Assembly (NCBI GenBank): GCA_025057375.1
Contig: JANWWO010000003.1
Location: 27,325 to 91,324 of the forward strand
Length of the DNA: 64,000 bases
From: Candidatus Absconditabacterales bacterium
Lineage (GTDB): Bacteria > Patescibacteriota > Gracilibacteria > Absconditabacterales > Absconditicoccaceae
Reading direction: 5' to 3'
Below are positions 1 through 64,000 of this stretch, piece after piece. The position numbers and the translations under genes were made by a program. Every line of letters begins with the position of its first letter. Within the stretch, counting starts at the first letter, position 1. The notes below the pieces were generated by a model. The model had not been told where the DNA came from and made no database searches. It saw only the letters and a list, made by a program, of their open reading frames with translations.

Positions 1-67
1 TGCTATAGTGTTTTTTGGGTGAAAAGCAAGAGAAAAGTAGTGATCATGTCGACATCGTCTCTATTGA

Positions 68-137
68 CCGCTAATTTTTTGCATTTCCAGTTTTTTTTCT
101 CTATACTAATGATGACAGGTCGGCGTGGGTGTCGGAT
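68..137 (+). repeat. Direct repeat copy 1, carrying a promoter-like sequence
   Basis: About 70 bp that recurs at 1728-1797. The last 21 bp (ending GGTGTCGGAT) are identical in both copies, and both share TTTTGCATTTCCA followed by a run of eight T. This copy contains TTGCAT (79-84), a 17-bp spacer and TATACT (102-107), a good match to the promoter pattern seen elsewhere here. It may drive the 399-821 gene or a leader RNA. Confidence 0.6.
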
Positions 138-398
138 GAACACGTGTCGTGGTGCGAATCCACAATTTTCTCTTGCAAATCGTTTTTTTTTTTTATGATG
201 GGGAGGATGAATGTTGCAACATCAGATGATGTTGTTTCCTGATCGGAAATGGTATCGTCCCATGATTTTTTTTCTCTCATGGTCGTCAAAGGAGAAAAAC
301 TGGCTCCTTACGTTGTTTGGGTCAGGGTGTGGTTTTTAAGAATCCACTCCACGCAGTGTGCAAAAACAACACAAAAAGTCTAAAAAATCAAACGTTTT
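108..398 (+). other. Structured leader or non-coding stretch upstream of a lipoprotein gene
   Basis: No convincing gene in either code. The stretch lies between a promoter-like site and the gene at 399. It holds a near-perfect hairpin around 211-228 (CAACATCA, 2 nt, TGATGTTG) and a second inverted repeat around 260-282. It may be a long 5' leader or a small RNA. I do not recognise an RNA family. Confidence 0.3.
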
Positions 399-821
399 AT
401 GCGAAACACATTTCGTTTTTTGATCATCATCGCTATTGGTAGCTTGATGACCATGGTTGGGTCATGTATTCGTGTGCATGATGAGGTTGTTCCACAAAAG
501 AGCGAGAAAAAAATAACTCAATCTTTTGAGCAGATGCAAGTACAAACTTTTTCTTGGACCTCTCCACAGACTAGCTGCTGGAGCGGAATATCGTCCAGGT
601 TGTTGACATCAAGTCCAGGAAAGCGTGTAACTATTGTGATGGAAAATCGTCTTAACTCAAGTGGTCCTGCATCATTTATTGTAGAGAATATTGAAGGTGG
701 GACAAGGTCATTTATTGTTCAGAGTGGACAGAGTGCCTCATTTGTTCCAAGAGCAATAGGGAGTAGTGTTCGTGTGAGAACTACATCTCCATCTACAGTA
801 AATCATTGCATTTCATGGTAG
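399..821 (+). CDS. Small putative lipoprotein, unknown function
   Basis: A 140-residue protein starting MRNTFRFLIIIAIG, with a lipobox-like VGSC near residue 24, so it is probably exported and lipid-anchored. The rest is rich in Ser, Thr and Gly with three more Cys, and has no family I recognise. It has no UGA-coded glycine and ends in TAG, followed by a hairpin. The start follows an A/T-rich leader with no Shine-Dalgarno site. It lies between the two direct repeats, next to another secreted protein, which suggests a small accessory cassette. Confidence 0.65.
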   Translation: MRNTFRFLIIIAIGSLMTMVGSCIRVHDEVVPQKSEKKITQSFEQMQVQTFSWTSPQTSCWSGISSRLLTSSPGKRVTIVMENRLNSSGPASFIVENIEGGTRSFIVQSGQSASFVPRAIGSSVRVRTTSPSTVNHCISW

Positions 822-842
822 TCTGAGTTGTAGTATGTATGG

Positions 843-890
843 ACCAAAGATTGACGTATTATCAAGATACGCATCTTTGGTTCACCTTTT
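843..890 (+). terminator. Hairpin terminator after the 399-821 gene
   Basis: ACCAAAGA (843-850) pairs with TCTTTGGT (874-881), with an inner CGTAT/ATACG pair. It is followed by a T-rich but interrupted tract, so termination is plausible though not textbook. Confidence 0.5.
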
Positions 891-908
891 ATCTTCTTTG
901 ATTTTTCA

Positions 909-1664
909 ATGAAAATCTTTTATAGTATTCTTGCAATACTTTTGCTTTTGCTGATTCCTTCTTTTCTTCCTATTGTTTCTGATAATGGAACCAAAAGTGA
1001 ATGTCTATGATGACGATGATGGATCTACTGTTATACCAACTGATTATATAGATTTTTTCCTCTATGGTATGGGAAAGTAGATGCTGTAGTGTGATTTGAT
1101 GATGGATGATTTGTTGTTTCCCATAGATATATTCCTCGATTATGAGAATCTATTTTGGCCAAAGAAGTTTTTTTGTGATGACAATATGTTTTATGACCAT
1201 GATGAAATCTTTTTTTTAAGAATTGACGTTGATGGGACCTTGTGTCGTCATGAAGCTATGACACGACAGCTCAAATTCCTGTAAAAAATCCTTTATATAG
1301 TGATCTATGTCCAAATAACCAAAGCGATAATGCCATTTTTGATAGAGATAATGGGCTGCTATATTTTCGTTCTTCGTCTGATACATCAATGAATGTTTCA
1401 TGAGTTGTATATCAACTCCGACATTGTGTTTCCCCATTTTTTCTTGATGATGCAAAAATTACATACTTGGATCGTCCATTGGATAACTATCAACACATAG
1501 ACAGAGAGCCATTTTTTTTGCTAGGTGATCAGTATGTCAGTGATAAAAACACTATACGATATAAACATCATGATCTATGACCTCTTGAATACAATTCATC
1601 AATCAATGATGAAAATCATTTTTGTTTGACACAGAAACAATATATTTTCACACTACGAAACTAG
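909..1664 (+). CDS. Secreted or anchored protein, unknown function
   Basis: Only visible when TGA is read as Gly: 251 codons from ATG at 909 to TAG. It starts MKIFYSILAILLLLLIPSFL, a clear signal peptide or membrane anchor. The remainder is rich in aromatics and Asp, with short stretches such as LLGDQYVSDKNTIRY that loosely recall DKNYY-type extracellular repeats; this similarity is weak. At least fifteen UGA codons fall at plausible glycines, several in pairs, which argues that the frame is real. It follows the 399-821 gene after a hairpin, and a direct repeat begins 63 bp after its stop. Confidence 0.6.
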
Positions 1665-1727
1665 ATCGTATAGGTAGAGATGATTCAATGATGCTACAAG
1701 TGATTGCAGATTATGAAAAACCCATCT

Positions 1728-1797
1728 CCGACAGCTAATGTTTTGCATTTCCACGTTTTTTTTCTACTGATATTAGTAGGTCGGCGTGGGTGTCGGA
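1728..1797 (+). repeat. Direct repeat copy 2
   Basis: Second copy of the element at 68-137, in the same orientation. Here it can also fold as nested arms: CCGACA/TGTCGG outside, CCACG/CGTGG, and CTACT/AGTAG inside. It keeps TTGCAT at 1743-1748 but the matching -10 is weaker than in copy 1. The two copies flank a 1.6-kb segment with two secreted-protein genes. Confidence 0.6.
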
Positions 1798-1870
1798 TCG
1801 GTGAGGGGGATTATGATTGAGGATCCATCATCTTGATTGTTTGATTGTTATCTATATCGACTTCTGACTT

Positions 1871-2752
1871 TTAGCCTCCGCTACACATCTTGGTTCCCAT
1901 GATAACCTTTTGGTTGATGAGGGCAAATGTACTTTGGATGCGAGAAAATCCATCTAGGAGTGTTTGTAATTTGGTCTGCCCAAAGCGTACGTCTGCGTAG
2001 ATTTTGGCATTGGTTGCCATGAGTTTGGCTGCCTGATTAGCCATGATTGTTTGTGTAAAGTGATATTCGTTGGCGATAAAACGAGAAACCATCGTTAGAC
2101 ATTGGTTGATGAGTGAGGTGTGGGGAAGCATTTTACCTTTGCCATAATCTGTGAGATGATCAGCGATACGTGCTGCCAAGCCACATAGTGCACGATGACG
2201 ATTGGTCAGTCACCATTTTTCTCGATGATTGCGATAGTAGTCAAGTGGCATAGGACTTGTTCATCCTATCATTTCTCAGGGTTTTCGATAGGTCATGTAG
2301 AGGTTCATAATCTGTCAGGCAGGTGTTCATGCTGGATTGCTTCCCAGTGCTTCGATTTCTGATCTTCGAGAACGAGCGAGCTGGTCAAGTCATGCGCCAG
2401 GATATTGTTCTTGGGGAGATCAACTCAGTCTTCTCATACCGATATCAATGAGATGATCATAGAGATAGGGGCTGTCAGCAAACCATTTCGATCATCAGCG
2501 TGGACAGACGTATCAGGATCCTTGTGATGGAAGGAGATTTTGGGAACAGCAGTAACCTGCGAGATGGTGCATTGCAACTGCTATATCGTCGATAGGATAG
2601 ATGTTGTCAAATCATGGAATTCTCTGAGCATCAAACACAAATTGATTATTTTTGATAAACATGGGGACAAGTGCGCAATCAAATGATCCCAGGGAAACTT
2701 GTTGGGCATGAGATCGTCATCATCGAAGCAGAAGAAGAATGAAAAAAATCAT
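1871..2752 (-). CDS. Secreted protein, unknown function
   Basis: 293 codons with TGA as Gly, ending in TAA. It starts MIFFILLLLRGGRSHAQQVS, a signal peptide with a likely cleavage after SHA. The mature part has several Cys and the C-terminal 100 residues look alpha-helical. No family recognised. The frame stays open above the chosen ATG but there is no other ATG before a TAG near 2931. It is convergent with the preceding repeat and divergent from nusA. Confidence 0.6.
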
Positions 2753-3114
2753 TGTGATGATCACAAAATAAAACGAGATGGATGAGATGATAAGGATAAG
2801 TATAGTGATGATACTACAAAAAAGCAAAAAAATGTGATGATAGATGATGACGAGAGATGAAAAAACTTTTTTGACCCATTGTGTGTATAGATGTGTAATG
2901 AGAACTCGTATATGCTCAGTGGCTGTTTCGTCCTATGAGTGTCTTTTTTATTGAGAGACCAAAACTGAGATGATGGCTGTGATGTCTATCACTATCAGGA
3001 GTATATTCCACAAAAATCACTTGAAAAGAGAAGAAAAATAACTACAAGTAGATCATTGATGAGAATGTACTCCGATTCATCACTGCCTGTCAGATTTTAT
3101 TCTTTTTCTTCTAT
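2753..3114. other. Intergenic region upstream of nusA
   Basis: No supported gene. A 38-codon reading with TGA as Gly (2935-3051, plus strand, ends TAG) is possible but has no homology signal. I do not see a rimP gene, which often precedes nusA in bacteria. The last 20 bp before nusA are pyrimidine-rich, like other leaders here. Confidence 0.4.
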
Positions 3115-4149
3115 ATGAAACTCGATGGTAAAGTAATTCAAGCTGCGATTCTCCAAGTAATCGAAGATTATAAATTCGATGCTAACCAGATTGTTGATAT
3201 TGTTAAAATGGGTATCAAGTCTGCATTTAAGAGGGATTATGAACAGTATAGAAGAGCAAATATTATGGTAGATATTGAAGATAGTGGTGATATCAAATTT
3301 TATCGTATTTTTACTGTCGTCCCTGAGGTAGAGGATGAACAGAATGAAATATCCGTTGATGAAGCGCAGAAACAAGCAGAAGGTATTGAAGTTGGCGAGG
3401 AATTGTATGTTGATATTACGCCCGATAATCTTGAGTTTACGAGAATTGGTGTGCAGTCTGCTGCTCAGACGATCAAACAACACATCAAAGAAATTGAAAA
3501 ACATAGATTTTTTGACAAATTTTCCCAAAAAGAATGAGAACTTCTCAAAGGGAAAGTCACCAAAGTAAATGGAACGACGATCGTTATTGATGTGGATGGT
3601 GTTCCTGTTGTCTTGCCTCCTCAATGACAAATCCCCCAAAAAGATTATGCTGTTGGTGATGATATTTTTGTTTTTTTGAGATCAATCAATAAATGACAGT
3701 GAGGAGCACAGCTTGATGTCACGCAATCATCTCCTGATTTTGTCGAAGCAATCCTCAAAAAAATCATCCCCGAATTGTCAGAAGGATTGATTGAAATCGA
3801 AAAAATCGTCAGAATTCCTGGGAAAAAAACCAAAGTTGTCGTGAGATCATTGCATGAACATCTTGATCCAATTGGGGTCATGCTCGGACAGTGAGGAGAA
3901 AGAATCAACATCCTTTTATCATTGCTTGATGGCGAAAAAGTTGATTTTATTGAATATGAAGATGATATTGAAGAATATATCAGGAAGGTTTTGCAACCAG
4001 CAAAAATTGATCGTGTCGATATCGGGAAAAATGTAGCCAAAGTCTATTGTGCTGAAAACCAAAAATCCCTCGCAATTGGGAAAGGAGCTGCCAATATCAA
4101 GCTTGCAATGCAATTGACAGGGTATAGAATAGATATTTTGTCTTCTTAG
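3115..4149 (+). CDS. nusA: Transcription termination/antitermination factor NusA
   Basis: A 344-residue NusA. It binds RNA polymerase and nascent RNA and modulates pausing, termination and antitermination. Domains in order: N-terminal polymerase-binding domain (about 1-135), S1 (about 137-200), KH1 with MLGQGGERI near residue 255, and KH2 with IGKGAANIK near residue 320. The protein ends after KH2, with no C-terminal acidic repeats. Several glycines are TGA, including one in the KH1 GxxG loop, which is strong evidence for UGA as Gly. ATG follows a T-rich leader. The stop TAG is 8 bp before mnmA, so the two are probably co-transcribed. Confidence 0.95.
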
Positions 4150-4157
4150 TCTGCATA

Positions 4158-5198
4158 ATGGCTCGCTACCTTGTTTGACTCTCATGAGGCGTTGATAGTG
4201 CTCTTGTTGCATCGATGCTTCGTGATCAATGACATGATGTAGTGTGTGGCTTTATGATTACCTACCGCGATGACACACCGCGATGCACTACTCGTCATGA
4301 TTTGGAATCTGCTCGTGCTGTAGCAGATTTTTTGTGATGTCCACTTCATTTGTTTGATTATCGTGATGATTATCATGCAAAAATTATTTCGTTGATGGTG
4401 GCAGAATATCGTCGTGGTCGTACACCCAATCCTGATGTTTGGTGTAATAGTTTGATCAAATTTGATTTATTTGCTCAGGATGCAATGATGTTGGGGGTGG
4501 ATGCGATCGCAACAGGTCATTATGCCACAATTCGTGATTGATCGTTATATCCGTGAGTTGATCCTATCAAAGATCAATCATACTTTCTTTCGAGGTTGAC
4601 TCGTGATCAGCGTCAGTTTGCTTTTTTTCCTTTGGGTGTTATGACCAAAGAAGAGGTTAGGAGACGTGCACATGAGCGTTGATTACCCAATGCAGATCGT
4701 CCTGATAGTCAGTGACTTTGTTTTATCGGCAATGTATCAATCAGGGAGTTTTTGCGTCCATGGATTGAGTCGTCTTCTTGACCACTTATATCTCGTGATG
4801 GGAAAAGAATAGGGACACATACAGGTGCATGGCAGCGAACACGTGGACAGCGTCGTGGTTTGTGACTCTTGCCAGAGTGGTATGTCTATGAGACTGATGT
4901 AGTGTCAAATACTGTCTATGTTTGTCATAAAGAGGACCCTCTCTTATGGTCTGATACAATTATTTGCGAAGATTGGGTATGGCATGATGATCCTGATGGT
5001 CGAAGTGGTTGTTCGTTGGTTGGAAAGGTAAGGTCCAGAATGCAACGATCTCCCTGTATAATGGATCACGAGCAGAAGATTGTGTTTTCTACGCCTGTCT
5101 GGGGAGTTGCGTGTGGTCAGGTTTGTGCAATTGCTGATGCTCAGACGAGGAGGCTGATTGGATCATGAATTATTTCTTCCGTCAAACCTTGATGATAG
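4158..5198 (+). CDS. mnmA: tRNA-specific 2-thiouridylase MnmA
   Basis: A 346-residue ATP-dependent thiolase that makes 2-thiouridine at wobble U34 of Lys, Glu and Gln tRNAs. The N-terminus MARYLVGLSGGVDSAL carries the PP-loop SGGVDS, with glycines encoded by TGA. The paired catalytic cysteines are present: C96 in [13 protein letters not shown] and C188 in DSQGLCFIG. The frame is cut by about eighteen TGA codons and ends at TAG after two of them. It follows nusA closely. The C-terminal beta-barrel is recognisable but divergent. Confidence 0.93.
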
Positions 5199-5319
5199 CT
5201 ATTGGCAAGCAGAAAATAGAGTATGGATCTTGTTTTTGTTGCAACAATTCCTACACCTAAAATACTCTCATCGTGCTTTTTTTTGCTGTGATGTGTCTTT
5301 ATTTTTTTATCTTTGTCTC

Positions 5320-6795
5320 ATGGCAATCGTCCTCTATCTTTGGTGATTTCTCTTGGTTCCTCTTGTAGTGCAGTATGCTTGATTTGCAGCAGATGGACGA
5401 GAAGTCTATGCTTTGCACGGAGGAGCAGTAGTTGTTGCTGTGCTGTTTTTATTATTGTGACCTTCGCGCCAGTCCTCTGTCATTTCTGATGCTGTTGTCC
5501 AAAATCCTTGTGCTGATGACAAGACTCATCAAACAAAAGCAGAAACAATAAGTGAGAAATTGTGTGCGTCTGATGATGCTGTGGTGCAGGAATCTGTTTC
5601 TATGTCCGCTTATCGTGATAATACGCAAGACGATCATGAGGTTCCATCCGTTATGAAAACACCTTGGTATATTCGTGTTGCTATTGTGTGTGCAACCAAA
5701 CTCTGGTCGTTGGTGAGTTTTGCATGGTTGTGTCTTCTTGGTGTTGCTTTGGTTATTCCTGTGTATCCATGGTATTTTGTGGGTGTTGGTAGTATCTTGC
5801 TTATTGTTTGGCTCTGGTGAGGATTGGTTCGTCATCCTTTCCCCTTTTCTTTTTTTGGGTTTGCTATGCATGTCCGTGAGTGGGTGCAATGGATAGGGCT
5901 GTGTGTGGTCTGTGGTGTTGTATTATTGTTTGGCGATAGCGGAAAATTTTCTGTTCGTTTCTTTGTAGGGGTGTCGAGCGTGTTGGTTCTTTTTTGGGTG
6001 TTTCGTGTATGTATCCCTCGTATAAGGCGTATTAGAGGTAGTAAGTTTCGACTGTTTCGTTTATTGACATGAGTGTGGTTTGTTCTCCTTGCTACTATAC
6101 TTTTCCAAGCATTTTTGTTTGCTCGTGGTCATATTATTCAGTCTCGTCAGCATATGTACGCATTGATGAGAGAATATATGATGTATCAATTTCGTTCTTT
6201 TGCTGAGGATGTGTGAAAAGAATCGCCTCTGTGATCTCTCTTTACTCGTTTTGTTTTTCCTCAGACGTCGCTCTCTGTCAGTCAGGATGGTTCTTTTGGT
6301 GAGGGATGAGTATCATGATCATGATTGCTACTTGCTCTCTCGTGAGATGATGCGGAAAGTGAGATATTTGTTCAGGTCTGACGTCGTAAGCACACGGGAT
6401 CTGTGCCGCAAAAAGAAAAAGATCGTGAACCTGACCCAGAGCAGGACACCGTGACTAGTGTCGAGCCAACCTTTAGAGTTATTGTCAGATTCCTTCTTGC
6501 AACCTATCCAAAAACTACTACAAGATATACATTTGCGAATGTGCCCGCTACTGATCCCGATTATCCCTTTTTTGCAACAGCAAGGCATCTCAATATGATA
6601 GGGACAGATGTCGATCCCAATCGTCTTGTGTTGTGCCAAACATTTTTTGTGATGCAAGGGTTGGCTGAAGGATGGACTGTGTCGTGACAATGAACAATTT
6701 TTGAAAAGTATTGGAACGAAGCTCGTCGTCGTTGAGTTGTAGGATCATGTGAGTGGTGAAAGACGGTGCCTGCCTCTTTATATCGTGGTAGATAA
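5320..6795 (+). CDS. Large membrane protein with a C-terminal SLH-like segment
   Basis: 491 codons with TGA as Gly, ending in TAA. Start chosen at ATG 5320 after a T-rich leader; the frame is open upstream to a TTG at 5158 overlapping mnmA. The N-terminal half has several hydrophobic segments (around residues 1-45, 115-165, 185-225 and 245-270), separated by a charged linker. The C-terminal 130 residues are outside the membrane. A stretch reading FANVPATDPDYPFFATARHL resembles the start of an S-layer homology repeat. Function unknown; it could anchor or organise the cell surface. Confidence 0.65.
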
Positions 6796-6812
6796 AAATC
6801 TGTAAAAATCTC

Positions 6813-6841
6813 TTGCATTTTCTTAAAAAAATCTTATTTGT
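6813..6841 (+). promoter_or_regulatory. Putative promoter upstream of the atp genes
   Basis: TTGCAT at 6813-6818 preceded by TCTC, as in other promoters here, then a T/A-rich -10 region near 6834-6839. The -10 is weak. The position, just after the preceding stop and 100 bp before atpC, fits the start of the ATP synthase operon. Confidence 0.35.
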
Positions 6842-6939
6842 GGTCGTTGAATGCGGAAAATGCTAGTTGATATCTGACGTCATTATACGTAGTATTCACG
6901 ATTTTTTTGGAATCAATCTTTTATTTTTCATCACAAAGC

Positions 6940-7206
6940 ATGATTCTGCGTGTGGTTGGTGTCGATGGTGAACTCTATAATTGATCGGTCACCAAAGTAT
7001 TATTGCCTACGGAGAACGGGATTATTGGTATTTTGCCATGACATATTGCTTTGGTGACGACTGTCGTTGCATGATTGGTTTCATATCTTCCTGATACTCT
7101 TTCCACTGATCTTCTTGATTCCTTTGCTGATCATACGCAAACCTTATCGATTTCATGATGATTGGCGATGGTTGATGACGATGTTATTACTGTTATTGCC
7201 CAATAA
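6940..7206 (+). CDS. atpC: ATP synthase F1 epsilon subunit, short form
   Basis: 88 residues with the family signature LLPTENGIIGILPGHIALVT and the C-terminal strand GGLAMVDDDVITVIAQ. This is the beta-sandwich domain only; the usual C-terminal helical hairpin (about 45 residues in E. coli), which regulates ATP hydrolysis, is absent. Five TGA codons fall at conserved or plausible glycines. It is the first gene of the atp cluster, 30 bp before atpG, whereas in most bacteria epsilon is last. Confidence 0.9.
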
Positions 7207-7236
7207 TTCTTTTTTTTTAATCTCCTTTTTGTTTTT

Positions 7237-8133
7237 ATGGCTGATATCAAACAACTCAAGATTAAGATTCATTCTACCAAGAATATCAAAAAGATAACTA
7301 ACGCAATGGAGATTATTTCTACGATTAAGCTTCAAAAAGTCAAAAAACATACAGAAAGCTTGAGAAGATATATGATAGAATTTTTGGGAATGTTATCTGC
7401 TATTGATGGATATACGACATTGTTTCCTGCTTCTTCTCAGACAGATAATGCAAAAGAACTTATTATCTTGGTTTGATCAGAAAAATGATTGTGTGGATCG
7501 TTGAATACGTTATTGTTTAAACAGTTTCATGCACAATACGAATCTAAACAAGGTGCAGTTGTGCTCTTTACGATTGGCAAAAAAGCAAAAGAGTTTGCCT
7601 TCAAACGTGGCTATGACGTTATTGGTGATTGTTCTCTTCGTGATGTGTTTGAGTCTGATGATTTGCGTCCGTTGTATGATGTGCTTGGTGATGCATACGA
7701 ACATAAACGTTACGCCCGTATTACTGTCTATTACAATTACTTTAAAAACACGATGAAACAAATTCCTGTTGGTTTGGATTTGATGCCATTGTCTATGGAG
7801 ACCTGTGATCGTTTTATGAGAGAACTTGATATTGTTCTTCCTTCCAAGGTTTCTACGCGTACCTATAATGCAACGCACATAGAATTGGAGCCAGATAGAG
7901 AGACAATTGTTAAGAAAGCCTATGAAATCATGATGCGTATTATTGTCTATGGTGCCGTCTTACACAATAAAACGGGTGAATTTGCTGCGCGTATGCTTGC
8001 GATGAAATGAGCAAAAGATAATGCAACATCGATTATTTCTTGATTGACATTGGCATACAATAAGGCTCGTCAAGATGCAATTACAAAAGAAGTGTTGGAA
8101 ATTGTGAGTGCAAAAGCTGTCATTGAAGATTAG
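7237..8133 (+). CDS. atpG: ATP synthase F1 gamma subunit
   Basis: 298 residues. This is the central rotor stalk of F1, which couples c-ring rotation to catalysis in alpha3beta3. The N-terminal helix KIHSTKNIKKITNAMEIIS and C-terminal helix GEFAARMLAMKGAKDNA are typical of gamma. The conserved GSEKGLCGSLN has both of its first two glycines written TGA. It starts at ATG after a T-rich leader (TTTTTGTTTTT) and ends in TAG. Confidence 0.95.
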
Positions 8134-8210
8134 TCAGAGATATGATGTGAGAAATGTTCTTCTTTGATGTTTTAGTGTTGTATGTTTTATCTTCTGTTTT
8201 GTTATCTGAT

Positions 8211-9230
8211 ATGACGCTGAGATTATTTTTTGTTTGTCTGCTGCTGTGATTGTATAGTTTGTGAGCCCCCCCTCTCTTTGCAGTTGATATTATTGTCTGA
8301 TCCTGAGTAAAAAATGATCCTTATTATCAAATGAATTCGGCAAATCTCAATACGATGAATTCCTATATTATTCCCGTTGAAAATGATATTGATCCACAAA
8401 ATTATAAAGAATTGAAATATTCTATCTCGTTTGAGGATTGATCTCTTACTTTTCAAAAAGATACAAGTCCTTGATACAAAATAATTCATATTATGTCGTC
8501 GTATGTCGGATACATCTGTTTGTGGTTCATTTTTCTTTTCTTGTGGTATTGGGGTGTTAAAAAAAAAGATTCTGATTTTTGACAAGTTCTTCGTTTGATC
8601 TTTGAGTGAATATGGTGATTTTTTGAAGATATTCTTGGTCATCAGAGGAGTCATTGGATCAAAGTATATGTAGTTTCTTTGTTTTTCATTATTCTTCTTT
8701 CCAACCTTTTTGGTCTGTTTGGAGATGTTATTAGATTTGTTTTCCCTCAATATCTTAGACGGGTGACTGCCCCAACGAGTGAGTTCGAGTCAACGATAGC
8801 AATGGCGTTAATTTCTATACTGATCACTTTTTATGTTCAGATGAAAGCTGTATGATGACCTTTGTCTTTGCTTCATGAGTATGTGCCAGTGACAGGAAAG
8901 TGACTTTTTCAATGATCATGAATACTAACCAAAGCATGAGATATCCTTATCAGTTTATTCATTGGGTTTCTTGATATCGTTGGTGTTGTTGCAAAGGTTG
9001 TATCATTATCAATTAGATTATTTGGGAACATGTCTTCATGAAGTATTTTATTGAATGTTATTTTTATTGGATTTGGTCTTGTGACTGTTGGATTATTATG
9101 ATTTAATATGCCTTTCTGAGTTCCTATTATCATTTATGTTCAATCAATCCTTGTTTCTGTAGTCCAAGCTTTTGTGTTTTCTTTATTGATCGGTATTGGT
9201 TTAGTTATGGCTGATTGAACAAGTGAATAA
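8211..9230 (+). CDS. atpB: ATP synthase Fo subunit a
   Basis: 339 residues. The membrane stator subunit that forms the ion half-channels facing the c-ring. The key arginine lies in VVSLSIRLFGNMSSG near residue 270. The N-terminus is long: MTLRLFFVCLLLGLYS looks like a signal peptide, followed by about 90 extra residues before the usual first helix, so the topology may be N-out after cleavage. Many glycines are TGA. It ends in TAA and is followed by atpE. Confidence 0.93.
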
Positions 9231-9327
9231 GTACGTATTGAACAAATGAAAGTGTAGTTTGTAGTCTTATCATATTTATTATTATTTTATTATACTATTA
9301 TTATTTTTTATTTTTTTTTGTATACTA

Positions 9328-9780
9328 ATGGATCTTAATTTTGTATGAGTTGCTCTTGCGATTGGTGTTACTGGTTTATGAGTGACAATATGTCAATGAC
9401 TTGTTGCGAGAGAAGCTATTGAGGCTCAATGAAAAAATCCAGATCTTGCTGGAACACTTAGGACATTGACTATCTTGTGATTGGCTCTTGTAGAATCTGC
9501 TGCGATTTATGGTTTGGTTGTTGCAATTCTTATCCTTCAAAAAGTTGGTGTTGATTGATTTGCGGCGACTCAGTGACTTGCTGCGTGACTTGCGATTGCA
9601 CTTCCTTGATTTGCTGCATGACTTGGTCAGGGCATGATTGTTATCAATGCAATCAAAGCTGTATTGAGAAATCCTGCTGATACTGCAAATATTAGAACGA
9701 ATATGATTATTTTTATTGCACTTGTAGAATCTGCTGCGATTTATGGATTGGTGACAGCTATTTTGATCCTTAATAAATAA
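9328..9780 (+). CDS. atpE: ATP synthase Fo subunit c, fused double hairpin
   Basis: 150 residues, about twice the usual c subunit, made of two helical hairpins in tandem (four membrane helices). Each half has a Gln in helix 1 (Q23, Q101), a loop containing NP (KNPD, RNPA), and in helix 2 the motif LVESAAIYGLV with the ion-binding Glu (E56, E134), Ser and Tyr. The Gln-to-Glu spacing is 33 residues in both halves, as in sodium-binding c subunits such as that of Ilyobacter tartaricus. By my count ten of 18 glycines are TGA. A 26-bp stretch (9487-9512 and 9721-9746) is identical in the two halves. Confidence 0.93.
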
Positions 9781-9880
9781 GTAAAAAAAACATACTGATC
9801 GTGATAGTGTTGTTGTTTGTGAATTTTAAACATTATTCTTGTCAGTGTTTGTTTTTTCTTTTATTTTTGTCTTCTTTTTG

Positions 9881-10387
9881 ATGATTATTGATTTGGGTCC
9901 TTTGACTATTAAGCTTGATGTTTTGATTATTCAATTTATCAATATTGGGATTTTATTGTATCTGTTCAATAAACTTTTTGGTGAGACGTTGATAGCGGAA
10001 ATTGCTGAAAGAAGAGCAATGACTCGTAAATTGGAACAAGCTGAAAAAGAATATGCTGCGTTGCTTGCTGAAGCAAATGCCCAAAAAGATGCAATTATCA
10101 AAGAGGCATTGGAGCACAAAAAATCTATTATAGAAGAAGCATCGCGTTTGGCAAAAAATGAGAGAGCTGCGATTGTAGAAAAAGCAAAGCAAGAAGCTGA
10201 TCTTATTGTTCTCAAAGCACAACGTGATGCTGAGGCTCAAAAAAAAGATATCGAACAGAAATTTGAACAATGAGTTAAATCTACGGCAGTTGCTATGCTC
10301 AAAAAACTTTTTGCATCCAATAAACAAGTGTCTGATATGTATATTGCGTGACTAGTGGACGAATTTACTCACTCATACAAAGCATAA
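9881..10387 (+). CDS. atpF: ATP synthase Fo subunit b
   Basis: 168 residues. This is the peripheral stalk subunit linking Fo subunit a to F1. It has one N-terminal membrane helix (LIIQFINIGILLYLFNKLF), then a long charged coiled coil rich in Ala, Glu and Lys, typical of b. ATG at 9881 follows a T-rich tract; a TTG at 9839 in the same frame would add 14 hydrophobic residues. The stop TAA overlaps the atpH start by one base (TAATG), implying translational coupling. Confidence 0.9.
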
Positions 10388-10794
10388 TGAGACTTTCTCT
10401 TCTTGTAAACCATTGTATAGCATCACAGGATCGCTCCATTATTGAGGTGATTTATACTCTTTTGGTTTTGATGAAAAAATATGGTAAAGCATTAGCACAG
10501 CCTGTGTTTCAAACTCAATTGACTGCATTGTTTCCTGAAGCCATGAAATTGTATGTTTTGGCTTGAGCGCATCGTTTTGATGTGAAACAGTGCCAGCATC
10601 TTCTTGCATCTGTTTCTGCAGGTTTGTCATATAATCATCTTGAGATTTCTCATTCATCGCCTGTCTCTTTTCAGTTGCTCGTTGGTGATAGTGCTGAATA
10701 TGTGGATCGTTCTGATATTGGTCTTTGTGTTCAATGAAAGGGAAAGATCTATAAAAGAACGCTCAATGGGGATCTCGCAAAATTGAGTCAGTAA
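10387..10794 (+). CDS. atpH: ATP synthase F1 delta subunit, divergent
   Basis: 135 residues. Identified mainly by position between b and alpha and by its C-terminal segment IGLCVQGKGKIYKRTLNGDL, which matches the delta signature (a glycine-turn strand followed by D-x-S/T-hairpin and short helix) that binds subunit b. The N-terminal six-helix domain is shortened compared with the usual 175-180 residues. The start overlaps the atpF stop. Two glycines are TGA. Confidence 0.8.
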
Positions 10795-10824
10795 ATGTTT
10801 TTTACTTTTATTTATTCTTACCTT

Positions 10825-12324
10825 ATGTCTTCTGTTGATACTATTCTCAAAAAAATTGAAGAACAAATACAAGCAACATCCCTTGATGAATCGTTTTCTG
10901 AAAAAGGAATAATTTTGGAAATAAAAGATGGTGTGGCGACTGTATCATGACTTGCGAAAGCTAAATACTCAGAGATTGTTGTTTTTGAATCTGGTGTCAA
11001 ATGACTCGTGTTGGATTTGATGCAAGAGTATGTTGGTGTTTTGGTTCTTGGTGAGTATATGTGACTGACTCAAGGACAAACAGTCAAAACAACAGGCAAA
11101 CTTTTTTCGGTCTGAGTAGGAAATCAGTATATTGGTCGTGTGCTCAATGCGTTGGGAGATCCGATTGATCAGTGACCATCATTGACCCCGACTACATATT
11201 TGCCTGTCGAAAAAGTTGCTCCTGGTGTGATTACCAGACAATCTGTTGATCAACCACTCCAAACCTGAATAAAAGCGATTGATGCGATGATTCCTATCGG
11301 AAGAGGACAGAGAGAGCTGATTATTGGTGATAGACAAACAGGAAAGACAACTGTTGCTATTGATACGATTATTGCTCAAAAAGGTAGTGGTGTCGTATGT
11401 ATCTATGTTGCTATTGGTCAAAAAGAATCCAAAGTCGCTCGTATCGTTGAATCATTGAGACACAAAGGAGCAATGGACTATACGATCGTTATTAATGCTC
11501 CGATCAATACCCCTGCGGTAATGCAATATATTGCTCCTTATGTAGGTGCAACCTTTGGAGAATTTATTATGTCTCAAGGAAAAGATGCATTGATTATCTA
11601 TGATGATTTGACTAAACACGCATCTGCATATAGGGAAATGTCGCTCCTTCTTAGAAGACCTCCCGGACGTGAAGCATATCCTGGTGACATTTTTTATCTT
11701 CACTCAAGATTACTAGAAAGAGCATGTAGATTGAATAAAGATTATGGTGGTGGTTCGTTGACTGCTTTGCCTATCATTGAAACGCAAGCATGAGATGTGT
11801 CTGCCTATATCCCAACTAATGTGATTTCTATCACGGATGGACAAATTTATCTCGAATCAAACCTTTTCAACGCCGGAATTAAACCTGCGATTAACGTTTG
11901 ATTGTCAGTATCTCGTGTATGATGAGCAGCTCAAACCAGTATTATGAAAAAAGTCTCAGGAAAACTCAAATTGGAATTGGCTGCCTATAGAGAACTTGAA
12001 ACATTTGCAAAATTTGGGTCTGATCTTGATAAAAGTACCCAAGCAAAGCTTGCAAGATGAGAACGTATGGTCGAGATGCTCAAACAAGCCGAAAATAGTC
12101 CACTCTCATTTCACAAACAAGTTGTATTGATTTATGCAGGAATCAATGGATATTTGGATACTATTCCTGTGTCGTCTATTCGTTCTTTCGAACAAAAGCT
12201 GTATGACAAGCTTGATACAACTTTCTCTGATCTATCAGATAAGATTCTTTCAGAGAAAAAATTAACTGATGAAATTGAAGAGCGTATCAAAGCTTTGTGT
12301 GCGGAAGTAAGAGATGAGTTTTAG
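10825..12324 (+). CDS. atpA: ATP synthase F1 alpha subunit
   Basis: 499 residues. The non-catalytic nucleotide-binding subunit of F1. The Walker [10 protein letters not shown] and the family signature PAINVGLSVSRVGGAAQT near residue 365 are clear, with several glycines in the latter encoded by TGA. Start ATG after a pyrimidine-rich leader, stop TAG. It follows atpH by 30 bp. The middle of the gene uses GGN glycine codons almost only, whereas both ends use TGA often. Confidence 0.96.
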
Positions 12325-12446
12325 GTATAAAAGATCATTTTTGCTATACTGTATCTAACGTTCTCTGATACTGACTTTTGTGAGGATCCAGCTATGGTAT
12401 GCAAAAAGTCCGCGAAGCGGTTGTTTTATTTTAACTCTATCATTCT
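12325..12446 (+). other. atpA-atpD spacer with a GC-rich hairpin
   Basis: This 122-bp spacer is long for the cluster. It has a TATACT box at 12345-12350 without a good -35, then CCGC-GAA-GCGG (12410-12420) followed by TTGTTTTATTTT. It looks like an attenuator or partial terminator, which could set alpha-to-beta stoichiometry or release a short RNA. No peptide is supported. Confidence 0.45.
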
Positions 12447-13841
<1,395 letters not shown>

Positions 13842-14013
13842 TCTTACTTATACTATATACGGATATTAGGAGTTACTCTTATTGTTCGTATTTTTTTTAT
13901 TTGACGAAATTATATCATTTTCTCTTGCATTATGAGAGAATTTCTCTATCTATTACTATGGGTGCAGTAGTCTTTCTTGCATATTTTTTTTATTTTTTTT
14001 CTTCTTCCTTTCC

Positions 14014-14514
14014 ATGAATCTTCAAAAAACACTTATTGTTCTCAAGCCTGATGCAGTGGTTCGTGGCCTTCTTGGTGAAATTATTACTCGTTTTGAAAAG
14101 GTAGGTCTCAAGCTTGTGGGTGCTAAGATGCTCAATCCTGATGAAACATTTTATTATCATCATTATGAAACAATCGGAAAAATGATTTCTCGTCGTGGAC
14201 AACAAGCTTTCGACGTGACTCTCAAAATGATGCAATATTCACCTGTTTTGGCGATGGTGTGGGAAGGTGTAGAGGCAGTATCTCTTGTTCGTAAAATGGT
14301 CGGTGCTACTGAGCCTAAATCAGCAAATCCTGGTACGATTAGAGGCGATTATTCTCATATTTCCTTTGCGTATGCTGATGCGACAGGTCGTCCGATCAAT
14401 AATCTTATTCATGCGTCTGGTGATCCAGAAGAAGCAGCACTTGAAGTTGCTCACCGATTTCATCAGCATGAGTTGTATGCGTATGATACTGTTCATTCTC
14501 CATTTGTTAACTAA
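14014..14514 (+). CDS. ndk: Nucleoside diphosphate kinase
   Basis: 166 residues. Transfers the gamma phosphate of ATP to NDPs through a phosphohistidine. Family hallmarks: TLIVLKPDAVVRGLLGEI at the N-terminus, PGTIRGDYS, and the active-site His in NLIHASGDPEEA (canonical NxxHGSD, so one Gly is Ala). At 166 residues it is about 20 longer than the common bacterial enzyme. The T-rich leader TTTTTTCTTCTTCCTTTCC precedes ATG. No UGA glycines. It follows a 170-bp spacer containing TTGCAT-type promoter sequence near 13925. Confidence 0.93.
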   Translation: MNLQKTLIVLKPDAVVRGLLGEIITRFEKVGLKLVGAKMLNPDETFYYHHYETIGKMISRRGQQAFDVTLKMMQYSPVLAMVWEGVEAVSLVRKMVGATEPKSANPGTIRGDYSHISFAYADATGRPINNLIHASGDPEEAALEVAHRFHQHELYAYDTVHSPFVN

Positions 14515-14548
14515 ATAATGCATTTTTTTTATTTCTTATATTTTTTCT

Positions 14549-14800
14549 ATGACATCCGATGTAATTGAAGTTGCTGCAAAAGATTCTAAACATGGTGCTT
14601 TTTATAGCAATGTTCCCGTTACATGCCTTTGTGGGAATACGTTTACTATTTCAACTACGAAACCAGATCCTATCAATATAGAGGCATGTCCACAGTGTCA
14701 TTCTGCTTATATCAAAGAAGCAAAAGTTGTGTCATCTTCATGATGACGTCTTAATAAATTTAATGCAAGATTGAAAAAAAGTCAATTGCTGAATAAATAG
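14549..14800 (+). CDS. rpmE: 50S ribosomal protein L31
   Basis: 83 residues. The N-terminal half has the zinc-ribbon type of L31, with CLCG near residue 27 and CPQCHSAY near residue 47. The C-terminal basic tail GGRLNKFNARLKKSQ is only seen when two TGA codons are read as Gly; under the standard code the protein would lose this tail. It lies 34 bp after ndk with a T-rich leader. Confidence 0.93.
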
Positions 14801-14825
14801 TTTCTTTTCTTTTTTTATTGATCGG

Positions 14826-14846
14826 GAGCACATAGATACGTGCGTT
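14826..14846 (+). promoter_or_regulatory. Hairpin in the rplA leader
   Basis: GGGAGCAC and GTGCGTT form a short stem-loop (GCAC, 8 nt, GTGC) 35 bp before rplA. L1 represses its own operon by binding a leader mimic of its rRNA site in many bacteria; whether this hairpin plays that role is inference. Confidence 0.25.
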
Positions 14847-14878
14847 AAAACCGTTTTTATTCTTATTTTTCTTTTCTT

Positions 14879-15559
14879 ATGACAAAAATCTCAAAAAAAA
14901 TGAAAGAAGCACGTAGACATGTTGATGTGCTCAAGACATACGATGTTGCTGATGCAATTATATTGTTAAAAAAAATTTCTTTCACAAAATTTGATCCTAC
15001 TGTCGAAATTGCTATTAAAACATATGCAAATCCAAAATATAATGACCAAATGATGAGAGGAACTATTGCGCTTCCTTATGGTACCGGAAAGACTGTGTGT
15101 GTTGCTGTGTATTGTTCAGAGGACAAAGTTGAGGAAATGAAAAAGGCAGGTGCAGATATTGCTGGATGAAAGGATCTTTTGGATCGTATTGAAAAATGAG
15201 ACATAGCTTTTGATGTTCTTGTTACGGATCCGATGAGTATGAGAGATTTGGCAAGAGTTGCAAAAATACTCTGACCCAAGGGTTTGATGCCATCTCCGAA
15301 GGCAGGAACGGTGTCACAGGACGTTGCAAAGGCTGTTGATGAGATTAAAAAAGGAAGAATAGAGTATAAGATTGATAAAACATGAAATATTCATGGTGTT
15401 GTCGGTAAATTATCATTTGATGATGCTGCATTGATTGCCAATATCCGTGAGTTTATCAAAACAATGAATGACAACAAACCTACGGGAGTAAAAGGAAAAT
15501 TGATCAAGACAATTACTATCGCTGCAACAATGACACCAGGTGTAAAAATTGCAGAGTAG
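14879..15559 (+). CDS. rplA: 50S ribosomal protein L1
   Basis: 226 residues. L1 binds 23S rRNA in the mobile L1 stalk. The signature region [16 protein letters not shown] is present with its first Gly as TGA, and the N-terminal [10 protein letters not shown] and C-terminal [20 protein letters not shown] segments match. Four TGA codons are used. It stands without rplK in front, unlike the usual L11-L1 pair, and precedes secY. Confidence 0.96.
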
Positions 15560-15593
15560 TCTTGTTTTTTGTTTTTATTTTCTGATTTCTCCT

Positions 15594-16925
15594 ATGAATT
15601 TTTCTCAGATTTTTCAGGCTTTCAAAACTTCTTCTCGTCTCCAACAGAAACTGTTGTGGACTATTTGATTGCTTGCGTTGTATAGGTTTTTGGTTGTTAT
15701 CCCTGTGCCTTTTGTTGACATTGATATGTTGATGGCACCAAATGGTGCAACAATGGATTCGTTATGATTTTTTGTTATGCTGCTTGGGTGATCGTTGGAA
15801 AATTTTTCATTGGTTGCTGTGGGATTATCTCCCTTTATCAATGCATCGATTATCTTCCAACTTTTGACGTTTGTTATTCCTCATTTGGAAGAGCTCCAAG
15901 AAATGGGTGAACAAGGAACCAAACAAATTCAACAATATACAAGATATGCAACTTTTCCTCTTGCCTTTCTGCAATGAATAGGAATGGTGTATTTTATCAA
16001 TTCCCTTTTGGGTGGTCAAATTATTGATACATCATCCTTTACTACTGTTTTTCTTGCTGCTTTTGTTCTTGCAGTAGGATCTATGATGATGGTTTTTCTT
16101 GCAGATGTGTTGACAGAAAAATGATTGTCTAATGGAACAAGTATGCTTATTTTTGCATCGATTGTTGCCTGAATTACAAATGCAATTTATGGAAGCTTTG
16201 TAGGTGCTACATGAGTAACAGATGTTTTTAAGATTGTTTTGTTTATTGTTATTGTCTTGTGTTCACTTGTTGTTTTTTCCATTTTTTTGCTCAAATCACA
16301 GAAAAAAATTCCTATTATTTATGCAAGAGCAGGGAAAGTAGAACAAACGACTGTTCTTCCTATTCCGCTCAACCCTGTCGGTATGGTTCCTATCATTTTT
16401 GCTATTGCGTTTGCGACATTCCCGTATTTGTTGGCACAGTTGGTTATTAGACTTGGGACGATGAATCAATCAGTTCTTTCTCTTGCTCAACGAGTAGAAA
16501 TCAATCTTAATATTTATAGTACTCAAAATCCATCGATGATTGCGATTGCTGTGTACTTTGTTCTTATTGTAGCATTTACATTCTTTTATACTTTGATTCA
16601 GTATAATCCAGAAAAAATTGCTGACTCTATCCAAAAAAAATGAGGATTTATCTATGGTATTAGACCCTGAAAAGAAACAGCAAAGTATATTCATACGATC
16701 CTTATGCATTTATGTGTATGGTGATGACTGGGTCTTGGTTTCTTATGAATTTATGGCTATATTATTTATTCTATCCCTTTTATTGGAGAACTTGCCCAGT
16801 TAGCATGAAATATTCCTGTAGCGATTAGTGGATCATGAATTATTATCGTGGTCGGTGTGGTGCAAGAAATCTTTACTAAACTGCAATCAGAACACGTGAT
16901 GGAGCAATATGAATCTATTTCCTAG
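15594..16925 (+). CDS. secY: Protein translocase subunit SecY
   Basis: 443 residues, ten membrane helices, the channel subunit of the Sec translocon. Recognisable segments: LSPFINASIIFQLLT (helix 2 region), the plug region, and the cytoplasmic loop IYGIRPGKETAKYI. Around fifteen TGA codons fall at glycines. It is not in the usual ribosomal spc operon; it follows rplA by 34 bp and is followed by a clear terminator. Confidence 0.96.
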
Positions 16926-16937
16926 TTTTGTGAAAAT

Positions 16938-16960
16938 CTCATCCTGTGATGAGGTTTTTT
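16938..16960 (+). terminator. Rho-independent terminator after secY
   Basis: CTCATC-CTGT-GATGAG stem followed by GTTTTTT. It ends the ndk-rpmE-rplA-secY transcript. Confidence 0.8.
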
Positions 16961-17022
16961 GATTATTAGTGATAGTTGTTTTGTCTATCTTGTCATTGAT
17001 TTATTTCATCGTCTTTTTTGTG

Positions 17023-18087
17023 ATGATTCTTTTTTTGCCTCTTATTGTCATTGGTGTGGGATATTTTCTTTCTCGTCTCATGAAAATTGTCGATAAGCCA
17101 CATCTGTATGTAGACACTAAAGGAAGACAGCCTATTCCTACTTTGCAAGGTATATGGTGGACGCTTGCTATAGTTCTTGCTTTTGGTCTGGTGCTTGATG
17201 GCTTCCCTCAGCCATATGGATATGTAGTTTTTTGACTCCTTGTTTTGTGCTTTGTTGGGACGATTGATGATGTTGCTGTCTGATTATCACTTCATCCTTT
17301 AGTAAGATTTGGTGTGCAGGTGTTGTGTTCGGTGGTGTTGGTATACGGAGCAGATATTCCTTTGACTGTTTCATTTTTTCCTCTTCCTTCTTCGATTGGA
17401 TTGGTTCTGTCTGTTGTGCGATGTTTGCTCTGTATCAATGCACTCAATCGATTTGATGGGATTAATGGTCAGGCAAGTGGTATGGCAAGTATTGGTTTTT
17501 TTACGATAGCATTTGTGATTTTGTTTGTTGTATTGCCAGCATATCCTGCTATTGATGAGGTTCGTTTATTGCTTTTGGACCATGTAGGAATTATCTCTTT
17601 TGTTGCCTGAGTTTTGTGTTTGGTGATGTCAGTAATCGAGTGGAAACCATGGTGACTCGTTCGTGATGCTGGTATATTGCCGATGGGTTTGTTACTTGCC
17701 TTTTTGTCCCTTCAGTGATGAGCCAAAGTTGGGACAATGTTGGTTGTGTTGCTACCTGTTATTCTCGATTCTCTCTGGGTGATTGTCCATAGGCTTGTTG
17801 TTCTTCGTAAAGCTCCATGGAAAGGAGACTATACGCATCTGCATCATCGTCTTCAATGACTTGGATGGTCAAAAAAAGAATCAAAGGTTGCTGTTTGGAT
17901 TCGGGGTATCGTGATGGCGGTGATGATGCTGATTCAGTGAGATAATTCGTGGAATAAAGTAATTATTTTTTTGCTTATGGCTGCATTGTTTTGGTGAATC
18001 AATGCCTACGTGTTTTGGGTAAAAAAGCTTCCTGTTTGATTTTCTCATGCAATTAAGCCTTATACTGATGACAAAAAACTATCTTAG
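17023..18087 (+). CDS. WecA/TagO-like polyprenyl-phosphate phosphoglycosyl transferase
   Basis: 354 residues, polytopic. The family transfers a sugar 1-phosphate from a UDP-sugar to undecaprenyl phosphate and starts teichoic-acid, O-antigen or related glycopolymers. Motifs: VDKPHL after helix 1, GTIDDVAV with the Asp pair, NALNRFDGINGQASG, and the HLHHRL motif near residue 270, which is diagnostic for WecA/TagO rather than MraY. Start: ATG at 17023 after a T-rich tract; an in-frame GTG at 16969 would add 18 hydrophobic residues. Ends TAG, followed by a strong terminator. Confidence 0.85.
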
Positions 18088-18115
18088 ACTGACGTGATTG
18101 GCGTCAGTTTTTTAT
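18088..18115 (+). terminator. Rho-independent terminator
   Basis: ACTGACG and CGTCAGT form a 7-bp stem with a 7-nt loop followed by TTTTTT. It directly follows the TAG of the phosphoglycosyl transferase gene. Confidence 0.88.
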
Positions 18116-18131
18116 TTTCTTCTTTTTTCTC

Positions 18132-18159
18132 TTGCATTTTGATTTTTTTTGAGTATTAT
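18132..18159 (+). promoter_or_regulatory. groS promoter
   Basis: TTGCAT (18132-18137), a 16-bp spacer and TATTAT (18154-18159). It sits between a terminator and groS and directly abuts the CIRCE-like repeat. Confidence 0.75.
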
Positions 18160-18182
18160 AGCACCGGCAATGAAAAGGTGCT
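18160..18182 (+). promoter_or_regulatory. CIRCE-like operator upstream of groS
   Basis: AGCAC, 13 nt, GTGCT. The CIRCE consensus (TTAGCACTC, 9 nt, GAGTGCTAA) has these same core half-sites with the same 13-nt distance between them. It overlaps the expected transcription start. HrcA binding is therefore likely; no hrcA is in the window. Confidence 0.6.
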
Positions 18183-18235
18183 TTATTTATAATGCCATTT
18201 TCTTTGCTCGTTCTTTTATTTTTTGTTTACTGCCT

Positions 18236-18604
18236 ATGAGTCATTTGATTCCTCTTGAAGATTATGTGATCGTAGAGATCGCACAACCAGAAAAGACTAC
18301 CAAAAGTGGTATTATTCTTCCACCCAAAGAAGACAAGCCTGGGTATGGAACAGTTATCGCCGTTGGTCCTGGGAAAATTCTTGACGATGGCAAAAGATGA
18401 GCAATGGATGTTTGTGTTGGCGATACTGTGTATTTTACCAAGTATGCTCCAGATGAAGTAGAAGTAGAAATGGACGGTGAGAAGAAAAAAGTCTTGATTG
18501 TTAAACAGTCATCTATTCTTGCAAAATTGCCAAAATGAGCAAAAGCTCATAATCATCATGGTAAAAAAGAAGGAGAATGTTGTGGTGGGAATTGTCACTC
18601 CTAA
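18236..18604 (+). CDS. groS: Co-chaperonin GroES with a His/Cys-rich tail
   Basis: 122 residues, versus about 95 usual. The lid of the GroEL chamber. Typical segments: LIPLEDYVIVEI, the mobile-loop region KTTKSGIILP, and GYGTVIAVGPGKI. After the canonical end (SILAKLPK) there is an extra tail GAKAHNHHGKKEGECCGGNC ending HS, with three His and three Cys before the final His-Ser, which looks metal-binding. Glycines at two places are TGA, one of them joining the tail, so the standard code would hide it. Expressed from the promoter and CIRCE-like site at 18132-18182. groL is 1.1 kb away. Confidence 0.92.
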
Positions 18605-18677
18605 GGTCTGATCTATTTAATCGAAAAAAGACACATTTAGTCAAAAAATGTATTTAATTTAATGCTACTAAAGAAGT

Positions 18678-18929
18678 ATGACAACAGACCTTATTCCTAT
18701 ATCATCCAAAGATTTTGATGGGAAACTTGCGACACTGATTCAGGATGTTCATCAGCATCTTCCTCGTTCTCATGCAGTTAACGACGATATTGCCAAGATT
18801 ACTCGTGTGGTTCAATCTATTGCCACGTATTTGTATGATAGATCACGTTCATCTCATTCTCGTGAAGACATAGACATTATGCTCGATTATCTCGCTATGA
18901 AAATTAGAAGTTGGAAAGAAGCGTTGTAA
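18678..18929 (+). CDS. Small protein, unknown function
   Basis: 83 residues, mostly helical by appearance, starting MTTDLIPISSKDFDGKLATL and ending in TAA. No signal or membrane segment. It lies between groS and groL and may be co-transcribed with groS. I do not recognise the family. No UGA glycine and no Cys. Confidence 0.55.
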   Translation: MTTDLIPISSKDFDGKLATLIQDVHQHLPRSHAVNDDIAKITRVVQSIATYLYDRSRSSHSREDIDIMLDYLAMKIRSWKEAL

Positions 18930-19483
18930 TTGGAAGATTGGAATATGGGAGAATATGTGCGTATTTCTCTATTCTATGTATCAAAATAAGTTTGAGTGTA
19001 AAAACAGATTTAATTTTAAAAAAAACTTGCATACATAAAAGTTGTCTTGATGATATTGGAAAGCATGAGAATCGCTTGAAGTATGTGTGAAAAAAGAGTT
19101 ATTGGAAAAGATATGACTAAAGTGCACGATGGGAGAGTTACGTTGATTACACAAATTTGTCAAAAATAAAACAGGGACGATCTATTTGATCATGTCTATC
19201 GTACTGATGTCCAATTGTTTGGATGATTGTCAAAGTCAACAATTGCTCATATCAATTTCTTTAGTTCGTGTCTTGCTGATTTGATCTATTCGTTTATTCA
19301 ACAACATTTGTTGGTGTGGTAAAAAATATACGATAAATAATAGCGATATAGATATATACGTAACCATTGTGACATATTGATTTAAGTTTTTCGTTATCTT
19401 TATATAAAATATACGCATATGTCCACATAAATAACCACAAATGTTGAAGATGAAGTCAAAAAAAATAGTGAGGCTAATCATGA
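18930..19483 (+). other. AT-rich stretch with only weak small ORFs
   Basis: No convincing gene. Two weak readings on the plus strand with TGA as Gly are 19050-19169 (39 codons) and 19192-19407 (71 codons, Ser/Ile-rich); neither has a recognisable motif. The base composition is more AT-rich than the flanks. The stretch separates groS from groL. Confidence 0.4.
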
Positions 19484-19666
19484 ATGTCTAAAGATACAAT
19501 AGAAAAATACATAAATGTTGTGAAACAATCATTCAAGCTTGTCTCAGAAGTTGTAGAGTACTTTTTCAAAGATGAAAATAGAACTACTGAAGATGATGAA
19601 ATTATTGTTTGACGAATGAGATAGCAGCTTGAAGAGGCAATCAAAAATGCTGGATTAAATCATTAG
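19484..19666 (+). pseudogene. Small ORF interrupted by an in-frame TAG
   Basis: From ATG 19484 the frame reads MSKDTIEKYINVVKQS and on to GRMR, then TAG at codon 47 (19622-19624), then continues in the same frame as QLEEAIKNAGLNH and ends in TAG at 19664. Both parts look like one helical acidic-basic protein. Either the gene is broken by a point mutation, or the true product is the first 46 residues. Confidence 0.4.
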
Positions 19667-19720
19667 GTTACCCTCAATCAGGTCAGTGCATATATTTTTT
19701 ATTTTTTATCTATTATACAC

Positions 19721-21358
19721 ATGGCAAAAGTTATTCAATTTCATGATGACGCTCGCAGAAAAGTCTTTGCGGGTATGGAAAAAGTTGCGAACGCAGTAAT
19801 GGTGACGATGGGTCCCAAAGGAAAAAATGTCCTTATCGAAAAAAGCTATGGTGCTCCAACCTTTACCAATGATGGTGTTACTGTAGCAAAAGAGATTAGT
19901 TTTGAAGACAAATACCACAATGTCGGTGCTGAAATTATCAAGGAAGCAGCAGAAAAAACCAATAAACTCGCTGGAGATGGAACAACATCGACAACAGTCC
20001 TGACCTACGCTATTGCAAAAGAATGATTGAAGTATATCGAAAATAAAGTTGATCCATTTCAACTTGTAAAAGGTTTGCATTTTGGTGCACAAACCGTCGT
20101 TGAAGAAATGAAAAAACAAGCTAAACATATCAAAGGCAAAGAAGAGATTCAACAAGTAGCAACACTATCAGCACAAGATGAAAAAATTGGTCAGTTGATT
20201 GCAGATGTGATGGATGAAATTGGAAAAGATGGAACTGTCACGGTCGAAGAAAGTAAAAATATGCAAACTGACAAAGTTGTCGTTACAGGGATGCAATTTG
20301 ATTCTGGCTTTGGATCTCCATATTTCAAAACGAATGAAACAGAAGCAGTTATCAATAAGCCATACATCCTCATTACTGACAAAAAAATCTCGTCTATGAA
20401 AGACATTCTCCCTATTCTCGAAGGAATTGCGTCAAGCGGGAAGAAAGATGTAGTCATTATTGCAGATGATGTCGATGGGGAAGCACTTGCAAACCTTGTC
20501 CTCAATAAAGTAAGAGGAATTCTCAATGTTTTGACAGTCAAAGCACCAGGATTTGGTGATCGTAAGAAAGAAATGCTCAAAGATATTGCAGCAGTTACAG
20601 GAGCAACCGTTATTACTGATGAACTTGGTCTTAAACTTGATGAAGTAACAGGTGATATGCTTGGACAAGCAGAAAAAGTTATTGCAACCAAGGATAAAAC
20701 AACAATTATTGAAGGGAAGGGTAATCAAAAAGACATTGATGCTCGTATCAGTGAAATCAAAGCTCAAATTGCAACAGCAACATCTGATTATGATAGAGAA
20801 AAATTACAAGAAAGACTTGCAAAACTTGCAGGTGGTGTTGCGGTTATCAGAGTAGGTGCAGCAACAGAAATGGAACTTAAAAATAAAAAATTTAAAGTTG
20901 AAGATGCGCTCAATGCAACCAAAGCAGCTGTTGAAGAAGGAATTGTTGCTGGATGAGGAATTACCCTTGTTCATTGTCTTCATGCTCTTGATAAAATAAA
21001 AGTAGATAGTGAAGATCAAAAAATTGGTATCCAAATTATTAAAGAAGCAATCCAGTATCCTCTCAAAAAAATTGCTGAAAATGCTTGATACAAAGGAGAT
21101 TGGGTCGTTGAATCAGTTAAAAAGGAAAATAAAGCTGGATACTGATTTAATGCAAAAACATGAGAATTTGGCGATTTGCTCAAACAAGGGATTATCGATC
21201 CAGTAAAAGTTGTAAGACTTGCTCTCGAGCATGCAGTATCTGCAGCAGCGATGTTTTTGACAACAGATGCTGTTATTGTCGATGCACCCAAAAAAGAAGA
21301 ACCAAAAGCATGAGGAGCATGATGAATGGGAGGAATGGGTGATATGGATATGTACTAA
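19721..21358 (+). CDS. groL: Chaperonin GroEL
   Basis: 545 residues. ATP-dependent folding chamber. Clear family features: [19 protein letters not shown], the ATP-site [10 protein letters not shown], the signature [16 protein letters not shown] with one Gly as TGA, and the GGM-type tail [15 protein letters not shown] with several TGA codons. Most of the central 309 codons contain no UGA although rich in glycine, unlike its ends. T-rich leader, TAA stop, then a terminator. It is not adjacent to groS. Confidence 0.97.
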
Positions 21359-21398
21359 TTTTGGATTATTCATTATGAATTGAACAGCGAAAAAAACG

Positions 21399-21432
21399 CC
21401 ACTGCCCTTGATCGGAGTCAGTGGTTTTTTTT
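21399..21432 (+). terminator. Rho-independent terminator after groL
   Basis: CCACTG and CAGTGG stem with a partly paired loop, followed by eight T. Confidence 0.85.
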
Positions 21433-21471
21433 GATGATGAGATATGTAGTGTAGTGATGCTATGCGAGTAC

Positions 21472-21494
21472 AAAAAAACCTCTTCGATGAGAGG
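21472..21494 (-). terminator. Terminator of the 21531-21761 gene
   Basis: On the minus strand CCTCT-CATCGA-AGAGG is followed by TTTTTTT. It lies 37 bp downstream of the minus-strand stop codon. Confidence 0.8.
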
Positions 21495-21530
21495 CTGCTT
21501 GTTGTTTGTTCTATTCGTTTGTTTTCTATG

Positions 21531-21761
21531 CTATTCCTGTGTTGGTGATGGAGTAGATTGGTTATTGATGCACTCATTACATGCATCATACAATGGTGCT
21601 ACCTGTTCCACATAGCGATCAAAAAAGAAATCACGACTTGTGAGTCCTATTCGCACGAGTGTCCCGAGACATCATAGAGCATAAAAAAATCAGAAACCAA
21701 GACGGTAGAGAAGGGATTGATTGATTTTTGTGAAGAGAGTGTCGCGGAATGATGTTTGCAT
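21531..21761 (-). CDS. Small membrane protein, unknown function
   Basis: 76 codons with TGA as Gly, start ATG after a T-rich minus-strand leader, stop TAG, then a terminator. It reads MQTSFRDTLFTKINQSLLYR followed by a hydrophobic segment LGFGFFYALGCLGTLVRIG and a polar tail with two Cys. One membrane helix with GxxxG-like spacing. The gene is complete with its own terminator, so I take it as real though of no known family. Confidence 0.6.
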
Positions 21762-21922
21762 GCTGAAAAAAAGAATAAAAGAACATCATCACTATACAAT
21801 TTTTTTTTGTCTGCAAGATATTTTTGTGTTTTTTGTGTTTGTCATTTTTTTGTCACACATCCCACACGCAATCGTCTATAGGAGTAATGAGGAAAGGTGT
21901 TTGAATATTTGCTTGATTGTGT

Positions 21923-21951
21923 TTGAAACAATTGCACAAAAATACTATACT
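21923..21951 (+). promoter_or_regulatory. Promoter of the ABC transporter gene
   Basis: TTGAAA (21923-21928), 17 bp, TATACT (21946-21951). The predicted start site is only about 8 nt before ATG 21966, so the mRNA may be nearly leaderless. Confidence 0.7.
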
Positions 21952-21965
21952 GGAAATACGAGAGC

Positions 21966-23891
21966 ATGTACATGATTCTCCCCCAAACGCCAATTCATAA
22001 ACCTCAATTCTCAGATCTTTACTTCGGATATTCACCTGATGATCAAACTTATTTCTCGATGGCGAGCCTGTTCTCGTCTCATTCCGGGTGCGCTCGCACT
22101 TTTTTGCTGACCTGAATTGGGTCACAGTTGGTTTTTGTCCAAATTTGACCATTGACTCAAAAAATTGTTGACTGACTTGTTTCTGGCACTGATTGGGCTG
22201 TGATTGTCCAGCGAATTGGATGGATGCTAGGGATTGGGATTGTGGATACGTTGGTCTATCGTATCTGCCGAACCACCAAAGCGTATATCCAATCCGTCCT
22301 GCGTGGCTCGCTTATGCGTCAGTATTACACCCGTCTCTTGACCAAAGACTACGCCTTCCTCTCCACGCTTGGCACGGGGATGATCCAATCCAAAATGGAC
22401 AAAGGAATTGACGCAGAAATTGAGATGTATATCGACGTTATTGTGGCGATACTCTCAATTGGCGTCAGAACGTCAATCTTGTCAGTGATTTTTTTTCGCA
22501 CGCTGCCATGGATCAATGCTATCTTTGTGTTGCTTGGATTTGTGGTGTTGATGACACATCGTTTTTTGCTTCCTCGTATCAAAGTGATGCAAGATCGTCT
22601 TTCTGCGATTACCGAAGCGTCCACCGCCCAAACCACGAAAATTGCCATGGAATATCACACCATCCGTTTGCATAACAAGCAGGATTATGAGCTTGGTCTT
22701 CTTGACAAAATTTGGAGTCCGCATCCTTCGCTTGCATGGAAGACGGATCTCGTCAATGAAACGGCGTTTGTGGTAATGGAGTTGGGATTTCGTGGACTTA
22801 ATGCCTTAGGGTATTTTATTATGGGTGCAAGCGTTTTGAGTGCTGATATAAGCCTTGGGACGATGACGATGATTATTATGTATATGGATCGGATGCGACG
22901 ACCGATTTCGACCTTGATGCAACAAATGTCCAACCGACGCAACAATATCGTCCGTCGAGACAGGATGCATGCGATGCTGGATCAAAAAAATATGATTACT
23001 GACGGCAATTCTCGTCTACTCCTTCCGATCGGTGATCTTGTGTTTGACAAAGTTGGGTTTGGGTATGGATCCGTATGGCAAAGCTTTTGAGTTTGACCTG
23101 ATGATGACGATACTGCTCCATCACAATCCTCTCTGCACAATAACGCATTTACTACACCTCTTTTCACCGATTTTTCTCTCACCATCCCACAAGGTAAAAT
23201 GACTGCCTTGGTAGGGCGTTCGGGCAGTGGGAAAACGACCTTGGTCAAGTTGCTGTTGAGGCTCTATGATGTGCATAGCTGACAGATTATGATTGGTTCT
23301 CAAGATATTCGTTCGTTGGTTCGTTCGGAGCGATATGAGCACATTGGCTATCTTTCCCAAGATCCCGGAATTTTTGATGGGACGGTGAGGGAGAATTTGA
23401 TGTATGGGGTTTCTTCGATGCTTGACCTCACCCGCAACCCCTCTCCTACAAGGTGAGGAACGGAAACGGAAGATGCCCGTCTCTGGGAGGCACTGGAATT
23501 GGCATGTATCGCTGACCGTGTCAGATCATTTGCTTCCTGACTTGATGAAGCATTGGGTGAGAAGGGAATCAGATTGTCAGGTGGTGAAAAGCAACGTTTG
23601 GCGATTGCTCGTTTGTTTCTCCGTGATTCGTCTGTGATTATCTTGGATGAACCAAGTGCGGCACTGGATAGTGAATCAGAGTATCTTATTACCCAAAGTT
23701 TTAGGAAACTCTTTGCTGGCAAGACAGTGATTGTGATCGCCCATCGTCTTCAAACTGTTATGTATGCTGACCAGATCGTTGTGATGGACAAGGGACAGAT
23801 TATTGAGATGGGGAAGCATACTGATTTGGTGACCAAATGATGAGTCTATGCGTGATTGGTAGATTTGCAACATGGGAGAATTGAGGAATAG
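21966..23891 (+). CDS. ABC transporter, fused permease and ATPase
   Basis: 641 residues with an N-terminal membrane region (about 30-330) and a nucleotide-binding domain (about 350-640), the layout of ABC exporters. Walker [11 protein letters not shown]-loop [15 protein letters not shown], signature [13 protein letters not shown], Walker [13 protein letters not shown] and H-loop IAHRL are intact. The C-terminus ends at TAG. Between Q-loop and signature there is an in-frame GC-rich insertion carrying an inverted repeat (23426-23458). The membrane half has about 20 glycines without any UGA, while both ends use UGA. Substrate unknown. Confidence 0.88.
23426..23458 (+). repeat. Inverted repeat inside the ABC ATPase domain
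   Basis: CCTCACC (23426-23432) and GGTGAGG (23452-23458) flank CGCAACCCCTCTCCTACAA. The segment is GC-rich against its surroundings and is translated in frame between the Q-loop and signature motif. It resembles palindromic repeats of the CCCTCACC/CCCCTCTCC type found in many genomes. Confidence 0.5.
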
Positions 23892-24051
23892 AGATACCTT
23901 ATGTGTGGAGTGGGTACATATAATAGACGATGTGCTTTTCGTTGATGGTTGTAAAAAGAGATAGACTGACTACGCTCATTCGTCAGTCGATTTTTGTATT
24001 TTTCTCTTGCATTTGTTTCAAAAATTACTATTCCTGATTCAGGTGTGTGAT

Positions 24052-24128
24052 GGTCGGTTAGTTCAGTTGGCTAGAATACTACATTGACATTGTAGTGGTC
24101 ACTGGTTCGAGTCCAGTACCGACCACCA
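24052..24128 (+). tRNA. tRNA-Val (anticodon GAC)
   Basis: Full cloverleaf: acceptor GGTCGGT/ACCGACC, D arm GTTCAGTTGGCTAGAAT, anticodon stem CTACA/TGTAG with loop TTGACAT (anticodon GAC), T arm CTGGTTCGAGTCCAG. A 3' CCA is encoded (24126-24128). A TTGCAT-type promoter lies just upstream (24007). Confidence 0.95.
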
Positions 24129-24271
24129 TGAATACACATGTTCCACAAGTACACATATTCATAATCTGATATACTTTATGAAGTATAATGTGTAAAGATA
24201 TTATGTTTCATAGATCATATTGGTGTATTCCCAATGCGTATTCTTGTACAATATTTTTTGGATGTTTTTAT
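24129..24271. other. Spacer with inverted repeats downstream of tRNA-Val
   Basis: ATGAATA and TATTCAT flank a small palindrome just after the tRNA, and an 18-bp near-palindrome TATACTTTATGAAGTATA lies at 24170-24187. Neither has a T tract. No gene. Confidence 0.4.
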
Positions 24272-25108
24272 TTATGGCGTATGTCGCCTGATTTGTTCAC
24301 GAAGACGTCGTGCTTTGGGTTGATGTGATGAGGAATGTGGATATCCAGCATAGTTAGTTTCAGTTTTTTTTGTTATTTGGCGTAGTGTGATAGGAACAGA
24401 TAGTGCTAGTCATGGAAGACGGAGACGTCATGCCATGGAGAGGACAGTTTGCGTTTCTGATTCCTTCCGCGATCCAATAATATCATGTACAAACCATTCG
24501 TTCCGCACTCATGATCATGAAATGATTGTTTGTGTTTGTTGATTTCGGGTAAGTGAGATATTGTGTATGTCGTCGACACAGCTCATTGTTCGATGGTGAT
24601 TCGTAAATGTTCGTATACATCAGTTCTCTTCTCGTCATCACCATATCCCTGTGGAGCTGCGTATTTTATAGCCTGATCAGGAGATCATATGATATAATGT
24701 TTGTATGGTGGTCGGCTGATTGCGTCGATTGAGTTGTTGTTGTGTTGAGATTGGCGTTCGTTCTGATGGGTCATTGACTCTTGCAATCAGACGATGATTT
24801 TTTTCAATCATTCGATTGAGTCCTGAAGAATGTATCCATGATGGGATGGTCCAGGATGTATCATGATCAATGAGTGTTTTTCCATTTCGTATACCGCTTA
24901 GTGTCCATGATCCTGATTGAGATGGTGTGATAATCGTTCCTGATGTGCTAAGATGGTGGATTCATGAATGAAGCGTATGGGTGATGGTCCAGTTGGCAAG
25001 GGAGTCAATAGAGACTGTGGTGTGACTTGTATTTGGTATTGGTCTTGGATTATTCTTGGTACTGCATCATACAAAAAAGATCATGAGGAGAAAAAGCACA
25101 ACACGCAT
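24272..25108 (-). CDS. Putative lipoprotein, unknown function
   Basis: 278 codons with TGA as Gly, ending in TAA. Starts MRVVLFLLMIFFVGCSTKNN with a lipobox FVGC, then a Ser/Thr/Pro-rich surface linker. The body is beta-rich by appearance and unrecognised; the C-terminus is basic (RRLREQIRRHTP). Upstream on the minus strand the leader is pyrimidine-rich. It is the last of three envelope genes on this strand (27625 to 24272). Confidence 0.6.
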
Positions 25109-25144
25109 TGATCGAGGTAAGAAAGAGAAATAAAAAAAACTAAC

Positions 25145-26509
25145 CTAAAAGAAAGGGCGATCAGTTGATGATGTTTTGAGTGTAGAGATATGTTCTCGGT
25201 TGTAATAGGTGAGAAAAAAGAACACTCCACTATAGAGACACGTGAGAGCAATGAGGAGTTGTGTGTCAGTAGCGATGCGCCACAGTAAGAATATTGTCCC
25301 CACAAATCATAGACAGTTTGCGATTATCCAGTAGGCATAATCATAGATTTTGAGTTTTGTTCACCAGGATGATGCAGGAGCAAAAAAGATTATGATAGCA
25401 TTGCCAATATTCCATCCCATCCCCAAAAGACAGGTTATTAATACATTAACTTCATCATACATGACAAATAAAAAAACGTACACAGCAGCAGTGATGAGTG
25501 AAAATCATGAAAATCTATAGAGATGACCAATGTTGGATTGGATTACATTTGCTTGGACAAAGTTGATACAGAAAAGTGCGATAGCAGATCGATAAATAAG
25601 TTGATACCGATATGCTTGTGTGGCAAAAAGAAAATACATTGTCATTGATCATGTTGTTGCAATAATGTTGGCATAGAGGATTCGTTTGCGTCAGGATGGT
25701 GTGATTTTGTCTTTAAAGTTGACAAGCGTAGATCGCGCTTTTTGGTACCAGGTAGGTTTGATGGGGTTGTGAAGAACTTTTTTCCCAGCAAGAATATCCA
25801 ATGCTGTTGGGCGTTGTGGTGTTGGAGGGAGGGGAGTTCATGAGGGGCGAGTAATGGCAACAAGGATAAGTCAAAAAATACACTGGAAAATGAAGAGAGG
25901 GAGTGTTCAGAAATGATAGCTCATGATCATGATCAAAGGAATGGATCCATAGATAAGAAGAATTGATCCCGTTGTTTGGAGTGATTCTTCTAAGACGACA
26001 TACGATCAAATGATAAAAGCTATAAAACTGTAAATTCCTAGACTTAGTGCTAAAACCAATCAGATGATAGTAATAATATCGATAAATGAAAGGATATTGA
26101 TATGAATAATAATGATGAGGAGTGGGAAAAAGATGTAGCTGAGTGAAAACATACGAACACCATCATAATACGAAAATGCCGTAGATCATAGCCAAAGGGC
26201 TATACTTAGTCATCGTCAGATCAAAAGAATCATGAGCCAGGGAAACGAGAAATAGTTGAGAAGTGTGATAATTCCCAAAAGAATGATTCCTCGAATAATA
26301 AGGAGAGTATTTGACCAAATAATTGTTTTTCGGTCAGTGAGTGTTCTATTTTCGTGGAAGGTTTTTTCACAAATATATAAAAATCATCGTAAGACCCAAA
26401 CGATGATGATAGGCATTCGTACTCCAAGATAAAAAAAGTAGACAGAGAAGCCACTATTGAGAAGAATGGGTAAGAGTGTGATCATAACATGCGTGCACAA
26501 TAAAGGCAT
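25145..26509 (-). CDS. Polytopic membrane protein, unknown function
   Basis: 454 codons with TGA as Gly, ending in TAG. Many hydrophobic segments (roughly ten to twelve), with a soluble loop in the middle reading PTALDILAGKKVLHNPIKPT followed by a basic stretch. No family recognised; a transporter or glycan-related membrane enzyme is possible but not shown. ATG at 26507-26509 lies 3 nt after the TAA of the upstream gene and in the same frame, so the two may once have been one gene. Confidence 0.6.
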
Positions 26510-26512
26510 CAC

Positions 26513-27625
26513 TTAGAGACCAAAGGTTTTGGTTATGAGATACCATCATCATAGAGATATTGCACCAAAAAATCAAGCCCAGATGATTATTGTTTGCATG
26601 TCTGTTATACGAACGAGGCGGCGTGATAGCCATCGACTTATACTTCCTAGTCCATAATATAAAAAAATCAGATACATAATAGGATTCACTGTGTTTGTAC
26701 TATGTAATCGGAGACTTATGAGCCCAATTCATATTCACATTATGATCCATAGCATATCGAGTGAAGTAAGGATACTGTATCCTATAAAATTGTTTGATCA
26801 TGAAGTTTTTTTTTTTTCTTGTCAAAAGAGTTTTCGAAAAATTCCTAATTTTTCAAGAGCGAGAAATAATCTATCATCTCATGAATGGGGAGTAAATGAG
26901 AGCTTTGCATATTGAGATTTGTGATAGGCAATGAGTGTGTCTATAATATCTTGGTATGTTAGTTCTGATCACTGTATAGGTTTTTTTTGATGAGGATTTG
27001 TATGTTTTGCTTGAAGAAAATATTCGATATGAGCATAGACAGTATCGCAGGCATTGATCATTTTATCGATATTTGTTCCCATTCTGATTTTCTTTACTTC
27101 ATCAAGAGCGTCAGCAAAGCTTTTTGTTTTTTTGATATCATTATAGTTTTGAGACCATTCAATGAGTGCGGAGCTTTCATTGCTGAGATAATTCATGATT
27201 TCTTTGATCGATGCCAATCTGCTGTCAGTAAATTTTTTTTTGGTTTCTTCTTCACGAAGTTTTTTTTCTTCATCCTTCATCAGTGCTTCATCCCTTTTTT
27301 CTTTTTGTTCTTTGTGGATACGAATGATGAGATCAGTTGCAATCAGTTTTTTTTGATCAAGGATGGTAGTATAGGGAATGCAAAATGCTCATGCTGCGAG
27401 GAGGACTTCCTCTTCTGTACGAAGATAGAGAGTAAATGGAAAATTTCCTTGTATTGTATAGCTTTCTTGTGGTATTTGAGATGTTGCTGTTATACTAAGG
27501 ACAATAATTCCTCGTGAGCTTATTATAGTTTTGATAGTATCTTGTGATTCTCCTTCAATAATGAGAGAAAGGGAGAGGGATGTATCTTCAATTGTTTTGA
27601 GACATGAGCAGAGAAAGAATGACAT
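26513..27625 (-). CDS. Membrane protein with a long extramembrane N-terminal part
   Basis: 370 codons, ending in TAA. It starts MSFFLCSCLKTIEDTSLSLS. The first 110 residues look beta-rich, then a charged helical region (around residues 115-150, many Lys and Glu) reading MKDEEKKLREEETKKK, and finally three hydrophobic segments near the C-terminus. A weak signal or lipobox-like Cys cluster is at the very N-terminus. Function unknown. First gene of a three-gene minus-strand set. Confidence 0.55.
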
Positions 27626-27771
27626 CGATCAAATAGGTGGTAAAAGACAAGAGTCATGATTTGCTAGCACGATATATGATGCAAAATATACGATATTATA
27701 TTGAAAAAATAAAAATAATCAATAAAAGTATAAATACCGTATAGATAGAATCTTTACTTTTTTGTTTGTTT

Positions 27772-29199
27772 ATGTTTTCTCTTGTTCCTATCAAATTGGC
27801 TGCAACGGTTGCTCACTCTCTTACAAAAGAGACAGTCTTGGCGAAAATTATTAGTTATTTTACCGTTTTGAGAGTTGCTGGTGTTGAAGTGCAATATGAT
27901 GATTATCAAAGAAGATATATTGAGACGGTGCTCAAAATTGACAATGCTAAGACTATTTTTTTGGAGACTCGTTGAGAGGAGGCTTTGGTCCAAAATATCG
28001 TACCTCTTATTGTCAAAAAGTCCCAAAAACGAAAAGTTGAATTTTCTAATCTCAAAGAAGACTCACATGAGAGTATTTTTGTGAGTTATTCACATTTACA
28101 TAGTATTCCTGTCGGAACCAGGCTCGTTTTTTCGTCAGCGAAAGGATCAATTGGTTGTGTTGTCGAAAAAAATCAAGGATGAGTTGTGACGGTAAAAATT
28201 GATGATGATGGTGAGATTCATGGAGGAATGCGTATCGAGTTTGTTTCCTATCAGCCTATGTTGTCATTTTTGTCCGAAAAAGATAGGCAAGATATTTTGT
28301 GGTGATTGTCATCGCATGTATCGATTGTTGTTGCCAATTCTATCAAGTCGAAGGAACAAATCTTCGAATTGAGGAATTTTTTGGATGCGAATGGAGGTCA
28401 GGGTGTGCGTATTTTTCTCAAGATTGCATCACGTGATATGTTGCCATTGGCTACTTCATTGCTTGATTATTGTCAATGATGTATGATCGTTTTTGATCAT
28501 CTTGTTCGTTCTCAGCCTGCGCTTTTATCTGAGTATGCAGATGTTGTTAATTATGCCAAACAACACTCAAAGACTGTCTTTTTTTCCATAGATTCATTCT
28601 TGTATCAGGGATATGATGCTTTTTTTCAGTCTTTTGTTCAGTATAGTATTGGATTGGGTGTTGATTGCTTGGTGTGTACACATGATTTTTGTGCATCTGC
28701 TCCTTTTCAAGACTCGTTTATTACTTTGTTTGAAAAACTTCAGCAGTCTACATATACCTATTTTCATAAGGAACGTTATCAGTTTTTTGAAAATCGTGCT
28801 CTTTCTCATGGGGATATTCAAAAATATCTTTTGTGTGATGTGTATCGTGCAATGAATAATTTCTCGTTGAGGGCTGTGATTGTTTTTACGAATACAGGTT
28901 CTTCCATTGCGTCTTTGGTTGCACTGATGCCCAATGTGCCGATTTTGGCATTTACAAAAAGTGAAGCTGTCTATAGATATGTTAATGTGATGTGGTGAGT
29001 CAAGCCTTATAAATTATCACAAACATCATCATCATATGCTTTTTTCAAGAGTATTTGAAAAGAGGTTTTAAGGGTTTTGTATAAAGGCAATATTTCTCTG
29101 GATGATAAAATTGTTATTATGCAGACTCATGAGGAAGATAATAAAGATCAAACGTATTTTATCAATGGGATGGAATTGTACAAATTCAAAGATTTGTAG
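27772..29199 (+). CDS. Degenerate pyruvate-kinase-like protein
   Basis: 475 residues with the overall layout of pyruvate kinase. The N-terminal barrel start KLAATVAHSLTKETVL resembles KIVATLGPASxxxxVL. A B-domain-like middle follows, then SFLSEKDRQDILWGLSS and the C-terminal domain AVIVFTNTGSSIASLVALMP, ending WGVKPYKL. The catalytic elements are lost: RLNFSHG is replaced by RVAGVEVQ, the KIE motif reads KIA, and the RGDLG motif reads FDHLVR. It is therefore probably not a working pyruvate kinase, and could be regulatory or diverged to another role. Start ATG after T-rich sequence, stop TAG. Confidence 0.7.
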
Positions 29200-29222
29200 A
29201 GGGATATATGTACTATTTAGCC

Positions 29223-29250
29223 TTGCATTTTTTTTGGATATTCGTACAGT
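29223..29250 (+). promoter_or_regulatory. Promoter upstream of infB
   Basis: TTGCAT (29223-29228), 16 bp, TACAGT (29245-29250), about 60 bp before the infB start. Confidence 0.6.
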
Positions 29251-29308
29251 CATTTTGGTATGTTGCTTGTTGACTTTCTGTTAGGAATCATTTTATCTTG
29301 AGTCGTGA

Positions 29309-31666
29309 ATGAAAAAAATTTCAGATTTGCAAAAAATTCTTGGTCTTGATAATCAGGCATTTGAAGATTTATGCTTTATTGTTTTGGGGAAAAAGCTTTG
29401 ACCTACACCTTTTGTTGCAGATAGTATTGCCCAAAAACTCCTTGATTATCATGCATCTTCATCATGATCAATGTCTGAAAGTAAAGCACAACCTGAAACC
29501 ATGTCAGGGGACTTTTTTTCCAAGATTTGAATTGTAACACAGCGCTCTGAACCAAAATCTGATGTAACCATTGCTATGGATGGGTCTGAATCGTTTGAGC
29601 AAGAAGTAGCACCAACATTGTCTGTTGATAATCATGTAGAGCTTGAAGATTTGACCAAAGTTGCTGAGGCGAAGGGGATTAATGCAAAGATTGTTTCTCG
29701 TATCGAACCTGATCGTACTTTAGTAAAAAAAAATGTCTGACGTAAATCGTGATCTGTATCTATTGTTAAGACAGAGTATAAACAACGCTCTGATCAGCAG
29801 GTTCGTGGTGAAAAGAGGAAAAAAGATGAAGAAAATGAGGTCAGAAATATTCCTAAAACGATGAAAGAAAAGGTCTTGTCTGAAGCACAAGTCTCTGTCA
29901 CTCTCAAAAAGAAAGATCAGATTATGATGGGTCCATCTATTAGTATCAAAGAATTGTCAGAAAAAATGGGTGTTCCGCTCATGGCTATCGTCAAAGTTAT
30001 GCTTCAAAACAAAATTATGGGTGGTATTAATACAATTGTTGATTTTGATACCGCAGTTTTGCTTGCGTCCGAATTTAATGTCGATGTCATAAAAGAACAG
30101 GAAACGTTGTCTTTTGATAATCTTGCTGATCTCTCTCTTCAGGATGTCATGGATTCTGATAAGGATGCAGCAAATCGTGTCGTGAGGGCACCGATTGTAA
30201 CGATTATGGGGCACGTCGATCATGGGAAAACTTCTTTGCTTGATTATATTCGTAGGACACGTATGGCGGAAGGCGAAGCGGGTGGTATTACGCAGTCTAT
30301 CTGAGCTTCCCATGTGATTTATAAAGGGCAGGGGATTACGTTTATCGATACACCAGGGCATGAATTATTTTCATCCCTAAGAGCAAGGGGAGCAAAGTTG
30401 ACCAATATTGTCGTCATTGTTATTGCTGCTGATGATGGATTGATGCCTCAAACAATCGAATCTATTAATCATGCAAAAGATTCATGAGTATCGATTATTA
30501 TCGCTATCACCAAAGTGGACAAACACAAGCCTGATCTTGATAAAATTAAGGCAGATATTGCTGTTCATGGATTGATACCTGAGGACTGGTGATGAGATGT
30601 TCCTATTGTACAAGTTTCATCAAAGACATGACAGGGGATTGATGAATTGTTAGAAACAATCTTACTTCAGGCGGCAGTCTTGGATCTTAAATATAATCCT
30701 CATCGTCCATGAGTGGGAGTGATTATTGATGTCACAAAGGATGCTCGTCAATGAATTGTGGTTTCTGGTATTGTTCTCACATGAACACTGTCTGTTGGTC
30801 ATATTGTTGTAGCCTATAATGTTTCAGGTAAAGTAAAACTTTTGCTTGATCATATGAAAAAATCTGTTCGCCATATTCATGGCTGAGAACCATTTCAATT
30901 ATTGTGATTTAGTGAGGTTCCTGAGCCTGGGAGGATAATCGAAGTTGTCCAAAACGAAAAACTTGCTCAGCAAAAAGTTGCCCATGTGCGTGCTCGTATA
31001 GCAGAACAAAATACCAAAACAACACAGCAATTGTTTTTGGATATGAAAAAGACACAGGATCATCTACAGCTTAAGTTGCTTTTGAAATCTGACTCTCCAT
31101 CCAGTCTTGAAGCGATGAAACATAGTATAGATCAGCTTGTTGTTCCTTCAAACATTAAAGTGAAAATTGTTCATAGTGGTATTGGTGCATTTTCTGATTC
31201 TGATATTGCTTTGGCACAAGCATCATGAGCATTGATGATTTGATTTCATACAACCATTTCTACTTCTATCAAAAAATCTGCTCAGTATCATCAAGTAAGT
31301 GTCATGAATTTTGACGTTATTTATGAATTGATCGACTATCTCAACAATCTGTTACAAGGAATGATTGTGAAAGAACGCTTTGATGTTGATATTGGGAAAT
31401 TGGCTGTTCTTGCAGTTTTTTTCAGAAAAGAAAAGATGATGGTTATTTGATGAAAGATCATTGCCGGTATCGCAAAAAATGGTTGTCATTTCCGTTTGAT
31501 GAGAGATGGTGTCGAAATTGATGCGTGAGAAGTTACATCTCTCCAAAGAGATCAAACACCTGTATCAGAAGTCGGTTTATGATATGAATGTTGAATGAAA
31601 GTGAGATGTTCAAAAAAAATAGAACCTAATGATGTTCTTGAATTGTTTATGATTGAATATAGATAA
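29309..31666 (+). CDS. infB: Translation initiation factor IF-2
   Basis: 785 residues. Brings fMet-tRNA to the 30S subunit and promotes subunit joining. A variable N-terminal part (1-190) is followed by the IF2N-type segment and the G domain with [12 protein letters not shown] near residue 300, DTPGHE, and NKxD-like TKVDKHKPD. Domains II to IV follow and end in the initiator-tRNA-binding barrel. About thirty TGA codons occur at glycines, for example in ITQSIGASHV. ATG after a promoter; TAA stop. Confidence 0.96.
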
Positions 31667-31683
31667 TGATGGTGTTTTTTATG

Positions 31684-31732
31684 GTATAAACGACACTGTG
31701 GTCTGATGGAGGAGTTGTTTCATCACACGCAG
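31684..31732 (+). other. Long hairpin between infB and the FKBP gene
   Basis: ACACTG and CAGTGT at the base and TGATG and CATCA inside form a two-part stem. There is no T run right after it, so it could be a processing site, a weak terminator or a 5' UTR element of the next gene. Confidence 0.4.
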
Positions 31733-31775
31733 TGTTAGTGCTTACAAGTTTTGTTTTATTTTTTCTTTTTGTTCC

Positions 31776-32495
31776 ATGAATGTACTTCCTCAGTCTCCCC
31801 TTTCTCAGTATCTAACACAACAAAATCTTATCTATGCATGATGATTTCTTGTGGTGCTAGGACTCTTTATTTTTTTCTATATTTCTATGACTCAATCATC
31901 TTCTTCGATAATTCCTACAACAATGCTTGCTATTGAAACTTCAGGCTCATGTGATCAAGTAGTTCAGGCGTATATTGCTGAGTATGCACGTATTAATAAG
32001 CCATCATGACCAGCAATTAAAGTAGGAGATGAGGTGTTTACTCATTATATTGGTCGTATGGCTGATGGATCTGTTTTTGATACATCGATTGAGCAAGTTG
32101 CACAAGCGTGCAATCTTTATAATCCAGGAAGAGACTATAGTTCGTGAATCAATTTTACTGTTGGTGATTGAAAGATGATTCCCTGATTTGACGCGGCTAT
32201 TGTAGGGATGCAGGTTTGAGGGATCAAAACAGTGACGCTTGCACCAGCAGACGCCTATGGTGATTATGATCCCAATAATACTCAAGATGTCCCTCTTGAT
32301 CAGCTCCCTGAAAAAGAAGATGGGACTGACTATGCATCGGGTGATGTCTTGTATACTATGTTTGGTGAATTCCGTATTCGTTCTGTTTCTGGAGATACAG
32401 TCACTGTTGATACTAATCATCAGTTTGCAGGTAAAGAATTGATCTTTGATATCATGCCTCGTTCTATTTGAAAGGCGTCGTCCACAAGTGAATAA
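31776..32495 (+). CDS. Membrane-anchored FKBP-type peptidyl-prolyl isomerase
   Basis: 239 residues. One N-terminal membrane helix (GGFLVVLGLFIFFYIS) anchors an extracytoplasmic FKBP domain. Family features: VGDEVFTHYIGRMADGSVFD, MIPGFDAAIVGMQVGG and VTLAPADAYGDYD. An extra Cys-containing segment (QACNLYNPG) precedes the core strand. Likely helps fold secreted proteins. It follows infB after a hairpin and ends in TAA. Confidence 0.88.
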
Positions 32496-32512
32496 TGTAT
32501 AGCATACTGTGA

Positions 32513-33031
32513 TTAGAAAAGATCATTGAGGTAGGTAAGAAGTGTGACACCATAGACCATTAGTCAAAAGGTAATTACCTTCCCGCAAAATATACCAAGC
32601 ATAAATGGTTTCCATTTCATCTTAATCCTTCAAAATTCGATCAAAAAAATATCAGGAATAAAACTTGCACTCCCAATAGTTATTCAGATGAAGAGAATGG
32701 AAGGATTTTTGACGACAGAAAATGTCTGATCAAATCGACGACGTACTTTCCATGTCCGTGATTTTCCTTCAGGATCATTTCTCTTTTGTTTTTCGAAGAT
32801 AGTATGGAGTTTATTATCTATAATCCATAATGTTCATGTTGTTGCTGATGCTACACAGGCACAGAGTATAATAACAGAAAAAGGGTGTATTCATGCTGCA
32901 ATAACGCGATATATACCAAATGCAACCAAGGGAGCAAACCATGGAAACAATGCTGCAAGAATAGTTCATCAGATGAGTGTAATGAGGGGTTCTCGCATCA
33001 CAAATATTAAATAAAATACTGAAATAAACAT
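32513..33031 (-). CDS. Small polytopic membrane protein, possibly DedA/VTT-like
   Basis: 172 codons with TGA as Gly. Four hydrophobic segments surround a charged cytoplasmic loop (EKQKRNDPEGKSRTWKVRRR). The C-terminal half, GSASFIPDIFLIEFGRIKMK followed by a Gly-Lys-containing helix, is reminiscent of DedA/VTT-type proteins. That assignment is weak. It converges on the FKBP gene and diverges from the ligase-like gene. Confidence 0.5.
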
Positions 33032-33140
33032 GAATCGCGAGCCACATGGATCATCGATTAGTATATGTTAATTATATGAAAAAAATATACGATGTCAATT
33101 TTTGATTATCTATTTTTTTCTTTACTTTTTTTGTTCTTGT

Positions 33141-34520
33141 ATGCTTGCCTTGTTGCTTGGTGCTTGTCGTTTTTTTCTTGTATGAATGGTGCTGCACTTT
33201 CTTGTTCATACACGATTTACTTTTGGGTTGGGTTGGGATATCAATTTCGTTTGGGCTTGGAAAGAAATGGCTCTTGTTGCCCTTTTTTTCTTTGCGGCAT
33301 GGGAATGATGGACATATCGTTCGCAGATGGTCCATTGGTTGCATCATCCGCGGATTTTTACCCTTATTAGTTTATTTCTTTTGACATGTCTGTGGCAAGG
33401 TATTGTTGTCCTTGTCGGAGAGGGGACGGTTCGTGATTTGATTATTTCGATGAGATACTCGATGCTTGGCTATATAACAATTCTTGCAATGGCCCTAGGT
33501 GTACGAGCAATTTATCAAAAGAAACTATGAGATACCGATGCTTTTGCGTGATTTTTGGGTCGGTGGCGCTCTTTTTTTTGTATTCTCTTACTAGCGGCAT
33601 TGGCGTGGCGAGTCATTGCTGTTATCAAACCTGGGACATTTACCCATTTGTTTGGATATGATAGGACGAGTGTAGAAGGCGATATTGGTACGGCACCACC
33701 TGTCAACTACTTTACCAATCTGACACATGGATATGTACGTTCAACATTTCTTTTTGAAAGGCCAATTCATCGATGATTTTATCTTATCGCATTTTTCCCC
33801 CTTTTTTTTGTGCTTATGATTCGTCCACGATGGTGACATTTTGACGCATGGTTATGGCTAGGGATTTATTCACTCAATGTCTTTTTGACGTTTTCGAGAG
33901 CTGCGTGGCTTGCGTATGCCGTCTTGCTTGGTGTGATGATCATATGGCAGTTGTATGGATTGAGATTTTTTCTTTCCAGACGTTTGTGGACAATACTCCC
34001 TTTTGTTCTCATATGATCGATTATTGCTATCAAGCTTTTTATTCCTCGTTCTTTGCGACAAAGAAGTTTTTCGACCACAGGACATATTCAATTTACCCTT
34101 CAGTGATTGGCGATGGTTGCAGAAAAACCTCTACGAGGTCGATGACCATCAACTGCGGGTCCTGGGAGTTTTCATCGTGGTGATTTATCGACTAACTTCA
34201 ATCCTGAAAATCAATTTCTTCAACTTTTTATCGAATTTGGGATTGTTGGATGAGTGTTGTGGACGATTCTTTTTTTCTTTATGTCTTGTGGATGGATGTT
34301 GTGTCTGTCATCGTTTCCAAAAAAAAATCTGACTGACCCTTTGTTCCAGGTATGGGTAGCGTTGAGTTTATGAGGATGCTGATTGGCTATTTGTGGTTTA
34401 TTTTTGCATAGTTTTGTTGATAGAATGATTGTGTACCCTTATGCAGTACTGTATGGTCTGAGTCTTGGTCATGTTTTTGCTATATATGGGAAATCTGCTT
34501 TCTTGTCTATTCGTTCTTAG
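33141..34520 (+). CDS. O-antigen-ligase/polymerase-like membrane protein
   Basis: 459 codons with TGA as Gly, ending in TAG. About ten to twelve membrane helices with a large external loop near residues 300-350 reading PLRGRGPSTAGPGSF and NPENQFLQLFIEFGIVGG. This pattern (G-x-G-x-G-x-F, then N-x-F-L-Q-x-x-x-x-x-G) is the hallmark of the Wzy/WaaL/RfaL superfamily. The conserved FSRAAWLAY helix also fits. Probably polymerises or transfers a surface glycan onto a carrier. ATG after a T-rich leader. Confidence 0.75.
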
Positions 34521-34722
34521 GAATATAGATATTGCATTGTTGTGCCAGATACGATAGATGTCTCTGTTGTGTGTATATATGAATGTATAATCTATACAAT
34601 CTATTGCTGATAAAGATGTACATCTCTAGATGGTAGTTTGTGTCGGTTACGTTCGTTTATGAGATAGTTCATTACGTTGACTGTATGATATCCGATTGGT
34701 ATGATAGTTGGTTTTGGTTTTT

Positions 34723-35199
34723 TTATCTCTCTATCGTGTTTCCTCTTTTGGTCCATGCCATCAGTGCAAGTCACAGTGCATCGACAGCATCAGCATATTG
34801 AGGTTTGTGTGCTAATCAAAAAAGACGCATAATAACTTGTGTCATGAGAGATTTGGTAGCGTTACCATTGCCTGTGATTGTTTTTTTGAGACTTATAGGG
34901 CTGACTTCGATGAGTTGCGCTCCTGCTTGTCGAGCACGGAGAAGAATAAGGTATCTGACACCATAGATGAGTCAAGCTTTTTGTTTATTTTTTTCGGTAA
35001 AAAATAGCTGTTCGACAGCACAGATGCGAGGAGGAAAACGTCAAAAAAGATCATGAATAAAGCGGTCTATATTATCAAGTCTTGCGATATCATCTGTGTT
35101 GTCTTCTTGAAGGATAACCCCAGCCTCTAGGATTTCTTGCTTAGCTCCTAGGACAGCAAATCAACATTTTCTCATACCTGGATCTATTCACACATACAT
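34723..35199 (-). CDS. ruvC: Holliday junction resolvase RuvC
   Basis: 158 residues. Dimeric endonuclease that cuts Holliday junctions. The RNase H-like fold residues are present: D6 in MYVGIDPGMRKCG, the Glu in CAVEQLFF, and the acidic pair in DAVDALGLAL. The basic loop ISLKKTITGNGNATK also fits. Five glycines are TGA, including those in VGID and DALGLA. Its start overlaps the recJ end by 16 bp. It is the last gene of the gyrB-to-ruvC run. Confidence 0.95.
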
Positions 35200-36860
35200 T
35201 GTTTTCCATCAGAACTAAAAATAGCAGAGGCTATATACTGGATCAGTCATTCACGATTTTTCCCTATTGTTCAAACAATTGATATTGTCTCGCCCTCCTG
35301 CCAATCCCATCTTTCACAGCGTCGGACAACAACAGGAATACGGACAGTATCGGTGAGAATACTAAAAAATCTCATTATTTTTTCGTCGCGTTGATATTCA
35401 CGATATGAGACAATTTTTCCTGTTAGCAACAATATAGGTTGAGGATTTGCTTCGCCGTAGGGAGCAAATTGATCTAGGGTGGCGAGAAGGGTTTGATCTC
35501 GTTCGTCTGGATGAAGATGAGTATCTACAATGAGTGGTTTGGAACGTGGCCTATTGTGTAGGTATTTGTGCTCATACGTTTTACAACGCTCAAGAAATGC
35601 ATCAAGGTTATCAAGTGATACGGAAAGCCCACCTGCGTGATGATGCCCTCCACTTTTGACAGTTAAGTCACTCACAAAATCCAAAAATTCTATACAGTTT
35701 GCATAGTCTGGTGAGCGAAGTGATGCTGTCATTAGTCATTTGTGGGTGTCAATTTTTCCGACCATCGTGAGTTTGTACCATTGCTCACAGAGTTTGCCTG
35801 CGACAATGCCAACGATTCCTTCATGGAATGACTCATGGAAGACCATCACCATATCTCTCGTGGGGTCAACCATTGTGCGTGCTAGATCATATGCTTTCTG
35901 TTGCATAGCTTTTCTTTCGGTATTGAGGACATCAAGTGTGTGGAGGAAATGATGCGCTTTGTTATCACGATTTATGAGTGCATTGAGTGAGTCATAGGGT
36001 GATGCTATTCTTCCTCCTGCATTAATTCTTGGTCCGATCATAAATCACAAATGGTAGGTATCAACCGTCTTACGAATACCCAAAAAATCGAGAAATGCCT
36101 TAAGTCAAGGCGGGAGATGTTCTGATTGACGCATCAGTGATAATCCTTGAGCGACTAGGGCTCTATTTTCTCCATGGAGGGGAACAATGTCAGCAACGGT
36201 TGCGAGTGTGACGAGAGGAAGCAGATAGGTTTTTCGACGACTACGTTCATTTGCTGGCACGAGCTGGTCAATTAAGACACAGGCAAGTTTATAGACAACA
36301 GCACAGCCGCAGATATCACGATGAGGGTAGGTGGTTGAACATCTGGGATTGATGACGGCATAGGCATTAGGAAGACGCGAGAGTGGTTCATGATGATCGG
36401 TAATGATGAGATCGATCCCTAACGAACGTGCATGATCTGCTTCGATAAGTGAAGTAATACCATTATCTACCGTAATAACTACTGTACTTCCTCATGTTTT
36501 GATCTGATCAAGATGTTTGGTTTTTATCCCATACCCATCTTCCAAACGATCGGGGAACATAACGTGTACATGTGGATAGGGAATAATTTCGCTAAAAAGA
36601 AGAGAAAGAAGTGTTGCACTACTGACTCCATCGACGTCATAGTCTGCAAAAATAGTAATACGCTCATTGGTGGTATATGCTTGTATGATACGATCAACGC
36701 CTTTTTGTATATCGTTGAGGAGGAGAGGATCTCCTCGTGTTTTGCGAAGAGAGAGAGATTCGCGAAAATTGTCAGGATCAATGTTTCTTCCCTGGGCAAT
36801 ACGGTCGATGATAGGCAGATGTGGATCATGCGGTCTAAGAACGATATGAAAAGGAATCAT
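35184..36860 (-). CDS. recJ: Single-stranded-DNA exonuclease RecJ
   Basis: 558 residues. 5'-3' ssDNA exonuclease of DHH/DHHA1 type, used in recombination and repair. Motifs: FADYDVDGVSSATLL near residue 75, VDNGITS, TDHHEPL, PRINAGGRI and the DHHA1 motif SGGHHHAGGLS. Several glycines are TGA. The C-terminal OB-fold part is present but ends with a short Cys-containing tail read into the ruvC start. Start ATG is 3 nt after the rnpA stop. Confidence 0.95.
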
Positions 36861-36863
36861 TGA

Positions 36864-37283
36864 TTAGTCAGGAGATAAACGAGTGGATGGTGTTTTGCTT
36901 TGGTGAGAGAGACAGCGAGCAAAATCTTGTGCAGATGAGGTAATTAGTGATGTTGTTCGATTGGGATCCTCCATGATATGTGGATCCCAAAATTTTTTAT
37001 TGAGTGAAAAAAAATAGAGTCACTGTGTTATGCATTGTGTTTTACAAATATGACGAAGATGATGGAGAATTTGTCTTTTGAGACGATTTCTGATGATTGC
37101 TTTTTTGATACAGGATTTTGCGATATTAACACTGATACCAAATGTACGACCACGTCAGGCAGGCGATATCCATCGCTGGATAGTCCAGATACGCCCATAA
37201 AAAATTTGTCTCTTTTTTAGGAGAAAATTGATAATGCGGGTGGTGCATCTTTGATGTTGAGGAAACATAGTACGATAGAACAT
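36864..37283 (-). CDS. rnpA: Ribonuclease P protein component
   Basis: 139 residues. Binds RNase P RNA for 5' processing of tRNA precursors. The family core is visible: basic N-terminal part FLLKKRQIFYGRIWTIQ, then GRTFGISVNIAKSCIKKAII and RNRLKRQILHHLRH, matching the A-x2-R-N-R-L-K-R signature. The C-terminal 45 residues after YFFSLNKK are extra. A second ATG at 37268 is possible. rpmH, usually upstream, was not found in the 120 bp before it. Confidence 0.8.
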
Positions 37284-37403
37284 AAAATCGTGTCTTTTTT
37301 TGGAGAAGCAATTGATGTAAGAGTATGTATTGTGTCGTTATTGATTGTGGTATGGGAAATGCCTGATACATTAGACGATGTGTACGCTTGTCATAGTGTT
37401 ATG

Positions 37404-38483
37404 TTATGTGTAGGTTACCAATGTGTCTCGAATACGTGAACGCGGATCATCATAGGTATTATGATCAGTGTGTTGTTTTTTTTGGGTCCACGAGTCAAGA
37501 ATATGGGTAAGGTCTTGGATCCAGGAGTCATTATTCTGGAGGATAACAATGTCACCATAGGTTTTATGATATCGCTGTGCATTGCGCTCTTGATCATGAG
37601 TAATGAGGAGGGGAAGAATGATTTTTGGTACATGATGTAGTTGTGCTTCTGCTAGTGATGTGGTTCATGCACGCATAATTGCGAGATCTGCACATGCGTA
37701 CAATGATCCCATTATTGCTTGCGAACAGGAAGAGAAAAAACGTACATTACTGATAGTTTGTCGACGTTCCGTATTGGTTGTTAATGTTCATCCTACGATG
37801 CATCGACAACGATTGCTGTGCTTTGATGTCATAATATAGTCATAGATTGCGTCATATAAACTCATTGCTCCCAATGATCATCCCATCACTAAGATACATT
37901 GTCTTTTACCAATCCAGTCAGTGATCGTTTTTTTTATTTTGCTATCGCCGTTTATGATTTCTGTACTCAGTATTTGTCATGTCACGATACTATTTGGGAT
38001 AACGTCTGGAAATCAACAAAATATTATATTTGCAAGACGTGCAGCAATACGATTGACTAGTCAGGGAGAAACGTCTGATTCATGAACAATAATAGGACGC
38101 CTCAGAATTCGTGCTGCGATCACAACTGGTAGTGCTACAAACCCTCCCTTACAAAACACCACTGTTGCATGACAACGCCATAGATACACAAGGCTTTGGA
38201 TAATTCCCACACTACAGAGAACGAGATCACGGAGGTTTTTGATTATAGCAGTCAGTGATTTTTCTCTTCTCCATTTGCCAGCACTAATTGTATAAAACGA
38301 AAAGGGGAAGGAGAGTGTTGGAAGTTCATCAATAAGTTTCCATGCAAGTGTCTCTTCCATTGATTTACGTGTTCCAATCCAGGTAATAGGTCATGCATAG
38401 CCGATGCTATGAGCATAATGCAATAACGCACGAATTGGATAACAATGTCCTCATGATCATCATCATGCCATCACGATTGTCAT
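37404..38483 (-). CDS. murG: UDP-N-acetylglucosamine:lipid I GlcNAc transferase MurG
   Basis: 359 residues. Converts lipid I to lipid II in peptidoglycan synthesis at the inner membrane face. N-terminal MTIVMAGGGSGGHCYPIRAL carries the glycine-rich loop, with four TGA codons in it; also FCKGGFVALPVVIA, QCILMGGSLGAMSL and the UDP-sugar site AIMRAGTTSLAEA. Stop TAA; 53 bp after murA. Confidence 0.93.
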
Positions 38484-38536
38484 CGGAGTTCAAAGAATAA
38501 AATGGGGATGATTGATTGTCCTGCTCATCCAGAGCT

Positions 38537-39826
38537 TTATTCTTGTAGTTCAATGGCTGCGCCTAGTGATGTAAACTTGGAGACAAAATCAGGAAAACGA
38601 CGGAAAAGGGGAGTAATAGAGTGGAGAACTGATTCACCTCTTGCGCCTAAGGCTGCAATCAGTAATCAGTATGCTGCTTGCAAAATGTCAGGACACATCA
38701 CATGAGCACCTTTGAACTGATTTGGTCAGGTTGTGATGACAGTGACGGGGTTGGCAAGGATGATGTTTGCCTTCATTTTTGCAAGCTCTTGGACAAAAAA
38801 GAAGCCGTATTCATAAAAAAGATTGTCAAAAATTGCTTGCCCATCGGCATATAGTGCTGTCACTACGCAAGTATGTACAAAGTCAGGAGGAAGGAGAGGT
38901 CGATGCAGAGCATGTGTACGCCAAATATCTCCTTTGACAGTTTTTGTAATGACCATAGATTGATTGCGAGGCACATGGATTGTATTTGCATGATGATCGA
39001 CATCGACATGAACACCGAGTTTGTTCATCATTTGAATAATTATTCCCATGTGCTGTGTCCCAGCGTCACGAATTGTCACTGACCCTCCTGTTACTGCAGC
39101 AGCAGCAATATATCACCCAACATCAAGATGGTCAGCGATTGTTTTTCGCTTACAACCATGGAGGCGATCGACTCCCGTGATCACTAATCTATTTGATCCT
39201 ATTCCTTCAATCTTTGCACCCATTGCCACGAGCATATGACACAAATCTTGGGTATGAGGTTCGCAGGCAGCATTGTAAATAATTGTCTGACCTGGAACAC
39301 GAACAGCGAGCAAAATAAGATTTTCGGTCCCGGTCACGGATGGAAACCACTGCCAGATCTCGGTTGCTTTGAGTCCTGTATGACTGAGGCGATAAGTTCC
39401 TTGCGTGTGTTCGTATTGTGCACCCATCTGAATCATTCACTCGATTAAGACATCAAGCGGACGAGTTCCGAGTTTGCATCCTTGCGGTGTAGGCATTTCT
39501 GCACGGCCAAATCTGATAAGCAGCGGAGCAAGGAGCATGACGCTTGCCTTCATTTTATCGCTAAGGAGTGGGTCAATACTGAACGAGGATACTCAGACAT
39601 TATTAATTGAGACGGTGTTATCATCAAGCCATGAAACTTTTGATCCCAGTTTTTCCATGATTTGGATGAGGATCATAACATCGGTACTTTGCGGAACATT
39701 ACTAATTACAACCTCATCGTCAGTCAGAAGCGACGCTGGGAGGAGTTTGATGATACTATTTTTGTTTGGGACAGGAGTGACGGTACCCGACAGTGGGCGA
39801 CCTCATTGAACAATTAGACGAGCCAT
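38537..39826 (-). CDS. murA: UDP-N-acetylglucosamine 1-carboxyvinyltransferase MurA
   Basis: 429 residues. First committed step of peptidoglycan synthesis (PEP to UDP-GlcNAc). N-terminal GGRPLSGTVTPVPNKNSIIK has the KN pair of the active site. The flexible-loop position reads near residue 125 SLFRFGRAEMPTPQGCKLGT-like; I see the Cys in PQGCKLG, the fosfomycin-binding residue. C-terminal segments include GLLIAALGARGESV and SLGAAIELQE. Sits between gyrB and murG. Confidence 0.92.
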
Positions 39827-39893
39827 ACACGGAGGAAAGAAAATAAAGATTATGTCTTTGTGAATATTGCTTGGATATCGTGGTGTATACTGT

Positions 39894-41831
<1,938 letters not shown>

Positions 41832-41923
41832 AGGGAGAAAAAAAATAAAACACCGACTTTTTTTTACGGTTTTTTTTCCAAATCGCAAGACCAAATACTA
41901 GTAAGTTTGGTGGTCGAGATCGT

Positions 41924-41951
41924 TTGCAATCGTCTCAAAAATAAGTATACT
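41924..41951 (+). promoter_or_regulatory. Promoter, plus strand
   Basis: TTGCAA (41924-41929), 16 bp, TATACT (41946-41951). It lies upstream of the frameshifted PH-domain gene and divergent from gyrB. Confidence 0.65.
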
Positions 41952-42085
41952 ACTATATCGTGTTTGGATTGTTCGTCACCAAGGTCAGTCTTTTATTGTT
42001 CTTGGCATATGAAATTGTTTACCAATTTTACTACCAAGATTAGGGATGGGACATGGTCTCACCATTGTTCTCATTATCGTCATAA

Positions 42086-42590
42086 ATCATTGATGCTTGT
42101 GTCCGCAAAGGGAAATGGTATGTGATTCATAAAATTGTCTTTCCTTTCCTGATTCAGCTCGTATTATTGTGCTGATGAGTCTGCTTGCTTGTGATGTGAT
42201 TATGATCACAGTCTCCTTTTTTTTGGCCGTGATTGTTCTTGATGATTTTTCTTTTTATTCTTTTTTCCTTTTGTTCTTTTTTCCTTTCCATTAGTCAATT
42301 TTCGAATAGGGTATGTGATGGATTTTATGATTATTGCTCCTGATCATATTATGAGAGTTGACCAGAAAGGATGGTTTCATAGAGAATATACTGTTATCAA
42401 CACAACCATGATCAAATCTATCAACATCGAAAAGGACGGTATATGGAGGAGTGTTTTTGATTATAGAACTGTTTGTATCCGAGCATGATGAGAAGGGGAA
42501 GAAGATACAATGATTCATATGCGTTTTGTCAATAATCCTGAGGCAATAAGGGTATTTATTTCTCAGAAAAAGTATAGAGGTTTATTATAG
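42086..42590 (+). pseudogene. Bacterial PH-domain membrane protein with a frameshift
   Basis: The first part, read in one frame from 42086, gives a basic stretch (VRKGKWYVIHKIV) and two membrane helices; a run of GGG near 42308-42311 then shifts the frame by +1. The second part gives FMIIAPDHIMRVDQKGWFHR and on to VNNPEAIRVFISQKK, a typical bPH2/YdbT-like PH domain. Neither frame alone gives a normal protein, and an upstream TAA blocks the first. Either a decayed gene, a sequencing error in the G run, or a real frameshift. Confidence 0.55.
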
Positions 42591-42884
42591 TGTTTTCACT
42601 TGACTTTTTATAGTTACTTTCACTTGATTTTTTTTGAAAAAAATACAGTTCTGACACTTAGTATGTCAATCGTTATTTATCAATGTATCAACTTTGTTGG
42701 GACACTGATTATTTCTAACTAACCTAAAAGACCTTCACATAAATAAGTTTCTTGTTTGTGTGATTTATATGTCTTTATTGTTCAAGAAATGTGTTACAGT
42801 CTGGTTCGAGGTTAATTAGTGGCGACTGATTGATCAATACGTCCTCACAAAAAATAATTTTTTGTTATTTTTGTGAGGTTTTTT
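42591..42884 (+). ncRNA. Possible non-coding RNA ending in a strong terminator
   Basis: About 250 bp without a gene and with several small stem-loops, followed by CCTCACAAAAA/TTTTTGTGAGG and TTTTTT at 42843-42884, the strongest terminator in the area. It contains GGTTCGAGG near 42806, similar to a tRNA T loop, but no cloverleaf. It could also be the 3' UTR of the PH-domain gene. Confidence 0.35.
42843..42884 (+). terminator. Strong rho-independent terminator
   Basis: An 11-bp stem CCTCACAAAAA pairing with TTTTTGTGAGG, followed by six T on the plus strand. Confidence 0.88.
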
Positions 42885-43191
42885 CGTAGTATGTGCCGTA
42901 TGGGTATTGTATGACATTGATGATTATTGTGAGAGGAGTTGAACGATCATGCTTTTTGGTTGTGTCATGTCTTTGAGGAATAATGAACTTGATTGGTGAC
43001 ATATGAAGGTGGTGTGTGAATATTTTCTTGTTTTCTTTTTTATTGTTATAAACAATTGCACCATTGTGATACATTGGTTTGCGAATTGCAGACTGCATCC
43101 ACAATGTTTCGGTCAATTGTGTGATCAATTTGGTTTTTTTGATCAATGTCTCCAGAGTGCGAGACGATATCTTGAAAAAAGAGAGTGACAT
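42865..43191 (-). CDS. Hypothetical protein
   Basis: 108 codons from ATG (MSLSFFKISSRTLETLIKKT) to TAA. Very few glycines and no UGA. Basic, with several Lys and His. Its end runs into the plus-strand terminator, which lowers confidence, and I recognise no family. A real gene is possible because the frame has no stops and a moderately T-rich leader precedes ATG. Confidence 0.35.
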   Translation of the reverse strand: MSLSFFKISSRTLETLIKKTKLITQLTETLWMQSAIRKPMYHNGAIVYNNKKENKKIFTHHLHMSPIKFIIPQRHDTTKKHDRSTPLTIIINVIQYPYGTYYEKTSQK

Positions 43192-43561
43192 TGTTAATTT
43201 TTTTATAATCAAAAATGTATGCTTTGTATTTGTTCTTGCTTTTGTCTCATGTTTTTTTTATATTCTTTATGTCTCATAGACTGTGTGTTTTTCTGTTTTT
43301 TGTGGAGAGAATGGGCTATGAGCAATAACGTCTAAAAACATACTTATTGTGCTTCTTTTACTCATTGCAAAGTCTTTGCATATATCCTGATTTTTCTCAT
43401 CTATTCTGTGTTTTTTGTGATTATACTACTCTGTCGGTAGTTATTTATGTATTTGTCCTTTTTTTGTTTTTTTTGGTTGTAGTGGTGTGGTCATTATCTT
43501 ATGAGATCAGCGTCTCCGCATAACACCTTTTTTCGTGCGTTTTTATTTTTTCTTCATTGTG
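43192..43561. other. Gene-free stretch, T-rich on the plus strand
   Basis: No supported gene. TTGCAT near 43376 and TATACT near 43423 are seen, but the spacing is not that of one promoter. The stretch separates the minus-strand hypothetical gene from a plus-strand secreted protein. Confidence 0.4.
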
Positions 43562-44245
43562 ATGACTATTTTATCTTCTTCTCACCTACCTGTTTTTGCT
43601 TGATGGAAACAGATAGGTAGAGTAGTGTTATGAGCTCTAAGTCTTTCTTATGTGCTGTGATGATCTCCTAATGTTGAGGCTGCTCGTCCTTTTGTTCTTG
43701 AGTGATGAGATGCACGTAGAGTTATTCATCATCTGTCTCATACTTTATCTTCGAGTGCTGATACGATTCCTTTGGCTATCTTGAATCAAAAAGAGCTCCG
43801 TGATTATAATTGTGATCTTTTTGCTCAAGAAATTATAAACAAATTTGATGTCAACGCTCCGTCTGCCTTGGTGCTATATAGAAAGATTTTTGACGCACTC
43901 TATCCTCAAGTACAGACACATATCCAGAGCTGATCGCTCTTGTCACCCTTTTCTGTGCCTTTATCTTTGAGTGAACAGTGATCTTCTCCTAATAATGAAG
44001 TTCTTGAAATAATTTCTTCTTTGAAGATTAAGAAAATACTGTATTTCTTTTTGCCTATAGAATTGTGAATAGTGGATTATTACAAAAAAAAACAACAGTT
44101 GCTGTATCCTGTTGATAAAATTTCTAGAGACATCATTAGTGACCAGGTTAAGGCCTGACCTACTCTGCCTATGATTTTTACTGGGATAGGGGTTGACGGT
44201 GAAAACGTTTATGTGCTTGTGTGGGTGACATTTGTCATTGCTTAA
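43562..44245 (+). CDS. Probable exported protein, unknown function
   Basis: 227 codons with TGA as Gly, ending in TAA. N-terminus MTILSSSHLPVFAGWKQIG is followed by a hydrophobic stretch (VVLGALSLSYVLGG), then a mostly polar body with PSALVLYRKIFDALYPQVQ and a C-terminal VLVWVTFVIA. The hydrophobic N-terminal stretch suggests a signal anchor. No family recognised. A short hairpin with TTTTTT follows at once. Confidence 0.5.
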
Positions 44246-44266
44246 TAGCGATGACTATTGTTTTTT
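44245..44266 (+). terminator. Terminator of the 43562 gene
   Basis: AATAG-CGATGA-CTATT, then GTTTTTT, directly overlapping the stop codon. Confidence 0.6.
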
Positions 44267-44293
44267 GGGATGAGTTTTCTTCCTTTTTTAACC

Positions 44294-44333
44294 AAAAAAA
44301 AATCATTCATGCCGCGCTACTTGCTGAATGATA
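44294..44333 (-). terminator. Terminator of the 44367-44801 gene
   Basis: On the minus strand ATCATTC and GAATGAT form a stem followed by TTTTTTTTT. It faces the terminator of the convergent gene. Confidence 0.7.
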
Positions 44334-44366
44334 GTGGAGATACCTGCGATTTTTTCTTCTCTTTTA

Positions 44367-44801
44367 TTAGCCTGATGCAAGAGTCAGCGACCTGATGACT
44401 CTTTTGAGGGTTTGGATGATGCCAAGGATGACTCGTTCCATTGTTTGGCGAATATACGAAAACTCTCTCATAATGCTATATAATTTTGCTTCAAGATCAT
44501 AGATATGTTCAAAAAATGCCTGTTTTCCTAAGGTTGTGACCATCTCATGACAGCGATTTAATAATTCAAGGGAATAGGTTTCTAATTCTTTGATATAGAT
44601 CACAATTTGATCAATATTGATACCTGCTTTTGCCATTCCTGATCGACAACGAGATGCAAACGCAGATACTGATTGGACAGAGATGGTGATTGCTTGTGAG
44701 AGAGCGGTGATACAAGAAGAGATGATTGATTTGACTGTTGTCAATGCATTACGCATTGCTGAGAGGTTGTTAGAGAGGGATGGACTAGTAGATACTGTCA
44801 T
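44367..44801 (-). CDS. Helical protein, unknown function
   Basis: 144 residues, MTVSTSPSLSNNLSAMRNAL then long helices of coiled-coil character, with ELETYSLELLNRCHEMVTTL and a basic C-terminal helix (IIQTLKRVIRSLTL). No signal peptide and no membrane helix. It uses no UGA glycines but has few glycines. It has its own terminator. No family recognised; a structural or partner protein is possible. Confidence 0.55.
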   Translation of the reverse strand: MTVSTSPSLSNNLSAMRNALTTVKSIISSCITALSQAITISVQSVSAFASRCRSGMAKAGINIDQIVIYIKELETYSLELLNRCHEMVTTLGKQAFFEHIYDLEAKLYSIMREFSYIRQTMERVILGIIQTLKRVIRSLTLASG

Positions 44802-44967
44802 GACAAACGGGAAAAAACTAAAAAGAAATTAATGTATGATGAGTATACGATTTTTTTGCTACGATTGCAAAAAGAGATCGATAGATGGTGTGATTTTTCT
44901 TGACATATAAGAAAAATATTTTTTCTTGCATGGTAAGTAGTGATTATCTTGTTTTATTATTTGTTTG

Positions 44968-46353
44968 TTATTGTGTTTGATTGTATAGAAGGTCTGTTTC
45001 ATATGATGGAATGTGTTGATCACCAGATGTGAGTGATCATGAGAGTATGAGATTAGTTCTTGTTGTCATGGTTCCGTCATTGAGCGGTGGATTGATGGTT
45101 CATGAAAGAGGAATAGTTTCTTCTGTTTGTGTATTTTTCTCATGTTGTATGAGGATATTACATGCTGTTTTTGCTTCATCTTTTGCATCATCGAAGAGTG
45201 TGGTTAGTGTTTCAAAGTGACAGAGAAAGATTCCTTGGGTATGTGGATACAGAAGTATCATTCTTTTCAAAGGTACTCGATCATTCTCATTTTCAAATGT
45301 AATGAGGAGATATCATGCGTCAGTGATGTCTTCATCGGTATAGGTAATCGTTGCTCAGTCCTCTTGGAGAACCAAGCGGTATGATTGTGCAAATGATGCA
45401 ATAGATTGTGCTGATTGTCTGACTCATCGTTTGAGGATCCCATTTGTGTTTTTGTGAGAGATAGCATGGGGGAGAAGAAGATCATCAGATGTTGTACTGC
45501 TCCAGATATTTGGATCTATCAATGAGGGAAGATCTCATGATTCTCACGCTGTTGCTCACTGTAGTCAGTCTGATTGTTGTTCTTCTTGTTCATGTGTTTG
45601 TAACTTTTCTATTTGATCATCGTTGTGATTTAGTGGTTGTTCATTGTCTTCTGCTGATTCTATCCATCTGAGTGATTCATTGACTTCTTGGGGAGATCGG
45701 AGTGGTTGGAGTCAGAGGAGTGCTTGTCTGATGTGTCCGAGGTTGGTGGGATATTTACTGACGGGAGTAAACGCTACGAGACTGACACGATGCGTAGGTG
45801 TCGAAAAATATTCACCGACATATCTTTGTCGTTCACCATTGTGTTGAGCGTCATAGATCAGTTGGAACCCTACTAATCAATTTTTGTAAATAAATTCATG
45901 ACCGACGAAAAGAGCTTCAGGTTTGTGCATACGGATTTCGTTCATCACGATGTTAGGAAGAGTCATAGCGTCATGAACTTCTGATGGATACGTTTCCAAT
46001 TCGATTCCGATATCATTTGCTTTATCGTATCGCCATAAGGCATCGACATCAACTTGTTGCCAGCGTGTGGTATCAAATCTCCATGTTGCTCCAGGTGCTG
46101 CAAATTGTGAGTAGGTATTGGTAATAGTATCAAGCGATACGGGAATAGTGGAACTTCCATGTTGGACTGTTTCTTTAAGTGTTGCTTTTTCCCACAAGAT
46201 AATACTGACTATCGAGACAAATCAGGCAAACATTGTCAATGCAAGTCAGTGGCGAACTTTTTTGAATATTGTATGTTTTGGTTTTGGTGATGATATATCA
46301 GGTACTTTTTGCTCCTGATTGATGATTTTTTTTGCACGTGAAAGTGAAGCCAT
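44968..46353 (-). CDS. Single-pass membrane protein with a large external part
   Basis: 461 codons with TGA as Gly, ending in TAA. Cytoplasmic N-terminus of about 35 residues (MASLSRAKKIINQEQKVPDI), one membrane helix (LALTMFAGLVSIVSIIL), then an external domain with many Trp, Tyr and Thr (residues 65-190). A Gln/Glu-rich linker (EKLQTHEQEEQQSD) and a second beta-rich domain follow. No family recognised. It precedes tRNA-Lys on the opposite strand. Confidence 0.6.
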
Positions 46354-46478
46354 GAGAAAAAAGAAAAATAAAGATGTGTTTTTTTTGAGTATAACGACAG
46401 GGGGGTGAATGTGCAAATTGTATGATAGTTTCATCATCTTTTTTTCTTGACTTTTTATCAATCTTTTTGTATTTGCTC

Positions 46479-46506
46479 TTGCAAATGATCTAAATTTTTT
46501 TATACA
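46479..46506 (+). promoter_or_regulatory. Promoter of tRNA-Lys
   Basis: TTGCAA (46479-46484), 16 bp, TATACA (46501-46506), 23 nt before the tRNA. Confidence 0.75.
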
Positions 46507-46529
46507 GACGGTGAGGATCGAACAATAAC

Positions 46530-46603
46530 GGGTCACTAGCTCAGCTGGTTAGAGCAGGGGCCTCTTAAGCCCAAGGTCCTGGGTTCGATTCCCAGGTGAC
46601 CCA
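46530..46603 (+). tRNA. tRNA-Lys (anticodon CTT)
   Basis: Acceptor GGGTCAC/GTGACCC, D arm GCTCAGCTGGTTAGAGC, anticodon loop CTCTTAA with anticodon CTT, T arm CTGGGTTCGATTCCCAG. The outermost anticodon-stem pair is G-A. No CCA is encoded, unlike the Val tRNA at 24052. Confidence 0.95.
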
Positions 46604-46686
46604 TGATTTTTTTATGAAAAAATCTGTCAATCATATATTGACAGAATGTGTTGATGCTATGTTGGTTATTTTTTGATTGTTGTTTT

Positions 46687-47124
46687 TTAGTTATCATCTT
46701 CTTCGATAACTTCACCAGGGGCAAGACATTGGACAGGAAGACAAAGGCGAAGACAGTGTTCGAGCGGGTCTGCAATGTCGATAGTGCCATGTATAGTGTC
46801 TAGTGGAAAGACTGTATCGTTGATCTCATTGAGAGCATCATTGATGTTGCCAAGAAATTTGATTTCGTAGGATGACACGTGAACAGGAAAGCGATACTGT
46901 TTCCCACTAAGATCGGAGGTGAGTATAAATTCGGTACGCACATTACACAGCGTGACGATAATACCATCAGGCAGTGAATGAAGATTGATTTCACAGGTTA
47001 TGGGACATCAAGGATCACGCAGATCGTCTAGCTGAGGAAAAGATCTAAGTGACAGGGAAATATAATCTTTTCTTCCTGTTTTCGTCAGGAGGTCAGAGAC
47101 TTTGATACGTGTAGGAGAAGTCAT
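46687..47124 (-). CDS. DUF177 (YceD-like) protein
   Basis: 145 residues with the typical YceD pattern: beta-rich body and the C-terminal motif HCLRLCLPVQCLAPGEVIEE with three Cys. YceD-type proteins sit next to rpmF (L32) in many bacteria and affect 23S rRNA; here no rpmF follows. One glycine is TGA (RDPGCPITCE). The T-rich leader precedes ATG. Assignment rests on the C-terminal pattern and length. Confidence 0.65.
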
Positions 47125-47289
47125 TGTGATACCAGAATGAATAAAAACTGAAGACGTATTCTCATAATATAGTGTTTTTTTTTGCTTTTGCAATCAAAAG
47201 ATGCGTTTTTGTTCTTTTGGAGAGTATATATCCAAAAAAACATTATGTATTACCTAAAACCCCTGCGATCACGACGGCAGGGATATTTT

Positions 47290-48372
47290 TTAATAAATTT
47301 TGGTAAGGTCTCGGACTCTGGCATCACGATCATCTCAGACATGCTGTGCCCAAGGAGAGTGTGTGATGATTGGTGAGTTGCCAAAAAGATTAGCAAAGTA
47401 TTGATATTTTTTGGCCATTGTACGATTGGAGCGAGCAAGGATACGAAAGTACTCATTATGATTTTTGAACATCAACGCACATTCTGCAAAGTCTTCAAAC
47501 ATATTTGTCATACCATACAGACTACAAAATTCATTCATTCTTGCTCATTTTTTTCTTACTGTCTCTCCTTGCCATGAGAGTTGATAAAATCCGAGCGAAG
47601 CGTCATCGACAGAAAAGACACGATTACCAAATTCTCTATACTCATCACTCAATTCTCTTGATATGCCTTTGATGACTCACAAATCGACTGTATGTCCTGC
47701 TATTTCATGGACGAGGACATGGACAAATTCTGCATAAGAGGGGAGGAGAGAGATATTGAGCATGACAGTATGGTGGTCAGCGCATCATCTTCTTTCACGG
47801 AAACAGAGGGGATCTGATTTATTTGTCGATACTTGAGAACGGAGGGTAAGAGAATGAAGGTTGGGGAAAAGTTGGTGACTTGGTGCGAGTGATTGGTCAA
47901 TTCTGGTAGCAAAATAGGCTGACAGGATGGTGTAAATAAATTTGTCTTTTGGGAGTCGATCACCATGAAAGACGAGTTTGCTACAAATAGGTTGATATTG
48001 CTGGCATGTTTGATTGTAGAGTGTCGTCCATTGGTCAGATGTGACATTGTCACCAGCACTATGGTGTCATGCTGTATCAAGCTCAAAAAAATAATGTGCC
48101 CAATCTCTTGCAAACCATTCATCGGTAGGGGACATAGCAAGAAGGTCATTGAGTGATTTTGTTTGGATTGATGACGTATGGAGATCGTCGAGGACAAATT
48201 CTTCTTTGATCATTGCATCATACAGTGACTCTGGCGAGAGAGGATAGCCTGATTTTCCTACACCTATCAGCAAACCAGAGACCAATACAATCGATGCAAC
48301 GAGACATTTTGTCCCAAAGATAATTGTTGCATAATGTTGATGCTGTGAGATTCTAAGCCAGAGATCATACAT
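47290..48372 (-). CDS. Membrane-anchored metallopeptidase-like protein
   Basis: 360 codons with TGA as Gly, ending in TAA. One N-terminal membrane helix (LVASIVLVSGLLIGVG). A large external part carries EFVHVLVHEIAGHTVDLG near residue 215. This looks like a zincin helix, but the second His comes after three residues (HExxxH) rather than two. Downstream acidic residues (SRELSDEYREFG) could supply the third ligand. Helical C-terminal part with RNRTMAKKYQYFANLFG. Not assigned to a known peptidase family. Confidence 0.6.
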
Positions 48373-48584
48373 TGTGAAGGAGAAAAAAGGTAAAAAACTG
48401 ACAGTATGTCATGCTAAATATAGCGATTGTAGATAAGTGTGCAAGTTTTTTCTCGGTTTATGATGGAATTTGCATGACAGATCAATTATTGTTTATATTA
48501 GTCTTGACTTTCTTAAAAAAAAAATAATAAATAAACGCAGTGTATTTTTACCTGTAAAATAAAAATCAACAAAACATTTTGATT

Positions 48585-49502
48585 ATGAGAACTCTTTTGG
48601 CATGTATCATGATCGCATTGTTATCGTCTTGTACGATAATAATCGAGAGACCAGAATGTGTACAACCTCAGTATCAGGTTGTGCCCATAGTGAGCGTTTT
48701 CGAATATGGCTCGACTTGTTCGGGCGTTACGGCCTTGGTTATCGAAGGATTCAGTGTGTATCAGCTAACCCAAAATGGGTATCTAAAAGTAGATGAAGTA
48801 TCTGAGCTACAACAACGATCCTCACACATTCATGTGGTGAGGGATTTTGTTCAGCGTATGGATTCAATAACAATTATCGGATTAGGGCCTAACGGCTCTG
48901 GCCGGTATTCGGTTGTGTTGCGTAAGGATCCCCAATTGAGTGTGGGTGAATATTATGGATATCTCCATATACTCGCGAATCGATTTCACACGTTTTTGTA
49001 CGATGGGTACGTCGTTGCAAAACGTGGTGTGACAAAATGGACCGTTTCAGCTATTCCACTTCCCCCTGTCATTGTCTCTGTTCATTACCCAGACATGACA
49101 GAGATGATCTTGTTTTTTAATCAAACAGGAGTCCATCGTCTCTCAGGGGAACTCGCCGTAACGGCTAGGACCCAAGGGGGCATAACAATAACCTCAGAAA
49201 GCATGGATCTCGTCTATGAGATCCCATGTAATGAGGTTCTAAATGAACCTTTCATATTTCCAGATCTCCGTGGTTTGGGCCAATATAACGGACCATTCAC
49301 CATCCGAAAAAAAACATGGAGATCTATGGCTGGACAGTATACGACTGGCGTGATAACATATGCCTATTTGTTTAATCTGCCAGCATATAATTCGATATTG
49401 CTGTCTTATGACGAAATATCGGATGAGTTAAAACGTCAACTGATCGCCTTAACCGGCGATGCAAGACGAGCAGACATGCTTATCTTGTACACACCAAAGT
49501 GA
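48585..49502 (+). CDS. Putative lipoprotein, apparently written in the standard code
   Basis: 305 residues. MRTLLACIMIALLSSCTIII is a lipoprotein signal with lipobox LSSC. All 22 glycines in the frame are GGN and none is UGA, and the codons are GC-richer (GGC, CGG, GCC, TCG) than in neighbours. The frame ends at TGA 49500-49502, sixteen bases before a perfect terminator. If TGA were Gly the protein would run 24 codons further, through the hairpin, to TAG. Taken together this looks like a gene from a standard-code organism. The body is beta-rich by appearance; function unknown. Confidence 0.6.
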   Translation: MRTLLACIMIALLSSCTIIIERPECVQPQYQVVPIVSVFEYGSTCSGVTALVIEGFSVYQLTQNGYLKVDEVSELQQRSSHIHVVRDFVQRMDSITIIGLGPNGSGRYSVVLRKDPQLSVGEYYGYLHILANRFHTFLYDGYVVAKRGVTKWTVSAIPLPPVIVSVHYPDMTEMILFFNQTGVHRLSGELAVTARTQGGITITSESMDLVYEIPCNEVLNEPFIFPDLRGLGQYNGPFTIRKKTWRSMAGQYTTGVITYAYLFNLPAYNSILLSYDEISDELKRQLIALTGDARRADMLILYTPK

Positions 49503-49517
49503 GAAAGAAACCTCACA

Positions 49518-49560
49518 AACCCATCCATGCATTACTGCAATTTGGATGGGTTTTTCTTTT
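49518..49560 (+). terminator. Terminator after the 48585 gene
   Basis: AACCCATCC (49518-49526) pairs with GGATGGGTT (49544-49552), followed by a T-rich run. Confidence 0.88.
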
Positions 49561-49595
49561 TGTCAAGATTATAGCATTGTATCGTCCCAAAAAAT

Positions 49596-49625
49596 TTGCA
49601 TTGTATGCAAGGATATCGGTATACT
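49596..49625 (+). promoter_or_regulatory. Promoter of the Cys-rich surface protein
   Basis: TTGCAT (49596-49601), 18 bp, TATACT (49620-49625), 70 bp before ATG 49696. Confidence 0.7.
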
Positions 49626-49695
49626 TAGGATGACGTATCAATGGAGTGACGATGTCATTGTGGTCTGCCCCTTTTATTATTGTCTTGATGAGCGT

Positions 49696-52600
49696 ATGGT
49701 AACAAAACAATCGATGGTCTATTTCATGATTGCGCTGTTTGTGCTAGGGTCCTATACGATTGCTCAGAGCGATCCCTCAAATGGTTGATTGAATTGTGGA
49801 GTTTTTGACTCCAGAAGAGGAGATCCTGCGTATGTACAGTGATTTTATGCGTGATGGATAGAAGAAAACGCATCTGCAAGTGATAGATCCAAGCGATGCT
49901 CAATCAATGGACCGTATTATTATCAAAACGATGTCAGACAAGTAGGTAACCAATATGTATGGACGTGTAGAGATAGATTTGAGGCTGTGTCATGACCATG
50001 AGCTGTCCAATGTCGTGCTCCTATTTTGCCACCAGAAAATCCTGGCTGTGGGTGATCGACGAGTTATTCTTCTCAACCCCAGTCAAACTTTTTGAGACCA
50101 TTATGTACACCAGCTCCTGCAAAATGACTCGTGGACCCTGGATTGCCTACTGTTGCAAATATCAGATGATGACAGGGTGAAACATGGAAACGAGATTGTT
50201 CTGGAAGATATTATACCAATAGAACCTGTGAGGCAGCATCACAAGGAGTATGTAATTCTGCGAAAAATAATAGGACATTTAATGATCTCTCTGAAGCCGA
50301 TGACCTTTGCCAAAATGGGTCAGTCGCATCTTTTTCGTTTAATGAAGAAACATTTCGTTGGTCATGGGTTTGTCAATGATCATCACCAGAACTTAACGCA
50401 ACTTGTACAGCATCCAAAACTGCCGTTTTGCCAGAATGTAGTCCCAATTTTAATAATAGACAGGTCAATACACTTACACAAGTCCCTGATTTATGCTCTA
50501 AGTGAACTGTTACCAATTTTCAAGAGTCACCAACAGCTGATGGACGAACATGGACGTGTGTAGGGCAACCATCGACCCAGACGAGAGAATGTCGTGCGTC
50601 AAGGACTATCCAGCAGTGACAGTGTGGTGGTGCTGCTGCTACCTTAAAAGTTCCTGTTGATGTTACTACGCCAGCACAGTTTTTGGCGAGATTTGCTTCG
50701 GTGCAGTTGTGTTTGGCAGGGAATGTGACTGGTGTTGTTATGAATCAAAATACGTGGACATATAAATGTACTGGTTCCAGACCGCAGGATGATCGTGAAT
50801 GTACCGTTGCAAAGAATGATACCCCTGGTGCATGTGGGCTTGCCCATCAAACAACACGTCCTACGTTAAACCAAACTACCAATGATTTGTGTAATGGGGA
50901 TATCCAGGCATCACATTTTGTGTATAACTCATGATCAGGGATATGGACATGGAGATGTGTAGGATTGACACAATCAGCAGAATGTAGTGCCAATAGGCAA
51001 GTTGCTTGACAATGTAGTACTGCCGTCAATGCAAGAACATTGTCTTATGAGCAATTACTCCAAAATATCTGAACACTCTGTACTGAAGGGCGCCCATCGA
51101 CGACATCCTTTCCTGAGAGTAGTGCCAACGGTGTGTGGAGTTATAGCTGTCAAGGGTTTCATGGATGAAATAATGCGAATTGTTCCGTTTTGCAAAGAGC
51201 AGATGCGGTGTGTTCTCCTTATCCTCGTCCAATTTCTACGAGACCACAAACGCTCTGTACGATAGGGAGGCCGATTTGATTAAGGTCTTTGAGTGGATCA
51301 CGAACATGGACGTGTGAAGGTTTCAATGGGGGAGCAACATTGTCATGTACTGCTGCCTGTGTTAATGGTGAGTGTAATGAAGCTGCATGTGATGGGCTCC
51401 AACCCACAGTAACGAATACACAAATGTGTCAAGACTGTGATGGATGTCTGTGTGGAGGACGTACAATTTTTAATGGAGCAGTTTGTGTGGATACACAAAG
51501 ACCTGTGGATGATGGTGCTGCATGTCCTGGACCATGAGATTGTTTGTGTGATGGATTGCTTATTAGGCCTGGAGAGATTTGTTCGAAGGCAGATAGACAG
51601 TGTACAGCATTGACTGCCTGAATGGTCTGTCAAGATAGAGATTGTTGTATTTGTCAACTTGATACCCAGGCGATGAGCAGTCCATGAACATGAGGAACAT
51701 GATCGCAGCCATCTTCTCTTATGGTAGCAACATGATTTCAGATAGTATTTTGACAGCGTTGTGAAGCGAGTGATGGAAGATATGGGACATGTGCGAGAAA
51801 TAGTCAGTGTGATGATGTTGATGGGTGTGTTTTCCAAGAAATGTGGGTACCGTATCAAGAACGTTGTGGCGCGTGTGCTGATATGACACAATGTACACGT
51901 TTGGCAGTTGATCAAACATGTACAGATCCTCTCGGATGTTTGTGTAATGACTATGAAATTTATCGTGGAATGGTGTGTAAACAGTGAGATGGTACGATTC
52001 CGCAGATCAATAATGGTGATCGTTGTGCAAGTATTGCTTGATGTATCTGTGATGGAAGAAGGGTTTTTATTTCAACACTCTGTCTTATACGTGATGCAAG
52101 ACCAACACCAATTCAATCAAATCAGCAGTGTGCTGATCCTGATGGATGTGACTGTAACGGATATCGTATTTTCAATGGTTGACGTTGTTTGGTTCCTGAT
52201 GGAATAAGATCTGTTCTGACAAATACTCACGTATGCGATGATATTGATGGCTGTTTGTGTGGAACACGTGCTGTTTCTTTCCAGTCTCAGTGTATGATTA
52301 TGGCTGATGAGAATGATCCGAATAATCCTAATTTTATTCCTGCTATTTTTCGTCATCCTTTTTGACCATGACTTGATAGCTTTGGGTTTGGGTCCTTGTA
52401 TGATATGAGTATGATGTTGCCTGGAAATGCTGATCTAGAATTGACATTGATATCGTCAGTGACAGGTATGAATAGGCATGATCCTCATGTTGTATATACT
52501 ATTCAGTATCGTAATATTGGACCTGACGTAGCAGTGGGGACCTATGTTGCATTTAGAAAATCTCCCCTTTTGGGAGACTTATATTCGAGTATCCCTCATA

Positions 52601-53730
52601 CGATGATGAGAACATCTATCACAGGAACGGCGGTCGATCATCGTACTATTTATATGTTTTTGGGTAATCTTCCTCAATGATCATGATGAACAATTACTAT
52701 CACTGGAATAATGCTTCGTTCACTTCTCACGAATGATCTTATTTCGACTGCTCAAATTCAATCAAGGCTAAGAGATTCAAATCCTCTCAATAATACCTCA
52801 AGTTGGACTATTCGTATTACTGATCGTTTGTTGGATCCTGGGATGAATTTTATCAATCCATTACCTCCATTGAGATCTTTCCTTGACGCTGTTAAAGCAA
52901 GATTGGAGTGGATTGGGGCACCGACAGAGTTTAGGGATGTAAGAATAGGACACCCGTGGTATATGCATATCATGACTGTTCAAAGAAACGGTATTATGAG
53001 ATGATATCAGTATAGATTTTCAACACAATTTGAGCCCAAAAAGTGTATTTCTCGTTTGGAAATATTGACTGTTGCTGCAAGAATTGCACTCCTTGATCCA
53101 ACCAATGATGTATTTCGTCAAGAAACAAGACAGACTCCATTTCGTGACGTTCGTGGGAATGTTGAGACGATGAGAAATATCAATCGATGACATAGCATAG
53201 GATTGACTGATGTGTTCAAGGCAGGAAGAAGTAATCCTGATCTTCTTGCTCCTGATAAGGGGGTATCTCATAGAGAGGCAAAAGAGGTGTTCAACAGATT
53301 GTTTCTCAGAATGCAAATAGATCCTGCATATTTGAGACCATTGTTTGTCGGGAATGATAAGAGATGGTCTACGGTTTGTGTCACGAGGGAAGAGGCGGCA
53401 TATACCGTTGCTCATCTTCTTAGAGGACATCCTCATATCTCGATGGGATTTAATGATATCTTTCTTGAGAAATTATACGATGCGCTTGTATGATATGGAC
53501 TTAATCAGAGGAGAGAGATTATTCATCGTATTATCATAAGATTGAGATTGATGCTGCCTTCTCGTTTCTTTATGCTTGGACTTGATGGTGAAACGATTAC
53601 AGGTATTTTGCAAGCTGCATTACGTGGTGAGCAGTATAGACAGCAATTTACTACATCAACATTAGAAAACTTTTTTGATGATATTATGATTGATGAATAT
53701 GATAGGTTTGTGAGAGGAATGACAAGATAG
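49696..53730 (+). CDS. Giant Cys-rich secreted surface protein
   Basis: 1344 codons with TGA as Gly, ending in TAG. Signal peptide MVTKQSMVYFMIALFVLGSY. Residues about 30-560 hold repeated modules of the type W-x-C-x-G with C-x-A (for example RTWTCVGQPSTQTRECRA, NTWTYKCTG, GVWSYSCQGFHGG, RTWTCEGFNGG). Residues about 560-880 hold DGC-x-C modules (DGCLCGGRTIFNG, DGCDCNGYRIFNGG). A DUF11-like beta domain follows (ADLELTLISSVTG ... VVYTIQYRNIGPDVA). The C-terminal 350 residues include an SLH-like segment TPFRDVRGNVETMRNI. Likely a disulfide-rich adhesin or surface fibre. Confidence 0.75.
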
Positions 53731-53812
53731 ATCTTTCTTTATGTCCTTAAACATAGGTATGTCCTTATTTTTCTTTCTTTGTCATATTGATGTAAAAAAT
53801 CTTGTTCAAAAT

Positions 53813-53840
53813 TTGCAAAATAGAGCAATTTTGATATACT
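53813..53840 (+). promoter_or_regulatory. Promoter of the thioredoxin-like gene
   Basis: TTGCAA (53813-53818), 16 bp, TATACT (53835-53840), 100 bp before ATG 53944. Confidence 0.7.
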
Positions 53841-53943
53841 TAGTGAGTTGATTGTGATTGAAGTAAATATACATGAGATTGATCCCGTATGTTTCTTCTT
53901 TCATCTACGTACAATAGTTGTTTTTATCTTATATATTATTCGC

Positions 53944-54462
53944 ATGGAAGAAAAAAAATCACTGACGATCCATCAGTATATTCAGGTTGCAAAAGCTTAT
54001 GTTTTGTCTTGGTACGATCGTTGTGTCGATTGTTATCATACAAATCCCAAAAGATTTTGGTGATGGGTTGGATGAAGTCTAGTTCTTGGATGAGGTGTCA
54101 TGGCAATGATAATGACGATGATATCGTCGTCGCCCAATCAGCATGGTGCGTGATGAGAGTTGGACCTGGATAGTTTATTGGCATGAACAGAAGAAGCAGT
54201 AGCAAGACAAGAAATGATAACCTGTCTCAAAAATCAGTGAGCAACATTTTATGGTGGAGCAAGTTGTGGCTATTCTTGCGATGATGTCCAAAGATATGGG
54301 AAAGATATGAAAAATTTTTCGTGTGTTGATTGTGATTTGACTCCTGAAAAATGTGAGGGGATGAAAGTTACGCATCTTCCTGTCTGGAGAAATACAGCAG
54401 GAAAAGAAGCAAAAGATATTACATCGCTTATCGATTTGGCAGGAGAGTATTGATGTAGGTAG
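53944..54462 (+). CDS. Membrane-anchored thioredoxin-like oxidoreductase
   Basis: 172 codons with TGA as Gly. A membrane helix (SLVLGGGVMAMIMTMISS) is followed by an external domain. It reads EMITCLKNQGATFYGGASCG YSC-type: an active-site CxxC (C-G-Y-S-C) sits after GATFYGGAS, and HLPVWRNTAG follows, where thioredoxins have the cis-Pro. This matches the thioredoxin-like domain linked to VKOR proteins. Additional Cys (SCVDCD, EKCEG) may form further disulfides. Probable partner for the disulfide-rich surface proteins next door. Confidence 0.75.
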
Positions 54463-54482
54463 ATGTTTAGGTGTTTTTATTT

Positions 54483-54505
54483 CCACGGGTTCCGTGGTTT
54501 TTTTT
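54483..54505 (+). terminator. Terminator after the thioredoxin-like gene
   Basis: CCACGG-GTT-CCGTGG followed by eight T. Confidence 0.9.
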
Positions 54506-54507
54506 GC

Positions 54508-54535
54508 TTGCATTTTTTGCTCAAATTCCTACACT
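54508..54535 (+). promoter_or_regulatory. Promoter of the 54546 gene
   Basis: TTGCAT (54508-54513), 16 bp, TACACT (54530-54535). The -10 is only about 10 bp before ATG 54546, so the mRNA would be almost leaderless. Confidence 0.6.
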
Positions 54536-54545
54536 GGATCATAGT

Positions 54546-56117
54546 ATGATCAATCCTTCCTTATCTCTTCTTTACTGGCTTATTCCTTGGATACTATTCC
54601 TTTTTGTGAATAGGGTTTTTGTCGTTTCAGAACAAAAATCTCTTTTTATGGTGATACGTGATGCAATTTTGACGTCATCAGTATTCAATGAGCATCCTCT
54701 CGAAGGATCATGAGCTATTCAGCCCACATTTGTGGAACATATTCCTTCATCAGGTGAGCTTGATGCTATCCAGTTCCCTGATATGCTAGGTTTGTACAAT
54801 GATATTTTGGCTGCTCAAGCAGATGTTGACCAATCGATTCTTCGTTCGATGCAAGCATCATGATGACTTGATTTTGACTATCAAACACTCGCAAGATTAT
54901 ATGAACAAATGAAAACACCTGCTATCGGTCAGTTGATGTTTTTGTCTGCGATGAATCAATTTATGTATGCTGAAGCATTTGCATATCGAGAGCGTTATGG
55001 CCGTGCTGGAGTTCCTGATGTTCCATCATCGGTGGTAGGGCATTTGCTCTTGAATGCTCCGTTGCTGTGATGATCACGTGCAGAACAAGAACGTCTGACA
55101 ATGATGATTTCTCAGTTGGTTCGTGAGTGATATATAGATCAATGATATGCAGCTGTCTATAATGCGATGACATTGATGCTTGATGGAAAGTTTCAGGATG
55201 CTTATGATCAAGTGCGTTCTCGTCAAGAGCCCCTTGCAAGGACATTAGCTAAGCAAATCAATCAAGCAATAACGACGTGGGCAAGTTATCCTGATGCACC
55301 CTTGACCTATATGCGATGATTACAAGCTTTGGCGGCTCTCGAATCATGATGGTACAAACTTGCGCAGCGTATGGCAGTAAGAATTGTTGCGCAAGACCCT
55401 GCCTATATTCTTCCACTCCAAATTCTTGCCTATTCGCATTTTGTGATGAATGAGTGGCGTTTGGCTCGTGAATACTTTCTTCAGCTATTTAGTCGTGATG
55501 CAAATGCGAGATCAATTTACTCGTTTTTCCTTGGTATTGCGTCATATTGGCAAGGAAACATGACGGACGCACTCATTTATCTAAAACAAGCAAATATCCC
55601 TGAGTACGAAAACGATAGACTTCAGTATTTACTCCTTGCTTATCAAACAATTGGTGATCAAACAAATACTATGAGAACATTTGAATCGTTGATGATGTTG
55701 CCCAATCTCACGGTGATTCATTTTCGTTTGTTTTTTGATTATATTTTTTATGATGATTTTGCGGCAGGAGAGCCGTTTGATCAATTCAATCGTCATGTAG
55801 TTCCGACGCTTGCAATTGTCGAACGTTGTTTTCGCGTTCTTGATCCTGCTGATCAACATGTCTGTCTTTATGGTCAAGCGTGACTTGCTCTTGCTCGCGC
55901 CAATATACTCCAGGCAGGAACTATTCTCAAAGATCTTGTTGCTGCTTATCCATATGCGTATGTGTATCGTGCGGTTGGTGATCGATATGTTGCTCAATCA
56001 GATTTTCAGAATGCAAAAATTGCTTATGTGCGTGCTTTGGTATTGACTGCAAATCGTGCTCAACAAGATCTTACAAAAAAGAAGCTTTTTTCGCTTTTCC
56101 CTTTCCTGAGTCAGTAA
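54546..56117 (+). CDS. Membrane-anchored helical-repeat (TPR-like) protein
   Basis: 523 codons in the zero frame with TGA as Gly, ending in TAA. One N-terminal membrane helix (LLYWLIPWILFLFVNRVFV), then alpha-helical hairpins rich in Ala, Gln and Tyr with TPR-like spacing (SFFLGIASYWQGNMTDAL, then YLLLAYQTIGDQ). Near the 3' end the phased heptamer A-AAA-AAG (56075-56081) could drive a -1 shift. That gives a tail reading EAFFAFPFPESVSIVQQKP and ending at TAG 56228-56230 instead of the short zero-frame tail. Role unknown. Confidence 0.65.
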
Positions 56118-56246
56118 GTATTGTTCAACAAAAGCCTCTGACAGCTAGTACGTTTATTGGCGATGGTCAAAGAGTATTGTATGCTGCGATAGTGTATAAC
56201 TATTGGTGGTCTGTTGTATGAACTGTGTAGTTGAGATTGATATTTC

Positions 56247-57518
56247 TTAATGGCAGAGTGTTGTCATCGTGGTATAGGGCAGAACAAGTGACTGATGCGA
56301 ATGACACAATTGGGTACGTCGTGATGGTTCGTTGGATATACGAGTCAATACATGAGAGAGTGTCTGGAAAATCATGCCTTGGGTATGGTGATTTCGTGTG
56401 AGTAGTGTGAAATGGCGTGGATGAATTCCTGTCTTTTTCCCTATGAGTTCGACTGCTGTCCGGAGATTGCCCTCAAGATCTATCAATCACTTACGAACCG
56501 CTGTCATGCTCTCATACAGATATGCTCATCGCTCATTGCGCACGATTGTTCATGATACATTTCTTCCCGATGCAACATGAGCAACAAAGAGTGCATATAT
56601 ATTGTTGATCCCTGCTTGTGCAATATTACGTTCTTTGTCTGTCATTCTTCTAAAGGGATTTCCAAAATCTTTGCCTTCACCAGCTGTCAGATACGAGACA
56701 GTGATTCATCCAATTCTTTCTTTGGCATTGACTGAAGCAACAGCTTGGATATTGTCCATAGCTGTGATTTCTTCATATCTTACGAATGGTCCCATAATGA
56801 CGCCAATACTTCCAATTTGCGCTCAACGCTCTGCAACAATGGCATCGGTACCTGCAACGACCCAAAATCATCATGATGCTGCTGTTTCTGTAATAAATGA
56901 TAAGACGGGTTTGGTTTCTTGGAGAGTTTTGATCGCTTGGGCAATCATATTGGCGCCGACTACTGTTCATCATGGGGAGTTGATACGGATAAGAACTGCA
57001 GTGATAGCATCATTTGTTTGTGCATAGGAGAGCTGTTCGACAATATCAGAGGCAAAAGTGACTCATTGATACATGATAAAATCCCAGAATGTTATGGTAG
57101 GAGGTTTATGTCCCAAAATAATACCGTTAATATCGATAATCAGAATTGATCAGGAGAGAGTAGCGTCGTATGAGCGTGATCAGGTCATGGTTTTTCATGA
57201 AAAGAGAGATCATGATAGGGGAGAGGTCAAAGATGTGCCAGTTTGGATATCGACTCATGTTGTTGCTATGTTGGTGTCTCAGGTTGTGTGCCATGGAGCA
57301 GTGCGCATTGGGTCAATATCTGCATGATAAAGGACAGTGACCTCATTTGTTGTTCCTGGTTCGGTAGACGATAGAACAGCGACAATGCCTGCAACAATTC
57401 CTACGACAATAATAATCCTGCTGAGAACAAACGCAAGAAAACGAATAATATACACAAAGACGGTATTCCACAACCATTTACCAATTATTGTGAGAAGAGA
57501 AATAATAGAACGAAGCAT
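56247..57518 (-). CDS. sppA: Signal peptide peptidase SppA-like protein
   Basis: 423 residues with one N-terminal membrane segment (FVLSRIIIVVGIVAGIVAVL). The serine-protease core is clear: TETAASGGFWVVAGTDAIVA with the nucleophile Ser in SGGF, then GAQIGSIGVIMG. A basic segment GEGKDFGNPFRRMTDKERNI matches the family's Lys region. The family digests leftover signal peptides in the membrane. Stop TAA. It converges on the repeat protein. Confidence 0.9.
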
Positions 57519-57647
57519 CAATAAACAAAAATAAAAAATACTGTATGTTGTTTGATACAATTCTACAAAAAAAAGTCAATATATTTTTATAAAAAGTTAA
57601 TAGAATTTTATATTTTGTATTATTTTTTTGGTCTTTCGTTTTTTGTC

Positions 57648-59462
57648 CTAGGTAAGTCACTTTTTGAATTTTGCTCTATCTGATTCGGTGAGATGGATTT
57701 TGCGGATTCTGATTGCTACCGGTGTTATTTCGACATACTCATCGGATCAAATATATCCAAGTGCGTCTTCAAGGGTGAGTTTGCGGATAGGTTCAAGTCT
57801 CATTGCCTCATCATGGCCTTGAGTTCTTATGTTGGTCAATTGTTTGTTTTTGGTCAGGTTGATTGTCATATCTCCTGGTTTCGAACTTTCTCACACAATT
57901 TGTCATTCATAAATTTCTTCCCCAGGCTCGACAAATATTGTTCACCTTTCTTGTAGTTTTCGGATGCTATATCTCATTGCTGTTCCTGTTTCCATTGAGA
58001 TCAATGAGCCATTTTGTCTTGCGGGGATTTCTCCTTTATGGGGTTCAAAATGAGAAAATGATGAATACATGATGCCTTCTCCTTTGGTCATCAAAATAAA
58101 AATTCCTCTAAATCACAACAGTCCTCTGGTCGGGACGTCCATTTCAATTGTTGTGATACCATTGAGTGATTTCATTGTTTTGAGAAGTCATTTTCTTTGC
58201 GATAATGTATCAATTACTCAGCCACTGAGTTCGTCAGCAACGAGTAAGACGACATGTTCGATTGGTTCCATTGTTCTTCCATCCTCGATTTTTATAATCA
58301 CTTGTGGTGCAGATACTTGGAGCTCAAATCCTTCTCTTCTCATAGATTCGATCAAGACTGACAAATGGAGTTCTCCTCTGCCTGAGACAGGATATCTTTG
58401 TCCTTTGGTAAAATCCACACGAAGTCATACATTGGTTTCACATTCTTTGCGAAGTCTTTCTTCGATATTTCTTGAGGTGACTTTTTTCCCCACTCTTCAG
58501 GCAAATGGAGAATCATTTACCACAAACTCCATGGTCAAGGTTGGTTCATCAATGGTGATAGCTGGCATTGGTTCTGCGTTTTCATCACCAGTAATCGTTT
58601 CTCCTACAAAGATGTCATTAATTCCTGCGATCGTCACGATATCTCCACTTGATGCTTGTGGTGTTTCAATTCTTTGGAGTCCACGTGTAGTATAGACTTT
58701 TGAGATTTTTGCTTTACGTTTGATTCCCTCATTATTGATGACCCAGACCTGTTGTCATGGCGAGATTGTCCCTTCATAAATTCTGCCAATTCCTAGTCTT
58801 CCGACATACTCATCATACTCAAGGTTGACAATTTGGATTTTGGTAGGTTTATCATCATAATTGGGTGCTGGAGGTACAATGCGAATGATTTCGTCAAGCA
58901 GGGGGATAATACTTGACGGAGGATTGTGTGGATCAAAACTATCAATATCAGTCAGTGCGTAGCCATTTTTTGCACTTGTATAAATAATAGGAAAATCTGC
59001 TTGTTCGTTGCTTGCGCCTAGTTGAAAAAATAGATCAAAGATTTGGTCGATCACTCGATCTGGTCTTGCAGTTGGTTTGTCGATTTTATTGATGACGACG
59101 ATAGGTTTGAGACCACGTTCTATTGCTTTTTTGAGGACAAATTTGGTTTGGGGCATAGGTCATTCGTAGGCATCGACAACCAGGAGAACAGTATCAACCA
59201 TTCTCATGACTCTCTCAACTTCACTTCAAAAATCAGCATGACCAGGGGTGTCGATAATATTGATCGTTTCATTTTTGTACACAATAGCCGTATTTTTTGC
59301 ATAAATGGTGATTCATCTTTCGCGTTCTTGGTCATTATTATCCATAATGAGAGGAGTGTCTGCATTGCTTTGTATTGTGCCTGATTGTTTGAGCAATTCA
59401 TCAACGAGGGTTGTTTTCCCATGATCGACATGGGCGATGATTGCTATTGTTCTTATTGCCAT
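57648..59462 (-). CDS. typA: GTP-binding protein TypA/BipA
   Basis: 604 residues. Translational GTPase of the EF-G family involved in 50S assembly and stress. G motifs: [11 protein letters not shown] near residue 10, ERERGITIYAKN (switch II region), [20 protein letters not shown] and SAKNG. C-terminal TypA-specific segments include GEEIYEGQIVGES and [15 protein letters not shown]. Glycines are TGA at several places including near the end. Stop TAG. Confidence 0.95.
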
Positions 59463-59493
59463 AAGTATTTTGACAAAAATAAAAACAATGCTG

Positions 59494-59509
59494 GTTGACC
59501 AGTGTCAAC
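59494..59509. promoter_or_regulatory. Inverted repeat upstream of typA
   Basis: GTTGAC-CAGT-GTCAAC, perfect 6-bp arms, in the space between divergent typA and the 59697 gene. It could be a regulator site; no regulator is known. Confidence 0.4.
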
Positions 59510-59562
59510 GTAGGCTATAGGTATTTTTACGAAAAAAGCAAGGAAGAATATGAATTTATTTC

Positions 59563-59590
59563 TTGCAAATACTCAAAAAAATACTATATT
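59563..59590 (+). promoter_or_regulatory. Promoter of the 59697 gene
   Basis: TTGCAA (59563-59568), 16 bp, TATATT (59585-59590). A small hairpin (TTTCTTAT/ATAAGAAA) lies in the leader near 59643-59664. Confidence 0.6.
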
Positions 59591-59696
59591 TCGTCTGTGT
59601 ATGTGTGTGTTTGTGTTGTGTTCCGATAAAGGTGAACATCTTCTTTCTTATGATGATAAGAAAAAGGTATAACGCTATTTTTTATTCTTGTTGCCA

Positions 59697-61574
59697 ATGA
59701 TGTTGTGGTTGTTGATGATATGATGAGTCATGATGGTATTTCCTGTGTGGGCAAATACAGGTCTTGATTCATGACCAGGAACCTGATCATGACCAGGAAC
59801 TTGACTATGACATCAGGTGTATCCTGCATTATTTTTGTCTGATCGTTGTTCATTGGTAGAGCAGGGTGTATGGTGTAGGAGACGATGAACGGGTTCGACA
59901 TGATTGCAGGAATGAATGATGTTTTGGCGTGATCATCAGAGGCTTCGTTCGTATGCGATGGAGGCAGTAGTGCGTGATGGAGCTGTTTTTTGACGCCCCT
60001 TTAATTGATGATTGGCTGGTCGTATCCGTCTCCAGCCAAATGGTTTTGCATATTTGGTTCAGACAAGTGATAAACGTGTAATTCTCCATACGCAAACCTG
60101 AGAGGTTCGTACACGAGAGACACATTCGATATCCGATATTCGTGATGTTGTTTTGGATGGATGGAATGGACAGGATTGGGTGGTAAGATTTGTGTATCGT
60201 GATCGTGAGGAAATTTGGCGAGGAGGAATGCATCTATCATGATCTGTAGGAAGAACAAGTGATGCTCCGTTTGGATATTGGGTGAGAATGTCAGGTCAGT
60301 CGATTCTTTTTTTACCTTGACAACATCCTCATATAGTCCAGGGTGATGTAACGAGGCTTTCCTATCGTGATGACTTGTGGATATATCGTAGTGGAACGGG
60401 GTGGTTTATCGTTGGGCAAGAATGACTGGGCGGGTTTGATGCTGTTGATCAGGCAATGGGGTGATCGCTTCGTTTACAACGTGGGTGAACTGATCGATAT
60501 GTAGTGTGAAGTGGTATTGTAGGTCCTTTTTCATGAGTGATCTCGTGGTATTACCAGCCACCGTATCGAGCAGTGATCACAGTGTCGGGAGATAGTCGTT
60601 TGATCACTGTCAATAATCGTGTCTATTCGTGATCTGATCATGCCTATTTTTTTTCGTCACTACCTTTTGGGTTTTGAGGGCGTTTTGGATGGGGTGTGAG
60701 AAGGCCTGATTGATTTCATACGATTTGGGTAGATGGAAGAGAAAGATTGATTGTTAATTGACAAGGATCACAGTCACGTGTTGAAATTATTGGGATTGAT
60801 GATTGGTATGAAGTGACACAACAATCTCATGTTGATTCATATCGTTTTGATTATGCTGTATGATATGATGGGCGTTGGAGAGTGTTTTTGTCTTGACAGG
60901 ATCTTGGTGAATGGTTTCGTGATGTCTTAACGCCAGCTCGTGATCAGGGTCTTCGTCGTGGTTCGTGAGCAAGTTTTGTTTTTGTGAAGAATCAGGATGA
61001 CCGTCGATCGTTGCGTACGCGAAATCAAACCGTGTGAGCGTGGACCGCGCTTCGTGACATACAGTGGTATCAATGACGTCCGACGTTTCTTGCGCGTAAT
61101 ACAAGAGATGAACGAGAATTGCGATGGGGAACATCAATGATTTATAAACACAATGATATTCGTTTGTATCCATCCTTACCTTCTCCTACGTTCCCCATTT
61201 TTTCTATCCGCGATGCAGGTAGTACAACACGAAGACAGGTTTCGTGAGGATTGGTGCCTCAGCGTGTGATAACGGGGATGGTGCGATCAGGTGTGTATCT
61301 GTGGGAAATGACGCAAGGTACGACGACGAGATTGGTTTTGTGGTGAGGAGCGAGGCAGGAGAGGATGTTGTTCCAAGATTTTTGGTTTGGCCTTGAACAT
61401 GAGTATCGTTTGCTCGTTGGACGTGTTTTGGATACTCGTTTCGGGACGACACTGAGTGGTGCTCAACGTATGGCGTTGATACGTGTGTTGAGAACATTGA
61501 GAGATGGAGAACGTCATGCTATCAAACTCCTCTTGATCGAGGCAATGATTGATCATCTCGCGGGAAGGAGATAA
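59697..61574 (+). CDS. Secreted protein with a glycine-rich linker, unknown function
   Basis: 625 codons with TGA as Gly. The N-terminus MMLWLLMIGGVMMVFPVWAN is a signal peptide. It is followed by the linker GLDSGPGTGSGPGTGLG, whose glycines are largely TGA. The body has many Trp, Tyr, Arg and Gly residues and looks like repeated beta-strands (segments like DLWIYRSGTGWFIVGQE, YDGRWRVFLSG). A helical C-terminus (MALIRVLRTLRDGERHAIKL) ends it. No family recognised. TAA stop, 7 bp before the next gene. Confidence 0.6.
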
Positions 61575-61581
61575 TGATGCT

Positions 61582-62235
61582 ATGATAGATGATTTTATTT
61601 TTGTGATGTTGATTGTCATGTCGTCTGCTGATCTTTTGGATACGTTTAGCAAAGATTCGTTACTGGGTGTGATTACGCACAGTATTGTTGCTTATCTTCC
61701 TCTTTTTTTTCGTGTTCTTGCGTGGCTAGCGTTTTTTTTGTCTGTGTATGCGAGTATTGTTCGATGGTATGAAAATGTCCCTCGTTGGATAGATTGGGTA
61801 TTTGCCTCGATGGGGATGCTTCTTTTTTTGTGGTATTTGCTACGTTTGTACCAAATCCGTCTTGATGCAATTGTGTTGTTGCCTAATGGGTTGCAGAGAT
61901 TGGTATGGAACAATCTCTTTCGTTATGATAGTACGATTTATGAGCGAGAGTCCATCGTCTCTGTATCTCATCAAAAGAAATGAGTTATCGATTCGCTTTT
62001 TTTTACAGGAACGTTAGTTATCATGATGGAAGATGGTAGAGAGATTGTCTATCCTCATGTTTATGACCCCCAAAGTGTTGTCCAAAAAATCACCAACGAA
62101 AAAACTGCTTATGATGCTAGAAAGTTTCAATCTAAACCTTCAGAGCAGCCGGCAACTACAACGAGTGAAGACTTTCAGGTTTTTGTTTCCACGCTTGGGA
62201 ATGTCATCAGGGACTACCTCCAAAAAAAATCATAA
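61582..62235 (+). CDS. Small membrane protein with a PH-like C-terminal domain
   Basis: 217 residues. Two membrane helices (residues about 40-60 and 70-95) and a C-terminal domain. That domain reads IRLDAIVLLPNGLQRLVWNN and SLFFTGTLVIMMEDGREIVY, with strand pattern and ending like bacterial PH domains (bPH2), then a polar linker and a short helical tail. Similar build to the frameshifted gene at 42086. Eight bases after the 59697 gene, so likely co-transcribed. Confidence 0.55.
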
Positions 62236-62277
62236 TCGATGAGTGAAACAACGTGATGATGGTGAGATGCAAAAAAC

Positions 62278-62305
62278 TTGACTTTAAAAAAAAGATTTGT
62301 ATAAT
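62278..62305 (+). promoter_or_regulatory. Promoter of the 62356 gene
   Basis: TTGACT (62278-62283), 16 bp, TATAAT (62300-62305): the most consensus-like promoter in the window. Confidence 0.8.
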
Positions 62306-62355
62306 TGCCGTATCATCAACGGTGATGAGATTTTTATTTTTTTTATACTACTACT

Positions 62356-62841
62356 ATGGTATTGTTCCAAAGCAAAGGTCCAGGTGAGGATCATGAATGC
62401 ATGAATGAACGAACAAAATCTATAGATTGAATTTTTAATTATACGAAAAAATACCTTTTTGAGTGAAAGAGTCTTTCTGATTTTTTAGATAAACTTAAAG
62501 AGTCATGATTTGATGACATCACTTCATTTAAAGTTCATTGTGCGAGTCTCCTTGATTATGGAAAAAGCCGAGACAACCTGTTTTCAAAACAAATGGAAGA
62601 AATCGATCAATCAATTGCAGATGATATAAAAAGCTGAAAATTAGAAATTAAATGTGAATCAGATAAATTATTCGAAAAAATGACTCGTATGAAAGAGTCC
62701 AATATAAGATCAAGAGACAATTATATTCACATAGGTATGAATTTTGATAAACAAAATAGAGAAAAATTAGAAGCCATTTTTAGATATTGTGACCTTGTTC
62801 AAAAATTTTCACAAAACATATGAAAAGCTTTGGACTCATAG
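62356..62841 (+). CDS. Soluble hypothetical protein
   Basis: 161 codons with TGA as Gly, ending in TAG. Starts MVLFQSKGPGEDHECMNERT; helical and charged throughout, with no signal or membrane segment and several Cys. No family recognised. It has a strong promoter and a terminator of its own, so it is a single-gene unit. Confidence 0.6.
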
Positions 62842-62850
62842 TAATATACG

Positions 62851-62880
62851 ATCTCCCCTCCCATCTGGGGATTTTTTTTC
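62851..62880 (+). terminator. Terminator between the 62356 gene and aspS
   Basis: CCCC and GGGG with ATC/GAT outside, then eight T on the plus strand. Confidence 0.75.
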
Positions 62881-62912
62881 TAAGAAAAGGAGACAAGGCA
62901 ATCCCGATGTCC

Positions 62913-64000
62913 CTACTCCTTCTTCACTTGTATTCCCAACACATCCAACTCTTTCGTATCAATCACACTCGGTGCTCCCATCATCACATCTTGTGCACGT
63001 CAGGACTTGGGGAAGGCGTAGACCTCACGGATATTATCCTCATCGACCAAAATCATGAGCAATCTATCAAAGCCGATTGCAAACCCTCCATGCGGTGGTG
63101 GTCCGTATTGAAACGCTTCGTACATTGTTCCAAAACGTTTTTTGATTTCGTCCACACCATATCACGCTTCCTCAAATGCTTTGATCAAAACCTCTGGATC
63201 ATGGTTACGAATTGATCATGACAGGATTTCGTAGCCATTGCAGGCAAGGTCGTATTGTGTGGTTTTTCGGTCTTTTGCTGGCGTCCTAGTCATCACTTCG
63301 AGTCATCCTTGGATATACGAAAACGGATTGTGTGCAAAATCAAGCCCGTTTGGTTTGTCAGGATTTTCTTCAAAAAAGGGGAAATCCAAAATCCATACAA
63401 AACCCAGATGATTGGGATCACTCAATTTGTACGTATCTCTCAAAGCAAGGCGAAGTTTGTTCATGCATGCACGGACTGTCTTTACGTCACCCGCCATTAT
63501 AAACACAATATCTCACGCCACACAGTCAAATTCGTCAGTGAGATCTTTTTTTTCTTTTTCGGAAAGTTTAGACGCAAGAGACCCACTGACGCCAGTCTCG
63601 TCTCGCTTGATATATCCCAGTCCCGATCAGCCATTGCGTTTGACTAGATCCGTAAAGCTATCAATCTCTTTTCTCGACACGCTTTGCCCACTGAGTTTGA
63701 GACCCACAATATCGTTTCATGCATTACGTCCCTCCATAAACAAAGGAAAATCGCTTGAGGTAAAAATCGTTTGTAAAGAATGCAACTCACATCCAAAACG
63801 CATATCTGGTTTGTCAGAGCCATAGCGTGCCATTGCTTCTTCATACGGCAGACGGGGGAAGTCGACCGTAATTTTTTTATGCGGAACAAAGTGTTGGATC
63901 AAGTATTTGATATATTTCTCTACGACTGCAAAAACATCATCTTGATGCACAAAACTCATCTCACAGTCGATCTGATAAAATTCACAACTATGACGATCAG
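62913..64000 (-). CDS. aspS: Aspartate-tRNA ligase, 3' part only
   Basis: The last about 362 residues of a bacterial-type AspRS; the start lies beyond the window edge. Motif 2 region [19 protein letters not shown], a bacterial insertion domain ([20 protein letters not shown]), and motif 3 [14 protein letters not shown] are present. The typical bacterial C-terminus [20 protein letters not shown] follows. Four or more glycines are TGA, one in the SGRAQ-like segment before it. Stop TAG. Confidence 0.95.

Follow-up and report, generated by a model that had tools for sequence, protein, structure and literature searches.

Three codons appear to have changed their meaning in this patescibacterial genome: UGA would be read as glycine, and both CGA and CGG as tryptophan. 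Judging from sequence, we give this reading a probability of roughly 0.96. The window that we analysed is the whole stretch of 64,000 nucleotides, that is, bases 27325-91324 of contig 15 in a genome of 1.13 Mb (21 contigs, 97% complete). Among the core genes recognised in it are nusA, mnmA, the F-type ATP synthase cluster, ndk, rplA, secY, groS/groEL, infB, ruvC, recJ, murG, gyrB, and typA. Full-length genes are obtained when only TAA and TAG are taken as stops, and the 24 recognisable core genes are divided evenly between the two (12 end in TAA and 12 in TAG), in agreement with the original prediction. Each of the 24 carries at least one in-frame TGA, 258 in total, and thus the expectation that the standard code would break nearly every gene was also correct. 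The in-frame TGA codons reported for AtpG, the MnmA PP-loop, the AtpD P-loop, SecY, the MurG loop, and the GroEL tail are all present. The genes on which our argument draws are listed below.

3115-4149, plus strand: NusA (Pfam NusA_N and KH_5; codon counts), with 5 in-frame TGA and no CGA or CGG.
4158-5198, plus strand: MnmA (Pfam tRNA_Me_trans), with 13 in-frame TGA and 4 CGA; in the PP-loop LVgLSgGVDS, residues 7 and 10 are TGA (4176-4178 and 4185-4187), and the PRC-barrel domain rises from 53.4 to 58.7 bits once CGA is read as Trp.
7237-8133, plus strand: AtpG, with 4 TGA; one of these, at residue 84 (7486-7488), supplies the Gly of GLCG and stands where 99% of homologues have glycine.
8142-9230, plus strand: AtpB (Pfam ATP-synt_A), with 20 in-frame TGA; every homologue that extends over residue 300 (100%) has Gly there.
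9328-9780, plus strand: AtpE, a duplicated c subunit (Pfam ATP-synt_C in two stretches), with 10 in-frame TGA.
10795-12324, plus strand: AtpA, with 11 in-frame TGA, 8 of them on Gly columns of the homologue alignment.
12447-13841, plus strand: AtpD, with 16 in-frame TGA, 13 of them on Gly columns (PDB and homologue alignments); the P-loop GLFGgAgVGKT has TGA at 12903-12905 and 12909-12911.
13882-14514, plus strand: Ndk, with one CGA, on a Trp/Phe column (W or F in PDB alignments); Pfam NDK rises from 124.3 to 128.9 bits with CGA as Trp.
15549-16925, plus strand: SecY (Pfam SecY, 260 bits), with 14 in-frame TGA.
19721-21358, plus strand: GroEL (PDB alignment, codon map), with 8 in-frame TGA, of which the Gly-rich tail holds three; it ends in TAA.
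29309-31666, plus strand: IF-2 (Pfam GTP_EFTU and IF-2), with 22 in-frame TGA and no CGA or CGG.
35184-36860, minus strand: RecJ, with 4 CGA; reading CGA as Trp lifts RecJ_OB from 34.6 to 43.0 bits.
37404-39116, minus strand: MurG (Pfam Glyco_transf_28 from residue 214), in an ORF that holds 20 TGA and 10 CGA/CGG in all; MurG is probably about the last 360 codons and the upstream part spurious, and the glycine-rich loop reads MAgggSgGH with in-frame TGA.
39894-41894, minus strand: GyrB, with 12 TGA, 2 CGA, and 1 CGG; DNA_gyraseB rises from 155.4 to 157.9 bits with CGA and CGG as Trp.
57648-59462, minus strand: TypA/BipA, with 14 TGA and 2 CGA; one CGA stands at the Trp of ARPDW, where the TypA PDB chains aligned to the masked codon have W, and the second aligns to Phe.

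Three further products of the window deserve mention in their own right. AtpE is a protein of 150 amino acids with two hairpins, each bearing the motif VESAAIYG, which we take to resemble that of sodium-type c subunits. The ORF at 59688-61574 encodes a Gly-Pro-Thr-Ser-rich repeat (SGPGTGSGPGTGL) with 32 in-frame UGA, for which a Pfam search returned no family. The large ORF at 49459-53730, of 1423 amino acids, contains 35 in-frame UGA as well as a DUF11 domain, and its product is possibly a surface protein.

The placement of UGA was assessed with TGA, CGA, and CGG masked as X before alignment, so that no meaning was presupposed, and with 21 to 77 standard-code bacterial homologues as references for each atp gene. 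Of the 31 TGA sites that could be assessed in AtpG, AtpB, AtpE, AtpA, and AtpD of the window, 24 lie in columns where Gly is the majority residue (background glycine frequency 0.10; binomial p = 3.6e-18), which bears out the claim that TGA falls on conserved glycines. Adding this genome's LeuRS and IleRS brings the count to 43 of 54 columns, and alignments of AtpD, GroEL, TypA, and LeuRS with PDB chains, again with TGA masked as X, show mostly Gly at the TGA sites. A scan of genome contigs with AtpD found mostly distant standard-code bacteria, and its best match (L042) also carries in-frame TGA in the AtpD P-loop. Together with the tRNA and release-factor findings given below, these alignments establish UGA as a glycine codon as far as sequence allows.

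The same masked alignments single out two arginine codons. In the codon tally over the five atp genes, LeuRS, and IleRS, CGA falls on Trp in 17 of 18 conserved columns and CGG in 1 of 1, a single column for this genome to which relatives add support. UGA, CGA, and CGG are the tally's deviations from the standard code, and all remaining codons with useful data agree with it (AGC, with two columns only, is uninformative). Thus, of the proposal that translation table 25 applies, the glycine reading of UGA stands, and the assumption that all other codons are standard does not. In IleRS, CGA occupies the Trp positions of the motifs GWDCHGLPIE (which reads WGWDCHGLPIE), AWTTTPWT, and DWCISR. The usage of these codons points in the same direction, as the frequency of CGA plus CGG over the 24 window genes follows that of TGG (Spearman 0.93) more closely than that of the other Arg codons (0.47); atpA, atpD, and infB, which are Trp-poor and Arg-rich, have zero CGA or CGG, and Trp-rich genes have many. 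Reading CGA and CGG as Trp instead of Arg changes the Pfam scores in the window by a net of about +21 bits, a comparison that is mixed by domain, with several scores falling, and that we therefore keep out of the main evidence.

The IleRS of this genome (L137:1786-6063, minus strand; contig 20) is itself unusual, with 1425 amino acids and two histidine-phosphatase domains (PF00300) inside the class I catalytic domain. Parts of this insert match some other genomes of the class, one standard-code genome included, and a literature search on an IleRS histidine-phosphatase insert found no matching paper.

Relatives within the family of this organism use CGA and CGG in the same way. In LeuRS from 13 own-family genomes these codons lie on conserved Trp columns and on 0 conserved Arg columns, and in IleRS from 19 own-family genomes 65 of the 69 at invariant columns lie on Trp and 0 on Arg. 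Three CGA in the relatives' IleRS, and individual CGA codons in LeuRS, are aligned with Pro, which is probably a misalignment. The tRNAs are in accord. In this genome the UCG and CCG tRNAs resemble tRNA-Trp(CCA) in having G73 and no A20, whereas the Arg tRNAs (UCU, CCU, GCG) have A20. Our tRNA pattern search recovered UCG and CCG tRNAs in most, not all, genomes, and those from own-family relatives likewise lack A20 and have G73.

These observations bear directly on the best of the competing explanations, namely that the genome uses table 25 as it stands, with UGA alone reassigned and CGA and CGG still read as Arg. Table 25 is registered for the group, and in three sister families whose UGA is also recoded (f14, f22, and f24) CGA and CGG do mean Arg: in their IleRS these codons fall on Arg 15 times and on Lys 3 times, and in the IleRS of standard-code members of the class on Arg in 15 of 15 cases. 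In f14 and f22 the UCG and CCG tRNAs that our search recovered have A20 and A73, whereas those of the present genome are without the Arg determinant A20. Given that IleRS and LeuRS of its own family place CGA and CGG at invariant Trp positions and at no conserved Arg, we reject table 25 for these two codons and regard it as a very improbable description of the genome as a whole. The attribution of the code to Absconditabacteria and Gracilibacteria can be narrowed as well, since among the sampled UGA-recoded families CGA and CGG are Trp solely in the window's own family.

We favor the three-codon reading also because of the machinery that would serve UGA. As had been anticipated, contig 18 encodes a tRNA whose anticodon is UCA (22343-22416), and this tRNA has G1:C72, C2:G71, G3:C70, and U73, the glycine criteria applied in PMC8629427; its acceptor, GCG..CGC plus U73, is that of the genome's other Gly tRNAs. 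This tRNA also decides against UGA as selenocysteine or, as in table 4, tryptophan. ARAGORN labels it SeC, on the basis of the anticodon only, and tryptophan is the commoner outcome among bacterial reassignments of UGA. However, the molecule is 75 nt long with Gly identity elements and without a long variable arm, UGG is found at Trp columns, and UGA lies on Gly columns, with just two instances on Trp in the own-family alignments (one in LeuRS, one in IleRS). Both readings are rejected on the alignments and the shape of the tRNA, and we assign them a negligible probability.

The search for release factor 2 also came out as expected. Models of prfA and prfB match one and the same gene (415 bits as prfA, 226 as prfB), which carries the PAT motif of RF1, and a second prfA match is weak (20 bits, about 110 positions covered). 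Thus, RF2 was not found by model search in the genome, and because the assembly is 97% complete, its absence is in part a conclusion from relatives: in a scan of 145 genomes of the class, all 21 own-family genomes in the sample, and families f14, f22, and f24 as well, gave no RF2-type match, and nearly all remaining genomes have one. The catalytic GGQ of RF1 is spelled UGA-UGA-CAA, with both glycines as UGA (L001:1456-2529, minus strand), and the sole release factor found therefore needs UGA to be glycine for its own active site. A reading of UGA as a stop, with the genes as pseudogenes, frameshifted, or contaminant sequence, would fit the breakage of every recognisable core gene under the standard code, but it is refuted by codon placement and has next to no chance of being correct, as in-frame UGA occurs in 24 of 24 core genes within long open frames and mostly at conserved Gly where assessable, most sampled related genomes show a similar pattern, and no RF2 was found.

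We propose that the three-codon code would operate as follows. UGA would be a glycine sense codon read by the dedicated tRNA-UCA, presumably charged by GlyRS, and some modification of U34 may keep this tRNA off UGG. With RF2 absent, RF1 alone would terminate translation, at UAA and UAG. CGA and CGG would be Trp codons read by the UCG and CCG tRNAs, which lack the Arg determinant A20, have the Trp-type discriminator G73, and are likely charged by TrpRS. UGG would remain a Trp codon read by tRNA-CCA, and AGA, AGG, CGU, and CGC would be left as the Arg codons.

This code is a match to the one already predicted for Absconditabacteria, and the phenomenon as such is known. It has been on record since 2013 (Campbell et al. 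2013; Rinke et al. 2013; both as cited in PMC8629427) that Absconditabacteria and Gracilibacteria read UGA as glycine, and this is registered as NCBI code 25, for SR1 and Gracilibacteria. The present genome shares with table 25 the glycine UGA, the tRNA-Gly(UCA), the lack of RF2, and the stops UAA and UAG, and it differs in that CGA and CGG, Arg in the table, are both Trp here. With the Gracilibacteria-type families f14, f22, and f24 it shares UGA as Gly and the lack of an RF2-type match, but there CGA and CGG stand at Arg or Lys, and the f14 and f22 UCG and CCG tRNAs have A20 and A73. CGA and CGG as Trp were predicted for Absconditabacteria with Codetta (Shulgina and Eddy 2021; PMC8629427) and restated in 2026 as a property of Absconditabacterales (PMC13092985), of which they are a mark in the literature (PMC8629427, PMC13092985). 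Judging by its code, and by its family being separate from the other families without RF2, the genome most likely belongs to Absconditabacterales (SR1). Our genome has in common with the 2021 description the meanings of all three codons, the Trp-like UCG and CCG tRNAs (G73, no A20), and a low G+C content (38.6% in the window).

The difference from the 2021 description is one of degree. With a single exception, genomes were reported there to use CGA and CGG rarely, as at an early stage, with CGA under 37 and CGG mostly under 7 per 10,000 codons (PMC8629427). In the 24 window genes, CGA stands at 43 and CGG at 9 per 10,000 codons, a window count rather than a genome-wide one, with some starts over-extended. 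At the conserved Trp columns of this genome's LeuRS and IleRS, CGA and CGG outnumber UGG by 16 to 11. Across LeuRS of the family, CGA and CGG stand to UGG as 13 to 2 in G112 and as 12 to 4 in G032, and G065 and G050 barely use them (1 to 15). In several relatives, as in this genome, the two codons thus match or exceed UGG at the conserved Trp sites of the genes examined. These counts, which come from two genes only (LeuRS and IleRS), suggest a later stage than that described in 2021 in several genera. We lean toward the view that the capture of CGA and CGG by Trp has gone far beyond the rare-codon stage in this family, that in several genera the two codons together now encode Trp more often than UGG does, to a degree that differs per genus, and that the family may thus be a natural series of stages of sense-codon capture whose code deserves a table of its own.

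Standard-code gene calling breaks every core gene recognised here. Since CGA and CGG have moved from Arg to Trp, table 25 left unchanged would place Arg at conserved Trp positions, namely at more than half of those checked in LeuRS and IleRS of this genome. For the biology of the group, the window's own family, set against sister families that have recoded UGA and keep CGA and CGG as Arg, would offer a clean comparison for the origin of a second reassignment, that of a sense codon, beside the first.

What the first reader, a model, noticed from the sequence alone, without database searches (positions are those of the whole stretch)
9328..9780. Fused double c subunit with a sodium-type ion site in both halves
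Two c hairpins are joined in one 150-residue protein. Each half keeps Gln and Glu 33 residues apart plus Ser and Tyr, the signature known from sodium-coupled c rings. Both halves keep the carboxylate, unlike many V-type fusions. A 26-bp identical stretch in the two halves points to recent duplication or gene conversion.
Basis: partly seen in the sequence, partly recalled or inferred. Interest (0 to 1): 0.7.

Follow-up and report, generated by a model that had tools for sequence, protein, structure and literature searches.

The report
Fused sodium-type rotor of ATP synthase
This uncultured SR1/Absconditabacteria bacterium builds the rotor of its ATP synthase from a protein in which two rotor units are permanently joined, both with an intact sodium-type ion site, and its code-25 relatives carry the same design as far as a 12-unit rotor in one protein chain, so the number of rotor units can be read almost directly from the gene.

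Summary
ORF 9328-9780 (code 25, 150 aa) is two PF00137 hairpins in one frame inside an F-type operon (eps-gamma-a-c2-b-delta-alpha-beta). Q23/E56/S57/Y61 and Q101/E134/S135/Y139 form two I. tartaricus-type Na+ ligand sets. "Recent duplication" does not hold: the halves are 48% identical and belong to two old hairpin types, A and B, shared across SR1/Absconditabacteria and code-25 Gracilibacteria. The 26-bp identity is real (P about 0.001) but at most a short conversion tract. The fusion is no artefact: 29 distinct fused doubles were found (four in permuted B-A order), and relatives have 4, 6, 10 and 12 alternating hairpins in one ORF. Six genes of about 900 aa have exactly 12. Across 211 fused hairpins the ion Glu and Tyr are invariant; Gln/Glu32 is kept in 93%, Ser/Thr66 in 85%. 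Best explanation: a homomeric, Na+-type, even-numbered F-type rotor, most likely 6 x c2 = 12 sites, probably run as an ATP-driven Na+ pump. All Na+ F-type rings reported by 2013 had 11 hairpins, which a homomeric c2 cannot form. The nearest F1 relative carries a single, H+-type c at this locus: subunits a and c were swapped.

The parts
9328..9780 (+). atpE-like gene, fused double c subunit (150 aa, code 25, hairpin order A-B)
   Evidence: AlphaFold pLDDT 96.2, pTM 0.86; best PDB fold A. woodii c1 4bem_J, TM 0.89
9340..9537 (+). hairpin A (residues 5-70), type GKNP..LTILG.ALVES
9574..9771 (+). hairpin B (residues 83-148), type LRNP..MIIFIALVES
9394..9396 (+). Gln23 (position of Gln32 of I. tartaricus)
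   Evidence: sequence; ligand roles from PMC3692424 and PMC2359735
9493..9510 (+). Glu56-Ser57-Ala-Ala-Ile-Tyr61, ion carboxylate and partners of hairpin A
   Evidence: sequence
9628..9630 (+). Gln101 of hairpin B
   Evidence: sequence
9727..9744 (+). Glu134-Ser135-Ala-Ala-Ile-Tyr139, ion carboxylate and partners of hairpin B
   Evidence: sequence
9487..9512 (+). 26-bp identical string, copy 1
9721..9746 (+). 26-bp identical string, copy 2
6940..7206 (+). epsilon subunit, beta-sandwich domain only (88 aa; no C-terminal helical domain found)
   Evidence: PF02823 E=6e-15
7237..8133 (+). gamma subunit
   Evidence: PF00231 E=1e-65
8142..9230 (+). subunit a, with the essential Arg in RLFGNMSSGSILL (fused-type form)
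   Evidence: PF00119 E=3e-27
9839..10387 (+). subunit b
   Evidence: PF00430 E=1e-5, 25.6 bits, just under its cut-off of 28
10348..10794 (+). probable delta subunit (by position and by similarity to the same gene in relatives; no Pfam match)
10825..12324 (+). alpha subunit
   Evidence: PF00006 E=1e-82
12447..13841 (+). beta subunit
   Evidence: PF00006 E=3e-76

Best explanation
The gene encodes the sole rotor subunit of an F-type ATPase in an SR1/Absconditabacteria (Patescibacteria) cell. Each chain supplies two neighbouring hairpins of the membrane ring, an A and a B, and each hairpin supplies one Na+-type site (Gln32 and Glu65 of one hairpin, Ser66 and a backbone carbonyl of the adjacent one, Tyr70 latching the Glu). 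Since it is the only c gene found, the ring should hold an even number of hairpins in strict A-B alternation, most likely six chains and 12 sites, i.e. 4 ions per ATP. As each site passes subunit a (conserved Arg), the ion is exchanged and the ring turns by one hairpin. With no primary ion pump of the families searched and an epsilon lacking its C-terminal domain, it probably runs mainly as an ATP-driven Na+ exporter. Shown: fusion, ligand sets in both halves, operon, single c gene, old A/B duplication, single-chain 12-hairpin relatives. Inferred: Na+ as the physiological ion, ring size 12, direction.
For: Ligand sets in both halves, with roles as in PMC3692424. Conserved across 211 fused hairpins: Glu65 211, Tyr70 211, Glu/Gln32 196, Ser/Thr66 179. 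Fused c goes with one form of subunit a (RLFGN.xSGxxLL), while the single c of the same family lacks the Na+ ligands and goes with another a. Only one c gene in a 97%-complete genome. Six genes with exactly 12 hairpins, others with 2, 4 or 6, which all divide 12. The position-32 residue covaries with position 66 of the preceding hairpin (9/9 against 10/75, p=2.5e-7) and, around the end of the chain, last Val goes with first Gln in 11 of 12 distinct patterns. AlphaFold of a 12-hairpin relative: pLDDT 88, pTM 0.91. No H-PPase, Rnf/Nqr, OAD beta or Mrp/complex-I antiporter family in the genome; one Na/H exchanger.
Against: No biochemistry: Na+ against H+ cannot be decided from sequence, and Thr67, which holds the site's water in F. 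nucleatum, is Ala here. One relative has 10 hairpins (L097), one genome has 4+4 and one 12+2, so 12 is not shown to be universal. A second c gene could lie in the missing 3% of the genome. The covariation test does not correct for relatedness.
Confidence: 0.72

Rival explanations
1. The double c is functionally H+-coupled: the Na+-type ligand set is inherited, but at low external Na+ the Glu sites carry protons.
For: Sites with full Na+ ligand sets also bind H+, and the M. acetivorans ring is discussed as carrying both ions (PMC3692424). Thr67 is absent here. Vampirococcus, of the same group, was judged non-Na+ (PMC8080830).
Against: Glu/Gln32 and Ser/Thr66 stay conserved in most of 211 fused hairpins, while the single-hairpin c genes of the same family lack them. 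Dual-Fo operons keep one of each kind, which makes sense if the two differ in ion.
Confidence: 0.2
2. Assembly or frame artefact: a single-hairpin c gene wrongly joined or doubled.
For: The nearest F1 relative, G009/L171, has a single-hairpin c at this locus.
Against: 29 distinct fused doubles from independent assemblies, including the complete chromosome CP006913.1. The halves differ (48% aa), so no collapsed or duplicated read tract explains them. The L171 c is 26% identical and pairs with a different a (30%).
Confidence: 0.01
3. Recent in-gene duplication, or ongoing gene conversion that homogenises the two halves.
For: The 26-bp identical run is beyond chance under codon usage (P about 0.001).
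Against: Halves are 59% nt identical overall; A and B hairpins are separate groups across the family; similarly long runs occur in only two other doubles.
Confidence: 0.05
4. The ring is of another even size (10 or 14) and the 12-hairpin genes reflect only their own lineage.
For: L097 has 10 hairpins; ring size can change with few residues (PMC3692424).
Against: 4-, 6- and 12-hairpin genes cannot tile rings of 10 or 14 alone; six genes stop at exactly 12.
Confidence: 0.25

Closest known systems
Acetobacterium woodii / Clostridium aceticum F-type c1 subunit (PDB 4bem chain J)
   Same: F-type, two hairpins in one chain, Na+-type ligands; best sequence and fold match
   Different: c1 lost the carboxylate in hairpin 2 and sits with single-hairpin c subunits (PMC7911925); here both sites are intact and no other c gene is found
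Ilyobacter tartaricus and Fusobacterium nucleatum Na+ c11 rings
   Same: ligand set Gln/Glu32, Glu65, Ser66, Tyr70; the window is Gln-type, most relatives are the two-carboxylate Glu-type
   Different: single hairpin, 11 per ring; Thr67 replaced by Ala here
Methanopyrus kandleri 13-hairpin and Methanothermobacter double-hairpin A-type K subunits
   Same: tandem hairpins in one chain with the Na+ ligands kept in every hairpin (PMC2359735)
   Different: archaeal A-type enzymes; here bacterial F-type with A/B alternation and an even count, mostly 12 in the longest genes
Engineered fused c10 of Bacillus PS3 (PMC8809890)
   Same: a whole F-type ring in one chain can be functional
   Different: laboratory construct; the relatives here are natural
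Enterococcus hirae NtpK and eukaryotic V-type proteolipids
   Same: double-hairpin fold (TM about 0.8)
   Different: V-type, one carboxylate per double hairpin

Membership tests
F-type ATP synthase subunit c (PF00137) | ATP-synt_C hairpin with the ion carboxylate in the second helix | tested here: met
   two domains, E=1.4e-31; Glu56 and Glu134
F-type ATP synthase subunit c (PF00137) | lies in an F-type operon with a, b, alpha, beta, gamma, epsilon | tested here: met
Na+-binding F-type c rings (I. tartaricus type) | Gln/Glu32, Glu65, Ser/Thr66 and Tyr70 equivalents | tested here: met
   both halves
Na+-binding F-type c rings (I. tartaricus type) | Thr67 equivalent that holds the site's water | tested here: not met
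   Ala58 and Ala136; an accessory feature, so it weakens but does not exclude Na+ binding
Na+-binding F-type c rings (I. tartaricus type) | 11 hairpins per ring | not testable with these tools
   an odd number is impossible for a homomeric double; only one c gene found
Na+-binding F-type c rings (I. tartaricus type) | Na+-dependent activity | not testable with these tools
   needs the enzyme
V-type-like c1 of A. woodii | loss of the carboxylate in one hairpin | tested here: not met
   both Glu present; 211 of 211 fused hairpins keep it
V-type-like c1 of A. woodii | accompanied by single-hairpin c genes | tested here: not met
   only the two PF00137 hairpins of this gene in the genome
M. kandleri-like single-chain rotors | all hairpins of the ring in one polypeptide | tested here: not met
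   window gene has 2; relatives L080, L105, L107, L109, L111, L114 have 12

The most novel reading that the evidence does not exclude
SR1/Absconditabacteria and code-25 Gracilibacteria possess a separate class of Na+-type F-type rotors built from an obligate A-B hairpin pair, fused as 2, 4, 6 or 12 hairpins, with a 12-site ring that matches the threefold F1 exactly (4 ions per ATP) and breaks the 11-hairpin pattern of Na+ F-type rings; the window gene is the basic pair. Their ion-coupling module (a and c) can be exchanged against an H+ module while F1 stays.
Probability: 0.6. Interest if true: 0.85.

Novelty: new variant of a known kind. Interest (0 to 1): 0.75.

Why it matters
Ring size sets the ion/ATP ratio and is normally invisible in the gene; here fusion forbids odd homomeric rings, and the 12-hairpin relatives nearly spell the number out. 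It speaks against the idea, raised as a hypothesis in PMC3692424, that Na+ F-type rings are always 11-mers. It also bears on a debated point about these epibiotic, apparently non-respiring bacteria, for which papers assume a proton-driven enzyme and find no source of proton-motive force (PMC8080830, PMC6851277). The a/c swap and the dual-Fo operons give natural cases for studying how a rotary enzyme changes its ion.

Tried and rejected
Assembly artefact: rejected by independent assemblies, including complete chromosomes (CP006913.1 with the double, CP042461.1 with two 4-hairpin genes). Recent duplication: rejected by the hairpin tree and 48% identity. V-type relation: other class members do have V/A-type double K subunits (L007, L014, L018 and others), but these score low with the F-type hairpin profile and were left out. 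Subunit a as an independent sign of Na+: the Lys seven residues before the Arg also occurs in E. coli (own knowledge), so it does not discriminate; dropped. Foldseek of the 12-hairpin model found only chains of two hairpins among the confident PDB matches, as expected. Ten paper searches found no report of multi-hairpin F-type c subunits in these bacteria; the library holds open-licence papers only, so this is weak evidence of absence.

Full report
WHAT IS THERE. Window 9328-9780 (+) is an open frame of 150 codons under code 25 (ten TGA read as Gly). Pfam finds two ATP-synt_C hairpins (1.4e-31), and these are the only ones in the genome, 97% complete. Around it lies an F-type operon: epsilon, gamma, a, c, b, delta, alpha, beta. 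Delta has no Pfam match and rests on position and similarity to relatives; b scores just under the Pfam cut-off. The genome shares its family code f1 with G026, whose contig length of 1,177,760 equals that of CP006913.1, 'Candidate division SR1 bacterium RAAC1_SR1_1', so the window comes from SR1/Absconditabacteria.

ION SITES. Q23, E56, S57, Y61 and Q101, E134, S135, Y139 match Gln32, Glu65, Ser66, Tyr70 of the I. tartaricus ring. In the F. nucleatum structure (PMC3692424) Na+ is held by Glu32 and Glu65, by Ser66 and the Val63 carbonyl from the adjacent subunit, and by a water held by Thr67; the I. tartaricus site has Gln at position 32. Thr67 is Ala here. Most relatives have Glu at position 32, the two-carboxylate motif of F. 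nucleatum; the window is Gln/Gln and its nearest c relative (L031, the same contig as L075; 74%) is Glu/Glu. Over 49 fused genes (211 hairpins) Glu65 and Tyr70 are invariant; position 32 is Glu 153, Gln 43, others 15; position 66 is Ser 167, Thr 12, Val 29, Ala 3.

THE DUPLICATION IS OLD. The halves are 48% aa and 59% nt identical. The 26-bp run is longer than codon usage predicts (P about 0.001), but runs of 28 and 30 bp occur in two other doubles. In a tree of 118 hairpins the fused A hairpins form one side of a branch (SH-aLRT 85; 68 columns, so fine detail is unresolved). Four genomes (L017, L040, L044, L045) have the order B-A: their second hairpin falls with the A group. In an alternating ring AB and BA chains give the same ring.

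BEYOND TWO HAIRPINS. A class survey and a scan of GTDB genomes brought in code-25 Gracilibacteria whose c gene holds 4 (L090, L094; L036 cut by the contig end), 6 (L096, L098, L099, L101, L103, L108), 8 or more (L100, cut), 10 (L097) or 12 hairpins (L080, L105, L107, L109, L111, L114) in one frame. All complete genes have even counts; the closest pairs of repeats have the same parity. In L080 no two hairpins exceed 71% nt identity, so 12 cannot be an assembly ambiguity there. These genes sit between a and b in F-type operons, except the second c genes upstream of a in L080 (12), L090 (4), L098 and L101 (6). Totals per genome are 12 in eight of eleven genomes looked at, 10 in one, 8 in one (4+4, complete chromosome CP042461.1) and 14 in one (12+2). 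The lengths 2, 4, 6 and 12 divide 12; only L097 does not fit.

CONTACTS ALONG THE CHAIN. Where position 66 of a hairpin is Val, position 32 of the next hairpin is never Glu (9 of 9, against 10 of 75; p=2.5e-7); the last hairpin is Val and the first Gln in 11 of 12 distinct patterns. This fits a site shared by successive hairpins and a last hairpin that meets a first one. Relatedness is not corrected for. Foldseek ranks A. woodii c1 first for the double (TM 0.89).

ION MODULE SWAPS. In the same family, single-hairpin c genes lack Gln/Glu32 and Ser66 and go with a different subunit a. By beta tree the window's sister is G009/L171 (98), which has the same gene order but a single H+-type c. Window against L171: beta 83, alpha 79, gamma 62, but a 30 and c 26%; against L075: 77, 72, 48, but a 57 and c 69%. 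So a and c were exchanged while F1 stayed; the direction is not known. Three genomes (L083, L085, L088) hold both Fo sets in one operon, a-c2-b-a-c1-b-(delta)-alpha-gamma-beta, a plausible intermediate.

HOW IT MOST LIKELY WORKS. Shown: rotor subunit, two intact Na+-type sites, only c gene, operon. Following from this: if homomeric, an even ring. Inferred: six chains, 12 sites, 4 ions per ATP; Na+ as ion; net ATP hydrolysis. For the direction: no H-PPase, Rnf/Nqr, OAD beta or Mrp/complex-I antiporter family, one Na/H exchanger, and an epsilon of 88 aa with only the beta-sandwich domain; the C-terminal domain of epsilon is the part that inhibits hydrolysis in other bacteria (own knowledge). Papers on Vampirococcus and on a BD1-5 gracilibacterium discuss proton-motive force and find no obvious source; the former rejected Na+ for its own c subunit. 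The present data suggest that both types exist in that group.

KNOWN OR NEW. Double and multiple hairpins with full Na+ ligands are known from archaeal A-type enzymes (13 in M. kandleri; PMC2359735); a double F-type c with one dead site from A. woodii and C. aceticum; a working single-chain c10 from engineering. I found no report of F-type multi-hairpin c subunits with all sites kept, nor of natural single-chain F-type rotors; the search covers open-licence papers only. PMC3692424 notes that all Na+ F-type rings then known were 11-mers. I rate this a new variant of a known kind.

Noticed in passing
L105:7986-10688, L107:6329-9019, L109:1074-3764, L111:4211-6910, L114:7379-10066, L080:4174-6864: Single ORFs with 12 alternating A/B c hairpins (about 900 aa, 24 TM helices), in or next to F-type operons of code-25 Gracilibacteria.
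   Followed up: yes
L083:7022-10922, L085:500-4482, L088:856-4886: Operons with two complete Fo sets, a-c2-b (Na+-type, fused) and a-c1-b (H+-type, single), sharing one F1.
   Followed up: partly
L171:7827-14089 against window 6940-13841: Mosaic operon: same F1 lineage and order as the window, but a and c replaced by the H+-type set.
   Followed up: yes
L080:4156-6864, L090:4452-5345, L098:7989-9341, L101:7989-9341: A second, distinct fused c gene upstream of the operon's a gene; a second rotor isoform or partner is possible.
   Followed up: partly
L017, L040, L044, L045: Fused doubles with the hairpin order B-A instead of A-B, a natural permutation.
   Followed up: yes
L114 hairpins 7 and 11; also L090, L094, L096, L103, L107: Some A hairpins carry Arg at position 32 next to a neighbour with Val at position 66; such sites may be unable to bind an ion.
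   Followed up: partly
L144:943-1997: A three-hairpin c whose middle hairpin has lost the carboxylate (TQTPNVF), next to a single-hairpin c, in an unnamed bacterial MAG.
   Followed up: no
family f1: 18 of 49 family members, several at least 94% complete, have no PF00137 match: loss of the ATP synthase or a divergent c.
   Followed up: no
window 5203-6795: About 530-aa apparently membrane-rich ORF just upstream of the operon without any Pfam match.
   Followed up: no
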